Positions 1-50,327 of a stretch of DNA of 50,327 bases are shown one piece after another. The stretch lies in the NCBI GenBank assembly GCA_009881125.1, contig WXFH01000047.1:1-50327 (forward strand). The letters are read 5' to 3'. Each line of letters opens with the position of its first letter. Within the stretch, counting starts at the first letter, position 1. The translations under genes were made by a program, and so were the position numbers. The DNA is from Acidaminobacter sp. (GTDB lineage: Bacteria > Bacillota_A > Clostridia > Peptostreptococcales > Acidaminobacteraceae). The notes under the pieces were generated by a model that was given only the letters and a program-made list of their open reading frames with translations, was not told where the DNA came from and did no database searches.

Positions 1-20
1 CACCCTTGGAGCCATTTCTT

Positions 21-109
21 GCCGGAGTGGCGGAACTGGCAGACGCACAGGACTTAAAATCCTGCGGTCCTCAAAGACCGTACCGGTTCGATTCCGGTCT
101 CCGGCACCA
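21..109 (+). tRNA. tRNA-Leu (TAA)
   Basis: Acceptor GCCGGAG pairs with CTCCGGC. The anticodon loop CTTAAAA gives TAA, and the long variable arm is typical of leucine tRNAs. CCA is encoded at 107-109. First of ten tRNAs in a + strand cluster. Confidence 0.97.
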
Positions 110-235
110 AGTTAGTTTTTTTATGCGAATGCGGGGCATTAGCCGCTGAGCAAAAAAACGGTCTTTTCCCGAAGGGAAAAGAAACTACCTTAAGTAGTTT
201 TAAGTAATTATTAGTAATGCATGTACCACACTCGT

Positions 236-311
236 CGCGGAGTGGAGCAGATGGAAGCTCGTCGGGCTCATAACCCGGAGGTCGCAGGTTCGAATCCTGT
301 CTCCGCAACCA
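236..311 (+). tRNA. initiator tRNA-fMet (CAT)
   Basis: The anticodon is CAT, with the run of G-C pairs in the anticodon stem expected of an initiator. Acceptor position 1 (C236) faces A307, the C1-A72 mismatch that marks formyl-methionine initiator tRNA. CCA is encoded at 309-311. Confidence 0.96.
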
Positions 312-321
312 TTTAATTCTC

Positions 322-396
322 GGCCCCTTGGTCAAGCGGTCAAGACACCGCCCTTTCACGGCGGTAACAGGGGTTCGATTCCCCTAGGGGTCACCA
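322..396 (+). tRNA. tRNA-Glu (TTC)
   Basis: Acceptor GGCCCCT pairs with AGGGGTC (one G-T pair). The anticodon loop CTTTCAC gives TTC. CCA is encoded at 394-396, and only 10 bp separate it from the fMet gene. Confidence 0.97.
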
Positions 397-401
397 TTTA
401 C

Positions 402-477
402 GGGAGCTTAGCTCAGCTGGGAGAGCATTTGCCTTACAAGCAAGAGGTCACAGGTTCGATCCCTGTAGCTCCCACCA
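402..477 (+). tRNA. tRNA-Val (TAC)
   Basis: Acceptor GGGAGCT pairs with AGCTCCC. The anticodon loop CTTACAA gives TAC. CCA is encoded at 475-477. Confidence 0.97.
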
Positions 478-559
478 AACTACCTTAAAAGTAGTAAAGG
501 TGGAAAGTTTACTTAGCGTCATCTCAAACGCGAGGTAAAAGGAAGCCGTAAGAAACCAC

Positions 560-636
560 GGCCTGGTAGTTCAGTTGGTTAGAACGCTAGCCTGTCACGC
601 TAGAGGTCGAGGGTTCGAGTCCCTTCTAGGTCGCCA
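560..636 (+). tRNA. tRNA-Asp (GTC)
   Basis: Acceptor GGCCTGG pairs with CTAGGTC using two G-T pairs. The anticodon loop CTGTCAC gives GTC, the discriminator base is G633, and CCA is encoded at 634-636. Confidence 0.96.
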
Positions 637-653
637 ATTACAATTAAAAACAT

Positions 654-738
654 GGGGGGGTTCCCGAGTGGCCAAAGGGGACGGACTGTAAATCCGTTAT
701 CTACGATTTCGAAGGTTCGAATCCTTCTCCCCCCACCA
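654..738 (+). tRNA. tRNA-Tyr (GTA)
   Basis: The acceptor is a G-run at 654-660 pairing with TCCCCCC at 728-734. The anticodon loop CTGTAAA gives GTA, and the long variable arm is expected of bacterial tyrosine tRNA. CCA is encoded at 736-738. Confidence 0.95.
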
Positions 739-783
739 AAGTACCTTTAATAGGTTCATAATGTACCGAATCTTCAATTTTAT

Positions 784-858
784 GCGGAAGTGGCTCAGAG
801 GTAGAGCATCGCCTTGCCAAGGCGAGGGTCGCGAGTTCGAATCTCGTCTTCCGCTCCA
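784..858 (+). tRNA. tRNA-Gly (GCC)
   Basis: Acceptor GCGGAAG pairs with CTTCCGC. The anticodon loop TTGCCAA gives GCC. The discriminator is T855 and CCA is encoded at 856-858. Confidence 0.97.
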
Positions 859-870
859 ATGAATTTCAGA

Positions 871-898
871 CGTAACTACTAGGCGCCTAGTAGTTGCG
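871..898. repeat. perfect palindrome in tRNA spacer
   Basis: Bases 874-895 form a perfect 22 bp palindrome centred on GGCGCC, extended to 871-898 with one G-T pair. It would fold into a hairpin in the precursor between tRNA-Gly and tRNA-Lys. Related AACTAC...GTAGT dyads lie in the spacers after tRNA-Leu (182-200) and tRNA-Val (478-495). A role as a processing site is only a guess. Confidence 0.6.
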
Positions 899-907
899 AA
901 TGAACAT

Positions 908-983
908 GACCCATTAGCTCAGTCGGTAGAGCACTTGACTTTTAATCAAGGTGTCCCGCGTTCGAGCCGCGGATGGGTCACCA
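908..983 (+). tRNA. tRNA-Lys (TTT)
   Basis: Acceptor GACCCAT pairs with ATGGGTC. The anticodon loop CTTTTAA gives TTT. CCA is encoded at 981-983. Confidence 0.97.
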
Positions 984-987
984 ATCT

Positions 988-1062
<75 letters not shown>

Positions 1063-1069
1063 AAAATAT

Positions 1070-1146
1070 GCGCTCGTAGCTCAGTTGGATAGAGTGTCTG
1101 ACTACGAATCAGAAGGTCGGGGGTTCGAATCCCTCCGGGCGCACCA
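1070..1146 (+). tRNA. tRNA-Arg (ACG)
   Basis: Acceptor GCGCTCG pairs with CGGGCGC (one T-G pair). The anticodon loop CTACGAA gives ACG. CCA is encoded at 1144-1146. Last gene of the tRNA cluster. Confidence 0.97.
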
Positions 1147-1167
1147 TTAAAAACCACGTACATCAAG

Positions 1168-1203
1168 GCCTCCGAGAAATCGGAGGCTTTGGTGTTTTTT
1201 GTT
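1168..1203 (+). terminator. terminator of the tRNA cluster
   Basis: Perfect 8 bp stem GCCTCCGA/TCGGAGGC with a GAAA loop, followed by a T-rich tract that includes TTTTTT. It lies 21 bp after the last tRNA. Confidence 0.85.
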
Positions 1204-1222
1204 GTGAGAAACTCGGTGCCTG

Positions 1223-1253
1223 GAGAAACTCGGTGTCAGACACCGAGTTTCTC
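1223..1253. repeat. 31 bp perfect palindrome of the GGTGTCAGACACC family
   Basis: GAGAAACTCGGTGTC, a central A, then the exact reverse complement (15-1-15). Just upstream, 1206-1222 carries a partial copy (GAGAAACTCGGTGCCTG). The element recurs in other intergenic sites: 13987-14176, 18724-18795 and 49088-49130. Confidence 0.85.
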
Positions 1254-1281
1254 AAAATGATAGAACTAGACACCAAATTTT

Positions 1282-1320
1282 ACCTCATGAAAACGAATGT
1301 GTTTCATGAGGTATTTTATT
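1282..1320 (+). terminator. terminator-like hairpin
   Basis: The stem ACCTCATGAAA/TTTCATGAGGT encloses a short loop and is followed by ATTTTATT. It may stop read-through from the tRNA cluster before the next gene. Confidence 0.5.
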
Positions 1321-1339
1321 GAAAATTTCAAATATTAAA

Positions 1340-1369
1340 TTGATTTTATATCTATAAATGTGATAATAT
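1340..1369 (+). promoter_or_regulatory. candidate promoter of the FtsL-like gene
   Basis: TTGATT at 1340-1345, then an 18 bp spacer and TAATAT at 1364-1369, in an AT-rich stretch upstream of the gene starting at 1507. Confidence 0.4.
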
Positions 1370-1506
1370 ATAAATGTAGACACAAAATAACAAAAATGAC
1401 AATAATAACTAAATATTACCAATTCGAAACTGAATAACCTGATAAAATCAACTTAAATATAGCCCAACGCTTCTTCTACCTGATAGATTCTGAAGGAGGC
1501 TTGTCA

Positions 1507-1992
1507 TTGTCTAATTACAAAACTCAACAAGACTTTGTTTATTATGATGATTATTGGAAATACGTCATTGATAAGAATATGAAAGAAGCACAGCTGCGTT
1601 ATGAGACTGAGTTATGTCAGCGGCATGAAAATAAGAGATTAAATGCTGCAATTCAGGTTATTGCTATATGTGCAGTTCTTTGCCTGGCATTTTCCGGAGT
1701 TGTGATCCGCAGCGCAGCGATCTACCAGGCTAAATATGATGTCCATATTTTACATAGCGAGATTCGAGACATGCAGCTTGAAGTGGAAGAATTGAGGGCT
1801 CACATCGACAATGCAGTATCGCTCAGCCATGTAGAATCAGTTGCTTTAAATGAATTGAAAATGCAATACCCTGAGTCAAATCAAATCGTCCATGTTGCAT
1901 TAAACTGGAATTATACTATGGACGACACAGCAGAAGACAGCCAAATAGCAGTAGTTGAGAAGGGTCTTGCGTTTGCAGCGAAATTGAATTGA
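1507..1992 (+). CDS. FtsL/DivIC-like bitopic membrane protein
   Basis: A 161-residue protein with the plan of a septum-formation (FtsL/DivIC-type) protein. It has an acidic/basic cytoplasmic N-terminus, one hydrophobic segment at about residues 46-68 (AIQVIAICAVLCLAFSGVVI), then a heptad-rich stretch (LHSEIRDMQLEVEELRAHI) likely to form an extracytoplasmic coiled coil. The short motif LKMQYPESNQIV resembles the end of such domains. Two TTG codons compete. The one at 1507 is preferred because AAGGAGG at 1493-1499 sits 7 bp before it, whereas the TTG at 1501 touches the ribosome site. Assignment is from architecture, not from strong sequence identity. Confidence 0.6.
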   Translation: MSNYKTQQDFVYYDDYWKYVIDKNMKEAQLRYETELCQRHENKRLNAAIQVIAICAVLCLAFSGVVIRSAAIYQAKYDVHILHSEIRDMQLEVEELRAHIDNAVSLSHVESVALNELKMQYPESNQIVHVALNWNYTMDDTAEDSQIAVVEKGLAFAAKLN

Positions 1993-2013
1993 ATTTTTCC
2001 TTGCCGAAACTGA

Positions 2014-2062
2014 AAAAGGTGCAGTTTTGTTATGACCATGTCATAGCAAAACCGCACCTTTT
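2014..2062. terminator. strong terminator after the FtsL-like gene
   Basis: An 18 bp stem with one mismatch (2018-2035 with 2041-2058) and a CCATG loop, flanked by AAAAA and TTTT, so it could work in both directions. Confidence 0.85.
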
Positions 2063-2372
2063 GTATTAAGTGGCGAGTAAAGATCAATAAATTCATATCT
2101 GACTGAGCAACCAACCGAATTTGCCTTTTGAAGCGGTTGATTTACAGGAAATTGTCTATGATATAGGCCTGAGTTTAATGGAACCAGAATTAGGACATGG
2201 GCGTCTAAACATTTGCGTTACTTACTTCTCATGTTCTTTACAATCTTGTGGCATTGACATTAAAACATAATTACAAATGCTTAGCAGTTCCCCCTAGCAA
2301 TTTAAATGCGGGTATAATGATGTTGTACGGAAAAATAACTGTAACAGAGCAACGAAAGGGGTTTTAAGACAG
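2063..2372. other. intergenic region before the amidase, with possible gene remnant
   Basis: No convincing gene. An open stretch from TTG 2121 to the stop at 2268-2270 (49 codons) has a protein-like composition but no ribosome site and no recognised relative, so it may be a decayed gene. A TATAAT at 2313-2318, 60 bp before the amidase start, is a likely -10 box with a weak -35. Confidence 0.4.
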
Positions 2373-4730
2373 ATGAGAAAGTTGTGGACCGTTTGGTTAC
2401 TTATGATTGCTATGCTGCTCGGCGTTGTCCAGCCTTCGATGGCTGGCGAAGCGAGATTAGGATTTAAAATAGAGGTTGATGGGAAAGTACAGGATTATAC
2501 TGCCAGGACTGTAACAATTGAAGTTAAGGATGAGGAGATCACCATCGGCGACATGCCTGCCATTATACTTGAGGGAAGAACGCTGGTTCCAATTAAGGAA
2601 GTCTTTGAAAGCGAAGGTTTTGGCGCAAAGGTGGAATGGAATCACGAGAAAAAGGAAGTAACCGTGTCTTACAACGGCAACACGATCGTGGTCGCCATCA
2701 ATAGCAATGTCGCCTATGTCAATGGTGAGAAGAAGCAAATTGATCCGGACAACGCCAAAGTTGTCCCCAAACTCATCAGAGATACAGATAAGAAGTATGC
2801 TAAGACCATGATCCCATTAAGATTTGTTTCAGAAACGCTCGGCTATGAGGTTGCTTGGGATCCTATCTCTTACACCGCTGCGATTATTGCTCAGGAAAGT
2901 GAACCGGCTCCAGCTCCTGTTCCTGATCCGGAGCCAGTACCAACGCCTGAGCCAACGCCGGTGCCTCAACCACAACCACAACCAGAACCTCAGCCAGAAC
3001 CAGAACCAGCAGCGTTGCCAGAATACGATTCAGATATTGATGATGCTTTGAGTACCAACAGCAATTTCGTATTAACCACAGGCAGCAGTGTGAAATCATT
3101 GCCCACATCATTAAAGCGAAATCCAATTCTTTGGACTGACGGAAATCCAAATAATGCAGTACCTTTGAGTATGCCGGAAGCAATCGAGGACTTTGAAGAC
3201 ATTGACGGTGATGTTGTGAAGCTTCAGTCCTTGAAGTATACACTCAACAGCAACAGACCTAGGTTCGAAATTTCCGCTTCCGGAGCTATCTCAGACATCA
3301 AGGTTCAAACTATGGATAAGAAGATCGTCATGGACGTCGTAAACGCTCAAAATGGTTTGTCTCAGCAGACATATACCAACAATCCTGTGGCATCGGGAGT
3401 CCGGACAAGCCAGTTTGCAGTGGATCCTATGACGACCAGAGTTGTCATAGACTTAAAAAGCAACAACGAAAGGTGCAGCGTCACTTTAAGCGAAGACAGA
3501 AAAAGTCTGATCGTCGAATTTGAGCCTAAAACCATTCACACCGTTGAGCTTGGACAAAGTCATCTCGGAGATTTCATTCGGGTCTCCGGTATGGCTCCAA
3601 CGAGTGTAAAGACCTTCAGAATGTCGGATCCGGATCGGGTGGTTATTGATCTCGTGGGTACGCAGTCTTCCATCGGCTGGAGGGAAGCTGAGGCGAGTGG
3701 GCAATTTGTGACCGGCATCAGGACAGACCAGTACAACGCCGCAACAACCCGCGTGGTGGCCGTGATGGACGGGACAGCGAACTATGAAGTGATCCAGAAC
3801 GGTTCTGAAACCTGGATTCAATTTACGCAGACTGGGCTGAAAAACTTCGAATATACGAGCAGTGACATGAATCCAATGATTCGCTTCAACCAGAGAGACT
3901 TGAGCTTTGACAAATCGGATATCGAAGTGATTGACGATTACGAGAACATGACCTATACTTTCATACTTCCGGAAGATGTTTCCAACAGTTTTGGAAGCGG
4001 TAAGCTGGTTGTGGATGATCGAGCCATTGATAATATTGAATTGAAACAGGATCCGGACGGCAAAACGCGGATTGTCATTAAACAGCTGGAGTACTATGAG
4101 TACAAGCTGGAAGTGACGGCCAAGGGCATTGTGATCGCAGGCTATAAGCCCAAAGCGCTTTATGACAAAATTGTCGTTATAGACGCAGGACACGGCGGTT
4201 CAGACCCAGGTGCGGTGGCTGGTGGCGAACATGAAAAGTCCATCAACCTGATGGTCTCGAATTACGTCAAATCGCTTTTCGATGGATCCGAGGATTACAA
4301 GGTGTACTATACCAGAACGACCGACGTCAACAAAAGCCTTCAATACAGGACAGACCTTGCGAATACGTTAGAGGCGGACATTTTTGTCAGCATTCACAAC
4401 AATGCCATGAATACATCAGCATTTCAAGGGATGGAAACACTCTATATGCCAGGTGGATCGACGACAAAATTGAGTTCGATTTCAATCGCAAAGATTTTCC
4501 ATGAAACGCTGCTTCCAATAGTGGATGTTGCAGACCGGGGCTTGAAGCCGCGAGATGGTTTGTATGTCCTGAGGCATACTAAAATGCCTGCAATTATTTT
4601 GGAACTCGGTTTTATGACGAATCCAAGTGATCTGGCGAAGCTGACGAACCCTGAGGTTCAGCAGCGCGTCGCGGAGGGCATTTATCAGGCGACTGAAACT
4701 GTCTTCAACCGATTCCCAACAACCAGATAG
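2373..4730 (+). CDS. secreted N-acetylmuramoyl-L-alanine amidase (AMIN + Amidase_3)
   Basis: A cell-wall hydrolase of 785 residues that cuts the bond between N-acetylmuramic acid and L-alanine of the stem peptide outside the membrane. Residues 1-25 are a signal peptide (cut near PSMAGEA). Residues 30-170 resemble the copper-amine-oxidase N-terminal fold common in clostridial exoproteins (GRTLVPIKEVFES, TMIPLRFVSETLGY). A Pro/Glu/Gln-rich linker follows at about 175-215, then AMIN-like repeats around 290-490. The C-terminal zinc amidase domain (about 600-780) shows GHGG with His607, Glu621 in HEKSINL, His675 in SIHNN and Glu744 in ILELGFMTNP, matching the zinc ligands and catalytic Glu of Amidase_3. 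It stands alone. Confidence 0.93.
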   Translation: MRKLWTVWLLMIAMLLGVVQPSMAGEARLGFKIEVDGKVQDYTARTVTIEVKDEEITIGDMPAIILEGRTLVPIKEVFESEGFGAKVEWNHEKKEVTVSYNGNTIVVAINSNVAYVNGEKKQIDPDNAKVVPKLIRDTDKKYAKTMIPLRFVSETLGYEVAWDPISYTAAIIAQESEPAPAPVPDPEPVPTPEPTPVPQPQPQPEPQPEPEPAALPEYDSDIDDALSTNSNFVLTTGSSVKSLPTSLKRNPILWTDGNPNNAVPLSMPEAIEDFEDIDGDVVKLQSLKYTLNSNRPRFEISASGAISDIKVQTMDKKIVMDVVNAQNGLSQQTYTNNPVASGVRTSQFAVDPMTTRVVIDLKSNNERCSVTLSEDRKSLIVEFEPKTIHTVELGQSHLGDFIRVSGMAPTSVKTFRMSDPDRVVIDLVGTQSSIGWREAEASGQFVTGIRTDQYNAATTRVVAVMDGTANYEVIQNGSETWIQFTQTGLKNFEYTSSDMNPMIRFNQRDLSFDKSDIEVIDDYENMTYTFILPEDVSNSFGSGKLVVDDRAIDNIELKQDPDGKTRIVIKQLEYYEYKLEVTAKGIVIAGYKPKALYDKIVVIDAGHGGSDPGAVAGGEHEKSINLMVSNYVKSLFDGSEDYKVYYTRTTDVNKSLQYRTDLANTLEADIFVSIHNNAMNTSAFQGMETLYMPGGSTTKLSSISIAKIFHETLLPIVDVADRGLKPRDGLYVLRHTKMPAIILELGFMTNPSDLAKLTNPEVQQRVAEGIYQATETVFNRFPTTR

Positions 4731-4761
4731 AATAAGACAAGATGCTTGAATGAGGTGTGCC

Positions 4762-6132
4762 ATGGAGATTCAAAAAAGTAGACTGCCGCGCTTTATGATC
4801 GTAGGGACAGGCAGCGGCTCCGGAAAGACAACGGTCACCTGCGCCGTGATGAAGGCAATGCAGCTGAGAGGCAATCGTGTCACCGGCTTCAAATGCGGCC
4901 CGGATTTTATTGATCCAATGTTTCATTCGAGTGTGATTGGCGTCAAATCCCGCAATCTCGATATATTTTTGAGCGGGGAGGAGGGGGTTCGATTCCTTCT
5001 CGCCAGGTCATCGCAGGATGCGGATCTTTCCATTATTGAAGGCGTTATGGGGATGTATGATGGCGTCAGCATGACCTCTGATGAGGCGTCGTCAAATCAT
5101 CTCGCCAGGTTGACCGGTACACCGGAAATCCTGGTTGTGGAGGTCGGCGGAATGGCGCTTTCCCTCGCTGCGCTGATCCAGGGCTATTTGAATTTCAGAC
5201 CCAATCTGATCAAGGGGATCATTTTGAATCAGTGCTCCGAGGGTCTGTATGCGTATTACAAAGACATGATTGAGTCTCAGCTTGGCATCCGGGTTTATGG
5301 TTATTTGCCGATGGTGGAGGAAGCGACCATCGGCAGCAGGCACTTAGGGCTTGTCACGGCGGACGAAATTGCGGATTTGCAGACTAAAATCCAGAAGCTT
5401 GCTGAAGCCGCGGAGCGTTCCATAGACCTGGACGGATTGACCGAGCTCGCACGTGAAGCAGAGGTCCTGGAATGGACGGATCTATGGCAGTCTGTTCGTA
5501 AAACTTCAGGCAATAAAATCAGAATTGGCGTGGCCAGGGACAAGGCATTTTGTTTTTTCTATCAGGACAATCTCGATCTGCTGGAAGCCCTTGGCGCGGA
5601 GATTGCTTTCTTCTCGCCGCTGGAGGACTCGGCGCTGCCTGAGGATCTGCAGGGACTGATTCTTTATGGCGGATACCCTGAGCTATATGGGGAACAGCTG
5701 TCTCACAACACTTCAATGCTGGACAGCGTAAGGACTGCTGTTCAAAATCATCTGCCAACGCTGGCGGAGTGCGGCGGCTTTATGTATCTCCTCGAGACCA
5801 TGGTAGACGCTGAAGGCCAGCGACACGCAATGGTGGGGGCGATTGAGGGCGAATCTAAAATGCTGAATCACCTGATTCGTTTTGGCTATGCCAAAATGAA
5901 GGCATTGAAGGATAATCTCCTATGTGAGGCCGGTGCGGAAGTTCCCGTCCATGAGTTTCATTATTCGGACAGCGATCACAACGGCGAAGGCTTTTTTGTT
6001 GAAAAGAAGCAGCGCAGCTGGCACTGCGTCAACCTTACAGAGACTTTATTTGCCGGTTATCCGCATCTGCATTACGGCAGCCGGCCTGAGCTGATGGTGA
6101 GGTTTTTGGAAGCTTGTAAGGGCAAAAAATAA
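4762..6132 (+). CDS. cbiA: cobyrinate a,c-diamide synthase (CobB/CbiA family)
   Basis: Uses ATP and glutamine to amidate the a and c carboxylates of (hydrogeno)cobyrinic acid in cobalamin synthesis. The N-terminal half is a dethiobiotin-synthase-like ATPase with P-loop GTGSGSGKTT at residues 15-24 and KCGPDFIDPMFH. The C-terminal half is a class I-type amidotransferase with the nucleophile in LAECGGFMYL (Cys337) and the late HEFHYS and LHYGSRP motifs. An in-frame ATG lies at 4750, but GAGGTG at 4752-4757 favours the start at 4762 (456 aa). No other cobalamin genes are near. The window does encode one B12-binding protein (31854-32483). Exact copy of the ACCATCGGCAAA motif at 5304-5315. Confidence 0.92.
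   Translation: MEIQKSRLPRFMIVGTGSGSGKTTVTCAVMKAMQLRGNRVTGFKCGPDFIDPMFHSSVIGVKSRNLDIFLSGEEGVRFLLARSSQDADLSIIEGVMGMYDGVSMTSDEASSNHLARLTGTPEILVVEVGGMALSLAALIQGYLNFRPNLIKGIILNQCSEGLYAYYKDMIESQLGIRVYGYLPMVEEATIGSRHLGLVTADEIADLQTKIQKLAEAAERSIDLDGLTELAREAEVLEWTDLWQSVRKTSGNKIRIGVARDKAFCFFYQDNLDLLEALGAEIAFFSPLEDSALPEDLQGLILYGGYPELYGEQLSHNTSMLDSVRTAVQNHLPTLAECGGFMYLLETMVDAEGQRHAMVGAIEGESKMLNHLIRFGYAKMKALKDNLLCEAGAEVPVHEFHYSDSDHNGEGFFVEKKQRSWHCVNLTETLFAGYPHLHYGSRPELMVRFLEACKGKK
5304..5315 (-). repeat. copy of the 12-mer ACCATCGGCAAA
   Basis: Exact match on the - strand inside the cobyrinate diamide synthase gene, where it encodes part of YLPMVEE. An imperfect copy (ACCATCGGCAGC) lies 10 bp away at 5326-5337 on the other strand. 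Confidence 0.9.
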
Positions 6133-6133
6133 T

Positions 6134-6201
6134 AAAGGGACGGCGCAAGGTCTTATGGCAGTCAGTTTTGACAGTCTGCCTGCACTTGCTCCGTCCCTTT
6201 T
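6134..6201. terminator. bidirectional terminator between convergent genes
   Basis: Outer stem AAAGGGACGG/CCGTCCCTTT with GCAAG/CTTGC continuing it and an inner hairpin at the tip. A- and T-tracts lie on the two sides. It ends both the + strand cobyrinate gene and the - strand aminotransferase gene. Confidence 0.8.
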
Positions 6202-6218
6202 ACTGTTCTATGAAATTG

Positions 6219-7385
6219 CTAAATGCTGTCGAGGGATTCAATATAAGTCCGGATTCTTCTGAAGGCTTCTCGAAGCATGTTTTCCGAACCGGCAAAGACC
6301 AGCCTGAGATAGCCTTCTCCCATGGCGCCAAAGGCAGAGCCCGGAACAGTAAGAACTCTGGCGTGATGAATCAGGTCCTCGGCGAAAGCCTGAGAGGATT
6401 TGCCGAAGGCTTTGATGTTGACGAAGGCGTAAAAGGTGCCGGCTATGGTGTGGCAGGTGATCCCGGGGATGGATGCGAGCTCTTCAAGAACCAGATCACG
6501 ATTCGTGATGTACTGGGCGCGCATCTCGCTGATGTCGGCGTCACCTTTCTCTATAGCTTCCGCTGCGGCGGCCTGTATAAACTCAGGAAGACAGGACGCA
6601 ATGCCCTCCTGAAGCTTAGGCATATTGGAAATGATTCGCGGATCGCCCACAACATACCCAATGCGCCAGCCGGTCATGGCATAGGTTTTTGAGAAACTGT
6701 TGACGATCAGGATATTCTCGCGGATGCGGTCGAATTCTGCAAGACTGTGATGGCAGGCGTTATCGTAAACCAGCGCCTCGTAAACCTCGTCGGACACCAC
6801 GAACAGATCGTGACGCTCTACAACTTCCGCGATTTTTTTCATACCCTCATAGGGGATGACCGCTCCCAAAGGATTGCTTGGAGAGTTGAGTATCATGGCT
6901 TTTGTCTTTTCGGTGATGGCAGCTTCGATATCCTCCGCCTGGATGCAAAAATGGTTTTTCTCGTAGACCGGAACCGGAACCGGGATCCCGCCGAGGAGGC
7001 GGATCTGGCCCGCATAATTTGGATAGCCCGGATCGGGGATTAATACCTCATCCCCGGGATTGACAACACAGACGAGTGACAGCAAAATAGCCTCCATGCC
7101 GCCAAAGGCAATCATGACATGATCCTCTGTGTGAGGGGCATTCAGCTGCTTTGAGTACTTTTCGGCAATGGCTTTTCTAAGTGACAGGATGCCGGCGTTT
7201 CCCACGTAATGGGTTTTGTTTTCATCCATGGCTTTTTTGGCAGCGTCTTTGATGAAGGCCGGTGTATCAAAGACAGGTTCGCCGACGGTCAGGCTAATGA
7301 CATCCTCATATTGGGCGGCAAGCTTAAACATCTTTCTAATTCCGGATGCCGGATAATGCTGGACGACTTCTGACAGTGTTTTCAA
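6219..7385 (-). CDS. PLP-dependent class I/II aminotransferase
   Basis: A fold-type I aminotransferase of 388 residues that moves an amino group between an amino acid and a 2-oxo acid. Seen are the N-terminal SLTVGEPVFDTP, the cofactor-contact region YPNYAGQIRLLGG, NSPSNPLGAV, SDEVYEALVY and the PLP-lysine segment SFSKTYAMTGWRIGYV. The substrate (Asp, Ala or aromatic) cannot be read from sequence. A longer reading frame begins at 7451, but the TTG at 7385 is preceded by GGAGG at 9 bp spacing and begins with the family-like MKTLSEVVQHYPASGIRK, so 7385 is chosen. Monocistronic. Confidence 0.9.
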   Translation of the reverse strand: MKTLSEVVQHYPASGIRKMFKLAAQYEDVISLTVGEPVFDTPAFIKDAAKKAMDENKTHYVGNAGILSLRKAIAEKYSKQLNAPHTEDHVMIAFGGMEAILLSLVCVVNPGDEVLIPDPGYPNYAGQIRLLGGIPVPVPVYEKNHFCIQAEDIEAAITEKTKAMILNSPSNPLGAVIPYEGMKKIAEVVERHDLFVVSDEVYEALVYDNACHHSLAEFDRIRENILIVNSFSKTYAMTGWRIGYVVGDPRIISNMPKLQEGIASCLPEFIQAAAAEAIEKGDADISEMRAQYITNRDLVLEELASIPGITCHTIAGTFYAFVNIKAFGKSSQAFAEDLIHHARVLTVPGSAFGAMGEGYLRLVFAGSENMLREAFRRIRTYIESLDSI

Positions 7386-7850
7386 AAGGGATCGCCTCCA
7401 GTTGGGGAATAGTGTGCTGTGTACAACCTTGAAGGTAGGTGGTTCAAACATGATAAAGCAGTGGATACTTTCTTGCTTCCTTTAGGATTTTTATGCTTGA
7501 GAGTGCATAGTAGTCAATGAAGCGTAAAATCCTAAAAATTCTGATTATTGATCTGGTTATTGTACATGAACCACATGGAAACACAATGAGTTTTACGATG
7601 GTATTTATTGTGTACCAACACCATTCTACGCTTTTCTGGAGGCTTAGACAATTTGATTTCACAGGATTCTGATATTTCTTTTCAAAACAACATTTGTAAT
7701 TGGAGCTGAATAGATGTATCATTAAAAAAACTATGTCGAACAGCAACAAAAACAATTGCAATTTGCTGAAGTCTTTTGTAAAATAGTAAATAAATATACA
7801 GACGTGCGCATAATTAAGATTGGCGCACCGAAATACTCAGGAGGTAGACC
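7386..7850. other. intergenic region between divergent aminotransferase and carB
   Basis: No gene is supported; the open frame on the - strand here lacks a ribosome site and reads as AT-rich noise. An imperfect inverted repeat (TAGGATTTT near 7482 with AAAATCCTA near 7527) and a hairpin GTGCGC/GCGCAC at 7804-7828 in the carB leader are visible. I see no PyrR-type attenuator. Confidence 0.6.
7756..7784 (+). promoter_or_regulatory. promoter of carB
   Basis: TTGCAA at 7756-7761, exactly 17 bp, then TAAAAT at 7779-7784. It lies 66 bp before the carB start, whose ribosome site is AGGAGG. Confidence 0.6.
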
Positions 7851-10800
7851 ATGCCAAAACGTACTGACATTGAAAGCATTTTGATTATTGGCTCAGGCCC
7901 GATCTTGATCGGCCAGGCCGGCGAATTCGACTATTCAGGGACTCAAGCCTGCAAAGCGCTCAGAAACCTCGGATATAAAATCATCCTGGTGAACTCAAAC
8001 CCAGCGACTATTATGACTGATCCTGAAACTGCAGATGTGACTTACATTGAGCCATTAAACGTGAAGCGCCTGACAGAGATCATCGAGAAAGAGCGCCCGG
8101 ATGCGGTGCTTCCTAACCTCGGTGGACAGTCGGCGCTCAACTTGTGCTCGGAGCTCAGTGCTCAAGGCATTCTTGAGAAGTACGGCGTCAAGGTCATTGG
8201 CGTTCAGATTGACGCGATTGAACGCGGTGAAGACCGCATTGCATTCAAAGAGGCCATGAACCGACTCGGCATTGACATGCCGCGCAGCATGCCGGCTTAC
8301 ACGGTTGAAGAAGCAGAGAAAATCGCACATGAGCTCGGCTACCCGGTTGTTATTCGACCTGCGTACACCATGGGCGGCACCGGCGGCGGCTTGGTCTACA
8401 ATATCGAAGAACTCAGAACCATTGCCAACCGCGGCATCGCGGCCAGCATGGTGGGCCAGATCCTCGTCGAGGAGTCCGTACTGGGCTGGGAAGAGCTTGA
8501 GCTCGAAGTCGTGCGTGACGCAAAGAATCAAATGATTACGGTTTGCTTTATTGAGAATATCGACGCGGTTGGCGTTCACACGGGGGACTCATTCTGTTCA
8601 GCGCCTATGCTGACGATCAGCGAGGATCTTCAGAAGCGCCTTCAGGTGGCGGCTTACAAAGTCGTCCAGGAAATTGAGGTTATTGGCGGCACGAACGTTC
8701 AGTTCGCTTACGATCCTAAGACGGAGCGCTTTGTTATCATTGAGATCAATCCTAGGACGTCGCGATCATCGGCACTCGCTTCCAAGGCGACGGGCTTCCC
8801 AATCGCGCTGATTTCCGCGATGCTCGCTGCAGGTCTGACCCTGGATGAGATTCCATACTGGAGAAAAGGCACCCTGGATCAATACGAGCCGTATGGCGAT
8901 TATGTCGTCATCAAGTTCGCAAGATGGGCATTCGAAAAATTCCCTGGCGCCATTGACAAACTCGGCACTCAGATGCGCGCGGTTGGGGAAGTTATGAGCA
9001 TCGGCAAAAACTATAAGGAAGCCATGCAGAAGGCAATTCGCTCACTTGAAATTGGACGTTATGGACTTGGCTATGCGAAGAACTTCAACGAGCTGAGCCT
9101 GGACGTGCTGATGTCCATGCTGGCGGAGCCGTCCAGCGAGCGTCAGTTTATCCTTTACGAAGCGATTCGAAAAGGCGCGGACATTGAGGAGCTTTACAAG
9201 AAGACGTATATCAAGCCGTATTTCCTTCAGCAGATGAAGGAATTGGTCGACCTGGAGGAAGAGGTTCTCGCGTATAAAGGGAGCAAGCTGCCTGACGCGC
9301 TTCTGACCCAGGCCAAGAAAGATGGCTTTGCGGACCGTTATCTGGCTCAGCTCCTTGGTGTCCCTGAGGTGGATATCCGCGAGCAGCGAAAAGCCATTGG
9401 TGTCGTTGAAGGCTGGGAAGCGGTTCCGGTCAGCGGCGTAGAAAACGCGTCCTACTATTTCTCCACTTACAACGCTCCGGATCAGACGACGGCCAGCGAC
9501 CGCAAGAAGGTCATGGTTCTCGGCGGCGGCCCGAACCGAATCGGTCAGGGCATCGAGTTCGACTACTGCTGTGTCCACACGGCTTTCGCGCTGCGTGACA
9601 TGGGATATGAGACGGTCATTGTCAACTGTAACCCGGAGACGGTGTCGACGGATTATGATACATCGGATAAACTATACTTTGAGCCGCTGACGGTCGAAGA
9701 CGTGCTCAGTATCTACGAGAAGGAAAAGCCGCTGGGCGTCATTGTTCAGTTTGGCGGTCAGACGCCGCTTAACATTGCAGGTGAGCTTGAGAAGGCCGGG
9801 GTCAAGATCATTGGCACAACGCCTGCTACCATTGACCTGGCGGAAGACCGCGACCAGTTTAAAAAGATTATGGAAGAGCTTGAAATTCCAATGCCGGAAG
9901 CCGGCATGGCAGTGACGTTGGAAGAGGCTTTGGAAGTGGCTGGCGGCATTGGTTATCCGGTCATGGCGCGTCCATCCTATGTTCTTGGCGGCCGCGGCAT
10001 GGAAGTGGTTTATACAGAAGAGCAAATGAAGAGCTACATGGAAGCGGCTGTGGGCATCACCAAGGAGCGTCCGGTTCTGATCGACCGATTCCTCAACAAC
10101 GCCCTTGAAGCCGAAGCTGACGCCATTGCAGACGGCAAGGATGCCTTTGTGCCGGCTGTCATGGAGCACATTGAGCAGGCGGGGATCCACTCCGGCGACT
10201 CAGCGTGTGTCATTCCTCCAATAACCATTTCTCAGAAGAACCTCGACATTATTGTTGAGTATACAAAGAAAATCGCCAAGTCCCTCAACGTCATTGGTCT
10301 CATGAATATGCAGTACGCTATAGCGGACGACAAGGTCTACGTTCTTGAAGCGAACCCGCGCGCGTCCAGAACGGTACCCCTCGTGTCGAAGATCTGCAAC
10401 ATTCCTATGGCTAAGATCGCAGTTGAGCTCATGATGGCCCACTTCACCGGCGTCGAGTCCAGCGTCAAGGACCTTAAAACCAGCGTGATTCCACACTTTG
10501 GCGTGAAAGAAGCGGTGTTCCCGTTCAACATGTTCCCTGAAGTTGATCCGGTTCTTGGACCTGAAATGCGTTCTACCGGCGAAGTTCTTGGCATGGCGGA
10601 CAACTTTGGCATGGCATACTTCAAGGGTTATGAAGCGACGAACCTGATGCTTCCAACGGAAGGCTGCGTCCTCATCAGCGTCAACGACAAGGATAAAGCG
10701 GATGCAGTTGACGTCGCCAAAGCCTTCGTCGAGATTGGCTTCACCGTGAAAGCGACCAGCGGCACCAAGGCGTTCCTCGCCCAGCACGGCATTGAGTCCG

Positions 10801-11072
10801 AGCTGATCTACAAGATGAGCGACGGTCGTCCGAACATTGCGGACGGCATTGCCAACAAAGAAATCCAGATCATCATCAACACGCCGGCCTCCAAGGTCAG
10901 CCAGATTGATGACTCCTATGTCAGAAAATCAGCGATCAAGCACAAGATTCCATATGTGACGACGCTGACTGCCGGCATGGCTTGCGCGAAGGGCATTGCG
11001 GCCTTCAAGGCTAACGGCGAGGGCGGCTACAAGCTCAAGTCGCTGCAGGAGTATCACGCGGATATCAAGTAG
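7851..11072 (+). CDS. carB: carbamoyl-phosphate synthase large subunit
   Basis: Full-length (1073 aa) ATP-grasp enzyme that makes carbamoyl phosphate from bicarbonate, ammonia (delivered by CarA) and two ATP for pyrimidine and arginine synthesis. It starts with the canonical MPKRTDIESILIIGSGP and AGEFDYSGTQACKAL. Two homologous synthetase halves are seen (about 1-400 and 550-935; second half GGGPNRIGQGIEFDY), joined by the oligomerisation region. A C-terminal MGS-like allosteric domain (about 940-1073) includes GTKAFLAQHGI. The ribosome site AGGAGG precedes ATG 7851. carA is not adjacent, and no pyrimidine or arginine gene is nearby, so the small subunit must be encoded elsewhere. Confidence 0.98.
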   Translation: MPKRTDIESILIIGSGPILIGQAGEFDYSGTQACKALRNLGYKIILVNSNPATIMTDPETADVTYIEPLNVKRLTEIIEKERPDAVLPNLGGQSALNLCSELSAQGILEKYGVKVIGVQIDAIERGEDRIAFKEAMNRLGIDMPRSMPAYTVEEAEKIAHELGYPVVIRPAYTMGGTGGGLVYNIEELRTIANRGIAASMVGQILVEESVLGWEELELEVVRDAKNQMITVCFIENIDAVGVHTGDSFCSAPMLTISEDLQKRLQVAAYKVVQEIEVIGGTNVQFAYDPKTERFVIIEINPRTSRSSALASKATGFPIALISAMLAAGLTLDEIPYWRKGTLDQYEPYGDYVVIKFARWAFEKFPGAIDKLGTQMRAVGEVMSIGKNYKEAMQKAIRSLEIGRYGLGYAKNFNELSLDVLMSMLAEPSSERQFILYEAIRKGADIEELYKKTYIKPYFLQQMKELVDLEEEVLAYKGSKLPDALLTQAKKDGFADRYLAQLLGVPEVDIREQRKAIGVVEGWEAVPVSGVENASYYFSTYNAPDQTTASDRKKVMVLGGGPNRIGQGIEFDYCCVHTAFALRDMGYETVIVNCNPETVSTDYDTSDKLYFEPLTVEDVLSIYEKEKPLGVIVQFGGQTPLNIAGELEKAGVKIIGTTPATIDLAEDRDQFKKIMEELEIPMPEAGMAVTLEEALEVAGGIGYPVMARPSYVLGGRGMEVVYTEEQMKSYMEAAVGITKERPVLIDRFLNNALEAEADAIADGKDAFVPAVMEHIEQAGIHSGDSACVIPPITISQKNLDIIVEYTKKIAKSLNVIGLMNMQYAIADDKVYVLEANPRASRTVPLVSKICNIPMAKIAVELMMAHFTGVESSVKDLKTSVIPHFGVKEAVFPFNMFPEVDPVLGPEMRSTGEVLGMADNFGMAYFKGYEATNLMLPTEGCVLISVNDKDKADAVDVAKAFVEIGFTVKATSGTKAFLAQHGIESELIYKMSDGRPNIADGIANKEIQIIINTPASKVSQIDDSYVRKSAIKHKIPYVTTLTAGMACAKGIAAFKANGEGGYKLKSLQEYHADIK

Positions 11073-11102
11073 ATTGAACTGGGTTGTGGATGCGTCGGTA
11101 GG

Positions 11103-11140
11103 TTGGGGACGCGGACAGGTTTTGACTTGGGGACGCGGAC
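11103..11140. repeat. direct repeat TTGGGGACGCGGAC, 24 bp period
   Basis: Two exact copies of TTGGGGACGCGGAC at 11103-11116 and 11127-11140, separated by AGGTTTTGAC. The 24 bp spacing equals that of the array at 13987-14176, and a related fragment (TTTTGTCCGCGTCACCC) lies at 35791-35807. Confidence 0.7.
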
Positions 11141-11198
11141 GGTAATGTAATCGCAACACTAAAAATTGTATGTGTTCATTATTGAATGTAGAATCAAG

Positions 11199-11230
11199 AA
11201 AAGCAGGGGATCAAAAGCCCCTGCTTTTTT
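11199..11230 (+). terminator. terminator of carB
   Basis: An 11 bp stem AAAAGCAGGGG/CCCCTGCTTTT with an 8-base loop, ending in TTTTTT. Confidence 0.9.
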
Positions 11231-11360
11231 CATGAAACGGTCCCGAATGAAGTCAATGAAGCCACCACAATAAAAGTAATCCAAGCCATCAATGTGACTT
11301 AAGTCATAAAACATAGTATTAATAATTCGTTAATGATGACTTAGGATTAATATTAAAGAA

Positions 11361-11390
11361 TTGACAATAGTGTGTATCGTATAGTATAAT
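11361..11390 (+). promoter_or_regulatory. promoter of the padR operon
   Basis: Consensus TTGACA (11361-11366), an 18 bp spacer, and TATAAT (11385-11390). The spacer contains GTGTATCGTATAGTATA, an alternating AT-rich dyad that could be the PadR operator (inference). Confidence 0.7.
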
Positions 11391-11413
11391 AGGATCATAA
11401 GGAGGCGGTCAGA

Positions 11414-11767
11414 GTGACGCAAAATGATGCGATTCAAAATCTGATGCAGGAGCTTCGCCGCGGAACCCTGGTCATAGGGGTGCTCAGTCAGCTGCACGAG
11501 CCGGAATACGGCTACTCGCTGGTTCAAAAGTTAAACGACAGCGGCATGACCATAGATCAGGGCACTTTGTATCCGTTGCTTCGACGTCTGGAAAAGCAGT
11601 CCCTGCTCGAAAGCAATTGGGAGGTCGAGGATCCAAGGCCGAGACGTTATTATCAGCTCAGCGTTACGGGTCGGGAGGCCCTTGAAGCCTTAAAAACGGA
11701 ATGGAACGAGCTCGTTAAAACCATGAACCTTATGCTTTCACTTGATAGTGAGGAGGCGTCAAAATGA
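11414..11767 (+). CDS. PadR family transcriptional regulator
   Basis: A 117-residue winged-helix repressor of the short PadR type: RRGTLVIGVLSQLHEPEYGYSLVQKLNDSGMTIDQGTLYPLLRRLEKQSLLESNWE contains the helix-turn-helix and wing, followed by a short C-terminal dimerisation helix. GTG start at 11414 with AAGGAGG at 11399-11405. The stop overlaps the next gene by 4 bp, the usual arrangement in which PadR controls a membrane protein bearing a HAAS domain, often also itself. Confidence 0.93.
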   Translation: MTQNDAIQNLMQELRRGTLVIGVLSQLHEPEYGYSLVQKLNDSGMTIDQGTLYPLLRRLEKQSLLESNWEVEDPRPRRYYQLSVTGREALEALKTEWNELVKTMNLMLSLDSEEASK

Positions 11768-12879
11768 TGACCTGGATGGACAGATATCTCTATGCTGTGA
11801 CGCGAAGACTCCCTAAATCCATGAGAGAGGATATTGAGCGGGAGCTGCGCTCAAATCTGATGGATGCCCTGGAAGAACGGTTGGAAGGCCGCGACGCCAC
11901 GGAGCAGGATGTACTTGATCTGCTTAACGAATTTGGAGACCCTGAAAAAGTCGCCTCAGAATACATGCCGGAAAAGCGCTATCTGATTGGTCCTGAACTG
12001 ATCGACTTATACTGGATGATTTTGAAAATTGTCGGGATCGCAGTTGGCATAGGCCTGACCATTGCCCTTGTTGTTTCAGCACTTCAAGGCGATCCGACAC
12101 AAAAGGGACTCATCGAAATCATTATAGGCTACTTTGGAACACTTTGGTCAGCCGCTATAAGTCTGGTTGGAACCATTACCATCATTTTTGCAGTGATTCA
12201 ATATACGACCGCGGGTCAGGAATTCAGCCATTCAAAGGCAGCAGAAGAACTGCGCCAAGCGGGCAGGGAAATTGAAGAGGCATTTAAAGAGACAGAAGCG
12301 CCGCGTACAGGAAAATCCAAGCACGCCAAAGAAAAGCAAACGAAGACCTGGTCTGCAGACCAGCTTCCCGTCGTGCCTGCCTCCACTGACCGAGTCAGCA
12401 TTTCTGACAGCGTTGTTTCCCTGGTTTTCATAGGACTTGCTTTGCTGGTGTTTAATGTCTATCCGGATAAAATTGGCGCTTATTTCTTTGATGACGCTGT
12501 CGCGAAATGGGTAGCCATTCCACTGTTCAACGTCGCCATTCTCAGCGCTTATGTGATGTTTTACAACTTTGTGTGGGTCCTGGAGGCGCTGCTGCACGTG
12601 AGACTGATTCAGAAGGGCCGCTGGGGATTCGCAGAACGCATGGTCAAGATTCTTGTCAGCCTTTTGGGGCTTGGCATCTTCATTGCCCTGATCCAAAATC
12701 CGGCTGTGTTTAATACGGAAGGCATCAAAACGGCCTTGATTCAATACGGTATCGATTTATCGAGTCTGGCAAAGCTTGGCATTCTGAATCTGAAGATTTT
12801 AATGGTCATTATCATTCTGGGAACGGCGGTGGAAGTCATCAAGCAAGCCTATTACGCCGTTAAATCCAAGGTGGTGTGA
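11764..12879 (+). CDS. HAAS-domain multi-pass membrane protein
   Basis: A 371-residue protein whose first 65 residues match the HAAS helical domain found in proteins partnered with PadR regulators (DRYLYAVTRRLPKSMREDIERELRSNLMDALEE...LLNEFGDPEKVASEY). Hydrophobic segments follow near residues 80-105, 115-145, 215-240, 250-275, 285-310 and 335-360, with a charged cytoplasmic stretch between the second and third. The start is set by AGGAGG at 11752-11757 and overlaps padR. Its biochemical role is unknown; such pairs are often involved in envelope responses. Confidence 0.8.
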   Translation: MMTWMDRYLYAVTRRLPKSMREDIERELRSNLMDALEERLEGRDATEQDVLDLLNEFGDPEKVASEYMPEKRYLIGPELIDLYWMILKIVGIAVGIGLTIALVVSALQGDPTQKGLIEIIIGYFGTLWSAAISLVGTITIIFAVIQYTTAGQEFSHSKAAEELRQAGREIEEAFKETEAPRTGKSKHAKEKQTKTWSADQLPVVPASTDRVSISDSVVSLVFIGLALLVFNVYPDKIGAYFFDDAVAKWVAIPLFNVAILSAYVMFYNFVWVLEALLHVRLIQKGRWGFAERMVKILVSLLGLGIFIALIQNPAVFNTEGIKTALIQYGIDLSSLAKLGILNLKILMVIIILGTAVEVIKQAYYAVKSKVV

Positions 12880-12933
12880 TCCGCGGCAGTGTTCGGCGAG
12901 TGGGATGAACGATTTCGATAAACTTCAAAATGG

Positions 12934-12995
12934 AAAGAAGCCGCGGCGTGTAGAAGGTGTCCTGAAAACACCTTGTATACGCCGCGGCTTCTTTT
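12934..12995. terminator. bidirectional terminator between convergent genes
   Basis: A long stem AAAGAAGCCGCGGCGT/ACGCCGCGGCTTCTTT with an inner AAGGTGT/ACACCTT hairpin, serving the padR operon and plsC. Confidence 0.85.
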
Positions 12996-13016
12996 GTCGC
13001 GTTTAGCAAAAGTCGT

Positions 13017-13748
13017 TTACTTAACTGCTTTTTTCTCATTCAGTGCCGCTTCGATCTGCGCATGGACTCTCTGGCTGAGGGCGATGGAATCCTTATGGTC
13101 GCCTTCCTGAAGCTCGACGGGAGGAAGAATCTGAATTTCCACTTCAGCAGGGTGGATGGTGATGCTGCCTTTTTTCATGATGTCCTTCGCGTTGTGCAGT
13201 ACGATAGGCACAATGTGTGCCCCGGATTTGACCGCAAGCCGCATGCCGCCCGGTTTGAACTCAGAAAGCTCACCCGTCAGGCTGCGGGTCCCCTCGGGAA
13301 AGAGCACCAGATTGTACCCGGACTTTAAAACCTCAATGCCCTCATTGATTACCTTGATGGCCTGCCGTATGTCATCACGATTCATGAAGATACAGTGCAT
13401 GTACTTCATCCACTCATTCACGATCCTGAATTTCAGCATTTCAATCTTCGCGACAAAACCAAGGTCCGCGGGGACATAGCCCAAAATCAGAGGAATGTCA
13501 AAGTGCGACTGATGATTCGAGACGAAGAGGATGGCGCCATTGGCAGGGAGGTTTTCAGCACCTGTGACGGTGATCTTGCTTCCTGTTTTTTTGACGAGAT
13601 TCTGAGACCACATTCGGGCACGTTTGAATGCCATTTGGTCCAGAGCCTCAGTTTCTCCCGCGGCTTCCAGCTTTCGTGCTTTTGACAATTCAGGCAACGT
13701 TTCAAGCAGCGATATTCCAAAATAGAGATACCAGATTAATGTTCTCAT
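13017..13748 (-). CDS. plsC: 1-acyl-sn-glycerol-3-phosphate acyltransferase
   Basis: Membrane-associated enzyme of 243 residues that adds an acyl chain to position 2 of lysophosphatidate to make phosphatidic acid. The catalytic HX4D motif is seen as NHQSHFDIP, the glycerol-phosphate-binding motif as FPEGTRSLTGE, with a hydrophobic N-terminus (LIWYLYFGISLLE) and the later IVPIVLHNAKDI. Length fits the family. Start ATG at 13748 with AAAGG upstream. Stands alone on the - strand. Confidence 0.93.
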   Translation of the reverse strand: MRTLIWYLYFGISLLETLPELSKARKLEAAGETEALDQMAFKRARMWSQNLVKKTGSKITVTGAENLPANGAILFVSNHQSHFDIPLILGYVPADLGFVAKIEMLKFRIVNEWMKYMHCIFMNRDDIRQAIKVINEGIEVLKSGYNLVLFPEGTRSLTGELSEFKPGGMRLAVKSGAHIVPIVLHNAKDIMKKGSITIHPAEVEIQILPPVELQEGDHKDSIALSQRVHAQIEAALNEKKAVK

Positions 13749-13942
13749 AGAATCGACCTTTCGTTAAGTTCATGATCGCCTGGACAGCTTACGAAGTTCT
13801 GAAGGCCGAGTCGACAGGCAAAGCATGATAGGGAGTGCCGGTGTACGAAGAAAAATCCAGCCTAAGATTAAATATACCCGTTTCTGCTGACGTAAACAAG
13901 AGTAACGTTGTTCAGATGGAAGGAATTAATACCAAAGAAGCT

Positions 13943-13954
13943 TTTGCCGATGGT
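13943..13954 (-). repeat. copy of the 12-mer ACCATCGGCAAA
   Basis: Exact match on the - strand in the plsC-zinc operon intergenic region, 33 bp before the tandem array. Confidence 0.9.
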
Positions 13955-13986
13955 CTCATTAACAAACATTCTCACAAGCTCTGGCA

Positions 13987-14176
13987 CCAAAACAAACTCG
14001 GTGTCAGACACCAAAACAAACTCGGTGTCAGACACCAAAACAAACTCGGTCAGACACCAAAACAAACTTGGTGTCAGACACCAAAACAAACTTGGTGTCA
14101 GACACCAAAACAAACTTGGTGTCAGACACCAAAACAAACTTGGTGTCAGACACCAAAGCAAACTTGGTGTCTGACA
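13987..14176. repeat. tandem array of eight 24 bp units
   Basis: Units start CCAAAACAAACT and end GGTGTCAGACA. Boundaries are 13987, 14011, 14035, 14057, 14081, 14105, 14129 and 14153. Unit 3 is 22 bp (it lost GT), the first three carry CTCGG and the rest CTTGG, and unit 8 has GTCTGACA. Each junction recreates the palindrome GGTGTCAGACACC. A degenerate ninth unit follows. There are no unique spacers, so this is not a CRISPR array. Confidence 0.9.
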
Positions 14177-14217
14177 CCAACTCAAACTCCTCATCAGAAA
14201 AAATTTAGAGATCGCGT

Positions 14218-14246
14218 TTGAAAATATCCTGAGGGAGGTATATAAT
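14218..14246 (+). promoter_or_regulatory. promoter of the zinc uptake operon
   Basis: TTGAAA at 14218-14223, exactly 17 bp, TATAAT at 14241-14246. The transcription start would fall near 14253, directly before the operator. Confidence 0.75.
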
Positions 14247-14257
14247 GTAAATGCAAA

Positions 14258-14272
14258 TGCGAATGATTCGCA
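14258..14272. promoter_or_regulatory. Zur/Fur-type operator (7-1-7)
   Basis: Perfect inverted repeat TGCGAAT-G-ATTCGCA. The 7-1-7 layout is that of Fur-family boxes. Its position just after the -10 box and the presence of a Fur-family gene as fourth gene of the operon suggest zinc-dependent autorepression. Confidence 0.7.
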
Positions 14273-14307
14273 ACTAAAACCCATCACACTGAAACGAGGG
14301 AGATCAT

Positions 14308-15342
14308 ATGTCATACTTAATAAAATCACGCCTGGCATTAGGCATAATACTTTTTACAGCTTTGATATTCACAGCCTGTGGAACAGCTAATCCTGAAGCT
14401 TCATCAGAGGTGCCAACCTCTGAAACACCGGAAGTTTCAGAAACTGCCGAAAAACCACAGCTGGTAGCGACTCTGTTCCCGCAGTATGACTTTGTCAGAG
14501 AGATCGCCGGGGATCTGGTTGAAGTGTCACTCCTTTTGCCGCCCGGGGTAGAATCCCACTCCTATGAACCGACACCAAAAGATATTGCGGGGATTACGGA
14601 AGCGGACGCATTTCTTTACACCGGCGAGGTCATGGAACCCTGGGCCACTAAAATTATTGGCAATTTGGACGGAAAGTCAGTCAAAATTGTCGATCTGAGC
14701 CAAGGGATTACGCTTTTGGCCTCAACTCATAATGAAGAGGGTCATGAGGGTGAGGAAGACGCTCACGAAGACGAAGAAGAGGGGGAAGCCGCCCATGAAG
14801 AGGGCGCCTACGATCCGCACATCTGGCTGGATCCCAATAACGCCAAAATCATGGTCTCTACGCTGCTGGAAACCTTGATTGAAATTGAACCTGAGAATGA
14901 AGCCGTCTTTAGGGAAAATGCCGAGGCTTACCTTGAGGAGCTGACCGCCCTCGACTTGGCTTTCAAGGATCTGTTCGCAAAGTCTGAAACTCAGACCATC
15001 TATTATGGCGGACATTTCGTCTTTGGTTATTTCGCGAAAGCCTACGGACTCACCACTGTGTCGCCTTATGACGGATTTTCACCGGATGCGGAGCCGACAC
15101 CCAAAAGAATCGCAGATCTGATCGACGCCATGGATCAGGCGAAGTTTAAGGTTATCTATTATGAAGAGCTCGTGGATCCAAAGATTGCAAGGCTTGTCTC
15201 CCAGGAAACCGGCGCTGAAATGGTCCTGCTTCACGGCGCACACAATCTCTCGAAGGAAGAGCTGGAGAGCGGCACGCGCTACCTGGAACTCATGCTGCAG
15301 AATCTCGAAAAACTGAAATTGGGGATGGGATACCGTGAATAA
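14308..15342 (+). CDS. znuA: zinc ABC transporter substrate-binding lipoprotein
   Basis: Cluster A-I (ZnuA/TroA-like) metal-binding lipoprotein of 344 residues. A hydrophobic signal ends in FTAC with lipidated Cys24. Family features are VATLFPQYDFVREIAGD, PPGVESHSYEPTPKDI with one metal His, DPHIWLDPNNAK with a second, and YYGGHFVFGYFAKAYGL with a third. Between the first two is an acidic His-rich loop (HNEEGHEGEEDAHEDEEEG), the hallmark of zinc rather than manganese binders. First gene of the operon; it overlaps the ATPase gene by 8 bp. Start set by GAGGGAG before ATG 14308. Confidence 0.93.
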   Translation: MSYLIKSRLALGIILFTALIFTACGTANPEASSEVPTSETPEVSETAEKPQLVATLFPQYDFVREIAGDLVEVSLLLPPGVESHSYEPTPKDIAGITEADAFLYTGEVMEPWATKIIGNLDGKSVKIVDLSQGITLLASTHNEEGHEGEEDAHEDEEEGEAAHEEGAYDPHIWLDPNNAKIMVSTLLETLIEIEPENEAVFRENAEAYLEELTALDLAFKDLFAKSETQTIYYGGHFVFGYFAKAYGLTTVSPYDGFSPDAEPTPKRIADLIDAMDQAKFKVIYYEELVDPKIARLVSQETGAEMVLLHGAHNLSKEELESGTRYLELMLQNLEKLKLGMGYRE

Positions 15343-16366
15343 TCCTGACAGAGTCAACCTAAACGAAGCACAATCGATAAGCGCTGAACAACCCCCGAAA
15401 TCAGAGTATCTCAAAAGCATCATCCTCAAAGCGGACAATATCACACTGAAGTATGGCAGACACGAGGTTTTGACGGACGCGAGCTTTACGGTTGAAGCGG
15501 GAGATTATATCGGGATTGTCGGGCCTAACGGCTCCGGCAAAACTTCGCTGATGAAAGCCATGCTGGGACTTATCACACCCACCGGCGGGCGGTTTTCCTA
15601 CGCAGGCGAGGTCAGAGACAACCGGTTCATTGGATATCTGCCGCAGAAAGTCATCAGCGGGGATCCGCTGTTTCCGGCGAAAGTTCGAGAGGTCGTCGCC
15701 ATGGGGCTCCTGTCCTCCAAGCGTTTTCCAAAGCATCTGAGCCAGGAGGACTACAAAAAAGTAGACGGGATCCTCAGCCGCTTGAAGATAGGGAACCTGG
15801 CCGAGAAAAAAATTGGAAATCTGTCCGGAGGACAGCAGCAGCGGGTGCTTCTCGCCAGGGCCCTAGTGTCGTCACCTCGGCTGCTGATTCTGGACGAGCC
15901 GACCAGCGCCCTGGATCCCAAAGTGCGTGAGAATTTTTACGGCATCCTGAAAGAACTCAATGAACAGGACGGGGTCACCATACTTTTGGTCTCCCACGAC
16001 ATAGGCTCCATAGGACAATACACCAAAAAAATGCTCTACCTGGACAGAACGGTGGTCTTTTTCGGGACCTATGGGGATTTTTGTCATTCCCAGGATATGA
16101 CCCACTACTTCGGACCCCTTTCCCAGCACAAATTTTGCTGGCAGCATGATGACCTGCCGGAGACGGCTACGGCCAAGCCGACCTTTCACTTTCACGCGCC
16201 TCATATTCATGTAGACCACGTCCACGCCCATGGCCAATCCATAGATCACAGTCACGAGAGCGACGAGGGTTTCCTTGAGGAATCCAACGACGAGCTGCAG
16301 AGGGTGGGGGCGAAGGAACCATCGGCAAGAAAAACGGAATCCTCTGACAAGGAGGCGCGCCCATGA
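15335..16366 (+). CDS. znuC: zinc ABC transporter ATP-binding protein with His-rich tail
   Basis: Cytoplasmic ATPase of the zinc importer, 343 residues. About 40 N-terminal residues precede the domain. Then Walker A GPNGSGKTS, Q-loop YLPQK, signature LSGGQQQRV, Walker B LLILDEPTSALDP and H-loop VSHD are all intact. Usual ZnuC/AdcC proteins end near 230-250 residues. This one adds roughly 70, including FHFHAPHIHVDHVHAHG and DHSHES, a likely zinc-binding tail. The gene starts with GTG 15335 inside the previous gene and overlaps the permease gene by 4 bp. Near-copy of the 12-mer motif at 16318-16329 (last base G) in the tail. Confidence 0.93.
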   Translation: MNNPDRVNLNEAQSISAEQPPKSEYLKSIILKADNITLKYGRHEVLTDASFTVEAGDYIGIVGPNGSGKTSLMKAMLGLITPTGGRFSYAGEVRDNRFIGYLPQKVISGDPLFPAKVREVVAMGLLSSKRFPKHLSQEDYKKVDGILSRLKIGNLAEKKIGNLSGGQQQRVLLARALVSSPRLLILDEPTSALDPKVRENFYGILKELNEQDGVTILLVSHDIGSIGQYTKKMLYLDRTVVFFGTYGDFCHSQDMTHYFGPLSQHKFCWQHDDLPETATAKPTFHFHAPHIHVDHVHAHGQSIDHSHESDEGFLEESNDELQRVGAKEPSARKTESSDKEARP

Positions 16367-17187
16367 TGACCTTTATCGAGTCTATTCAGCAGGCCGTCCA
16401 ATACGACTTCATCCTCAAAGCACTTCTGGTCGGATCTTTGATCGCCATCAGCGCGTCGGTGCTGGGCCTCTTTCTGGTCCTGAAAAAGTACTCCATGATT
16501 GGCGACGGCCTGGCACACGTCAGCTTCGCCACGGTGGCCATAGCCCTCTGGCTGTCCGCCTCGCCGCTGGTGGTCTCCATCCCCATAGTGATCCTCGCCT
16601 CGTTTTTCATCTTGAAGCTGAGCGAAAAGGCCAGCATGCACGGAGACGCGGCCATCAGCCTGGTATCCTCCTTTTCCATTGCCATGGCCGTGCTGATCGC
16701 CAGCGTGGCCAAAGGGTTCAATGTGGACCTGATGAGCTATCTCTTCGGCAGCATCCTGGTCATCAGCAACTTTGACGTGGCGATCTCCGCGGCACTGTCC
16801 CTGGTCGTCATTGTGACGGTCATGTTCTTTTATCACGACCTGTTCGCCGTCACTTTCGACGAGGAATATGCCCAGGCCGTGGGCATGAACACTAAGTTTT
16901 ACAACTATCTCCTGGCCGTGCTGACCTCCATCACAATTGCCCTCGGCATCCGCATTGTGGGCACCATGCTGATTTCCAGCCTGATTGTCTTCCCAACGGT
17001 CACCGCCCTGCAAGTGTCCAAGGGCTTCAGAATGACCATTCTCATAGCGACGGTGATCTCAGTGGTCTGCGTTGTGCTGGGGGTGTTCATCTCCTTTGCC
17101 TACAACCTGCCCACCGGCGCGGTCATAGTCCTCATGAACGCCATAGCCTTCGCCCTGGCCTTCCTGATCAAAGCCTTGCGGCGCTGA
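16363..17187 (+). CDS. znuB: zinc ABC transporter permease
   Basis: ABC-3 family integral membrane subunit, 274 residues, with about 8-9 hydrophobic segments. Family features are MIGDGLAHVSFATVAIALWL, YLFGSILVIS and RIVGTMLISSLIVFPTVTALQVS. It forms the channel through which the binding lipoprotein delivers Zn(II). ATG at 16363 overlaps the ATPase stop (ATGA). High GC and strong use of C-ending codons compared with neighbours. Confidence 0.94.
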   Translation: MMTFIESIQQAVQYDFILKALLVGSLIAISASVLGLFLVLKKYSMIGDGLAHVSFATVAIALWLSASPLVVSIPIVILASFFILKLSEKASMHGDAAISLVSSFSIAMAVLIASVAKGFNVDLMSYLFGSILVISNFDVAISAALSLVVIVTVMFFYHDLFAVTFDEEYAQAVGMNTKFYNYLLAVLTSITIALGIRIVGTMLISSLIVFPTVTALQVSKGFRMTILIATVISVVCVVLGVFISFAYNLPTGAVIVLMNAIAFALAFLIKALRR

Positions 17188-17224
17188 TCAGAGTGATTGA
17201 GTGCGTGAGAAGAGGTGAAACTAG

Positions 17225-17731
17225 ATGAAACCAAACAGTGAAAGTGGAAGCAAGCGTGTGAAAACTGTGGCGGGGGCTGGTCAGGGAACCATCGGCAAAA
17301 GCTCTGGGAATAAAGAGATGCTGGAAAGCTGCGGCATTAAGCTGACACGCCAGCGCCTGGACCTCTTAGAGCAGTTAAAGAAGGCCGATGGTCCCATAAC
17401 CGCAGAGCAGCTCTTCCTGAACCTTCGGGAGGAGGCCGCCGCGATCAGCCTTTCCACGGTCTACAGAATTCTGGACGCCTTTGAACTGAAGGGCCTCGTG
17501 GAAAAAGTCGTCAGCGCGGACGAGAACAAGGCGATTTATGAGCTCAACCGTCACGAACACGGACATCACCTCATTTGCACCCAGTGCAAGGTCAGAATGA
17601 CCATCACAGGCTGTCCGCTGGCCGGCTACGAAGAAGCTTTAGCCAGGTCCACAAACTATAGAATTACAGGTCACAGGCTGGAAGTGTATGGCTTGTGCCC
17701 GAAGTGCCAATCTGAGCTGGGCATGCTGTAG
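17225..17731 (+). CDS. zur: Fur-family regulator, probably Zur
   Basis: Metal-responsive repressor of 168 residues. Residues 38-100 hold the winged helix (LTRQRLDLLEQLKKADGPITAEQLFLNLRE, STVYRILDAFELKGLVEKV). The C-terminal dimer domain has HEHGHHLICTQC with metal-binding His residues, plus a structural zinc site of two CxxC pairs (CTQC and CPKC). Being the last gene of a zinc uptake operon behind a 7-1-7 box argues for Zur rather than Fur or PerR. The N-terminus is about 35 residues longer than usual, low in complexity, and carries a 12-mer motif copy encoding TIGK. Start ATG with GAGGTG. Confidence 0.88.
   Translation: MKPNSESGSKRVKTVAGAGQGTIGKSSGNKEMLESCGIKLTRQRLDLLEQLKKADGPITAEQLFLNLREEAAAISLSTVYRILDAFELKGLVEKVVSADENKAIYELNRHEHGHHLICTQCKVRMTITGCPLAGYEEALARSTNYRITGHRLEVYGLCPKCQSELGML
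17288..17299 (+). repeat. copy of the 12-mer ACCATCGGCAAA
   Basis: Exact + strand match in the poorly conserved N-terminal extension of zur. Confidence 0.9.
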
Positions 17732-17771
17732 GCCGGAAGCTGGAGTTTGCCGATGGAAAGGTGGAAATAAA

Positions 17772-18719
17772 TTGAAAAAGCTGATTACCGCTGTGGCAAC
17801 CTTTTTTGTGCTCGTCATGCTGAGCCTGGCCGTGGATCAGGTGCTGACCTGGGGGCGGCTTCTGGACGGCATTGTGGACTGGCTGGACCTCGTGCTATAC
17901 GCTGTCCTGGGGATGTTGTTCCTCGTCTATGTGCTGCTGCCCATCCTGCGCTGGCAGGCGTATCCAACGCCGGAGACCCTCAGCGTCAGCATGCGGGGGA
18001 TGCTGAAGCAAAAGCGAAAGCTGCTGAAGCAGGTTAGACGGCATTTGACGGAGGACGCGCTGCGCTCTGAGGTTGACGTACTTTTGAAAAGTGAGGACGA
18101 CCAGGCGGTTCAGGCGTATCTGGAAGCCTATTATAAGAAACGAAGCGCGGAGGCTAAGACTGCCGCCGCAGCTTCCGCGACCCAGTGCTTTGCCGTCGTA
18201 GCCGCCAACCAGAATTCTGTTCTGGACGCAGTTATGATTTTGATCTTCAACATCAGCATGATCCACAAGATCTATACGTCTTTCAGGATGCGGGACTCAT
18301 TTCTCAATATTGCGCGCTACTATAGGAGCACGGTGCTTCAGGCTTCTGTGACTGGCCTGTTTGAAAGTCTGGATGATGAAATCGTCGAGATTCTCAGCAG
18401 CCGCAGCCTTGAGCTGACGAGAAAGATCCCGTTTGCGGACGTCATCATGTCCTCGATCCTTCAAGGCTTTGCCAATGGTTACATGACCTATTACTATGGC
18501 TATCTCTCCATCCTTTCATTTGAGAGGTCCCTCTATAATACCGGTGAAAGCGACGTTGACCTTAGACGCAAGGCACGCCGCGACACCCGCAGCTTCATGC
18601 TGTCCATGGTGGGCAAGCCCCTGGATCAGCTGGCGAAGAAGATGAAGCCGTCCTTTGGGACCTTCTTCAACTTTGGCCGCAAACCGGCTGAGGATATGGA
18701 AGGGGAGCCGGAGATTTAG
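17772..18719 (+). CDS. DUF697-family membrane protein
   Basis: A 315-residue protein with two N-terminal membrane segments (about 5-25 and 35-58), a charged helical middle, and a DUF697/YcjF-like region (about 135-260) with AAAASATQCFAVVAANQNSVLDAVMILIFNISMIHKIY and YGYLSILSFERSL. The role of this family is not settled; members often accompany GTPases. A longer frame begins at 17688 inside zur, but AAAGGTGG at 17757-17764 places the start at TTG 17772 (MKKLITAVATFF). Probably transcribed with the zinc operon, 40 bp after zur. Confidence 0.7.
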   Translation: MKKLITAVATFFVLVMLSLAVDQVLTWGRLLDGIVDWLDLVLYAVLGMLFLVYVLLPILRWQAYPTPETLSVSMRGMLKQKRKLLKQVRRHLTEDALRSEVDVLLKSEDDQAVQAYLEAYYKKRSAEAKTAAAASATQCFAVVAANQNSVLDAVMILIFNISMIHKIYTSFRMRDSFLNIARYYRSTVLQASVTGLFESLDDEIVEILSSRSLELTRKIPFADVIMSSILQGFANGYMTYYYGYLSILSFERSLYNTGESDVDLRRKARRDTRSFMLSMVGKPLDQLAKKMKPSFGTFFNFGRKPAEDMEGEPEI

Positions 18720-18723
18720 TGGA

Positions 18724-18745
18724 ACTCGGTGTCAGACACCAAGTT
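18724..18745. repeat. short palindrome of the GGTGTCAGACACC family
   Basis: AACTCGGTGTC-A-GACACCAAGTT, an 11-1-11-type palindrome with one mismatch (C/A), 5 bp after the DUF697 stop codon. Confidence 0.8.
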
Positions 18746-18751
18746 TCTCCC

Positions 18752-18795
18752 GAAACTTGGTGTCAGCGGCTGGCGCCTATCAACACCGAGTTTTC
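18752..18795. repeat. long 44 bp palindromic element
   Basis: Outer arms GAAACTTGGTGT and ACACCGAGTTTTC flank a conserved core GCGGCTGGCGCCTAT. A second copy at 49088-49130 has the same arms and the core GCGGCTGACGCCTAT, so this is a distinct mobile or selected element type. Confidence 0.8.
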
Positions 18796-18801
18796 TAAGC
18801 A

Positions 18802-18836
18802 AAGAACCCCGCAGCGGCGCCCGCTGCGGGGTTCTT
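18802..18836. terminator. terminator between DUF697 and rubredoxin-like genes
   Basis: Strong 16 bp stem AAGAACCCCGCAGCGG/CCGCTGCGGGGTTCTT with a 3-base loop between convergent genes; T-tracts are short on both sides. Confidence 0.7.
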
Positions 18837-18845
18837 CATAAGGCT

Positions 18846-18998
18846 TTAAAACGCGTCCACAAACAAGTGGTGGTACTTCTCTTCGTTCTCCGGCGTCATT
18901 TCTACGAATTTGGTGTGGTCTGCCTGGCAAATCGGGCAGAAGGCAGGGGGCTCGTCCCCTTTATGGCGATAGCCGCAGACAGTGCAAAGATATTCCAT
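18846..18998 (-). CDS. small rubredoxin-like zinc-ribbon protein
   Basis: A 50-residue protein starting MEYLCTVCGYRHKG and continuing FCPICQADHTKFVEM. Two CxxC knuckles (Cys5/Cys8 and Cys21/Cys24) match the iron-binding fold of rubredoxin or the rubredoxin-like C-terminus of rubrerythrin. It probably binds one Fe and passes electrons in oxygen or peroxide defence, without a rubrerythrin helix bundle. Start ATG 18998 with GGAGG at 8 bp, and a good promoter at 19065-19093, which support a real gene despite its size. Confidence 0.85.
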   Translation of the reverse strand: MEYLCTVCGYRHKGDEPPAFCPICQADHTKFVEMTPENEEKYHHLFVDAF

Positions 18999-19064
18999 GG
19001 TTTGGCCCTCCTAAGGCAGTATTTTGAGGTCGCTGAACTTGAGTACAGCAGCGCTCCTATTCTT

Positions 19065-19093
19065 ATTCTAAGATATTAATGAGTCTGTGCCAA
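19065..19093 (-). promoter_or_regulatory. promoter of the rubredoxin-like gene
   Basis: Read on the - strand: TTGGCA (19093-19088), 17 bp, TAGAAT (19070-19065). Confidence 0.6.
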
Positions 19094-19108
19094 TGGTGGG
19101 CTTTCGGG

Positions 19109-19120
19109 ACCATCGGCAAA
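19109..19120 (+). repeat. copy of the 12-mer ACCATCGGCAAA
   Basis: Exact + strand match (preceded by G, followed by AA) between the rubredoxin-like and transporter genes. Confidence 0.9.
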
Positions 19121-19138
19121 AATTCTTTTTAAAGGGTC

Positions 19139-20068
19139 TCAGGCACCTTGATCTGTCTTTTCCAAAACCGGCTTTGGCCTCGTATTGACACTTTGAACCA
19201 GGATGACCCCCGCCAGAATGACGACCATAGACAGTAAAATACTAGGCGTGACCGGTTCGCTGAGGACCAGCCAGCCCAGAAGCACCGCAATCACGGGATT
19301 GATGTAGGCATAAGTGCTGGCTCTGGAAAGCGGCCATTGCTGGATGATGTAGATGAAAGCGCTGTAGGCCAGGATGGAGCCAAAAAAGACCAGGTAAAAG
19401 AGCGCCAGCAGACTTGAGGTTGAAACCTGAAGGGTGTGATTTTCACCTGCCAGAAAGCTGACAATCATAATCCCTATGCCTGCGATCAGCATCTGCAGGC
19501 CAATTTGAACCACCACATGGCACTGGGGCTTGACAGTTCTGGAGTAAATGGTGCCGACGCACCACAGGGTCACGGCAGCCAGAACCAGGGCCACGCCCCG
19601 GGGATCTAGACTCATCTCGCCACCACCGGACACTATCAGGAGTCCAACGCCGCCAAAGCCAATCACCAGGCCAAGCCAGATCCGCCAATCCGTCTTTCTC
19701 ATCTCAGGGTAGACGGCCATTTGAAGCAGGGCCATGAGTAGTGGGGAGGAAGCGACAATCAGGGAGGAGGACCCGGAACTGATATATCGTGAGGCTAGGC
19801 CTACGAGGCCTGTTCCGCCAAAGAGCAGCAGCAGACCGACGATGCCATGCTGAACCACTTCTTTGGCAAGGGTCGGGAACTTGTAGCCCTTCACCATGGC
19901 AAACCCAAGCATCAAAGTGCCTGCGATCAGGAAGCGCAGGGCGGTGAAAAACAGTGGCGCAATGCCGGTGACGCCAATTTTTATGGCGAGGTAGGTAGAG
20001 CCCCAGACGATACAGACCGTCAGATAGGCCAGCCAGTTGATCAGTTCTTTATTGCTCAGTTTTGACAT
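19139..20068 (-). CDS. EamA/DMT-family transporter
   Basis: A 309-residue, roughly ten-segment membrane protein made of two EamA repeats (first VCIVWGSTYLAIKIGVTGIAPL, second TLWCVGTIYSRTVKP...YINPVIAVLLGWLVLSEPVTPSILL). Members export metabolites such as amino acids; the substrate is unknown. A longer frame starts at 20125, but GAGGAG lies 10 bp before ATG 20068 and the product then begins MSKLSNKELINW, so 20068 is used. Single gene. Confidence 0.9.
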   Translation of the reverse strand: MSKLSNKELINWLAYLTVCIVWGSTYLAIKIGVTGIAPLFFTALRFLIAGTLMLGFAMVKGYKFPTLAKEVVQHGIVGLLLLFGGTGLVGLASRYISSGSSSLIVASSPLLMALLQMAVYPEMRKTDWRIWLGLVIGFGGVGLLIVSGGGEMSLDPRGVALVLAAVTLWCVGTIYSRTVKPQCHVVVQIGLQMLIAGIGIMIVSFLAGENHTLQVSTSSLLALFYLVFFGSILAYSAFIYIIQQWPLSRASTYAYINPVIAVLLGWLVLSEPVTPSILLSMVVILAGVILVQSVNTRPKPVLEKTDQGA

Positions 20069-20211
20069 GGACGCACGACTCCTCAAAGGCGATTCTATAA
20101 GAGGTGGGTGCCTTTTGAATGTCACATTCCAGCGCCCGCAAGAATCTTTTTAATGAAAAACTCATTAGAGTATTATATCATAGAATTGTAAAGACCTGTC
20201 ATTGTGATCTC

Positions 20212-20313
20212 ATTATTCCGGTGTTTGAGCAGTCAAAATTTAAAATGCTTTGAAAGCCTTCAAAATAGTCAACTTGGAGAAAAAGTATTTAAGTATTCAA
20301 ACACCGGAATAAT
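20212..20313. repeat. 17 bp perfect inverted repeat spaced by 68 bp
   Basis: ATTATTCCGGTGTTTGA at 20212-20228 is the exact reverse complement of 20297-20313. It sits in the divergent region before the nucleotidyltransferase gene, ending 4 bp before its ribosome site. It could be a MITE-like relic, an RNA stem that hides the ribosome site, or an operator pair. Confidence 0.8.
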
Positions 20314-20331
20314 AACAAAGGAGGAAATAAA

Positions 20332-20919
20332 TTGGAAGCTGCAGCATGGACAGAGCATCTCAGCCAATTGGCAGCGCAACTTAACCAACTTGGTGTCGTT
20401 TGGGCTGCGGGCGCCTCATCGGTTTTATACGAGCATGGGCTCACGGCATCCGTGAACGATCTCGACATCCTGGTACAGCTGGAGGATGCCGCGAAGCTGG
20501 ACGCGTACCTGGAACCCTTTGCCTCAAAACCGCCGGAGTTGGATCATCCTAAATACAAGACGGCATTTTTTAGGGAATACAAGGTGAACGGCGTTGAAAT
20601 CGATTTGATTGCAGGGTTTGCCATAGCCCACGATCAGGGGGTTTACCACTATCAGTTCGATCATGATGCCATTGACCGGGTCGCCATTCTGAACGGTGTC
20701 GGGGTCCCAATAGCAGCGCTGGAAGACTGGTATGTCCTCTATATGCTCATGGACAGAAAGGAAAACAAGGTTGCGCTCATTGAGTCCCATTTTGGCGCCA
20801 ACGGCATTGAAGCGCCCTACCGGCTGGAAAAAGCCCTGGAGCAGCCTCTGCCGGACGCTGTCAGAGACCGTATAGTCGCCCTGCTGAACAATCCGGATAT
20901 TTCAATGCCAGGAGCATAA
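20332..20919 (+). CDS. nucleotidyltransferase-fold protein
   Basis: A 195-residue protein with the pol-beta-type nucleotidyltransferase pattern: WAAGASSVLYEHGL (GxS region), VNDLDILVQ with paired Asp residues, and a third acidic residue in NGVEIDLIAGF. This resembles the minimal family that includes aminoglycoside adenylyltransferase-like proteins; substrate unknown. TTG start at 20332 follows AAAGGAGG at 7 bp. It ends in a 12 bp tandem repeat that triplicates the stop codon. Followed by the dipeptidase gene in the same direction, 43 bp on. Confidence 0.75.
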   Translation: MEAAAWTEHLSQLAAQLNQLGVVWAAGASSVLYEHGLTASVNDLDILVQLEDAAKLDAYLEPFASKPPELDHPKYKTAFFREYKVNGVEIDLIAGFAIAHDQGVYHYQFDHDAIDRVAILNGVGVPIAALEDWYVLYMLMDRKENKVALIESHFGANGIEAPYRLEKALEQPLPDAVRDRIVALLNNPDISMPGA

Positions 20920-20943
20920 CCAGGAGCATAACCAGGAGCATAA
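20908..20943. repeat. three tandem 12 bp units over a stop codon
   Basis: CCAGGAGCATAA repeated exactly three times (20908, 20920, 20932). Because 12 is a multiple of three, each unit adds Pro-Gly-Ala-stop in frame, and also an AGGAG. Looks like slippage between the nucleotidyltransferase stop and the dipeptidase ribosome site. Confidence 0.9.
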
Positions 20944-20962
20944 CCGGGAGAGGAGCCTGTCT

Positions 20963-21958
20963 ATGACGTTTATCTTTGATGCCCACGCGGACATCTGGAG
21001 TGATGTGGTGGTGCGGCGCAGTCGAGGCGAGAGAGAAGTCTTTCGAAACCGCCATTTGGAAAAATTTAAGAAGGGCGGCGTCAGCGGCGGCATTTTCGTC
21101 ATGTGGATTGATCCGCCCTTTGATCAAAATCCGAAGCAGAGGCTGGCCGAAATAATCAAAGCGGCTCAAGCGGAGCTGGAGGAAGCCTCAGGTCTTCTGC
21201 ACCTGGTCAGATCCGCTTCTGATTTCGATGCAGCGGCTGCCCTGGGCAAAATGCCAGTGGTTTGGGGCGTGGAAGGTCTAAGCGGTATTGGAAGCGATCT
21301 GGGGGGGCTTGAAGCACTTTATGACTTGGGCATCCGTCACATGTCGCTGACCTGGAATGAGGCAAACCCTCTGGCGACCGGCGTCAAACAGGCCCCGGAC
21401 CGCGGCCTGACAGCCCTGGGATTTGAAGCTGTGAGACAAATTGAAGCCCTGGGGATCCTTTTGGACGTCAGTCACCTCAACGAGAAGAGTTTCTGGGAGG
21501 TCATGTCGGCGACTTCTAAGCCGCTGATTGCCTCACATTCCAATGCAAGGGCGCTGTGCGACGCGGCGCGCAACCTCACAGATGAGCAGATCAGAGCAAT
21601 TGCCTCAACCGGCGGGATCATTGGGATCAACAGCTACAGGGATTTTATAGATCTCGATCCTGCGAAGCAAACCATAGAGCGCTTTGTGGATCATATCGAC
21701 TACATAGTGTCGCTGGTTGGCGTGCAGCATGTTGGACTTGGCTATGACTTCTGCGATTATATTGAAGAAAACCTGATCCAGGGCAGTATGTTGGATGCAT
21801 CCAGGTCGACTGCGCCGGATACCCTGGGGCTCGAAACCGCCGAAAAGGCTTCTGAGGTTCTGAAGCATCTCAGAGAGCGTGGCTACAAAGAAAGTGACAT
21901 TGAGAACATAGCCGGAGCCAATTTTGTACGTTTGTTGAAGGACAGACTGGAGGAATAA
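20963..21958 (+). CDS. membrane-dipeptidase family (M19) peptidase
   Basis: A 331-residue dizinc hydrolase of the renal dipeptidase family, cleaving dipeptides (often including D-residues). Motifs: FDAHADIW (HxD metal pair), WGVEGL (bridging Glu), LLDVSHLNEKSFWEV, ASHSNARAL and GLGYDFCDY (Asp). No signal peptide, so cytoplasmic. Start ATG with AGGAG at 8 bp. The acetyltransferase gene begins 1 base after its stop, so the two are co-translated. Possible role in peptidoglycan or dipeptide recycling. Confidence 0.93.
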   Translation: MTFIFDAHADIWSDVVVRRSRGEREVFRNRHLEKFKKGGVSGGIFVMWIDPPFDQNPKQRLAEIIKAAQAELEEASGLLHLVRSASDFDAAAALGKMPVVWGVEGLSGIGSDLGGLEALYDLGIRHMSLTWNEANPLATGVKQAPDRGLTALGFEAVRQIEALGILLDVSHLNEKSFWEVMSATSKPLIASHSNARALCDAARNLTDEQIRAIASTGGIIGINSYRDFIDLDPAKQTIERFVDHIDYIVSLVGVQHVGLGYDFCDYIEENLIQGSMLDASRSTAPDTLGLETAEKASEVLKHLRERGYKESDIENIAGANFVRLLKDRLEE

Positions 21959-21959
21959 A

Positions 21960-22532
21960 ATGAGACTCATCATCAACCGGGAGCTGATGCTTCGCCCCAT
22001 TGAACTGCAAGACGCTACGGCCGTTCTGGAGCTGATACTTGACAACGAACAGCATTTGAAGCAGTGGCTGCCTTGGGTGGTGAAGCCTTTTACCATTCAT
22101 ACCGTCCTCAGCTATATAGAAATGTCGGATCGTAAACGGCTGCAGCAAACCGGCTATGAATTTGTCATTATCCACAACAAAAAAATATGCGGCATCATAG
22201 GGCTTCAGCACATAGACTGGGAAAACAGGAAGGCCAACATAGGCTACTGGATCGGAAAATCCTCGGAGGGTAAAGGGATCATCCTGCGCTCGGCGGACGC
22301 GGTCGTCAGAATGGCCTTTCAGGACCTCAAGCTGAACCGCATAGAGATGTTTTGCGCAGAGAAAAATGTCAAGTCCAGGGCCGTTCCTGAGCGGCTGTCC
22401 TTCCGGATTGAAGGGATCCTTCGCCAGAACGAGTGGCTCTATGACCACTATGTCAACCATGTGGTGTATGGGCTGCTCAGGTCTGAATTTAACCAGGCCC
22501 ATAAACTGCTCAACTTTAGCGACGACTTTTGA
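21960..22532 (+). CDS. GNAT acetyltransferase (RimJ/RimL-like)
   Basis: A 190-residue N-acetyltransferase: RELMLRPIELQDATAVLELI at the N-terminus, CGIIGLQHIDWENRKANIGYWIGKSSEGKGI around the acetyl-CoA loop, and LKLNRIEMFCAEKNVKSRAVPERLSF. This pattern is typical of ribosomal-protein serine or alanine acetyltransferases; the true substrate is unknown. GGAGG just upstream overlaps the end of the dipeptidase gene. Confidence 0.9.
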   Translation: MRLIINRELMLRPIELQDATAVLELILDNEQHLKQWLPWVVKPFTIHTVLSYIEMSDRKRLQQTGYEFVIIHNKKICGIIGLQHIDWENRKANIGYWIGKSSEGKGIILRSADAVVRMAFQDLKLNRIEMFCAEKNVKSRAVPERLSFRIEGILRQNEWLYDHYVNHVVYGLLRSEFNQAHKLLNFSDDF

Positions 22533-22566
22533 ATACACATTCTAACTACAAAAAAGCCAAAAGAAA

Positions 22567-22609
22567 AAAGAGGAAGCGCAGCCCGGTTGAAGCGGCTGCC
22601 TTCCTCTTT
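22567..22609. terminator. bidirectional terminator
   Basis: Stem AAAGAGGAAG/CTTCCTCTTT with GCAGCC/GGCTGC inside, between the convergent acetyltransferase and SHOCT genes. Confidence 0.8.
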
Positions 22610-22625
22610 CCTGTGTTTTGCCTGG

Positions 22626-22955
22626 TTACTTCAATAAATTTTCTTTCATTGTCTGGTAAGCTTCTGAGTCGATTTCGCCTTTGGCGTAGCGCTCGTTCAG
22701 GATGGCCAGAGCACCATCGACTGAGCCGGTGCCGCCTGGGACTGCACCGCTGACATGAGGTGCCGGTTCTGTGCGCCTGAGTCTTGGAATGAGATAACGA
22801 ATTACCAGGAAGATAATCAGTCCGAGAATCAGGAGCCTGAGAAGTCCAAAGCCCATCATCCACATTGGATTGATGTCCCTGAATGACCCCATGCCGCCGA
22901 AGCCGTTATAGCCGCCTCTAAAGCTGCTGAACGCGTTGAAGCAGGATGACAACAT
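22626..22955 (-). CDS. SHOCT-domain membrane protein
   Basis: A 109-residue protein with a Gly/Phe-rich N-terminus, one membrane segment (about 36-56, LLRLLILGLIIFLVIRYLI), a Pro/Gly linker, and a C-terminal SHOCT motif (ALAILNERYAKGEIDSEAYQTMKENLL). SHOCT tails are thought to mediate assembly. GGAGG precedes ATG 22955. It lies 52 bp after the histidine kinase gene on the same strand with no terminator between, so it is probably the third gene of the two-component operon. Confidence 0.85.
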   Translation of the reverse strand: MLSSCFNAFSSFRGGYNGFGGMGSFRDINPMWMMGFGLLRLLILGLIIFLVIRYLIPRLRRTEPAPHVSGAVPGGTGSVDGALAILNERYAKGEIDSEAYQTMKENLLK

Positions 22956-23007
22956 AACTATGCACCTCCTTTACTTACCCTAAGTATAAAGGAGGAATGT
23001 GTAGGAA

Positions 23008-24414
23008 TTATGAAGAGGGCTGAAGGGGGAGGATCACTGTAAAAGTCGTCCCTTCCCCGGCCGGGCTGTGGACCTCAATACGCCCATGGTGGGCGTCCAC
23101 GATCAGCTTGACAATGGTCAGGCCAATGCCGCTGCCGCCGGTCTCCCTGTGGCGCGACACGTCCGCCCGGTAAAACCGGTCAAAGAGAAATGGCAGATCT
23201 TCGGGCGCAATGCCTGCCCCGCTGTTAAAGACCTTCAAAAACGCTTCGCTGCTGCCGATGGTCCCGGTCTCCACATGGATGCGGCCACCGTCCGGTGTGT
23301 ATTTAACGGCGTTGGAAAGAAGGTTGACAAGAACCTGTCTGAGTCGGTGGGCGTCACCGACCATCGGCAAAGAAAAAGCAAGGTCGGAGGTTAATGTCTG
23401 AGCGCGGGTCATGGCATCCGCTTCAAATAGAGTCAGGGCGTCGCGGACAATAACGGTGAGGTCAATGTCATCATAGGTGAGCTCAACGGTGTCGTCCTCA
23501 AGGTCTGCGATCTCACGGAGGCGTTCCACCAGGCCAATCAGGCGTTCGGTTTCACTGCGGGCGACGAGCAGACGGTCAGGTGTCGCCTCGAAGATACCCT
23601 CAAGAATGGCGTCCAGCTGGCCTTGGATGATGGTCAGGGGCGTCCGCAGCTCATGGGCGAGGTCTGAGGTCAAGCGCTTTCTGATTTCGCTCTGGTGAGA
23701 CAGGGTCTCGGCCAGATCGTTGACAGCTCCTGAAAGCTCGGTCAGTTCGCGTACGGATTGCCGTTCTTCAGCGCGCCGTCCAAAGTGACCGTTTCGGATG
23801 CTCTTCGTGACCTCGGTGAGGTTGACAATGGGGCGGGATAGCAGTTTGGACAGATAGGCAGACAGAAGCCCGGAAAGACCGAGGGCGATAGCCAGGGACA
23901 TGAGCAGGGAGCGGTTGACGCCGGAAGTAAAGTCCAGCTCGGCGGTGTCCACCGAAAAGGTGGAAGGATAGATCAATTCAACGGTGCCAATAGTCTCCCC
24001 GTTTATCACAATGTCCTCGACGACATTAGTACCGTCATAGAACCTGGACTGAAAGAACATGGCATTTCTGCCCATGCGCCGCATCATGTTCTGGTGAAAG
24101 CTGACGCGGTCCGGGCGGAGCTGGCTGTTCATCACCATGAGTTCCTGAGTGTCGTAGATTCTGAAGCTGAATTCATCCGTGCCCGGATAGGCCAGCAGCA
24201 TAGTCAGCGTTTTCCCGGTCCAGCCATCATTCAGCTGGTAAACCCGAGAGGTGTATTCTGAAAAGTCGCTGGCGCTTTGGAGCTGGACGGCTTCCTTGTA
24301 ATTGTAAAAAGTGCTGTAGAGGGCAGCGTTGGTGAGCAGCAGCGCAGTGAGGCCGCTGACCAGGGCGGAGGCCAGCAGGAATCGCGTCAGACGTCCTCTC
24401 AGAGTAGTCTTCAT
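23008..24414 (-). CDS. sensor histidine kinase
   Basis: Membrane sensor of 468 residues: segments at about 12-32 and 168-188 enclose an extracytoplasmic domain of about 135 residues. A HAMP linker (SRPIVNLTEVTKSIRNGHFGRR), HisKA with phospho-acceptor His254 in DLAHELRTPLT, and HATPase_c with NLLSNAVKYTP, FDRFYRAD and GSGIGLTIVKLIVDAHHG follow. It overlaps the response regulator gene by 4 bp and pairs with it. The stimulus is unknown. A 12-mer motif copy lies antisense in the ATPase region, encoding LPMVGD. Confidence 0.95.
   Translation of the reverse strand: MKTTLRGRLTRFLLASALVSGLTALLLTNAALYSTFYNYKEAVQLQSASDFSEYTSRVYQLNDGWTGKTLTMLLAYPGTDEFSFRIYDTQELMVMNSQLRPDRVSFHQNMMRRMGRNAMFFQSRFYDGTNVVEDIVINGETIGTVELIYPSTFSVDTAELDFTSGVNRSLLMSLAIALGLSGLLSAYLSKLLSRPIVNLTEVTKSIRNGHFGRRAEERQSVRELTELSGAVNDLAETLSHQSEIRKRLTSDLAHELRTPLTIIQGQLDAILEGIFEATPDRLLVARSETERLIGLVERLREIADLEDDTVELTYDDIDLTVIVRDALTLFEADAMTRAQTLTSDLAFSLPMVGDAHRLRQVLVNLLSNAVKYTPDGGRIHVETGTIGSSEAFLKVFNSGAGIAPEDLPFLFDRFYRADVSRHRETGGSGIGLTIVKLIVDAHHGRIEVHSPAGEGTTFTVILPLQPSS
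23360..23371 (+). repeat. copy of the 12-mer ACCATCGGCAAA
   Basis: Exact + strand match inside the - strand histidine kinase gene, preceded by G. Confidence 0.9.
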
Positions 24415-25103
24415 GAAGAGCCCCCCTCAAAGCGGTAGCCAAGGCCATACACCGTGCGGATATATTTGTGCCCGGCGTCATCAATTTTCTGGCGGATGTT
24501 TTTGATGTGGACATCAATGGTCCGGTCGCTGCCGTCGTAGTCATAGCCTATAGCTCTCATGATGAGCTCATCCCGGGAGAAGAGGCGGCCGGGATGCCGG
24601 GCCATAAGTCCCAGAATCTCAAATTCCATGGGGGTCAGGGGCAGGGCCAGGCCGTGACGGGAAGCGGTCTTGCGGTCGAGGTCCACTTCCAAGTGGCCCT
24701 CTCCGAAAATAAACTGCTCCGCCGGGATGGCCTGACTGGATTGGCGTCTCATCAGGGCTTTGACCCTGGCCACAAGGATTTTGCCGTCAAAAGGCTTGGT
24801 GACATAGTCGTCCGCCCCCAGGTTGAGTCCGTGGACAATGGAGTCCCGGTCGACCTTGGCGGTCAGCATCAGGATGGGGGTATTATTTTTAAGCCGGATC
24901 TGACGGCAGATCTCCTCGCCGGTGAGGTCCGGGAGCATGAGGTCCAGGATCACCAAGGCGACCTCTTCCTCCCGGAAAATCTCCAGGGCTTCATGGCCGC
25001 GAGTGGCGCGGCGTGTCTGGTAGCCCTCTTTTTCAAGATAGGCGCAGACAATATCGAGGATTCTGGGCTCGTCGTCGACGACGAGGATGATTTCAGATTT
25101 CAT
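24411..25103 (-). CDS. OmpR/PhoB-family response regulator
   Basis: A 230-residue regulator: receiver domain with acidic pocket VVDDEP, phospho-acceptor Asp54 in VILDLMLPD and the late KPFD lysine, then an OmpR-type winged helix (LPLTPMEFEILGLMARHPGRLFSRDEL...RTIDVHIKNIRQKI...YIRTVYGLGYRFE). The open frame extends to 25157, but GGAGG lies 9 bp before ATG 25103. Promoter and likely self-binding site at 25236-25267. Confidence 0.95.
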   Translation of the reverse strand: MKSEIILVVDDEPRILDIVCAYLEKEGYQTRRATRGHEALEIFREEEVALVILDLMLPDLTGEEICRQIRLKNNTPILMLTAKVDRDSIVHGLNLGADDYVTKPFDGKILVARVKALMRRQSSQAIPAEQFIFGEGHLEVDLDRKTASRHGLALPLTPMEFEILGLMARHPGRLFSRDELIMRAIGYDYDGSDRTIDVHIKNIRQKIDDAGHKYIRTVYGLGYRFEGGSS

Positions 25104-25235
25104 GTTGGATCGCCTCCAGGGATTGCGGGTGCTGTCATGACGGGTCAACGCCACCAAGACGAAAAACTGGCCGATGGTCGCGTTGACGCGTCATGATGAC
25201 CATTTGGTGTGTGCCTTGCCGGTAACTTTAAGTAG

Positions 25236-25267
25236 ATTATAGCATGAAATTATGAGCGAATTGTGAG
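25236..25267 (-). promoter_or_regulatory. response-regulator promoter with direct-repeat box
   Basis: On the - strand a TATAAT (25241-25236) is preceded by two adjoining 11-mers, CTCACAATTCG and CTCATAATTTC (8 of 11 identical), at 25267-25246. Head-to-tail 11 bp repeats over a weak -35 are the pattern used by PhoB/OmpR-type activators, so autoactivation is likely (inference). Confidence 0.55.
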
Positions 25268-25300
25268 GATTCAGTTTGCCAATTTTTAGTCCCGGAAGGC

Positions 25301-25329
25301 TGGACAGATGCCGCTGGCAGCGGTATGAT
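25301..25329 (+). promoter_or_regulatory. promoter of ilvE
   Basis: TGGACA (25301-25306), 17 bp, TATGAT (25324-25329); the gene starts at 25352 after AAAGGAGG. Confidence 0.5.
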
Positions 25330-25351
25330 AAAGGCAAAAGGAGGCGTATCG

Positions 25352-26374
25352 ATGAGACCTAATGAAATCAACTGGAGTCAGTTAGGCTTTGGGTATATTA
25401 AAGCTGATTGGCGTTTTCGTTCATTCTGGAAAGACGGCAAATGGGATGAGGGTGGCTTGTTCGACAACGACAGAATCACCATCAGTGAGGCATCAACCTC
25501 TCTCCACTATGGACAGCAATGCTTTGAAGGCTTGAAAGCCTATACGTTCAAGGATGGCAGCATCCATCTTTTCAGACCGGACGAGAACGCGAAGCGGATG
25601 CAGGCGACCTGTGACCGCATACTTATGCCGCATTATGAAACTAATAAATTTATAGAGGCCTGTAAAGAAGTTGTCAGAGCCAACCGCGAATGGGTACCGC
25701 CTTATGGCCATGGCGCGACACTTTATCTGCGCCCGTTCCTGATCGGAATCGGTGACAATATAGGCGTTAAACCTGCGCCTGAATTTTTATTCAGCGTTTT
25801 CTGCATGCCGGTAGGCGCTTACTTCAAAGCGGGACTTGCACCGGTTAAATTCATTGTCACGGATTATGACCGCGCGGCGCCAAACGGAACAGGTGCAGCC
25901 AAGGTCGGCGGCAACTATGCCGGCAGCTTGCTGCCTCATGAAATTGCGGCGAAGCAGGGCTATGCGGACTGTATCTACCTGGATCCGGCCACCCATACAA
26001 AGATTGAGGAAGTAGGCGCAGCCAACTTCTTTGGCATCACCAAGGACGGCGTCTTCGTCACACCTAAATCTCCATCCATACTTCCGAGCATTACCAAGCT
26101 CTCTCTGATTCAGATTGCAAGGGATTATCTCGGCATGAAAGTCGAAGAGCGCGACGTACTGATCGACAATCTGGATGAGTTCGCTGAAGCCGGCGCTTGC
26201 GGCACTGCGGCAGTCATCACGCCAATTGCCTCCATCACCCACAAAGGCAAAGAAAAGATTTTCTTCAGTGAGACGGAAGTTGGACCGGTCACGCGCAAAC
26301 TTTATGACACGCTGACGGGCATCCAGTTTGGCGAAATTGAAGCCCCTAAAGGCTGGATTTTTGAAGTTGAATAA
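25352..26374 (+). CDS. ilvE: branched-chain amino acid aminotransferase
   Basis: Fold-type IV PLP enzyme of 340 residues that interconverts Leu/Ile/Val and their 2-oxo acids with glutamate. Seen: [25 protein letters not shown], the PLP lysine in [26 protein letters not shown] and [12 protein letters not shown]. This is the longer, eukaryote-like BCAT subtype. AAAGGAGG is 7 bp before ATG 25352; an upstream in-frame start at 25325 has no ribosome site. Confidence 0.95.
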
Positions 26375-26389
26375 GAAAAATTGATCAAT

Positions 26390-26421
26390 AACCCGTGAGC
26401 GGCGACAGCAGCCCACGGGTT
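26390..26421 (+). terminator. weak terminator or attenuator after ilvE
   Basis: 8 bp stem AACCCGTG/CACGGGTT followed by TGTGTCTGTTT; the T-tract is poor, so partial read-through into the next gene is possible. Confidence 0.4.
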
Positions 26422-26459
26422 GTGTCTGTTTATCAACTGAAAGTTGGAGGCGTATGGAG

Positions 26460-28349
26460 ATGTCAGAGAAGACTCAACTGCAAGCAGCATCTGATGTGAA
26501 TCAAGTTCTTGGCAAAGCCCTTGAGACCTGGGAAACTGAATACCCCAAAATTCGCAGCATCAGGAGCTATGAAGAGGTGTTCTGGAGCAATCAAAATCTG
26601 AAGCCTGTTGAGGACGCGATCCTTGAAACGGGGATTACCCTTGAGCAAATTCAGTCTGCGGAGCATAGACTAAAACGCTTCGCCCCCTTCTTCATGGAGG
26701 CGTTTCCTGAGACGCGAAGCACTCAGGGCCTTCTGGAATCGAAAATTCGCCGTGTCGAGTCATTTCAGGCCGAACTTGAGAAGACGCCCTTTGCAGTGCC
26801 TTTTGGCCGATTGATGCTCAAACTCGACAGCCACCTGCCAATATCGGGATCGATCAAGGCCCGGGGCGGTATTTATGAAGTTCTGCAGCATGCGGAACAG
26901 CTGGCAGTGGAAGCGGGACTACTGACCCCCGGCATGAGCTACGCCGCGTTCGCGGAGCCAAGGTTCAAAAAATTCTTCTCTGATTACAGCGTCGCAGTGG
27001 GCTCCACAGGTAATCTGGGACTCAGCATTGGCATCATCAGTGCCGCGCTGGGCTTTAAGGCCCAAGTGCATATGTCCTCGGACGCCAAGGCCTGGAAGAA
27101 AGCGCTGCTGCGCCAGAAGGGCGTTGAAGTCTTCGAGTACGATTCGGATTACAGCGTTGCCGTGGAGCAGGGGCGAAAGGAAGCAGAAAAGGACCCCAAA
27201 ACCTATTTTGTGGATGATGAAAACTCGTTGAATCTGTTCCTGGGCTATGCGGTGGCCGCGCTGCGCCTTAAAGGTCAGCTGGATCATCTGGGCTACACGC
27301 CTTCTGAAACATCGCCGCTGTTTGTGTATCTGCCCTGTGGTGTCGGCGGTGGTCCCGGCGGGGTCGCTTTTGGCCTCAAGATGCTCTTTGGCGAGCACGT
27401 CCACTGCTACTTCGCTGAGCCGACCCATTCGCCCTGTATGCTTCTGGGCATGATGACCGACCAGCATGACGCTGTCAGCGTCCAGGATTTTGGCCTGGAC
27501 AACCGGACTATTGCCGATGGTCTTGCCGTCGGACGTCCTTCCCTGTTCGTAGGGAAAGTCCTGAGACATCTTTTGGATGGTGTCTTCAGTGTCACAGACG
27601 AACATATGCTGTCCGACCTGGCAATGATGGCGGATTTTGAGTCCCTTCGCCTGGAGCCTTCCGCCCTCGCGGGCATCAGCGGGCCGTCCTGGCTGAAGCG
27701 TGATACGGCCGTCTATGAGGCGCTGCTTGAGCGGTATACACCGGAGGCCCTTAATCAGTCGATCCATCTCTCCTGGGCAACCGGTGGGAGCATGGTGCCG
27801 GAAGAGGTCATGGAAAAAGATATTGAGCATGGCAGGAAGCTGTATCAAAACAGCACATGGACAGCCCGTTCCGGCAAGTTCAATTCCGGTACGTCTCATG
27901 AAGCTCCATCCATGCAGATTGTAGTGGATGAAGGTCTGGATACTGAGGAAGAAGATCAAATCAGAGATGAGGCTTTGATCAGTGAGCGGCTATGGAATTA
28001 TAACCTTCAGAGCTGGCCAACCCATGTTGAAAAATCCAGGATGCTCAGACTGTTTCTCAGAACCGCGGAAGGTGAGCTGCTGGGTGGATTGATTGGTAAA
28101 ATTTACAGAAGCGCTTTGTTCGTGGATAAACTTTTTGTTGAGGACGCGCTTAGGGGCCAGGGCTGGGGAGAACGACTGCTGAATCGCGCAGAATCGATTG
28201 CCAGGAAAGAAGGCGCGGTATTTGCCCATCTGGATACCTTCAGTTTTCAAGCGCCGGACTTTTATGAAAAACTGGGCTACAAAGCGTTTGGAATTCTCGA
28301 TGATTACCCGGATGGACTGAAGCGCTATTTTTATAAGAAGACCTTGTAG
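26460..28349 (+). CDS. dsdA: D-serine dehydratase fused to a GNAT acetyltransferase
   Basis: 629 residues. Residues 1 to about 450 match D-serine ammonia-lyase, which turns D-serine into pyruvate and ammonia: GRLMLKLDSHLPISGSIKARGG with PLP lysine Lys133, SVGSTGNLGLSIG for phosphate binding, LPCGVGGGPGGVAFGLK and FAEPTHSPCMLLGM. E. coli DsdA is 442 aa. After an acidic linker (about 470-490), residues 500-629 form a GNAT domain (RLFLRTAEGELLGGLIGKIY, LFVEDALRGQGWGERLLNRAESIARKEG, FYEKLGYKAFGIL). GGAGG at 26446-26450 is too near ATG 26454, so ATG 26460 (9 bp) is preferred. No dsdC or dsdX nearby. Confidence 0.92.
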   Translation: MSEKTQLQAASDVNQVLGKALETWETEYPKIRSIRSYEEVFWSNQNLKPVEDAILETGITLEQIQSAEHRLKRFAPFFMEAFPETRSTQGLLESKIRRVESFQAELEKTPFAVPFGRLMLKLDSHLPISGSIKARGGIYEVLQHAEQLAVEAGLLTPGMSYAAFAEPRFKKFFSDYSVAVGSTGNLGLSIGIISAALGFKAQVHMSSDAKAWKKALLRQKGVEVFEYDSDYSVAVEQGRKEAEKDPKTYFVDDENSLNLFLGYAVAALRLKGQLDHLGYTPSETSPLFVYLPCGVGGGPGGVAFGLKMLFGEHVHCYFAEPTHSPCMLLGMMTDQHDAVSVQDFGLDNRTIADGLAVGRPSLFVGKVLRHLLDGVFSVTDEHMLSDLAMMADFESLRLEPSALAGISGPSWLKRDTAVYEALLERYTPEALNQSIHLSWATGGSMVPEEVMEKDIEHGRKLYQNSTWTARSGKFNSGTSHEAPSMQIVVDEGLDTEEEDQIRDEALISERLWNYNLQSWPTHVEKSRMLRLFLRTAEGELLGGLIGKIYRSALFVDKLFVEDALRGQGWGERLLNRAESIARKEGAVFAHLDTFSFQAPDFYEKLGYKAFGILDDYPDGLKRYFYKKTL

Positions 28350-28399
28350 CTTATAACGCTCCGACTGTTTTGGCAAAGAATAGAATGGAGGGATCTGTG

Positions 28400-28972
28400 A
28401 TGTCCCGTTGTCCTTGGTGCTTGTCTGACCCCGTTTATATTGATTACCACGATCATGAATGGGGCGTTCCGGTTTATGAGGATCGAATACATTTTGAATT
28501 TCTGGTGCTGGAATCCGCGCAGGCTGGCCTCAGCTGGCTGACCATTCTGAGAAAGCGCGACCACTACAGACGTCTCTATGAAGGGTTTGATCCAGTTAAA
28601 GTGGCGGCTTACGGGCCTGCTGAGGTTGAGCTGATGATGCAGGACCCCGGTATAGTCCGGAATCGCAAAAAGATAGAAGCGTCCATTATGAACGCTAAGA
28701 TTTTTCTGGAAATCCAGCATGAGTTCGGCAGCTTTTCGAACTACCTGTGGCGTTATGTGGAAGGGAAGCCTCTGATTCATTATCCCAAGACCCTGGAAGA
28801 GGTGCCTTGTGAGAATGAAGTTTCTGATGCCATCAGCCGGGATCTCAAGTCCAGGGGGATGAAATTCGTGGGCACCAAAATTATCTACGCCCACCTCCAG
28901 GCGACAGGGATCATCAATGACCATTTGGTGTCCTGTGCCCGTCATGACATTGTTCAAAGGTTGTCCAAATGA
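28400..28972 (+). CDS. tag: DNA-3-methyladenine glycosylase I
   Basis: Base-excision repair enzyme of 190 residues removing 3-methyladenine. Starts MSRCPWC; the zinc-snap residues of the family are visible as Cys4, a His in DYHDHEWGVP and the C-terminal INDHLVSCARH (His and Cys). The core FEFLVLESAQAGLSW and KNRxKIEA-type region are present. Start ATG 28400 is fixed by GGAGGG at 28387-28392. Its stop overlaps the next gene (ATGA), beginning a three-gene operon. Confidence 0.96.
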   Translation: MSRCPWCLSDPVYIDYHDHEWGVPVYEDRIHFEFLVLESAQAGLSWLTILRKRDHYRRLYEGFDPVKVAAYGPAEVELMMQDPGIVRNRKKIEASIMNAKIFLEIQHEFGSFSNYLWRYVEGKPLIHYPKTLEEVPCENEVSDAISRDLKSRGMKFVGTKIIYAHLQATGIINDHLVSCARHDIVQRLSK

Positions 28973-29652
28973 GAGAGCAAGAGGGCAAGATTATAAAGGG
29001 TAAGGCGGTGGGTTCGCCTGCTGCAGACTCTGAGACGGATGGCGCCGGAGGGATCAGGCAGGGGAAAGAAAAACCCGGCAAGATCAGGCTCTTTATTGGT
29101 CTTGAATTGCCTCCGGCAGCAAAAGCCCGCATCCACAAAGCTGCCGGGCCGGTGCTGTCGCGGATTCAAAAGGGCAAATTGACAGAGGCGGACAATTATC
29201 ACCTGACGGTATTCTTTATTGGAGAAGTAACCGAGGAAGCGGTGGCCGCCTGGAAAGCGTGCGTGGCTGAGGCTGCTGCAGTCAGCGAAGCCTTCGACCT
29301 GATTCTTTGTCATACAGGGTTTTTCTCCAGGAAGAACCGCAAAATTCTTTGGTTTGGCTCTGAGGCTTCAGAACGCCTTGAGACTTTATACAAACATGTC
29401 ATGTCTGCAGCAGATGACACCTTGTCATCTCAGGGAAAACCCGGTGCTTCAACGCAGCCTGGCGCCAACAGGCCCTTCAGACCCCATGTCACCCTGGGTC
29501 GTGAAATAGTCGCAGAGGATGACGCAGCAGTGATCCAAACAGAGAGGATCAAGGTTCGCGTTGAGACTCTGACACTGTTTGAAAGTAAGAGAATTTCCGG
29601 CCGCCTGGCTTATGTACCCATTGCCAGAGGCAGGCTTAGGGAGCGCCTATGA
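28969..29652 (+). CDS. thpR: RNA 2',3'-cyclic phosphodiesterase (2H, ThpR/LigT)
   Basis: 227 residues; member of the 2H phosphoesterase family that opens 2',3'-cyclic phosphates (or ligates 2'-5' RNA in vitro). Two HxT motifs are seen: YHLTVFFIG and RPHVTLGR. IRLFIGLELPPAAKARIH marks the domain start at about residue 37. The first 35 residues are a charged, low-complexity extension not typical of the family. Overlaps tag and the exporter gene by 4 bp each. Confidence 0.9.
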   Translation: MREQEGKIIKGKAVGSPAADSETDGAGGIRQGKEKPGKIRLFIGLELPPAAKARIHKAAGPVLSRIQKGKLTEADNYHLTVFFIGEVTEEAVAAWKACVAEAAAVSEAFDLILCHTGFFSRKNRKILWFGSEASERLETLYKHVMSAADDTLSSQGKPGASTQPGANRPFRPHVTLGREIVAEDDAAVIQTERIKVRVETLTLFESKRISGRLAYVPIARGRLRERL

Positions 29653-30110
29653 GTTTTTTTGAGCAGATTCCAAATGAACTCTATATTATTGCCATGTCCA
29701 TGATGCCCGTCGTAGAGCTCAGAGGCGCGATTCCCCTCGGGGTATCCCTGGGCTTTTCGACGCTTCACAGCACCATCCTCGCGATCATTGGGAATTCAGT
29801 GATCGTGCCGGTCCTGCTGCTCATCATTGAGCCTTTGTTCGCGCACATGAAGCGTCTGGAACAGCTCAGGGGCTTTGTAGAACGCCTGGAAGTCCGGGCG
29901 GCGTCAAAGGTACAGAATTACAGGAAGTACAGACTCCTGGGGCTTTTTATTCTGGTGGCAATTCCTGTGCCCACCACTGGGGTATACACCGGCTGCATAG
30001 CGGCGGTAATCCTGAGGATTCGTCCCCGCAACGCGTCTATGGCCATCATAGCCGGCGTCGTTGCTGCTGGCATTATTGTCTTTATGGTAACGGAGCACAT
30101 CCTTTTTTGA
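29649..30110 (+). CDS. small multidrug-export family membrane protein
   Basis: 153 residues of the COG2426 / Sm_multidrug_ex family: ELYIIAMSMMPVVELRGAIPLGVSLGFS at the N-terminus, hydrophobic segments near 8-28, 40-62, 100-122 and 130-150, and VAIPVPTTGVYTGCIAA. Named for a putative efflux role, but function is not established. Last gene of the tag-thpR operon, closed by a terminator. Confidence 0.88.
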   Translation: MSFFEQIPNELYIIAMSMMPVVELRGAIPLGVSLGFSTLHSTILAIIGNSVIVPVLLLIIEPLFAHMKRLEQLRGFVERLEVRAASKVQNYRKYRLLGLFILVAIPVPTTGVYTGCIAAVILRIRPRNASMAIIAGVVAAGIIVFMVTEHILF

Positions 30111-30121
30111 TAGTTATACAA

Positions 30122-30162
30122 AAAGAAACGGGAACATGAAGTCGCCATGTTCCCGTTTCTTT
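30122..30162 (+). terminator. terminator of the tag operon
   Basis: 17 bp stem AAAGAAACGGGAACATG/CATGTTCCCGTTTCTTT with a 7-base loop. Confidence 0.85.
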
Positions 30163-30195
30163 AACAAAAAAAGAAGAAAGGGCGTAAGCCCTTTC
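30163..30195 (-). terminator. terminator of the cold-shock gene
   Basis: Stem GAAAGGGC/GCCCTTTC (30176-30195) followed on the - strand by TTCTTTTTTTGTT. Confidence 0.85.
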
Positions 30196-30301
30196 CTCGT
30201 GATCTTAATTTACTTTTTGAATCAAGGTGCTATTCCAAGTAGAACAAGGAACAGACTTTTGTCTCAAAGTTTGAATAAGACGAAGTGTGGTTCTTCGGAA
30301 A

Positions 30302-30502
30302 TTAGAGTCTGCTGACGTTAGCAGCTTGAGGACCCTTTTGACCTTGAACGATCTCGAACTCAACTGCTTGGCCTTCTTCAAGAGTCTTGAAGCCTTCGCC
30401 TTGGATCGCAGTGTAGTGAACGAAAACGTCATTGCCGCCTTCAACAGTGATGAAGCCGAAGCCTTTTTCCGAGTTAAACCATTTTACTGTTCCTTTTTCC
30501 AT
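30302..30502 (-). CDS. cold-shock protein (CspA family)
   Basis: A 66-residue OB-fold nucleic-acid chaperone: [33 protein letters not shown] with RNP1 (KGFGFI) and RNP2 (VFVHY) motifs, ending [13 protein letters not shown]. Start ATG 30502 with GGAGG at 8 bp; an upstream-extended frame is not needed. About 30 bases of leader follow its consensus promoter. Confidence 0.98.
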
Positions 30503-30539
30503 TTCAAATTCCTCCAATGAATTAAAATTTACAAGTATG

Positions 30540-30568
30540 ATTCTATCAGTGCGAGTTAGAAATGTCAA
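30540..30568 (-). promoter_or_regulatory. promoter of the cold-shock gene
   Basis: On the - strand TTGACA (30568-30563), 17 bp, TAGAAT (30545-30540). Confidence 0.75.
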
Positions 30569-30764
30569 TGCAGAATTCGAAAATATTGGAAAATTCATTT
30601 CACATTTTATCTTGGCTCAGAAAGTGATAATATAAATAATATAGGAACTAGAAGACGTAATGGCCATCGGAATGTTCTTAAACCAAAGACCGACCGCTGG
30701 TAAAATTGGAAATCCTAAACATGCATGATCAACAGATCAGCAAACTGACAAAAGGGGGGTCGTG

Positions 30765-30899
30765 ATGCATCCGAATCCGGATACATCGCATCATGATGGA
30801 CAGAGCGCTGAGAGGCGAAACGACTTATTTAATTCCTTTGACGGCGGAGGATCTGGAGGACCAACTGACAGATCCGGGACGGACAGCCAGTCGGTATGA
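30765..30899 (+). CDS. possible 44-residue overlapping reading frame
   Basis: The only good ribosome site here, AAAGGGGGG at 30751-30759, serves ATG 30765, which opens a 44-codon frame (MHPNPDTSHHDGQSAERRND...) overlapping the acetyltransferase gene in another phase. No family is recognised. It may be a leader frame for translational coupling or a mark of a lost phase in the acetyltransferase 5' end. Confidence 0.25.
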   Translation: MHPNPDTSHHDGQSAERRNDLFNSFDGGGSGGPTDRSGTDSQSV

Positions 30900-31335
30900 T
30901 CTGAAAGGCGCGCTGGAGGCGCCGGATGAGCATATGTCTAAAATACTGGAAATCAAGCTGATGAAGATGAATGAGGCCCCGGAGCTCGCCATTTTTTCAA
31001 CTTATTTTTTGATCGCAGCGCTGGAGGATCATGAAATTTTGGGCACTATAGGGTACAAAGGCGCACCGGATGAGGATGGCACCATAGAGGTTGGCTATGG
31101 CATCCGCCGAAAATTCAGGGAAAAAGGCTACATGACGGACGCTCTGAAGGTATTCACAGCCTTTGGACTCACCTTGCCGGGGGCGAAAAAAATTATAGCC
31201 TGTACAAATAAAGACAACGCCGCATCCATCCGTGTTCTGGAAAAGTCAGGCTACAAGCGAATTTACACGGCTCCGGACCTTTACGTCTGGCGCTATCCTG
31301 CTGAGGACCAAGATGATGAAGCTGCCACAGCATGA
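30793..31335 (+). CDS. GNAT acetyltransferase
   Basis: 180 residues. TTYLIPLTAEDLEDQL begins the domain, and LGTIGYKGAPDEDGTIEVGYGIRRKFREKGYMTDALKVFTAFGL carries the acetyl-CoA loop (R-x-K-G-Y-M), ending NKDNAASIRVLEKSGYKRI. Substrate unknown. ATG 30793 or 30796 has no ribosome site. An in-frame stop at 30763 excludes an earlier start, so initiation may depend on the overlapping frame at 30765. Overlaps the DUF1667 gene by 23 bp. Confidence 0.82.
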   Translation: MMDRALRGETTYLIPLTAEDLEDQLTDPGRTASRYDLKGALEAPDEHMSKILEIKLMKMNEAPELAIFSTYFLIAALEDHEILGTIGYKGAPDEDGTIEVGYGIRRKFREKGYMTDALKVFTAFGLTLPGAKKIIACTNKDNAASIRVLEKSGYKRIYTAPDLYVWRYPAEDQDDEAATA

Positions 31336-31723
31336 TTCTGCAGCAAGCCTCATAATCGTCTGCAAGGCCTGTACGGCAAAGTGCAGGATGGTCTTCGAGC
31401 CGGAGAGCGGCAATTTGAAAGGCAACAAATGCCCCAGAGGCGAAGCCTTCGCGAAGGCCTACCATCCGGACGCCGTCAAGATCAGGACCTATCTGGTCCC
31501 GGTGGAGAACGGGCACATGAAGCGTATGGCGCTGCGTACGGAGGTGCCCATCGGCGAAAGTCTTTCGGAAATAATTGAAGCCGCGCTGAAGCCTGCAGCC
31601 GTAAAGGCGCCCGTGGAAGCCGGCGCCACTGTATTCAGGAACGTTGGCGGCAGCGGCGTGGACCTGATAGCGACGAGAAAGATGCCTGCCAGATCCAGCG
31701 TCAAAACACCTGGGTCAGATTAA
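31313..31723 (+). CDS. DUF1667 protein with CxxC motifs
   Basis: 136 residues: LIIVCKACTAKCRMVF...NKCPRGEAFAKAYHPD contains four cysteines in the DUF1667 spacing, followed by the AV-rich strand region typical of the family. DUF1667 proteins normally sit next to a glycerol-3-phosphate-dehydrogenase-like FAD oxidoreductase pair; none is here. Start ATG 31313 with GAGG upstream, inside the acetyltransferase gene; a longer frame begins at 31232. The last 40 residues are low in complexity. Confidence 0.75.
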   Translation: MMKLPQHDSAASLIIVCKACTAKCRMVFEPESGNLKGNKCPRGEAFAKAYHPDAVKIRTYLVPVENGHMKRMALRTEVPIGESLSEIIEAALKPAAVKAPVEAGATVFRNVGGSGVDLIATRKMPARSSVKTPGSD

Positions 31724-31751
31724 AAAAAAGCGGCGGATCCCATTAAGCCGC
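31722..31751 (-). terminator. - strand terminator-like hairpin
   Basis: Stem GCGGC/GCCGC with a 12-base loop and, on the - strand, a run of eight T. No - strand gene ends here, so it may be fortuitous or stop antisense transcripts. Confidence 0.35.
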
Positions 31752-31853
31752 CGGCTCGCCCACAACAAAATACCCGTGAATGCCAGGCCTGTCAAGCGAA
31801 CAACATCGTTAGATGGGTCTTTGTTTTGGGTATGAAGTACGCGAGGTGAGCTT

Positions 31854-32483
31854 ATGACCCAATTTGAGACGTTTTACAGCCTGGTCGGTGCCGAGGATCT
31901 CGAAGGTGCGATCCAGGCCGCTGTCGACTACGCGGATGCCGAAGAAACCCTAACAGGCTTTCTTCGCGAAGGCTTTGTCCAAAGCATGAGTTCCACCCAA
32001 GGATGGACAAGGGATGGCGGCGCGATCTGGAAGGAGCACATACGGAGTGAGATCTTGGATTTGGTTCTCGCCAATCTCAGGCTCAACATAGAGGCGTTCT
32101 ATCAAAAAAACAAGAAAGGCGCCGCGCCAGTAATCGTCGCCTGTCCAGACGGCGAAACCCACACCCTTGGCGCCAAGGTTACCACGTCGCTGCTGCGGAT
32201 CAAAGGGTTCAATGCGCGCTTTATAGGCGCAGACCTGCCGGCGGATCAGCTGATGTCTCTGGTTGACAGTGTCAAGCCGGCAGCCGTAGTGTTTAGCGTG
32301 ACACATCATTATAACCTTTTGGCGCTAAAAGATACCATAACCCAGCTCAAAGGCAAGTTTCCGCAGCTGTTGATCGCTGCAGGCGGCGCTTCCCTCAGGC
32401 ACAATGCGGACGCCTTTCCTGAGGTCAGAGTGGTGACGAATCATGACGCGCTGTTTGAAATGATAAGGGGTGAGCTCAGATGA
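31854..32483 (+). CDS. CarH-like stand-alone B12-binding protein
   Basis: 209 residues with two parts. An N-terminal helical bundle (about 1-85) contains W51-x9-E61-H62, the signature that caps adenosylcobalamin in the CarH/LitR photoreceptors. A B12-binding Rossmann domain (about 90-209) has ETHTLG (E-x-H-x-x-G, lower-ligand candidate His103), FIGADLPADQL, VVFSVTHHYNLLAL and LLIAAGGASL. CarH has a MerR DNA-binding domain in front; this protein has none. It lacks the methyltransferase partners of MtaC-like corrinoid proteins. GAGGTG precedes ATG 31854. Its stop overlaps the ABC permease gene by 4 bp, so it is probably the sensor or regulator of that transporter (inference). Confidence 0.85.
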   Translation: MTQFETFYSLVGAEDLEGAIQAAVDYADAEETLTGFLREGFVQSMSSTQGWTRDGGAIWKEHIRSEILDLVLANLRLNIEAFYQKNKKGAAPVIVACPDGETHTLGAKVTTSLLRIKGFNARFIGADLPADQLMSLVDSVKPAAVVFSVTHHYNLLALKDTITQLKGKFPQLLIAAGGASLRHNADAFPEVRVVTNHDALFEMIRGELR

Positions 32484-33661
32484 GGCTGGCTTCCTATTTT
32501 GCCATGAGATTTATCAAAAGATCCAAGATGCAGTCCGCTTTGATTGTGGCCGGATTGACTATGGGCGTCGCGGTGCTGGTGATCACGACCTGGCTCGTCG
32601 AAGGGATGCGCGCTGCCATGGACGAGACCTATGCAGGGAACATTCCGCACCTTGTGGTGAGACAGTTGGGAGAAACGACGCAAGGCCTGGAGGATAGGGT
32701 GGGGCTTGAGGAGACCATCGGCAAAGCTCTGCCTGGGCTTGTGGCCATGACCCCGACGCTGGATCAGCAAGTGGTGCTGAGGCTGCCGCCGTCCGATCCG
32801 GCAGCTGCGGGGGACACGCCTCTGACGATGCGGGGGCTGAAGCTGGCTCGCGCTGGGGATCTGTACCCGCTGGGAAGCGCCATGATCAGCGGTCGAACCT
32901 TTAAAGAGGGCCGTGAAATTGTCGTGGGGACTTTGCTCGCCGAACGCCTGTCTCTGGAGGTTGGCGATGGGGTGGTGCTGGAGGACGATCATGGGAAAAC
33001 GGCAACTTTTAATGTCGTTGGTATTTTTGACCTGAAGCTCGAAGAGGAAAATGCGTCAATGGCTTATGTGGATTTATCCGCGCTGCAGTTGGCGTTTGGA
33101 CTGGAAGAGGCCGCGGCGCAAATTGAGCTGCAGCTGGAAGACGCTTTCAAGGCAGGCGAAGCGTCACTTCAGCTGGCCTCTGTGCTTGACTGGCCGTCCC
33201 TCGAAATCAGAAGCTGGGAGACGACCCATGAGCAGCTGTTTGAAGCCGCAGCCCTGCAGCGCAGTGCCATAAGGCTTTTGATGATCGCGGTGACGCTGAT
33301 CATTTTCGTGGGGACGGTGCTGATTCTGTCCTTGTCCGTGTATCAGCGTGCTGTTCAGCTGGCGGTGTTTAAGTCCCTGGGACTTCGCAGCGGTCAGGGG
33401 GGAATGGTGTTTGCGCTCTATGCTTTTTACCTGTCGCTGTTTGGGGTCTTTGGAGGGATTGCAGCAGGGTCGGGGCTTATTCGACTTTATAAGACTCAGT
33501 CTGTTTTGGGGATCAGCGCCTATCAGCAGGCACCTGAGCTGAATCTGGTCAGTCTGGTCCTGTCCCTGGCGGTGTTGCCGCTGGCTTCGGCTGTGGCAGC
33601 GAGGGGCGTGGCCCAGTGGGTGATCAGCAAAGATCCTGCGGAGGTGATTCGGCATGGGTAA
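32480..33661 (+). CDS. FtsX/MacB-type ABC transporter permease
   Basis: 393 residues with the LolC/MacB plan: segment 1 at about 20-42 (SALIVAGLTMGVAVLVITTWL), a 220-residue extracytoplasmic MacB-PCD-like domain, then three segments near 270-295, 318-345 and 355-380 (LLMIAVTLIIFVGTVLILSLSVYQRAVQLAVFKSLGLRSGQ is the FtsX hallmark). Such proteins do not make a classical channel but transmit ATPase motion across the membrane (lipoprotein or peptide export, or signalling). Overlaps the B12 protein gene and, by 8 bp, the ATPase gene. A 12-mer motif copy encodes TIGKA in the outer domain. Confidence 0.9.
   Translation: MRLASYFAMRFIKRSKMQSALIVAGLTMGVAVLVITTWLVEGMRAAMDETYAGNIPHLVVRQLGETTQGLEDRVGLEETIGKALPGLVAMTPTLDQQVVLRLPPSDPAAAGDTPLTMRGLKLARAGDLYPLGSAMISGRTFKEGREIVVGTLLAERLSLEVGDGVVLEDDHGKTATFNVVGIFDLKLEEENASMAYVDLSALQLAFGLEEAAAQIELQLEDAFKAGEASLQLASVLDWPSLEIRSWETTHEQLFEAAALQRSAIRLLMIAVTLIIFVGTVLILSLSVYQRAVQLAVFKSLGLRSGQGGMVFALYAFYLSLFGVFGGIAAGSGLIRLYKTQSVLGISAYQQAPELNLVSLVLSLAVLPLASAVAARGVAQWVISKDPAEVIRHG
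32714..32725 (+). repeat. copy of the 12-mer ACCATCGGCAAA
   Basis: Exact + strand match, preceded by G, in the extracytoplasmic-domain coding part of the FtsX-like permease gene. Confidence 0.9.
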
Positions 33662-34358
33662 TATTCAGCCATCGGCATTATCACTTTCCGGGGTTGTCAA
33701 ATCCTTTGGCAAAAATAATGAGAAACGTGCGCTTTCAGGCATAGACCTGGCTTTTGCCGATGGTGAGATCACTTCAATCACCGGCCCAAGCGGCGCTGGC
33801 AAGAGTACGCTGCTTCAGATCGCCGGTTTGATGCTGACACCGGATCAAGGGGAGGTCATGGTGCGGGAGCGGCGTGTTTCCGAGATGACAGGGGCGACAC
33901 GCGGACGCTATTTAAGACAGGAACTGGGCTTCGTTTTTCAGCGCCCTGCCTTGATTCCAGAATTTACCGTGCTGGAGAATGTGTTGCTTACAGACCGTAT
34001 ATTGAACGGAAAAGTGGAAGCGTCAAATTTGCCTTATGCCAAGAAGCTGATCCTGGAAGCCGGTTTGTCCGGCTGTGAAGCGGAATTTCCATGGGCGCTG
34101 TCCGAGACCCAGCAGAAGACGGTGACGCTGGTGAGGGCACTGGTCAATATGCCGTCGATCCTTTTGATCGATGAGCCTGTGGCAGGGATGGATGAGCGTT
34201 CGGCTGAGGTCATGATCCGGCTGATTTGGCAGATCCATGAGAAATTCAGGACGACCTGCATTATGGTCAACAACGAGCGGGTCCTGGCAGAGAGGTCCGA
34301 CCGGGTGATCGAGCTGAGGGAAGGACGCGTATTTGCGGATTTTAGAAGAGGATTGTAA
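33654..34358 (+). CDS. LolD/MacB-type ABC ATPase with degenerate motifs
   Basis: 234 residues. Walker A GPSGAGKS (44-51), Q-loop Gln96 and Walker B LLIDEP (170-175) are intact. The signature is LSETQ (149-153) instead of LSGGQ, the D-loop is GMDERS, and the switch histidine is replaced by Asn207 in MVNNE. Known MacB/LolD ATPases need the signature glycines and switch His for hydrolysis, so this subunit may bind ATP but hydrolyse it slowly, or work as a sensor or switch. Third gene of the B12-protein operon, followed by a terminator. A 12-mer motif copy encodes FADGE. Confidence 0.9.
   Translation: MGNIQPSALSLSGVVKSFGKNNEKRALSGIDLAFADGEITSITGPSGAGKSTLLQIAGLMLTPDQGEVMVRERRVSEMTGATRGRYLRQELGFVFQRPALIPEFTVLENVLLTDRILNGKVEASNLPYAKKLILEAGLSGCEAEFPWALSETQQKTVTLVRALVNMPSILLIDEPVAGMDERSAEVMIRLIWQIHEKFRTTCIMVNNERVLAERSDRVIELREGRVFADFRRGL
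33753..33764 (-). repeat. copy of the 12-mer ACCATCGGCAAA
   Basis: Exact - strand match in the 5' part of the ABC ATPase gene, about 1 kb from the copy in the permease gene. Confidence 0.9.
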
Positions 34359-34372
34359 GGTTCGGAAGATGA

Positions 34373-34436
34373 GGGAAGACGGGGGAAACAGAAGTTGGAT
34401 GAAAGGGTCCTGATTCTGTTTCACCGTCTTCCCTTT
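34373..34436 (+). terminator. terminator of the B12-ABC operon
   Basis: Stem GGGAAGACGG/CCGTCTTCCC continued by GAAACAGA/TCTGTTTC, ending in TTT. Confidence 0.75.
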
Positions 34437-34508
34437 AATGCGCGAACGAGGTATAATAATTAAACATGCAATTTTTGTAATGAGTTTCGAATGCATTGGG
34501 AGGTTGAC

Positions 34509-35114
34509 ATGAAACCGACACTTTATCTGGATTTTGACTCGACCATTGTCAATTCCGAACGCGCTTTTTGCGCGGTATATAATCAGCATTATCAGCACTT
34601 TGAAGATTTTGTGCCTGCTCACGAAGAGCATGCGGGGGACTGGGTGTTCCGGCATGCGTGCCCGCTGATTCATCAGCGCAGCGCGGATCCAGTTGCCGAA
34701 GTGCGGCGGATTTTTGGTCTGGAGGACTTTTTCAGCCATCTTGAGTTTTACGAGGGTGCCTTTCAAACCATACAGGCACTGAAGTCCGAGTACGAAATAG
34801 TCATTTGTACCTCTGCCTCCCCTGAGAACGGTTCGAAAAAGGTGATGTGGATTGAGCAGCACATGCCCTTTGTGGATGAGATCATCATTTTAGTCAACAA
34901 ATCCAATAATGGGGTTGGCAAAGGCCGTGTTCACATGCTGGAGCCTGGGGCGGTATTCGTGGATGACCATCCGGCCAATCTGCGGTCCACGGAGGCCCAA
35001 CGAAAAATTTTGTTTAATTACAATGGCAGGATTACGGATTACAACCGGGGCTGGGACGGCGAGGCGGTCAGCAGCTGGACGGAATTGTATGAGCGGCTGA
35101 TGATGAAGGGGTAG
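34509..35114 (+). CDS. HAD-family 5'(3')-nucleotidase-like phosphatase
   Basis: 201 residues of the HAD superfamily. Motif I is YLDFDSTIVNSERAF (nucleophile and acid Asp), motif II ICTSASPENGSKK with the Ser and Lys, motif IV VFVDDHPANLRST. The cap and spacing fit the deoxyribonucleotidase-like (NT5C) group; substrate is inferred only. GGGAGG lies 5 bp before ATG 34509, which is preferred over ATG 34491. TATAAT at 34452-34457 may be its -10 box. Confidence 0.8.
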   Translation: MKPTLYLDFDSTIVNSERAFCAVYNQHYQHFEDFVPAHEEHAGDWVFRHACPLIHQRSADPVAEVRRIFGLEDFFSHLEFYEGAFQTIQALKSEYEIVICTSASPENGSKKVMWIEQHMPFVDEIIILVNKSNNGVGKGRVHMLEPGAVFVDDHPANLRSTEAQRKILFNYNGRITDYNRGWDGEAVSSWTELYERLMMKG

Positions 35115-35127
35115 GGGCATAGGCGTG

Positions 35128-35163
35128 AAAAAACGCGCTCTCGCCGTGGTTTGGGAGAGCGCG
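35128..35163 (-). terminator. terminator of the pterin dehydratase gene
   Basis: 9 bp stem CGCGCTCTC/GAGAGCGCG (35134-35163) followed on the - strand by TTTTTTCA. Confidence 0.75.
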
Positions 35164-35230
35164 CTGGTAGGGCGCTTTGGGCTTTGGATTGTGACGCTGC
35201 ATAGTGACAGTTTGGAAGTGGCCGGCAGCC

Positions 35231-35557
35231 TTACAAAAGGTCGATTTTTGCTGCCAGAATGAAGTCGTTGTAGGACAGACCTTTGATCTTATGGGTCATC
35301 AACCGGACGACGACGCGTCCCCAACTCAGTTCAAGGTCGGGATGATGGCCTTCCTCTTCGGCTAATAAACCAATTCTGTTGACGAATTCCAGAGCGCTGA
35401 CGAAATCCTTGAATTTAAAGCGGCGTTCCAGCTGCTTGTCTTCCAGTACTGTCCAGTCACTGTGAAGCTGTGGCTTCAGGCGCTGGATCTCATCCGCCTC
35501 AAGGGGCGGGGTGTCGATAGTGCAGGGAATACATTGCTTTGCCAGTAAGACTTCCAT
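35231..35557 (-). CDS. phhB: 4a-hydroxytetrahydrobiopterin dehydratase
   Basis: 108 residues. The pterin-4a-carbinolamine dehydratase signature is complete: EEGHHPDLELSWGRVVVRLMTHKIKGLSYNDF with the two adjacent catalytic His residues and the later THxxxGLSxxD. It dehydrates the 4a-hydroxypterin made by aromatic amino acid hydroxylases. No hydroxylase gene is in the window, so in an anaerobe it may serve molybdopterin or another pterin. GGAGGG precedes ATG 35557. Confidence 0.94.
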   Translation of the reverse strand: MEVLLAKQCIPCTIDTPPLEADEIQRLKPQLHSDWTVLEDKQLERRFKFKDFVSALEFVNRIGLLAEEEGHHPDLELSWGRVVVRLMTHKIKGLSYNDFILAAKIDLL

Positions 35558-35746
35558 GAGGAACCCTCCTCGAATGATTCATAGGTGATAGGTTTGTTTG
35601 ACGTTCTATTTATACACCTTTGGACCAGAAATTAAACAGGGAGCGCCCTGCGGCCGGGTGAGGGACTTTGGAAGCTGGCAGGAAAAAGATTGGCGAATGA
35701 AGAAGGCTTGGATGAGAAGCTGATAAATTGTGTCCAAATTGTGTGA

Positions 35747-35807
35747 AGCTCTGGCACCATTTCAAGTTTGGTGACAGGCACCGGTTTTGTTTTTGTCCGC
35801 GTCACCC
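35747..35807. repeat. degenerate GGTGACAGGCACC element
   Basis: AGCTCTGGCACCA then TTTGGTGACAGGCACCGG and TTTTGTCCGCGTCACCC. The first block matches the 5' edge of the array at 13978-13990; the last resembles the reverse complement of the 11103-11140 repeat. It thus joins both repeat types in one place. Confidence 0.6.
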
Positions 35808-35837
35808 AATTAAAATTTTAACAAGAGGAGAATTTTC

Positions 35838-36236
35838 ATGAGTCGAAATCCTATTCTCAATGCTGCTCTGAACGCGGCACTCAGTAAAGTTGGCGCAGGG
35901 GACCGGATCGCGGTCATAGCAGCGCGTTTTCCGGCGCCGGAGGGTGTAGAGGTGATTGACCTTGCCCTTTGTGACGGAGTCCCGTCCTTTAAGACCACTT
36001 TTGAGCTGTTGATGTCTCAGCTGGACATTGACCAGATCACCAGGACTGAAGAGCTGGAAAAGGCAGATTCAGAAGCGAAGAGTTATATTGAGAGTCTGGC
36101 GGAAGCCAAGGGGGCAAAAATGGAAGCGCTGACCTACCGTCAGTTCAAAATCCTCGCCAAGAGCGCGCGCTTCGCAGTAAGGATTGGTGAAGCTGAGGTT
36201 CAGGCCAGTGTCGTTCTGAGAGAAAGAGAAGTCTAA
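35838..36236 (+). CDS. RbsD/FucU-family protein lacking catalytic residues
   Basis: 132 residues, the same length and layout as D-ribose pyranase: PILNAALNAALSKVGAGDRIAVIAARFPAPEGVEVIDLALCDGVPSFKTTFELL. RbsD proteins have LGHTD with catalytic His20, DAGLP, and a C-terminal YANI. Here these read VGAGD (Ala20), AARFP and VQAS, so the sugar-binding and catalytic side chains are gone. It is likely a fold relative with another role. No ribose transport genes nearby. Start ATG 35838 with AGAGGAG. Confidence 0.75.
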   Translation: MSRNPILNAALNAALSKVGAGDRIAVIAARFPAPEGVEVIDLALCDGVPSFKTTFELLMSQLDIDQITRTEELEKADSEAKSYIESLAEAKGAKMEALTYRQFKILAKSARFAVRIGEAEVQASVVLREREV

Positions 36237-36277
36237 CAGCAAAAGTTTGCTTAACGTAAACCTAAAAATTAAATAGG

Positions 36278-36306
36278 TTGACAATTGATGACCAGGGTTT
36301 TATACT
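36278..36306 (+). promoter_or_regulatory. promoter of bioY
   Basis: TTGACA (36278-36283), 17 bp, TATACT (36301-36306). Confidence 0.75.
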
Positions 36307-36309
36307 CGA

Positions 36310-36343
36310 ATTGTCAACTAATTTAACTTTGGAGGTTTACAAT
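36310..36343. promoter_or_regulatory. BirA-type biotin operator
   Basis: ATTGTCAAC and GTTTACAAT form an inverted repeat separated by 16 bp, placed between the -10 box and the bioY start, covering the ribosome site. This matches the two-arm BirA repressor site. A second, looser pair (GTAAACC at 36256-36262 and GGTTGAC at 36276-36282) overlaps the -35. Confidence 0.7.
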
Positions 36344-36344
36344 C

Positions 36345-36905
36345 ATGACGACTACAAATGCTGCCAAAAGTACAAACTTATCCCTTCGGGATATGATGCT
36401 GGTGTCCATGTTTACGGCGATTCTCGCTGTTCTGGCTTACGTTGCTGTCCCGCTGCCCTTTTCACCGGTACCGGTTACAGGTCAGACTTTTGGAATCATG
36501 CTCATTGGGCTCCTGCTTGGGAAAAAGCGCGGCGTTATGGCCGTCACATTGATGCTGCTTCTGGGTGCGGCAGGCGTACCCGTTTTTTCAGGGGGACGTG
36601 CCGGCTTGTCGATTTTAGTAGGTCCTACAGGCGGCTATCTTTTTAGCTGGATCTTGTCAGTTGTTGTTATTGATGCGTTGAAATCCAAAATTCAAGGGTT
36701 TAAAGGCGCAGTGATCGCATCGCTTGTCGGTGGGGTTATAGTCGTTTACGCCATAGGCGTACCTTGGCTGGCAATTTCTACGGGCATGTCCCTGGGGGCG
36801 GCTTTTATTGCAGGCGCTTTGCCGTTTCTGGCAGGGGATTTTTTTAAAGTTGCCATTGCGGCCATAACAGCAGCCCGCATGCCAAAAAATTTATTACGAC
36901 AGTAA
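36345..36905 (+). CDS. bioY: biotin transporter, substrate-specific subunit
   Basis: 186-residue membrane protein with six hydrophobic segments. BioY hallmarks: LAYVAVPLPFSPVPVTGQTFGIML, GKKRGVMAVTLMLLLGAAGVPVFSGGRAG and LVGPTGGYLFSWI. It binds biotin and works alone or with energy-coupling factors (BioMN or shared EcfAT), none of which is adjacent. The BirA operator in front indicates repression by biotin. Confidence 0.95.
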   Translation: MTTTNAAKSTNLSLRDMMLVSMFTAILAVLAYVAVPLPFSPVPVTGQTFGIMLIGLLLGKKRGVMAVTLMLLLGAAGVPVFSGGRAGLSILVGPTGGYLFSWILSVVVIDALKSKIQGFKGAVIASLVGGVIVVYAIGVPWLAISTGMSLGAAFIAGALPFLAGDFFKVAIAAITAARMPKNLLRQ

Positions 36906-37025
36906 GGCGTCGTTTTTATGCTTCACAGCCTGTCTTTGAGAGAGGCCCGTTTGTGAGGCAAAGAGCCGGTCAGTTCTGCTCATGGCGCCTTAAATGCTGC
37001 TTAGACAATTCATATGAGGTGAATC

Positions 37026-37370
37026 ATGGGTAAAATTATTCTGGTAACATTGACTGCGGCGCTTGGCATTTGGATGATTTATATCGCGCTCCAGATCAAA
37101 CAGGGGGGAAAACCCCAGTACGGCAGCATTGGCCAGCGGATCAGATATGAAGATGCAGCCAGTCAGACACTATTTTTGGAAAAGACGAGACGTTATCACC
37201 TGATTATAGGCCTTGGATTTGTTGGGGTAGCCCTTACTGCCTGGCTGATTTCAAAGCCGGCGGTAGTTCTGTTTCTCTATTTGATTTATGCGGCGGTGAT
37301 CAACTTCGCCAGAGCCCACATTGAGAATCAGCTGCTGGAAACAGATATTGACACGGAGGCGCGTTCATGA
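37026..37370 (+). CDS. small membrane protein of unknown function
   Basis: 114 residues with hydrophobic segments at about 4-22, 58-76 and 80-96 and a charged loop (GGKPQYGSIGQRIRYEDAASQ). I do not recognise a family. It begins an operon with the EamA transporter (4 bp overlap) and idi. Ribosome site GAGGTG. Confidence 0.7.
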   Translation: MGKIILVTLTAALGIWMIYIALQIKQGGKPQYGSIGQRIRYEDAASQTLFLEKTRRYHLIIGLGFVGVALTAWLISKPAVVLFLYLIYAAVINFARAHIENQLLETDIDTEARS

Positions 37371-38281
37371 ACAAAAATCAGGTTAAAGCTGATTTGGCGC
37401 TGCTCATTGTGACAATAGCCTGGGGCGTTTCTTTCCTGCTGACGAAAAATGCGTTGGTCGGCCTCGAGACCTTTAATTTTCTAGCTGTTCGCTTTGGTAT
37501 AGCGACGCTCATTTCAGTCGTTATTTTTTTGAAGGACATGATCCGGATGAGCCGAAAAACTTTGTTGCTTGGCATAGGTGTCGGTTCGGTGATGTTCGCG
37601 GCTTATGCCCTTCAGACTGTGGGCATCACTCTGACGACGATTTCAAAATCTGCCTTTATAACAGGCACCAGTGTGCTGATGGTTCCGCTTTTTATGGCGC
37701 TTTTTCTGAAGCGCATACCGGACAGGTCCTCGCTGGTTGGTGCTTTCATGGCGTTTGTAGGTCTTGGCTTGATGACGCTGACTGGAGGGAGCTCAGATGC
37801 GGGCGCTGCCGGCAGCCTGAACCTGGGCGATTTGCTGACGCTGATTGCCGCAGTGGGCTTTGCGCTCTATATCCTTGCAGTGGGCAAATATACCACGCAG
37901 GTAGACTCGATCCCCTTTGCCATTGTACAGCTCGGCACAGTTGCCGTTTTCAGCGGCATAACCTCCTTGCTGTTTGAAACGCCAGTTGTACCGACAGGCA
38001 GCGAGACCTGGTTTGCCATTTTGTTTTTAGCCATAGTTTGTACGTCCTTAGCGTTTATTGTTCAGAATGTAGCTCAGAAATACACCACTTCAACCCACAC
38101 GGCACTCATCTTTTCCGGAGAACCTGTTTTCGCGGCCATGTTCGCCTATGTGATGATCGGTGAAGTCCTGGGGAGAAACGGCGTCATAGGCGGCGGGCTC
38201 ATTTTGGCCGGGATGCTGGTGGCTGAACTCAACCTCGTCGATAAACTCAAAAAACGGCAAGGCACTTCGGAGGCAGCGTAA
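37367..38281 (+). CDS. EamA/DMT-family transporter
   Basis: 304 residues, about ten membrane segments, two EamA repeats: IVTIAWGVSFLLTKNALVGLETFNFLAVRFGIATL and TLIAAVGFALYILAVGKYTTQ...ALIFSGEPVFAAMFAYVMIGE. Substrate unknown. Overlaps both neighbours, so translation is coupled. Confidence 0.92.
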   Translation: MNKNQVKADLALLIVTIAWGVSFLLTKNALVGLETFNFLAVRFGIATLISVVIFLKDMIRMSRKTLLLGIGVGSVMFAAYALQTVGITLTTISKSAFITGTSVLMVPLFMALFLKRIPDRSSLVGAFMAFVGLGLMTLTGGSSDAGAAGSLNLGDLLTLIAAVGFALYILAVGKYTTQVDSIPFAIVQLGTVAVFSGITSLLFETPVVPTGSETWFAILFLAIVCTSLAFIVQNVAQKYTTSTHTALIFSGEPVFAAMFAYVMIGEVLGRNGVIGGGLILAGMLVAELNLVDKLKKRQGTSEAA

Positions 38282-38805
38282 TGTTGAATCCCAATATGCA
38301 AGAAAAAGTGGTACTGGTAAACGAGGAGAATGTTGTTCTCGGAACTATGGAAAAGCTTGAGGCTCATCAAAAAGGCCTGCTTCACAGGGCTTTCTCGGTA
38401 CTCCTGTACAATGACGCCGGGGAGATGCTGATTCAGAGGCGTGCCCTTGGGAAATATCACACACCCGGCCTTTGGACCAATGCCTGCTGCAGTCACCCGA
38501 GAGAAGGGGAGACTATAACCGCGGCGGCATCCCGTAGATTGAAGGAAGAGCTTGGAATAGAGATCCCGCCGGAAGCCCTTCAAGTTAAGGGGCATTTTGT
38601 TTATAAGGCAGCCTTTGACAATGGTCTTACAGAGCACGAATATGACACCATGGTGTCCGGTCATTTCAATGGTGTTGTTGAAGCCTTCAATCCGGAAGAA
38701 GTGGAGGCTGTCCGCTGGATCGACATGGAGACGCTGAAACTTGAGATCAAAGCACATCCGGAGAAATTTACGCCATGGTTTAAGGAAATAGTTAAACGCG
38801 TTTAA
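38281..38805 (+). CDS. idi: isopentenyl-diphosphate delta-isomerase, type 1
   Basis: 174-residue Nudix-fold enzyme converting isopentenyl to dimethylallyl diphosphate. LHRAFSVLLYND, QRRALGKYHTPGLWTNACCSHPREGE carries the catalytic Cys, RRLKEELGI the Nudix helix, and ENE-like EHEYDTMVSG the catalytic Glu. ATG overlaps the transporter stop (TAATG). A hairpin at 38825-38853 follows. Confidence 0.95.
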   Translation: MLNPNMQEKVVLVNEENVVLGTMEKLEAHQKGLLHRAFSVLLYNDAGEMLIQRRALGKYHTPGLWTNACCSHPREGETITAAASRRLKEELGIEIPPEALQVKGHFVYKAAFDNGLTEHEYDTMVSGHFNGVVEAFNPEEVEAVRWIDMETLKLEIKAHPEKFTPWFKEIVKRV

Positions 38806-38824
38806 TTAATTTGAATTTTAAGGA

Positions 38825-38853
38825 AAAGCAACCCGAGTAAATTGGGTTGCTTT
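38825..38853 (+). terminator. terminator after idi
   Basis: 10 bp stem AAAGCAACCC/GGGTTGCTTT, loop of 9, then TTTCTGTG overlapping the stem end. Confidence 0.6.
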
Positions 38854-38881
38854 CTGTGAATATTGACAAAAAAATTGGTAG

Positions 38882-38908
38882 GGAAGGCGGTGTCTGACAC
38901 CGCCTTCC
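38882..38908. repeat. 27 bp perfect palindrome
   Basis: GGAAGGCGGTGTC, central T, exact reverse complement (13-1-13). The centre GGTGTCTGACACC is the core of the dispersed palindrome family. Confidence 0.9.
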
Positions 38909-38957
38909 TTCCTCGACTTCACTGGAGGAAATTACTCCAACCCTTTGAAAATCAAGT

Positions 38958-38976
38958 CGGGACACTAAGTGTCCCG
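38958..38976. repeat. 19 bp perfect palindrome
   Basis: CGGGACACT-A-AGTGTCCCG (9-1-9), 50 bp after the previous palindrome and likewise built on GACAC/GTGTC arms. Confidence 0.85.
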
Positions 38977-39151
38977 GATTGCCAAAAAATAGTTACAATT
39001 TGCAGAATTATTAGAAAATTTGTGGTCTTTTTATAAAGTGAAGATATTATAAGATGTTGGGTAACATATGACTCGTTTTATGATAAAATAGTGGTGCAAT
39101 GTGCCTCGAAGGCTGTGTTTGACATAAGTTAAACGAACATTTGCAGAAAAG

Positions 39152-39163
39152 ACCATCGGCAAA
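39152..39163 (+). repeat. copy of the 12-mer ACCATCGGCAAA
   Basis: Exact + strand match, preceded by G and followed by five more A, in the leader region of the Stn-like operon. Confidence 0.9.
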
Positions 39164-39244
39164 AAAAAGCAAAAAAGATGCCGCAGGTTTAGAAAATTTC
39201 AACAAGGCTTTGATTGCTTAAACATCAAGAAACGGGGTGCCAAA

Positions 39245-39790
39245 ATGACATGCAGCTGCAAACAGGATCCCATGGGGATTCAGGATCAAGTTGAGGATCG
39301 AGCGCTCGTGGATCTCAGTCTGATTGATCCTATTATTGAAAAGTACGGCAAGGTCAAAGGCAGTACAATCACTATTCTTCAGGGTGTGCAGGAAACTTAC
39401 GGGTTTTTGCCGTCTGAAACGTTAACTTACATAGCCAAAAAAACGGGCATGAAAGAAGCTAAGCTCTACGGCGTCGCCACGTTTTACACACAGTTCAGAA
39501 TGAAGCCGGTCGGCAAGAATCTGATCATGCTTTGTCAGGGGACGGCGTGCCACGTTAACGGGGCGTCTGCCATTGAGAAGGCAATCGTGGAGGAGCTCGG
39601 CATCTGTGAGGGCGAAACGACAAGTGACGGTATTTTCACGTTTACGAATGTCGCCTGCCTGGGCTGCTGCAGCTTGGCGCCGGTCATGATGATCAACGGC
39701 GAAACTTACGCGAAGCTGACACCGGAGAAGACGGTCGGCGTACTGAGAGAACTCAGGGCAGAGGCCCAATCTGAAATGGAGGTCAGCTGA
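39245..39790 (+). CDS. stnA: NuoE/HydC-like [2Fe-2S] subunit of bifurcating complex
   Basis: 181 residues of the 24 kDa complex-I-like family with a thioredoxin-fold [2Fe-2S] domain. Ligands are CQGTAC (C-x4-C) and CLGCC (C-x3-C, with an extra Cys). The N-terminal helical part reads IIEKYGKVKGSTITILQGVQETYGFLPSETLTYIAKKTG, and LYGVATFYTQFRMKPVGKN precedes the cluster. A short Cys-rich start (MTCSCKQDP) is unusual. It forms the bifurcating core with the next gene product, which it overlaps by one base. Confidence 0.92.
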   Translation: MTCSCKQDPMGIQDQVEDRALVDLSLIDPIIEKYGKVKGSTITILQGVQETYGFLPSETLTYIAKKTGMKEAKLYGVATFYTQFRMKPVGKNLIMLCQGTACHVNGASAIEKAIVEELGICEGETTSDGIFTFTNVACLGCCSLAPVMMINGETYAKLTPEKTVGVLRELRAEAQSEMEVS

Positions 39791-41520
39791 TGAAAGTGCT
39801 TGTCGGCGCAGGCAGCTGCGGATTTGCAGCAGGCGCGCATAAACTCATGGATGAGCTGGAAGCCATCCAGGATCTTCAAATCGATTACGAGATCACAGGC
39901 TGTATTGGCATGTGCCACCTGGAGCCTATCATGGAGGTTCATGAAGGCGGCGAGGTGTTCCGGTTCGTCAAAGTCTTGCCGGAGGATGTCAGACCAATCC
40001 TGGAGGATTTCAGAAATTACGCAAATAACCGGATCAGTGTGGAGGATGCTGACAGTCTCGTGAAGCAGCCCCGCGTCGTTCTGAAAAACTGTGGTGTCAT
40101 CAATCCTGAGGATATCGAGGATTACATAAATATAGGCGGCTATGAGGCGATTCGCAATTGCTACGAATCGAGCTCGCCGGAGGCCGTCATTAACGAAATC
40201 AAAACTTCAGGCCTCAGAGGGCGCGGCGGCGCGGGCTTCCCGACCTGGTTCAAGTGGGATGCGGCCAGAAAATCACCTGGTCCTAAGAAATATGTCGTCT
40301 GCAACGCGGACGAAGGGGACCCGGGGGCGTTCATGGACCGTTCCGTACTCGAGGGCGATCCCCATACTCTGATTGAGGGCATGATGATCTGCGGTTTTGC
40401 CATTGACTCTGACGAAGGCGTCGTCTACGTCCGCGCGGAATATCCGCTGGCGATCCGCCGTCTTGAGAAGGCTATCAAAGACGCGAGAGCAAAAAACATC
40501 CTTGGCAAAGATATCTTTGGCATCAAAGGCAGAAACTTTGATCTCCGCATCAAAGCAGGCGCCGGCGCCTTTGTCTGCGGCGAGGAAACCGCTTTGATCG
40601 CGTCCCTCGAAGGCGAGCGCGGCATGCCTAGACTGAAGCCGCCGTTCCCGGCGCAAAAGGGCTTCTGGCAGCTGCCTACCAACATCAATAACGTCGAAAC
40701 TTTCGCCAACGTGCCATGGATCATCCGCAACGGCGGCGCGGCGTTTGCCAAGTTCGGCATTGAGAGCAGCAAGGGGACGAAAGTCTTCGCCCTGACGGGC
40801 AAAGTCAAAAAAGGCGGCCTGGTGGAAGTGCCTATGGGCATGTCCCTGCGCGAGGTCATCTATGACATTGGCGGCGGCATTGTGGGCGACAGACCGTTTA
40901 AAGCGGTTCAGCTGGGCGGACCTTCCGGCGGTTGTGTGCCTATGCAGCTGATCGACACCTCCGTCGACTATGAGTCTATTACGCGAACCGGCGCAATTGT
41001 CGGCTCCGGCGGCATGGTCGTCATGGATGACACCACTTGTATGGTGGATATGGCGCGCTTCTTCCTGGACTTCACCTGCAAGGAATCCTGCGGTAAATGT
41101 ACGTATTGCCGCATGGGCACCAAACGCATGCTGGAAATCCTGGAGCGCATCACAAACGGCCAGGGCAAAGACGGCGACATTGAACTCCTCGAGGAGCTCA
41201 GCTACAAGGTTAAAGACGGCTCCCTGTGCGGCCTCGGCCAAACGGCGCCAAACCCGGTTTTAACGACGATCAAGTACTTCCGCAACGAGTACGAGGATCA
41301 CATTTACAACAAGACTTGTACGGCGAAGCAGTGCGCTGCGCTGATCCGCTATGAGGTCGTTGCGGACAAGTGTATCGGTTGTACGGTATGCGCGAAGGCG
41401 TGTCCGGTCTCCTGCATCAAGGGCGAGCTGCGCAAGGTCCACGAGATCGACCAGGATGCCTGCATCAAGTGCGGACAATGCTTCCAGAAGTGTAAATTCG
41501 ACGCGATTCGTGTCTACTAA
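39790..41520 (+). CDS. stnB: NuoF/HydB-like flavin iron-sulfur subunit
   Basis: 576 residues. A [2Fe-2S] thioredoxin-like N-terminus (MKVLVGAGSCGFAAGAHKL...CIGMCHLEP), then the NADH/FMN module (RGRGGAGFPTWFKW, NADEGDPGAFMDRS, GEETALIASLEGERG), the cluster motif ESCGKCTYCRMGTKRML, and two C-terminal [4Fe-4S] sites (CIGCTVCAKACP and CIKCGQCFQKC). This domain set is that of HydB and StnB, the FMN site where NADH electrons are bifurcated or confurcated with ferredoxin. Confidence 0.95.
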   Translation: MKVLVGAGSCGFAAGAHKLMDELEAIQDLQIDYEITGCIGMCHLEPIMEVHEGGEVFRFVKVLPEDVRPILEDFRNYANNRISVEDADSLVKQPRVVLKNCGVINPEDIEDYINIGGYEAIRNCYESSSPEAVINEIKTSGLRGRGGAGFPTWFKWDAARKSPGPKKYVVCNADEGDPGAFMDRSVLEGDPHTLIEGMMICGFAIDSDEGVVYVRAEYPLAIRRLEKAIKDARAKNILGKDIFGIKGRNFDLRIKAGAGAFVCGEETALIASLEGERGMPRLKPPFPAQKGFWQLPTNINNVETFANVPWIIRNGGAAFAKFGIESSKGTKVFALTGKVKKGGLVEVPMGMSLREVIYDIGGGIVGDRPFKAVQLGGPSGGCVPMQLIDTSVDYESITRTGAIVGSGGMVVMDDTTCMVDMARFFLDFTCKESCGKCTYCRMGTKRMLEILERITNGQGKDGDIELLEELSYKVKDGSLCGLGQTAPNPVLTTIKYFRNEYEDHIYNKTCTAKQCAALIRYEVVADKCIGCTVCAKACPVSCIKGELRKVHEIDQDACIKCGQCFQKCKFDAIRVY

Positions 41521-41541
41521 CGGCGAAAGGAATGTGAACAA

Positions 41542-44500
41542 ATGCCATATATCAGAGTTAATATCGATGGCCGTGAGATTCAGACCTATCGCGGCCATAC
41601 GATCCTGGAAGTCGCGGCTCAGGCCGGGATTGACATCCCAACCCTGTGCCACGACGATAAGATAGAGAACTACGGCTCCTGCGGCATCTGCGTCGTAGAA
41701 GTCGAGGGCAACCCGCGCCTGGTGCGCTCCTGCTCTACTGAGATCATGGACGGCATGGTCATCAGAACCATGTCTGACCGTATCCGGGAAAGCCGGAAGA
41801 CGACCCTTGAGCTGCTGCTGTCCGACCATACCGGCGACTGTAAGGCACCGTGTACCCATGGCTGTCCGGGCCACGTTGACGTTCAGGGCTACGTCGGCCT
41901 GATCGCCAACAAACAGTACCAGGAGGCACTGAAGCTCATCAAGAAAGAGCTGCCGCTTCCTGCGTCCATCGGCAGGGTTTGTCCTCACCCTTGCCAGACA
42001 CAATGCCGACGCGGCCTCGTGGACGAGTCCATCACCATTGCCTGGCTGAAGTATTTTGTCGCGGACCTCGACCTTAAGAGCGGAAGCCCTTACATGCCGC
42101 CAATGCTGCCGGATTCCGGGAAGAAAGTCGCCATAGTCGGCGGCGGCCCGAGCGGACTTTCCGCGGCTTACTACCTGCGCACCCAAGGCCACGCAGTAAC
42201 TGTCTATGAAGCTATGCCGGAATTTGGCGGCATGCTCAAATATGGTATTCCGCTCTACAGACTGCCAAAGGATGTCCTGAAGTCAGAAGTGGAAGTCATC
42301 CGCAGCATGGGCGTCGAGCTCAAGCCTAACATTCGTATAGGTACTGATGTGACCCTGGAGTATCTCAGAGAGAAGTTTGACGCGGTGTACATAGGCATAG
42401 GCGCATGGACCAGCATGGGCATTGACTGCCCTGGGGATCAGCTGGACGGCGTCATTGGCGGCATACAGTTTCTGACTAAGTTCGCGGTCAATGAACCAAT
42501 CAAGACCGGCGAGCGCATCGCGGTTATTGGCGGCGGCAACACGGCTATGGACGCGGCAAGAACGGCGATCCGCCTTGGCGCCAAAGAAGTCTACACTATT
42601 TACCGTCGAACCAAGGAAGATATGCCTGCGGTGGATATCGAGATTGAAGAGGCTATGGAAGAGGGCGTCGTCTTTAAGTTCCTTCTCAGCCCAATTGAGG
42701 TTATTGGCGACGAAAACGGCCGCGTGAAGCAGATCCGGCTGCAGAAAATGCAGGTCGTCGGCGGCGGTGCGGACGGACGCAAAAAAGTGGTGCCTGTTGA
42801 AGGCGAAGAGGAAATTTTGAATGTAGACTCGGTGATCATGTCCGTTGGACAACGTCTTAAAGGGGATGGCTTTGAGGAGCTCGCCCTGAACAAGCACGGC
42901 TACATTGTTGCAGATCCTGAGACCTTCATGACCAACCTGGACGGCGTCTTCGCCGGCGGGGACGCGACGAATAAGGGCGCGGATATTGCCATTGCTGCGA
43001 TTGCAGAAGGCAAGTGGGCGGCGCGCGTCATGAATACCTATCTCCACGGCAACCTGAAGCCCCACAAGGATCCATTCTACGTCAAGCGTGAGGACCTCAC
43101 CAGCGAGAGCTTCCCGGATGTGGTTCGCGAGCTTCGCCCGCATATGGCTCATGAGCATCCTGAACTGAGAAAGCACAACTTTGAAGAGGTCGTCAAGGGC
43201 TATACCGAGGCGGCGGCAGTGCAGGAAGGCAACAGATGCCTGGAGTGCGGCTGCCACGATTACTTCGAGTGCGATCTGATCACCCATTCCCAGGCCTATG
43301 ATGTCAAACCGGAGCGCTTTGCCGGTGAGATGCACAAGCGTATGGACGACGACGATCATCCGTTTATCAAGCGGGATCCAAACAAGTGCATACTGTGCGG
43401 CCAGTGCGTCAGAATCTGTGACGAGGTCATGGACAACACGGCGCTGGGTCTTGTCAGCCGCGGCTTTGACACTATTGTGAAGCCATCCATGGAGAAAAAC
43501 CTGAAAGAGACGGAGTGTATTTCCTGTGGCCAGTGCATCAGCGTTTGTCCGACCGGAGCGCTCCAGGAGCGTACGCCAATCCATAAGCCGGTACCGGTTC
43601 GCACTACGCTGACTACGACGGCTTGCTCCTGCTGTTCCGTGGGCTGTACCCGCGACCTTGAGAGCCGCGGCGCCATGCTGCTGCGCTCATTGCCGGTGAG
43701 CGGTGAAAACACGGTCAACGACGGGCTCCTGTGCTCGAAGGGCCGCTTTGGCTTCTCGGCATATATCACAGAAAACCGTATTACTAAGCCGATGGTCCGC
43801 AAAGACGGCGAACTGGTAGAAACGACCTTCAGAGAGGCCTTCCTCTATGCGGCAAGACGCGCTCAGAGCCTGCATCTCCTGCACGGACGCAATTCTGTGG
43901 GCATCAGCATCTCTGACCGCTACACCAACGAGGAGCTCTACATGGCGAAGAAATTCGGCGTCGAGGTTCTGGGCACCAACGAAATCTTCTCCCTTGGCAA
44001 CAAGAAGAGCGGACTTAAGGATGTCCTCCCGTATGACGCGTCTCCGAACCTGCTCGACGAGCTGACCAGGACGGATGTCATAATCTCTGTTGGCGGCGAC
44101 ATGATGACGGATTACGCGATCGCGGCGCTGAAAGTCAAAGAAGCGGTTGGAAATGGCGCTAAACTGATTCACCTCAATAATCGTAAGAATAAGCTGGATG
44201 ATTGGGCAGCGCGCTCCGTCAAGCTGGAGAATAATCTGGAATTCCTCCGCGAAATCGCCAAGTATTTGGCAGATCACAGCACTAAGGCAATACGGGCTGC
44301 TGGTTTAGAGGACGTTAAAGCGTCACTCTCAGATGTTCGCGTGTCTTCCGAAGCCGCAGAAATTGCGGAGCTCTATCTCAACGCCAAGAAGGCCATGATC
44401 GTGTATGACGGCCGTGAAATCAGCCTAGAAGGCGAGCAGCTCATTGCATCACTCTGCATGCTGTCCGGCCATATTGCGTCCGCGCGGGAAGGCTTCATCA

Positions 44501-45120
44501 AACTGCGCGCCAACGCCAACGGCCAGGGTCTCGTCGACATGGGCATTGACCTCGACAGCGCGTCCAAGTACGCGAAAATCGCCAGCGGCGAAATCAAAGG
44601 CCTGATGGTCTTTGGTGAGGATGTCTCTGTGGACGCCGTCCGCGGACTGTCCTTCCTGATGGTTCAGGATACCCATATGACTGAGCTCGCGAAAATCGCG
44701 GATGTCGTCATTCCTGCCACGGTCATGGTTGAGTCAAACGGCACGATCACTTCCGCGGAGCGCCGCATCCACAGCGTCAGCGCTGCCGTTGAATCCCCAA
44801 CGGGTCTCAGCAACTGGGAGATCTTCAAGGAGCTCATGAATACCTACAGCACCAACTGCGCGGTCCAGAGCCACGAGGAGATCACCGAGGAGTACAGCCG
44901 CGACATGTTTGGCTATGTAGGCCTCACTAATAAAATGAAGGCTGCCGATGGTCCTGTCTACTGGCCAATCGGTCAGTCCCCGCAGCTTTACACTCGCGAG
45001 CAATTGGCGGCTCATGGACGTTACGTCATCCCGCAGGAAGGCAGACTCTTCGACTCGATTGAAGAGACGAACTATTTGAAGCGACTCTTTGGGGCGTTTA
45101 TTAAAGAGGCGACGGCTTAA
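41542..45120 (+). CDS. stnC: StnC-like NuoG/GltD fusion, NADPH-binding subunit
   Basis: 1192 residues. (1) NuoG-type [2Fe-2S] domain with Cys36, 47, 50, 64. (2) His/Cys segment DHTGDCKAPCTHGCPG. (3) GltD/NfnB-like flavoprotein: VAIVGGGPSGLSAAYYL for FAD, RIAVIGGGNTAMDAARTA for NAD(P)H, DGVFAGGDATNKGADIA. (4) Two [4Fe-4S] motifs CILCGQCVRIC and CISCGQCISVCP plus CSCCSVGC. (5) A C-terminal molybdopterin-oxidoreductase-like fold (about 700-1190) without visible metal ligand, as in NuoG. No hydrogenase H-cluster motif is present. Together with the two genes before it this matches the Sporomusa-type Stn transhydrogenase, linking NADH, ferredoxin and NADPH pools. Confidence 0.88.
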   Translation: MPYIRVNIDGREIQTYRGHTILEVAAQAGIDIPTLCHDDKIENYGSCGICVVEVEGNPRLVRSCSTEIMDGMVIRTMSDRIRESRKTTLELLLSDHTGDCKAPCTHGCPGHVDVQGYVGLIANKQYQEALKLIKKELPLPASIGRVCPHPCQTQCRRGLVDESITIAWLKYFVADLDLKSGSPYMPPMLPDSGKKVAIVGGGPSGLSAAYYLRTQGHAVTVYEAMPEFGGMLKYGIPLYRLPKDVLKSEVEVIRSMGVELKPNIRIGTDVTLEYLREKFDAVYIGIGAWTSMGIDCPGDQLDGVIGGIQFLTKFAVNEPIKTGERIAVIGGGNTAMDAARTAIRLGAKEVYTIYRRTKEDMPAVDIEIEEAMEEGVVFKFLLSPIEVIGDENGRVKQIRLQKMQVVGGGADGRKKVVPVEGEEEILNVDSVIMSVGQRLKGDGFEELALNKHGYIVADPETFMTNLDGVFAGGDATNKGADIAIAAIAEGKWAARVMNTYLHGNLKPHKDPFYVKREDLTSESFPDVVRELRPHMAHEHPELRKHNFEEVVKGYTEAAAVQEGNRCLECGCHDYFECDLITHSQAYDVKPERFAGEMHKRMDDDDHPFIKRDPNKCILCGQCVRICDEVMDNTALGLVSRGFDTIVKPSMEKNLKETECISCGQCISVCPTGALQERTPIHKPVPVRTTLTTTACSCCSVGCTRDLESRGAMLLRSLPVSGENTVNDGLLCSKGRFGFSAYITENRITKPMVRKDGELVETTFREAFLYAARRAQSLHLLHGRNSVGISISDRYTNEELYMAKKFGVEVLGTNEIFSLGNKKSGLKDVLPYDASPNLLDELTRTDVIISVGGDMMTDYAIAALKVKEAVGNGAKLIHLNNRKNKLDDWAARSVKLENNLEFLREIAKYLADHSTKAIRAAGLEDVKASLSDVRVSSEAAEIAELYLNAKKAMIVYDGREISLEGEQLIASLCMLSGHIASAREGFIKLRANANGQGLVDMGIDLDSASKYAKIASGEIKGLMVFGEDVSVDAVRGLSFLMVQDTHMTELAKIADVVIPATVMVESNGTITSAERRIHSVSAAVESPTGLSNWEIFKELMNTYSTNCAVQSHEEITEEYSRDMFGYVGLTNKMKAADGPVYWPIGQSPQLYTREQLAAHGRYVIPQEGRLFDSIEETNYLKRLFGAFIKEATA

Positions 45121-45149
45121 GGCGGACCAGATAAGGTTTAGTTAAGGTT

Positions 45150-45200
45150 GAGGAGTTGAACTATGGCGCGTGGCGCCATAGTTCAACTCCTCTTTATTTT
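45150..45200 (+). terminator. very strong terminator of the Stn-like operon
   Basis: Perfect 20 bp stem (45150-45169 with 45173-45192), GTG loop, then TTTATTTT. Confidence 0.92.
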
Positions 45201-45241
45201 GTGGCAGATTGACCTAATTTATGGCGGCAAGATCCCTATTA

Positions 45242-45251
45242 GTGGTATAAT
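45242..45251 (+). promoter_or_regulatory. extended -10 promoter of the Crp/Fnr gene
   Basis: TGGTATAAT (extended -10, 45243-45251) with no clear -35; the gene starts at 45288 after AGGAGGG. Confidence 0.45.
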
Positions 45252-45287
45252 GTCAATAACAAGGACAAATGGCAGGAGGGATGACGT

Positions 45288-45980
45288 GTGATCAGACTGA
45301 TGGATGAAAAGCTGATTGATTACTATGTGGAGAAGCTGGGCGTTATGTCTTGTTTTTCAAAGGATCTCAGGCCTCATATGACCCTGTATCAGATTGAGCG
45401 CGGGGAAGAGGTTTACGAACTGAATCAGCCGGTGACCATGTTTTACTTTTTGGCCATGGGGACGCTGAAGGTATCTTACGCACTGGATAATGGAAAAGTC
45501 GTGCTTTTAAGATTTATCAAACCACCGGGGGTGTGCGGGGATGTTGAGATTGGCATCAACAGGCCGGTGAGGACCTCCGTCAGCGCTGCGACGGATTGTC
45601 ACCTGATTGGAATACACCTTGAGGTGATTAAGGCGCAAACGGCAGAGGACTCTGTGTTTAAGGATTTCATCATCGAGAGTCTGAGCCATAAAGTCATGGC
45701 GGTGTCCAATGCCATGGCCATCAATCTGAGTTATCCGCTGGAAAACAGGTTTGCGGGGTATTTGCTGTCGATTTCCTCTCAGGTCAATGACCGACGCGTT
45801 CAGGAAATAAAGACCTTTGATCTCAGGGAAATCGCAACCATGCTGGGGACCAGTTACAGACATTTGTGCCGGGTGATCAAAGATTTTTCTGACCAGGGAC
45901 TTATTGAGAAGCGCCGCAGCCAGATCCTCATCAAGGACTATGCGGGACTGGAGTCCTTGTCTGCCGGGTTTTATGAGTAG
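45288..45980 (+). CDS. Crp/Fnr-family regulator
   Basis: 230 residues: cyclic-nucleotide-type effector domain (residues 15-120, RGEEVYELNQPVTMFYFLAMGTLKVSYALDNGKVVLLRFIKPPGVCGDVEI), dimer helix and a winged helix (TFDLREIATMLGTSYRHLCRVIKDFSDQGLIEKRRSQILI). No N-terminal Cys cluster as in Fnr, and the cAMP-contact residues of Crp are not evident; the layout is closer to YeiL. GTG start is set by AGGAGGG at 45274-45280. It lies right after the Stn-like operon and might regulate it or redox genes (inference). Confidence 0.9.
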   Translation: MIRLMDEKLIDYYVEKLGVMSCFSKDLRPHMTLYQIERGEEVYELNQPVTMFYFLAMGTLKVSYALDNGKVVLLRFIKPPGVCGDVEIGINRPVRTSVSAATDCHLIGIHLEVIKAQTAEDSVFKDFIIESLSHKVMAVSNAMAINLSYPLENRFAGYLLSISSQVNDRRVQEIKTFDLREIATMLGTSYRHLCRVIKDFSDQGLIEKRRSQILIKDYAGLESLSAGFYE

Positions 45981-46008
45981 CGTTGAGCGGTTAAATTTAA
46001 GGGATAGG

Positions 46009-46068
46009 AAGAAGTTGGTTTGTTGGGAAACGCTGAGCGGATTCTCAATTTTGACCAGCTTCTTTTTT
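46009..46068 (+). terminator. terminator of the Crp/Fnr gene
   Basis: Imperfect stem AAGAAGTTGGT/ACCAGCTTCTT with a long loop, followed by TTTT. Confidence 0.55.
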
Positions 46069-46147
46069 AGATTAGAGTGCGAAAGGTGGTTGGTCGTGGT
46101 TGTGGATTGAATTAAAAATAAATTTCGTAATTTCGACGTGGTAAATA

Positions 46148-46176
46148 TTGACAATTAATCCCTCTTTTGATATTGT
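46148..46176 (+). promoter_or_regulatory. promoter of ssb
   Basis: TTGACA (46148-46153), 17 bp, TATTGT (46171-46176), 29 bp before the start codon. Confidence 0.6.
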
Positions 46177-46205
46177 AAAAATATACCAATCACAGGAGGG
46201 ATTCT

Positions 46206-46610
46206 ATGAATAATGTTAGTCTGATCGGCCGTCTCACCCATGAACCAGAGTTGAAATTTACCCAGGGCGGACTAGCTGTCAACAAGCTGATCATTGCGGT
46301 GGACCGTTCACTCGGTCGCGAAAAGCGGGATGAGCTCAGGCGCCAGGGCAAACCGACCGCAGACTTTCCAAGAGTTGTCGCAATGGGGAAATTGGCGGAA
46401 ACCTGCCAGACGTATTTGAAGAAGGGTGATTTGTTCAGCGTGGAAGGCAGGGTTTCAACTTCATCTTATGAAAATAAGGATGGGGATAAAGTGTTCAACA
46501 CAGATATCATTGCGTCACATATTCGATTTTTGACACCTAACCGCGGCACAACTGAAATTATACCGGCAGACCTTTCTTCAGAAGAGGCCGTTGAGATAGC
46601 GCCTTTCTAA
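46206..46610 (+). CDS. ssb: single-stranded DNA-binding protein
   Basis: 134-residue OB-fold protein: MNNVSLIGRLTHEPELKFTQGGLAVNKLIIAVDR and FSVEGRVSTSSYENKDGDKVFNTDIIAS are typical. It is shorter than housekeeping Ssb, with almost no glycine/glutamine linker, and ends EAVEIAPF rather than the acidic DDDIPF tip used to recruit repair proteins. It stands alone, not between rpsF and rpsR, so it is probably a second copy. GGAGGG precedes ATG. Confidence 0.92.
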   Translation: MNNVSLIGRLTHEPELKFTQGGLAVNKLIIAVDRSLGREKRDELRRQGKPTADFPRVVAMGKLAETCQTYLKKGDLFSVEGRVSTSSYENKDGDKVFNTDIIASHIRFLTPNRGTTEIIPADLSSEEAVEIAPF

Positions 46611-46660
46611 TTCGCTCAGCAAAGTCGACTGAAGATAGGAGATGGGAGTAACTCAGCATA

Positions 46661-46672
46661 ACCATCGGCAAA
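46661..46672 (+). repeat. copy of the 12-mer ACCATCGGCAAA
   Basis: Exact + strand match 50 bp after the ssb stop codon, before the terminator. Confidence 0.9.
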
Positions 46673-46711
46673 TCAAAATAGATCTAAGTCATCAGCAAGA
46701 TTATACATAAG

Positions 46712-46763
46712 CGCCGGCCATCTGTTCATTCTTCGGAATGTCCAGATGGCCGGCGGCAGTTTT
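46712..46763 (+). terminator. terminator of ssb with UUCG tetraloop
   Basis: Stem CGCCGGCCATCTG/CAGATGGCCGGCG topped by CATTC-TTCG-GAATG, followed by GCAGTTTTTG. Confidence 0.85.
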
Positions 46764-46880
46764 TGAAAAATTTTGTGATGAATTCTTAACTTTTGTGTGA
46801 CTTTTGACCATATAAACTTTTTTTAGATTTGTTATAATGATAACAGTAAATTTTACCAGTGAAGGAGAACGACAACGACT

Positions 46881-47702
46881 ATGTACGATTATCATATGCA
46901 TTCATACTTTTCAACAGATTGCGCGATTCCGGTCAAAGAAATGATCGAGGGTGCTGTCACAGCCGGTATGAAGGAGATCGCGATCACGGATCACGTCGAC
47001 TACGAATATAACTCCACAGAAATTCAGTTTGATTTTGACGTTGAAGTTGGACTGCGAGAGTACGAAGTGATTGGGGAAGAATACGCCGACCGGATTACTG
47101 TGCGCAAGGGCATTGAGATTGGCATTCAGCCCCATGTCCTGGGCCGCTGCTCTGTGCTGGTGAACATGCATGCCTTTGACTTTGTCATTGCCAGCGTGCA
47201 CAACGCCGGAAAGCAAGACCTTTACAACGGCGACTTTTACCGGGACAGAACCCCGGAAGAAGCACTGCTCTATTTTTATGATGAACTGTATCAGATGCTG
47301 AAGGACTATAAGGACTACTCCGTCATAGGTCATTTCGACATAGTCAAGCGCTATAATGAGGATGTCAAAGCGTTGCCCTTCGAGAAGTATCGTGAGGTCA
47401 TAGCGAAGCCCCTGAAAGAGATCATAAAAGCGGGGAAGGGCATTGAGATCAATCTGTCCGGCATCCGCCAGGGCCTTGGCGAGAGCCTGCCTTCCCTTGA
47501 TGTCCTGAAGCTCTATAAAGAGCTGGGCGGGGAGATCGTCACCCTGGGTTCGGATTCCCATGTGCCGGAGACTATAGGCGATCAGTTCCGCCTTGGCGTT
47601 GGGATGCTGAAAGAAGCCGGCTTCGACAAAATTTACCGCTTCGAGCGCATGCAGCCTATTCCGGTGCCGCTTGCGGAGCTGGAAGCGAAATATCTCATAT
47701 AG
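46881..47702 (+). CDS. PHP-domain phosphatase, histidinol-phosphatase-like
   Basis: 273 residues of the PHP metallo-phosphoesterase family with all metal motifs: YHMHSYFSTD, ITDHVDY, GIEIG, ASVHN, IGHFDIVKR and LGSDSHVPETIG. Size and order match HisK/YtvP-type histidinol-phosphatases, which act in histidine synthesis, but no other his genes are near and related PHP proteins act on other phosphate esters. GAAGGAGAA before ATG; a TATAAT at 46833-46838 is a likely -10 box. Confidence 0.85.
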   Translation: MYDYHMHSYFSTDCAIPVKEMIEGAVTAGMKEIAITDHVDYEYNSTEIQFDFDVEVGLREYEVIGEEYADRITVRKGIEIGIQPHVLGRCSVLVNMHAFDFVIASVHNAGKQDLYNGDFYRDRTPEEALLYFYDELYQMLKDYKDYSVIGHFDIVKRYNEDVKALPFEKYREVIAKPLKEIIKAGKGIEINLSGIRQGLGESLPSLDVLKLYKELGGEIVTLGSDSHVPETIGDQFRLGVGMLKEAGFDKIYRFERMQPIPVPLAELEAKYLI

Positions 47703-47846
47703 TCCATATTGTTCCAGATAATGCCGGACCTTTCCGTAAACTACGAAAGCCCGGGACCTCCAGGACCTCCAGTACCCCAGGACTCCGCCACGGCTTCACA
47801 CATCCGACAGATCACGAAGACTATAACAGCAGGTGAGGGATTGGCC

Positions 47847-49109
47847 TTGCGATTTCGCAAATTATCAACGGGTAAAATCGACTATAACATGCGCATCTTT
47901 GCCTTGTATGGCATTCTGTATGAGACCGCGCTGAATTTTTACAAACCGTTTTCCGTCAAGTTTCTGGAGCGGATTGGCGGCAGCGAGCTGGAGATTGCCC
48001 TGATCAACGCCCTTCCGGGCTTGGTGACGCTGATCGCCATCCTGCCTGGCGCCCTGTGGCTCAGGCGCTCAGAGGATACGCAGCTCACCACTGCCAGGCT
48101 CATTTTGTTTGGCCGATGGTTCCTGTTCGCCATGGCCTTCATTCCATTCCTTCCACCGCAGTACCGGGCATTTGGCTTCCTCGCCCTGTTTACGCTGATG
48201 TGCATTCCAGACGCCATCTATCAGACGAGCTACCAGAGCTTTATAGGTGTCTTGTTCGAACCCCGGGCCAGGGCCAATGCCATAGGGATGCGCAACAAGC
48301 TGACGGTTCCGGCACTAACGGCGGTGACGCTGCTCAGCGGCAATATCCTGACCTTGGTTCCAAAAACCGATGAGCAGCGTTTATTCATCTATCAGATCTT
48401 TTTTGGACTTGCCTTCTTCTTTGGCGTGATGGAATACAAAGCCTTCAAGAAATTCAAGGTTGCGAAAAAGGACGCGGGATTTGCCAGATCCAGCGGACGC
48501 GAGCCCCTCAAGCCTCAGGTCATAAAAATCCTCAGCAACAAACAATTCCGCTTTTTCGCCCTGTGCAGTCTTGGCTTTCACTTTGGCTGGCACATGGGTT
48601 GGCCGCTTTTCAACATCTATATGATTAAGACCCTTGGAGCGAACGAACTCTGGCTCGCGGTCATTTCGGTGGCCTCAGCCATTACCATGTTCTTTGGCTA
48701 CAGCTTCTGGAGCCGTCAGATCGAAAAGCGCGGAAACAGTTTCGTGCTGCCAATCTGTACCTTTGGCATGGCTTTGACGCCCCTCATGTATGCCTGGTCG
48801 CCCAATCTGTATATCTTGCTGCCAACGGCTCTGATCTCCGGATTTTTTACAGCCGGGACCCTCAGTGTCACTTTAGGGGCGCTGCTGGAGGCGACGCCGC
48901 AGGATAACCGGGTCATGTATATAGCGGTCTACAACGTGTTAATCAACCTCAGTCTGGCTACGGCGCCAATGCTGGGTCACTATTTCTTTGAACTCAAGGG
49001 CATTGTGTTCGCGCTTTACATGACGGGGCTGTTTCGTTTCCTGGGAACGCTGCTCTTTTTCTACAGAGACCGGCGCATTGCAAAGGAGAAACTCGGTGTC
49101 TGCGGCTGA
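47847..49109 (+). CDS. MFS-type membrane transporter
   Basis: About 420 residues, 10-12 hydrophobic segments: RIFALYGILYETALNFYKPFSVKFLERIGGSELEIALINALPGLVTLIAILPGALWL at the start, conserved-looking RANAIGMRNKL in the middle loop and LPTALISGFFTAGTLSVTLGALLEATP. Substrate unknown. The open frame extends to TTG 47709 with an odd Pro-rich N-terminus and no ribosome site. AGGTGAGGG at 47831-47839 favours TTG 47847. The last codons (EKLGVCG-stop) are supplied by the palindromic element at 49088-49130. Confidence 0.8.
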   Translation: MRFRKLSTGKIDYNMRIFALYGILYETALNFYKPFSVKFLERIGGSELEIALINALPGLVTLIAILPGALWLRRSEDTQLTTARLILFGRWFLFAMAFIPFLPPQYRAFGFLALFTLMCIPDAIYQTSYQSFIGVLFEPRARANAIGMRNKLTVPALTAVTLLSGNILTLVPKTDEQRLFIYQIFFGLAFFFGVMEYKAFKKFKVAKKDAGFARSSGREPLKPQVIKILSNKQFRFFALCSLGFHFGWHMGWPLFNIYMIKTLGANELWLAVISVASAITMFFGYSFWSRQIEKRGNSFVLPICTFGMALTPLMYAWSPNLYILLPTALISGFFTAGTLSVTLGALLEATPQDNRVMYIAVYNVLINLSLATAPMLGHYFFELKGIVFALYMTGLFRFLGTLLFFYRDRRIAKEKLGVCG

Positions 49110-49130
49110 CGCCTATTGACACCGAGTTTC
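49088..49130. repeat. 43 bp palindromic element at gene end
   Basis: Arms GAAACTCGGTGTC and GACACCGAGTTTC (13 bp, perfect) around TGCGGCTGACGCCTATT. Second copy of the long form seen at 18752-18795; it overlaps the end of the MFS gene and supplies its stop codon at 49107-49109. Confidence 0.88.
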
Positions 49131-49143
49131 ACTTCAAAAAAAG

Positions 49144-49187
49144 TGAGGCAGAAAAGGGTGACGAACACCCTCTTCTGCCTCATTTTT
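49144..49187. terminator. bidirectional terminator
   Basis: Stem TGAGGCAGAA/TTCTGCCTCA with AGGGTG/CACCCT inside, A-run before and TTTTT after, between the convergent MFS and QueG-like genes. Confidence 0.85.
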
Positions 49188-49197
49188 CATTTTTACT

Positions 49198-49950
49198 TTA
49201 CCCTTTAAATGCACATGGCATGCCGGCGACGCACTTCCCGCAGACATCCGCTAAACCCAGGTGCTTGAGATGGCGGGCGTTTTCCAGGCACATTTCGTAG
49301 CACCGGTGACGGTCGAAATGTTCAAAAAACAGGGCGTTGTGAACGCAGGCGGAGACGCAGGCACCGCAAGACCCGTCAGCCTTGTAGGCACAGCGCTCAA
49401 GATCAGGGCGGGGCGAAGGCTCAAGGACTAAGTCCGTAACAATGCTGCCCACGCGCCCGGCGCAGCCTGCTTCTGTGATCAGCATGTTGTTGAGCCCAAA
49501 GGTGCCCAGCCCCGCGGCATAGGCCACGTGGCGATGGGACCAGTCGCTCATGAGCCGCTCCTCATCAAAGTTGTGAGTGGCGGGCATGTTGGTGCCCTTA
49601 AAGCCCTTTGCGGCCAGTTCTCGTGCCATGTGGGCGTTAATCTCGCCTATCAGTGTGTTAGTCTCTATGTAGGCCTGCCCCCAGGCTTCTGAACTTAATC
49701 TGCCTGGTATATTGCTTTTCACAATGGACGCTTCGAAGGGGAGGAAATAAGCGATTACGCTCGCTGCCTCCGGGATGAAGTCCTGAGGCAGGCAGTGCGT
49801 CGGGCTTACGACGTCTTTGAAGAGCAGGAAGAGCGGATCACGTGCATCTGCATAGGCGACAAGCGGTGTCTTCCAGCGGGTCGCTATTTCAGGCCGGGAT
49901 TCGAAGTCTCTTACAAAAGTGGTGATGGTGCTTTCGATCCAGGTTTTCAA
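49198..49950 (-). CDS. QueG-like double [4Fe-4S] protein
   Basis: 250 residues resembling the epoxyqueuosine-reductase/COG1600 family: AGLGTFGLNNMLITEAGCAGRVGSIVTDLVLEP, then CGACVSACVHNALFFEHFDRHRCYEMC and CGKCVAGMPC, enough Cys for two [4Fe-4S] clusters. True QueG is about 380 residues with a cobalamin site and HEAT repeats; this shorter form lacks the C-terminal part, so the substrate is uncertain. TTG start at 49950 is supported by AAAGGAGGT. Confidence 0.85.
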   Translation of the reverse strand: MKTWIESTITTFVRDFESRPEIATRWKTPLVAYADARDPLFLLFKDVVSPTHCLPQDFIPEAASVIAYFLPFEASIVKSNIPGRLSSEAWGQAYIETNTLIGEINAHMARELAAKGFKGTNMPATHNFDEERLMSDWSHRHVAYAAGLGTFGLNNMLITEAGCAGRVGSIVTDLVLEPSPRPDLERCAYKADGSCGACVSACVHNALFFEHFDRHRCYEMCLENARHLKHLGLADVCGKCVAGMPCAFKG

Positions 49951-49990
49951 AGGGGAGTACCTCCTTTAAAAATAAACATTTATAAGTGTG

Positions 49991-50026
49991 GCGAGAACAC
50001 CCGTGACTTCAGTCATGGGATGAATC
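49991..50026 (+). mobile_element. IS200/IS605 right-end-like hairpin remnant
   Basis: CCCGTGAC-TTCA-GTCATGGG (50000-50019, one G-T pair), preceded by GCGAGAACA and followed by ATGAATC. This closely resembles the hairpin at the 3' end of many tnpB genes, which is part of the guide RNA scaffold and the element's right end. No tnpA or tnpB coding sequence is left, so it is called a remnant from memory of such ends. Confidence 0.5.
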
Positions 50027-50171
50027 GCTCATCCGTATTCGGTTTAAGTCATGATTAAGACAATATGAGTCTTGTCTGCATCCTTCATCATTAATCCATT
50101 TTTTGCGATATAGCAACAAGGGTGGTAATGAAAATACAATGAAATGACTAAATATTTTTCTTGATTTTCCC

Positions 50172-50199
50172 TTGATAAAGAACAAGTGTTTGGTATAAT
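50172..50199 (+). promoter_or_regulatory. promoter near the window end
   Basis: TTGATA (50172-50177), 16 bp, TATAAT (50194-50199) preceded by TGG (extended -10). Confidence 0.6.
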
Positions 50200-50216
50200 A
50201 ATAGCAGGAGATTAAA

Positions 50217-50267
50217 TTGAATCTGCGGAACGTCCTTCAATCACTTAAAATCAACGACTGTCGGTAG
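50217..50267 (+). CDS. possible 16-residue leader peptide
   Basis: CAGGAG at 50205-50210 lies 6 bp before TTG 50217, which opens MNLRNVLQSLKINDCR and a stop. It directly follows the promoter at 50172-50199. It could be a regulatory leader for a gene outside the window or chance. Confidence 0.25.
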   Translation: MNLRNVLQSLKINDCR

Positions 50268-50327
50268 GGTAATGAAATAAGATGCCTGCCGCTTTTGATA
50301 GGTTTTAGTGATTTTTTTGTTTTTTGT

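Follow-up and report, generated by a model that had tools for sequence, protein, structure and literature searches.

A dispersed asymmetric motif in Acidaminobacter resembles the DNA uptake signals of Neisseria and Haemophilus

Neisseria and Haemophilus use sequence tags to recognise and import DNA of their own kind. The tag of the Pasteurellaceae (USS, AAGTGCGGT) is present in 1,471 copies in the 1.83 Mb genome of H. influenzae and in 927 copies in the 2.26 Mb genome of P. multocida (PMC1852404), and a lack of orientation bias has been published for both USS and the tag of the Neisseriaceae (DUS, GCCGTCTGAA and its dialects) (PMC1939737). The two families of tags have different inner cores, CTG in DUS and GCGG in USS (PMC12616744), and ComP is the known DUS receptor, the USS receptor being so far predicted.

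The window analysed here, a stretch of 50,327 nucleotides from Acidaminobacter, contains an asymmetric motif of about 40 bp. Its core, ACCATCGGC, is strict, and G is preferred at positions -3 and -1; the 5' arm is rich in G/T and the 3' side in A. Like USS as described in parts of PMC1939737 and PMC1852404, it combines a 9-bp core with a longer asymmetric flank motif, occurs in both orientations and has coding as well as intergenic copies; about 10% of USS form inverted repeats, and 32/236 of the cores examined here lie in inverted pairs. It differs from USS in that the sequences are unrelated, the host belongs to the Clostridia, copies are fewer, and the flank preference is mainly 5' and G/T-rich, whereas USS flanks are 3' and A/T-rich. 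With DUS it shares a 10- to 12-mer format, restriction to a clade and inverted pairs between genes (PMC3630211, in part), but Neisseria strongly prefers +- pairs (a passage of PMC1852404), while both +- (7) and -+ (9) pairs are present in Acidaminobacter. As neither CTG nor GCGG occurs in ACCATCGGC or its complement, the motif is a dialect of neither DUS nor USS. Titles, abstract openings and passages of the literature yielded no uptake sequence from Acidaminobacter or the Clostridia (PMC1852404 holds one mention of Clostridia), and titles and abstract openings yielded no uptake, binding or competence experiment in Acidaminobacter.

The original prediction held that a 12-mer is hugely over-represented in the window; this was confirmed, and the effect proved larger than first reported, the 12-mer being one version of the longer motif with its 9-bp core. 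Nine exact copies are found where 0.01 are expected from 100 dinucleotide shuffles, and 15 sites lie within one mismatch of the 12-mer where 0.33 are expected. The core is present 19 times and is the highest-scoring 9-mer of the window by Markov score; among 12-mers, words from a local tandem array outrank the motif by the same score. All nine exact copies were recovered at the positions and on the strands first given, five of them preceded by G. As had been claimed, four are intergenic by the heuristic gene calls on which all genic and intergenic assignments rest: 13943..13954 (- strand, G before), 19109..19120 (+, G before, flanking genes convergent), 39152..39163 (+, G before, ahead of a gene for a thioredoxin-like [2Fe-2S] ferredoxin) and 46661..46672 (+, after an SSB-family gene). 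The five coding copies are indeed read in several frames (LPMV and TIGK in two cases each, FADG in one). They lie antisense within cobB, a gene identified by NCBIfam (5304..5315, -), in the sense direction of a Fur/Zur-family gene (17288..17299, +), antisense in a histidine kinase gene (23360..23371, +, G before), in the sense direction of a MacB/FtsX-type permease gene (32714..32725, +, G before) and antisense in an ABC ATPase gene, where FADG is read (33753..33764, -). The Fur/Zur-family gene (17225-17731, PF01475) reads its copy as TIGK at residue 22, in agreement with the proposed location in the N-terminus of zur.

The remaining cores of the window are similarly dispersed. One at 5326..5334 (+), followed by AGC and in the sense direction of cobB, forms an inverted pair with the copy at 5304. 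The histidine kinase and Fur/Zur-family genes that hold full 12-mers each hold a further core, at 23254..23262 (-, then AGC, sense) and 17384..17392 (-, antisense), respectively, and a large oxidoreductase gene with Molybdopterin and Pyr_redox_2 domains holds two antisense cores (43788..43796, -; 44944..44952, -, then AGC). A core at 25170..25178 (-) is intergenic, and one at 2541..2549 (+), in the sense direction of an amidase gene (TIG), is not conserved in Acidaminobacter sp. MAG4. Others extend to one-mismatch 12-mers: the core at 16318..16326 (+, then AAG, ABC ATPase gene; 12-mer 16318-16329), that at 27513..27521 (-, then AAT, antisense in a gene that encodes PALP and GNAT domains; 27510-27521) and that at 48112..48120 (-, then CAA, antisense in a gene that gives weak transporter-type matches; 48109-48120). 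The mismatch scan also returned 8997-9008 (+), 17746-17757 (-) and 18468-18479 (-). Three one-mismatch copies had been named originally: the site at 16318 on the + strand stands, while the positions 8999 and 27511 need correction by two bases and one base, respectively.

A genome-wide count near expectation was sought in two related genomes, MAG4 and A. hydrogenoformans, and was found in neither: they contain 224 and 266 exact 12-mers, against 0 and 2 copies of the reversed-word control, and the 10-mer ACCATCGGCA occurs in MAG4 in 336 + 339 copies (control 3). By Markov score over 400 kb of MAG4 and 355 kb of A. hydrogenoformans, ACCATCGGC leads the 9-mers and its sub-words lead the 8-mers, with ACCATCGGCA and ACCATCGGCAAA leading the 10- and 12-mers; the core ranks first among 9-mers even in 80-kb samples of either genome. 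Cores are spaced at one per 4-8 kb and are denser in GC-rich stretches. Among the genomes sampled, the motif is confined to the genus Acidaminobacter. Outside it, the 12-mer reaches a maximum of six copies, both in a set of 61 genomes and in a class-wide sample of 243, and the next highest count of the 10-mer after Acidaminobacter in 148 genomes of the order is 36. Nine further genomes from the same family or order, sampled at 80-115 kb per genome, yielded no dispersed short word of similar strength.

One genome of the same order but another family (G040) has six 12-mers, above chance, and 12 copies of the 10-mer (control 2), which is not striking. The top words of one relative (G014) are confined to 13 kb of a single stretch, and those of two others (G013 and G029) overlap, merging into longer repeats.

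Copies are found on both strands and, within genes, in all six frames. Full 12-mers are enriched between genes (16/30 and 21/28 intergenic by the heuristic gene calls, compared with 12% and 15% non-coding sequence; P 3e-8 and 3e-12), and the flank logo is similar in sense-coding, antisense-coding and intergenic copies. All 16 pairs of cores within 50 bp of each other are inverted, where 2.6 pairs of any orientation are expected, and 13 of the 16 sit between genes. A scan of named genomes for such inverted pairs returned at least 119 stretches, and the 80 listed include 18 from Acidaminobacter (seven from MAG4 and 11 from DSM 2784); among these 80, six are in one Cytophagales MAG and the remainder are spread at one to three per genome, and we take the listed matches beyond Acidaminobacter to be chance hairpins.

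Comparison of MAG4 with A. hydrogenoformans, run in one direction by looking up MAG4 cores in the other genome, showed that 21/58 orthologous cores are identical, compared with 78/677 permuted words (Fisher P 4e-6); the other 37 sites are not retained. Between the window and MAG4, 17/18 alignable cores are identical, which is uninformative because most permuted words are identical too (95/105). The use of both strands and six frames, the similar flank logos and the retention between species above controls together support the earlier suggestion of selection at the DNA level. One island of 51 kb lacks cores (P 3e-6, uncorrected, for a low-GC region that was picked post hoc as the single longest gap). 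Large unaligned blocks between the genomes lie only at the ends of the compared range and are thus uninformative for islands.

Several other DNA-level functions could be proposed for such a word. It might be a recombination site of the Chi type, recognised by AddAB during repair, and AddA is encoded in both MAG4 and A. hydrogenoformans, so such a site could exist; the 5' arm is G/T-rich, and Chi words are likewise non-palindromic and over-represented in their hosts. Known Chi words, however, measure 5-8 nt, whereas the motif has a strict 9-bp core with flank preferences over some 30 bp, and close inverted pairs are not expected of Chi. No leading-strand bias was detected, with 66/123 cores on the majority-gene strand (95% interval 44-63%) in the nine of 12 blocks that remained after three of mixed gene direction were left out, and 116/217 in a GC-skew version covering all 12 blocks. 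The corresponding split for E. coli Chi is 34/49, counted over four 50-kb segments of a single replichore whose orientation is assumed; the contrast is suggestive only (Fisher P 0.06) and compatible with a weak bias. Because a leading-strand bias is predicted for both Chi-like sites and segregation motifs, both fit less well, and a Chi-like role appears quite unlikely. Recognition by a protein that organises or segregates the chromosome would agree with hundreds of dispersed sites, their higher density in GC-rich stretches and their intergenic enrichment. Familiar sites of such proteins are palindromic or oriented, whereas the motif has no orientation relative to replication and forms close inverted pairs; its spacing, with coefficients of variation of 0.69, 0.86, 0.86 and 1.53, is close to random or clustered, and the failure of 37/58 sites to be retained between species also makes this role unlikely. 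Both the Chi-like and the architectural site are less likely than an uptake signal.

Like the motif, the cyanobacterial HIP1 is a singularly over-represented word, and it shows that methylases can be associated with a word spread through a whole genome (abstract of PMC4390886). HIP1 is a palindromic octamer, whereas ACCATCGGC is not self-complementary and belongs to an asymmetric motif with long flanks. Restriction sites, moreover, are normally avoided in genomes rather than enriched, and a link to a DNA methyltransferase in the manner of HIP1, or to some other unknown DNA-level process, is very unlikely to account for the motif. Mobile repeats of the REP or MITE type come to mind since some copies are in inverted pairs that could fold as hairpins, and other repeat families are present in these genomes. 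Yet 57/87, 49/88 and 14/19 cores in three sets lie within genes, and one-mismatch variants are few where decaying repeats should leave many. The copies share base preferences outside the motif and no long sequence; this led us to reject a recently duplicated longer repeat and makes mobile-repeat remnants a highly improbable source.

Of the candidates offered originally, a DNA uptake signal gives the best fit. The motif is probably a self-recognition tag for DNA uptake that would work in the manner of DUS and USS and have a separate origin. It has in common with them over-representation, no orientation bias, intergenic enrichment, inverted pairs, asymmetric flanks and a host with transformation genes, competence itself being a prediction. 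Counting against uptake are the low copy number, a preference for codon phase 0 among coding copies, an almost twofold difference in core density between syntenic contigs (87 in 400 kb of MAG4 C2 and 42 in 340 kb of A. hydrogenoformans C25), a 26-kb core-free gap in MAG4 with ordinary genes inside, and the presence of AddA. Under the uptake reading, a surface protein would bind the 9- to 12-bp core with the flanks assisting, the pilus would pull the bound duplex inward, ComEC would bring in one strand, and DprA and RecA would recombine it into the chromosome. Were tagged fragments imported more often, tag-bearing alleles would spread and copies accumulate. The best candidates for the receptor are a minor pilin from the type IVa pilus and a ComEA-like protein.

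It seems reasonably likely that this is a third self-DNA recognition system serving natural transformation, of independent origin and without precedent beyond the Proteobacteria. The pilus or cell surface of a member of the Clostridia would then select a tag of about 40 bp (the G/T-rich arm and ACCATCGGCAAAA); the protein involved may be one of two minor pilins that lack known relatives and have their genes beside those of the pilus motors. If so, no tag of this sort would be known earlier from any family other than those of Neisseria and Haemophilus; finding a third case in a different phylum would mean that uptake tags evolve repeatedly, and its independent origin would allow a test of drive against mate recognition. 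It would also open a new search for receptors, and it predicts that Acidaminobacter is naturally transformable and hence genetically tractable.

Both MAG4 and A. hydrogenoformans encode DprA and a ComEA-like HHH_3 protein of 172 aa. ComEC is present in 41/41 genomes searched, and pilus clusters are also found in seven relatives that lack the motif; the genes alone therefore predict nothing. In MAG4, where a PF07963 search returned no prepilin and no PilB-like ATPase was found, the pilus cluster on contig C47 runs into the contig end after PilD, PilM and PilN, and because the contig ends inside the cluster the missing genes likely reflect an assembly gap. A Tad pilus as the sole machine in MAG4 was considered while only Tad-type loci had been found, and was dropped when a prepilin peptidase match led to the C47 cluster. 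A. hydrogenoformans has a type IVa pilus cluster, and two of its three minor pilins match only A. hydrogenoformans itself, while the third has ten further relatives.

All nine exact copies of the 12-base word ACCATCGGCAAA were confirmed in the window at the positions originally reported, against 0.01 copies in dinucleotide-preserving shuffles, and the placement of four of them between genes held by heuristic gene calls (4/9; a simple script was used throughout). This word represents one version of a core, ACCATCGGC, that is both shorter and stricter; the core occurs 19 times in the window and is its highest-ranked 9-mer by Markov score. Among 12-base words, those of a local tandem array score higher than ACCATCGGCAAA. 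A tandem array with a period of mostly 24 bp lies at 13985-14190 and contains CACCAAAACAAACT (seven copies). The palindrome GGTGTCAGACACC has seven of its ten window copies within this array and the rest at 1232, 18728, and 38889; sampling gave 9 copies in 400 kb of Acidaminobacter sp. MAG4 and 0 in 695 kb of A. hydrogenoformans.

The excess extends genome-wide: the core is the top 9-mer in the sampled parts of MAG4 and of A. hydrogenoformans, the other genome of the genus, with 87 copies in 400 kb of MAG4 and 88 in 355 kb of A. hydrogenoformans where about one is expected. Exact copies of ACCATCGGCAAA number 118 forward and 106 reverse in MAG4 (reversed-word control 0) and 143 forward and 123 reverse in A. 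hydrogenoformans (control 2), while the runner-up among 61 genomes comprising these two and relatives, a genome of another family, has 6, as does the runner-up in a class-wide sample of 243 genomes without A. hydrogenoformans. Similarly, the 10-mer ACCATCGGCA occurs 675 times in MAG4 (control 3), compared with 36 in the runner-up among 148 genomes of the order. Eleven DSM 2784 loci among the matches listed, all selected for possessing an inverted motif pair, contain a further 23 cores over 88 kb, beyond the 22 that led to their selection; compared with sampled parts of A. hydrogenoformans, they showed no match except one 1.3-kb stretch at 73%. Other repeat words were also seen: contig C19 of A. 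hydrogenoformans has a second, G/C-rich family (e.g. GGCCCAGTCCCC, GTCCCCAACCAA, and GTCCCTGTCCCC), possibly REP-like at a guess, and in G014, a relative, TGCGGGAACGTT, GGGATACGACGG, and AAATGCGACGCG cluster on the same strand at 200001-213100 of contig C1 (sample GC 28%).

Most single-base variants of the core fall to near Markov expectation; the first A, as well as the second and final C, tolerate a few changes. Across 194 contexts, the 5' flank favors G at -3 (59%) and -1 (58%) and T at -7 (45%), preceded from about -21 to -9 by a stretch rich in G and poor in C, and the 3' flank has A at +9 to +12 (73, 57, 69, and 52%), with T somewhat favored from +16 to +19. In 204 contexts with close pairs removed, the flank logo is similar for sense-coding, antisense-coding, and intergenic subsets, and the 3' A-run is strongest in intergenic contexts. 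This flank composition was absent from 1192 permuted-word control contexts.

Cores lie within genes in 57/87 cases on MAG4 contig C2, 49/88 on A. hydrogenoformans C19, and 14/19 in the window, with all six frames used and phase 0 commonest; the full 12-mer is intergenic in 16/30 and 21/28 cases on C2 and C19, respectively. An antisense core is found inside the gene at 26454-28349 of the window, whose predicted protein joins a PALP-type enzyme domain to a GNAT acetyltransferase domain. All 16 core pairs at most 50 bp apart are inverted (7 +-, 9 -+; 13 between genes), while uniform placement predicts 2.6 pairs.

Known uptake signals are described, in the portions of three papers drawn on here, as non-palindromic words of 9-12 nt, both genic and intergenic, with an extended flank, no orientation bias round the chromosome, and about 10% of copies as inverted repeats (PMC1939737, PMC1852404, PMC3630211). 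Every trait so listed is shared by the Acidaminobacter motif, although known cases have a higher copy density. As neither the CTG inner core of the Neisseriaceae sequence (DUS) nor the GCGG inner core of the Pasteurellaceae signal (USS) is present, the motif is not a dialect of either lineage. These are the only families known to use uptake signals according to an excerpt of a 2025 paper (PMC12616744), and an excerpt on a Veillonella screen reports no word of at least 10 bases reaching at least 100 copies (authors' data not shown; PMC5397411).

We consider the motif a probable DNA uptake signal of independent origin. A Chi-like recombination site is less likely; AddA is encoded in both genomes, but the lack of detectable strand bias argues against it: 66/123 cores lie on the majority-gene strand, whereas E. 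coli Chi, counted identically in four 50-kb stretches, gives 34/49 (P 0.06, suggestive only). The core count covers 9 blocks with more than 65% of long genes co-oriented, 3 of the 12 blocks from three contigs, holding 94 cores, having been dropped; scoring all 12 by GC skew gives 116/217. An architectural site is likewise a less likely reading.

With regard to the putative uptake role, both genomes also encode ComEC, DprA, and a 172-aa HHH_3 protein that appears ComEA-like. A single A. hydrogenoformans cluster encodes PilD, PilM, PilN, PilB, PilT, and PilC, together with a sigma factor and three prepilin-motif proteins. At this locus (L277), a sigma-70-family gene lies at 5530-6297, and an S-layer homology domain protein occupies the PilO position at 10355-11548. 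For two minor pilins (1137-2517), a search of 5.8 billion proteins detected, within its sensitivity, no relative outside A. hydrogenoformans; they are at most candidate receptors. A search of the MAG4 contigs for a prepilin and PilB found neither, and its contig C47 stops directly after PilD, PilM, and PilN (70-88% identity to their A. hydrogenoformans counterparts). Pilus clusters also occur in seven motif-free relatives examined (G003 seen in part).

The two genomes are alike in 12-mers per Mb, while core density is uneven (42 in 340 kb of A. hydrogenoformans C25 versus 87 in 400 kb of MAG4 C2). The longest core-free stretch (51 kb, C19 47711-98763, GC 43%) holds a polysaccharide-type gene cluster, judged by eye from protein starts; core-free gaps are not always islands, as one of 26 kb in MAG4 holds ordinary genes. 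GC-richer 10-kb windows of C2, C19, and C25 hold more cores (Spearman 0.60): the density is 0 per 10 kb where GC is below 42% (4 windows) and 4.4 where it is above 54% (8 windows). By a rough estimate this rise exceeds what core composition by itself would produce, and it may reflect recombination-linked GC bias.

In a 321-kb alignment of C2 and C25 (77% identity), 21/58 MAG4 cores, looked up in this direction only, are identical in A. hydrogenoformans, compared with 78/677 permuted words and 46/352 of the same positions moved 45-90 bp. Cores are thus kept above controls, though the majority turn over. MAG4 is also the genome nearest the window, having 49% of its 31-letter words in common. Identity per kb between window positions 1352-46845 and MAG4 contig C16 is 84-95% over 1-8 kb, 99-100% over 9-17 kb, and 95-100% thereafter, a mosaic consistent with either homologous replacement or chimerism of the MAG.
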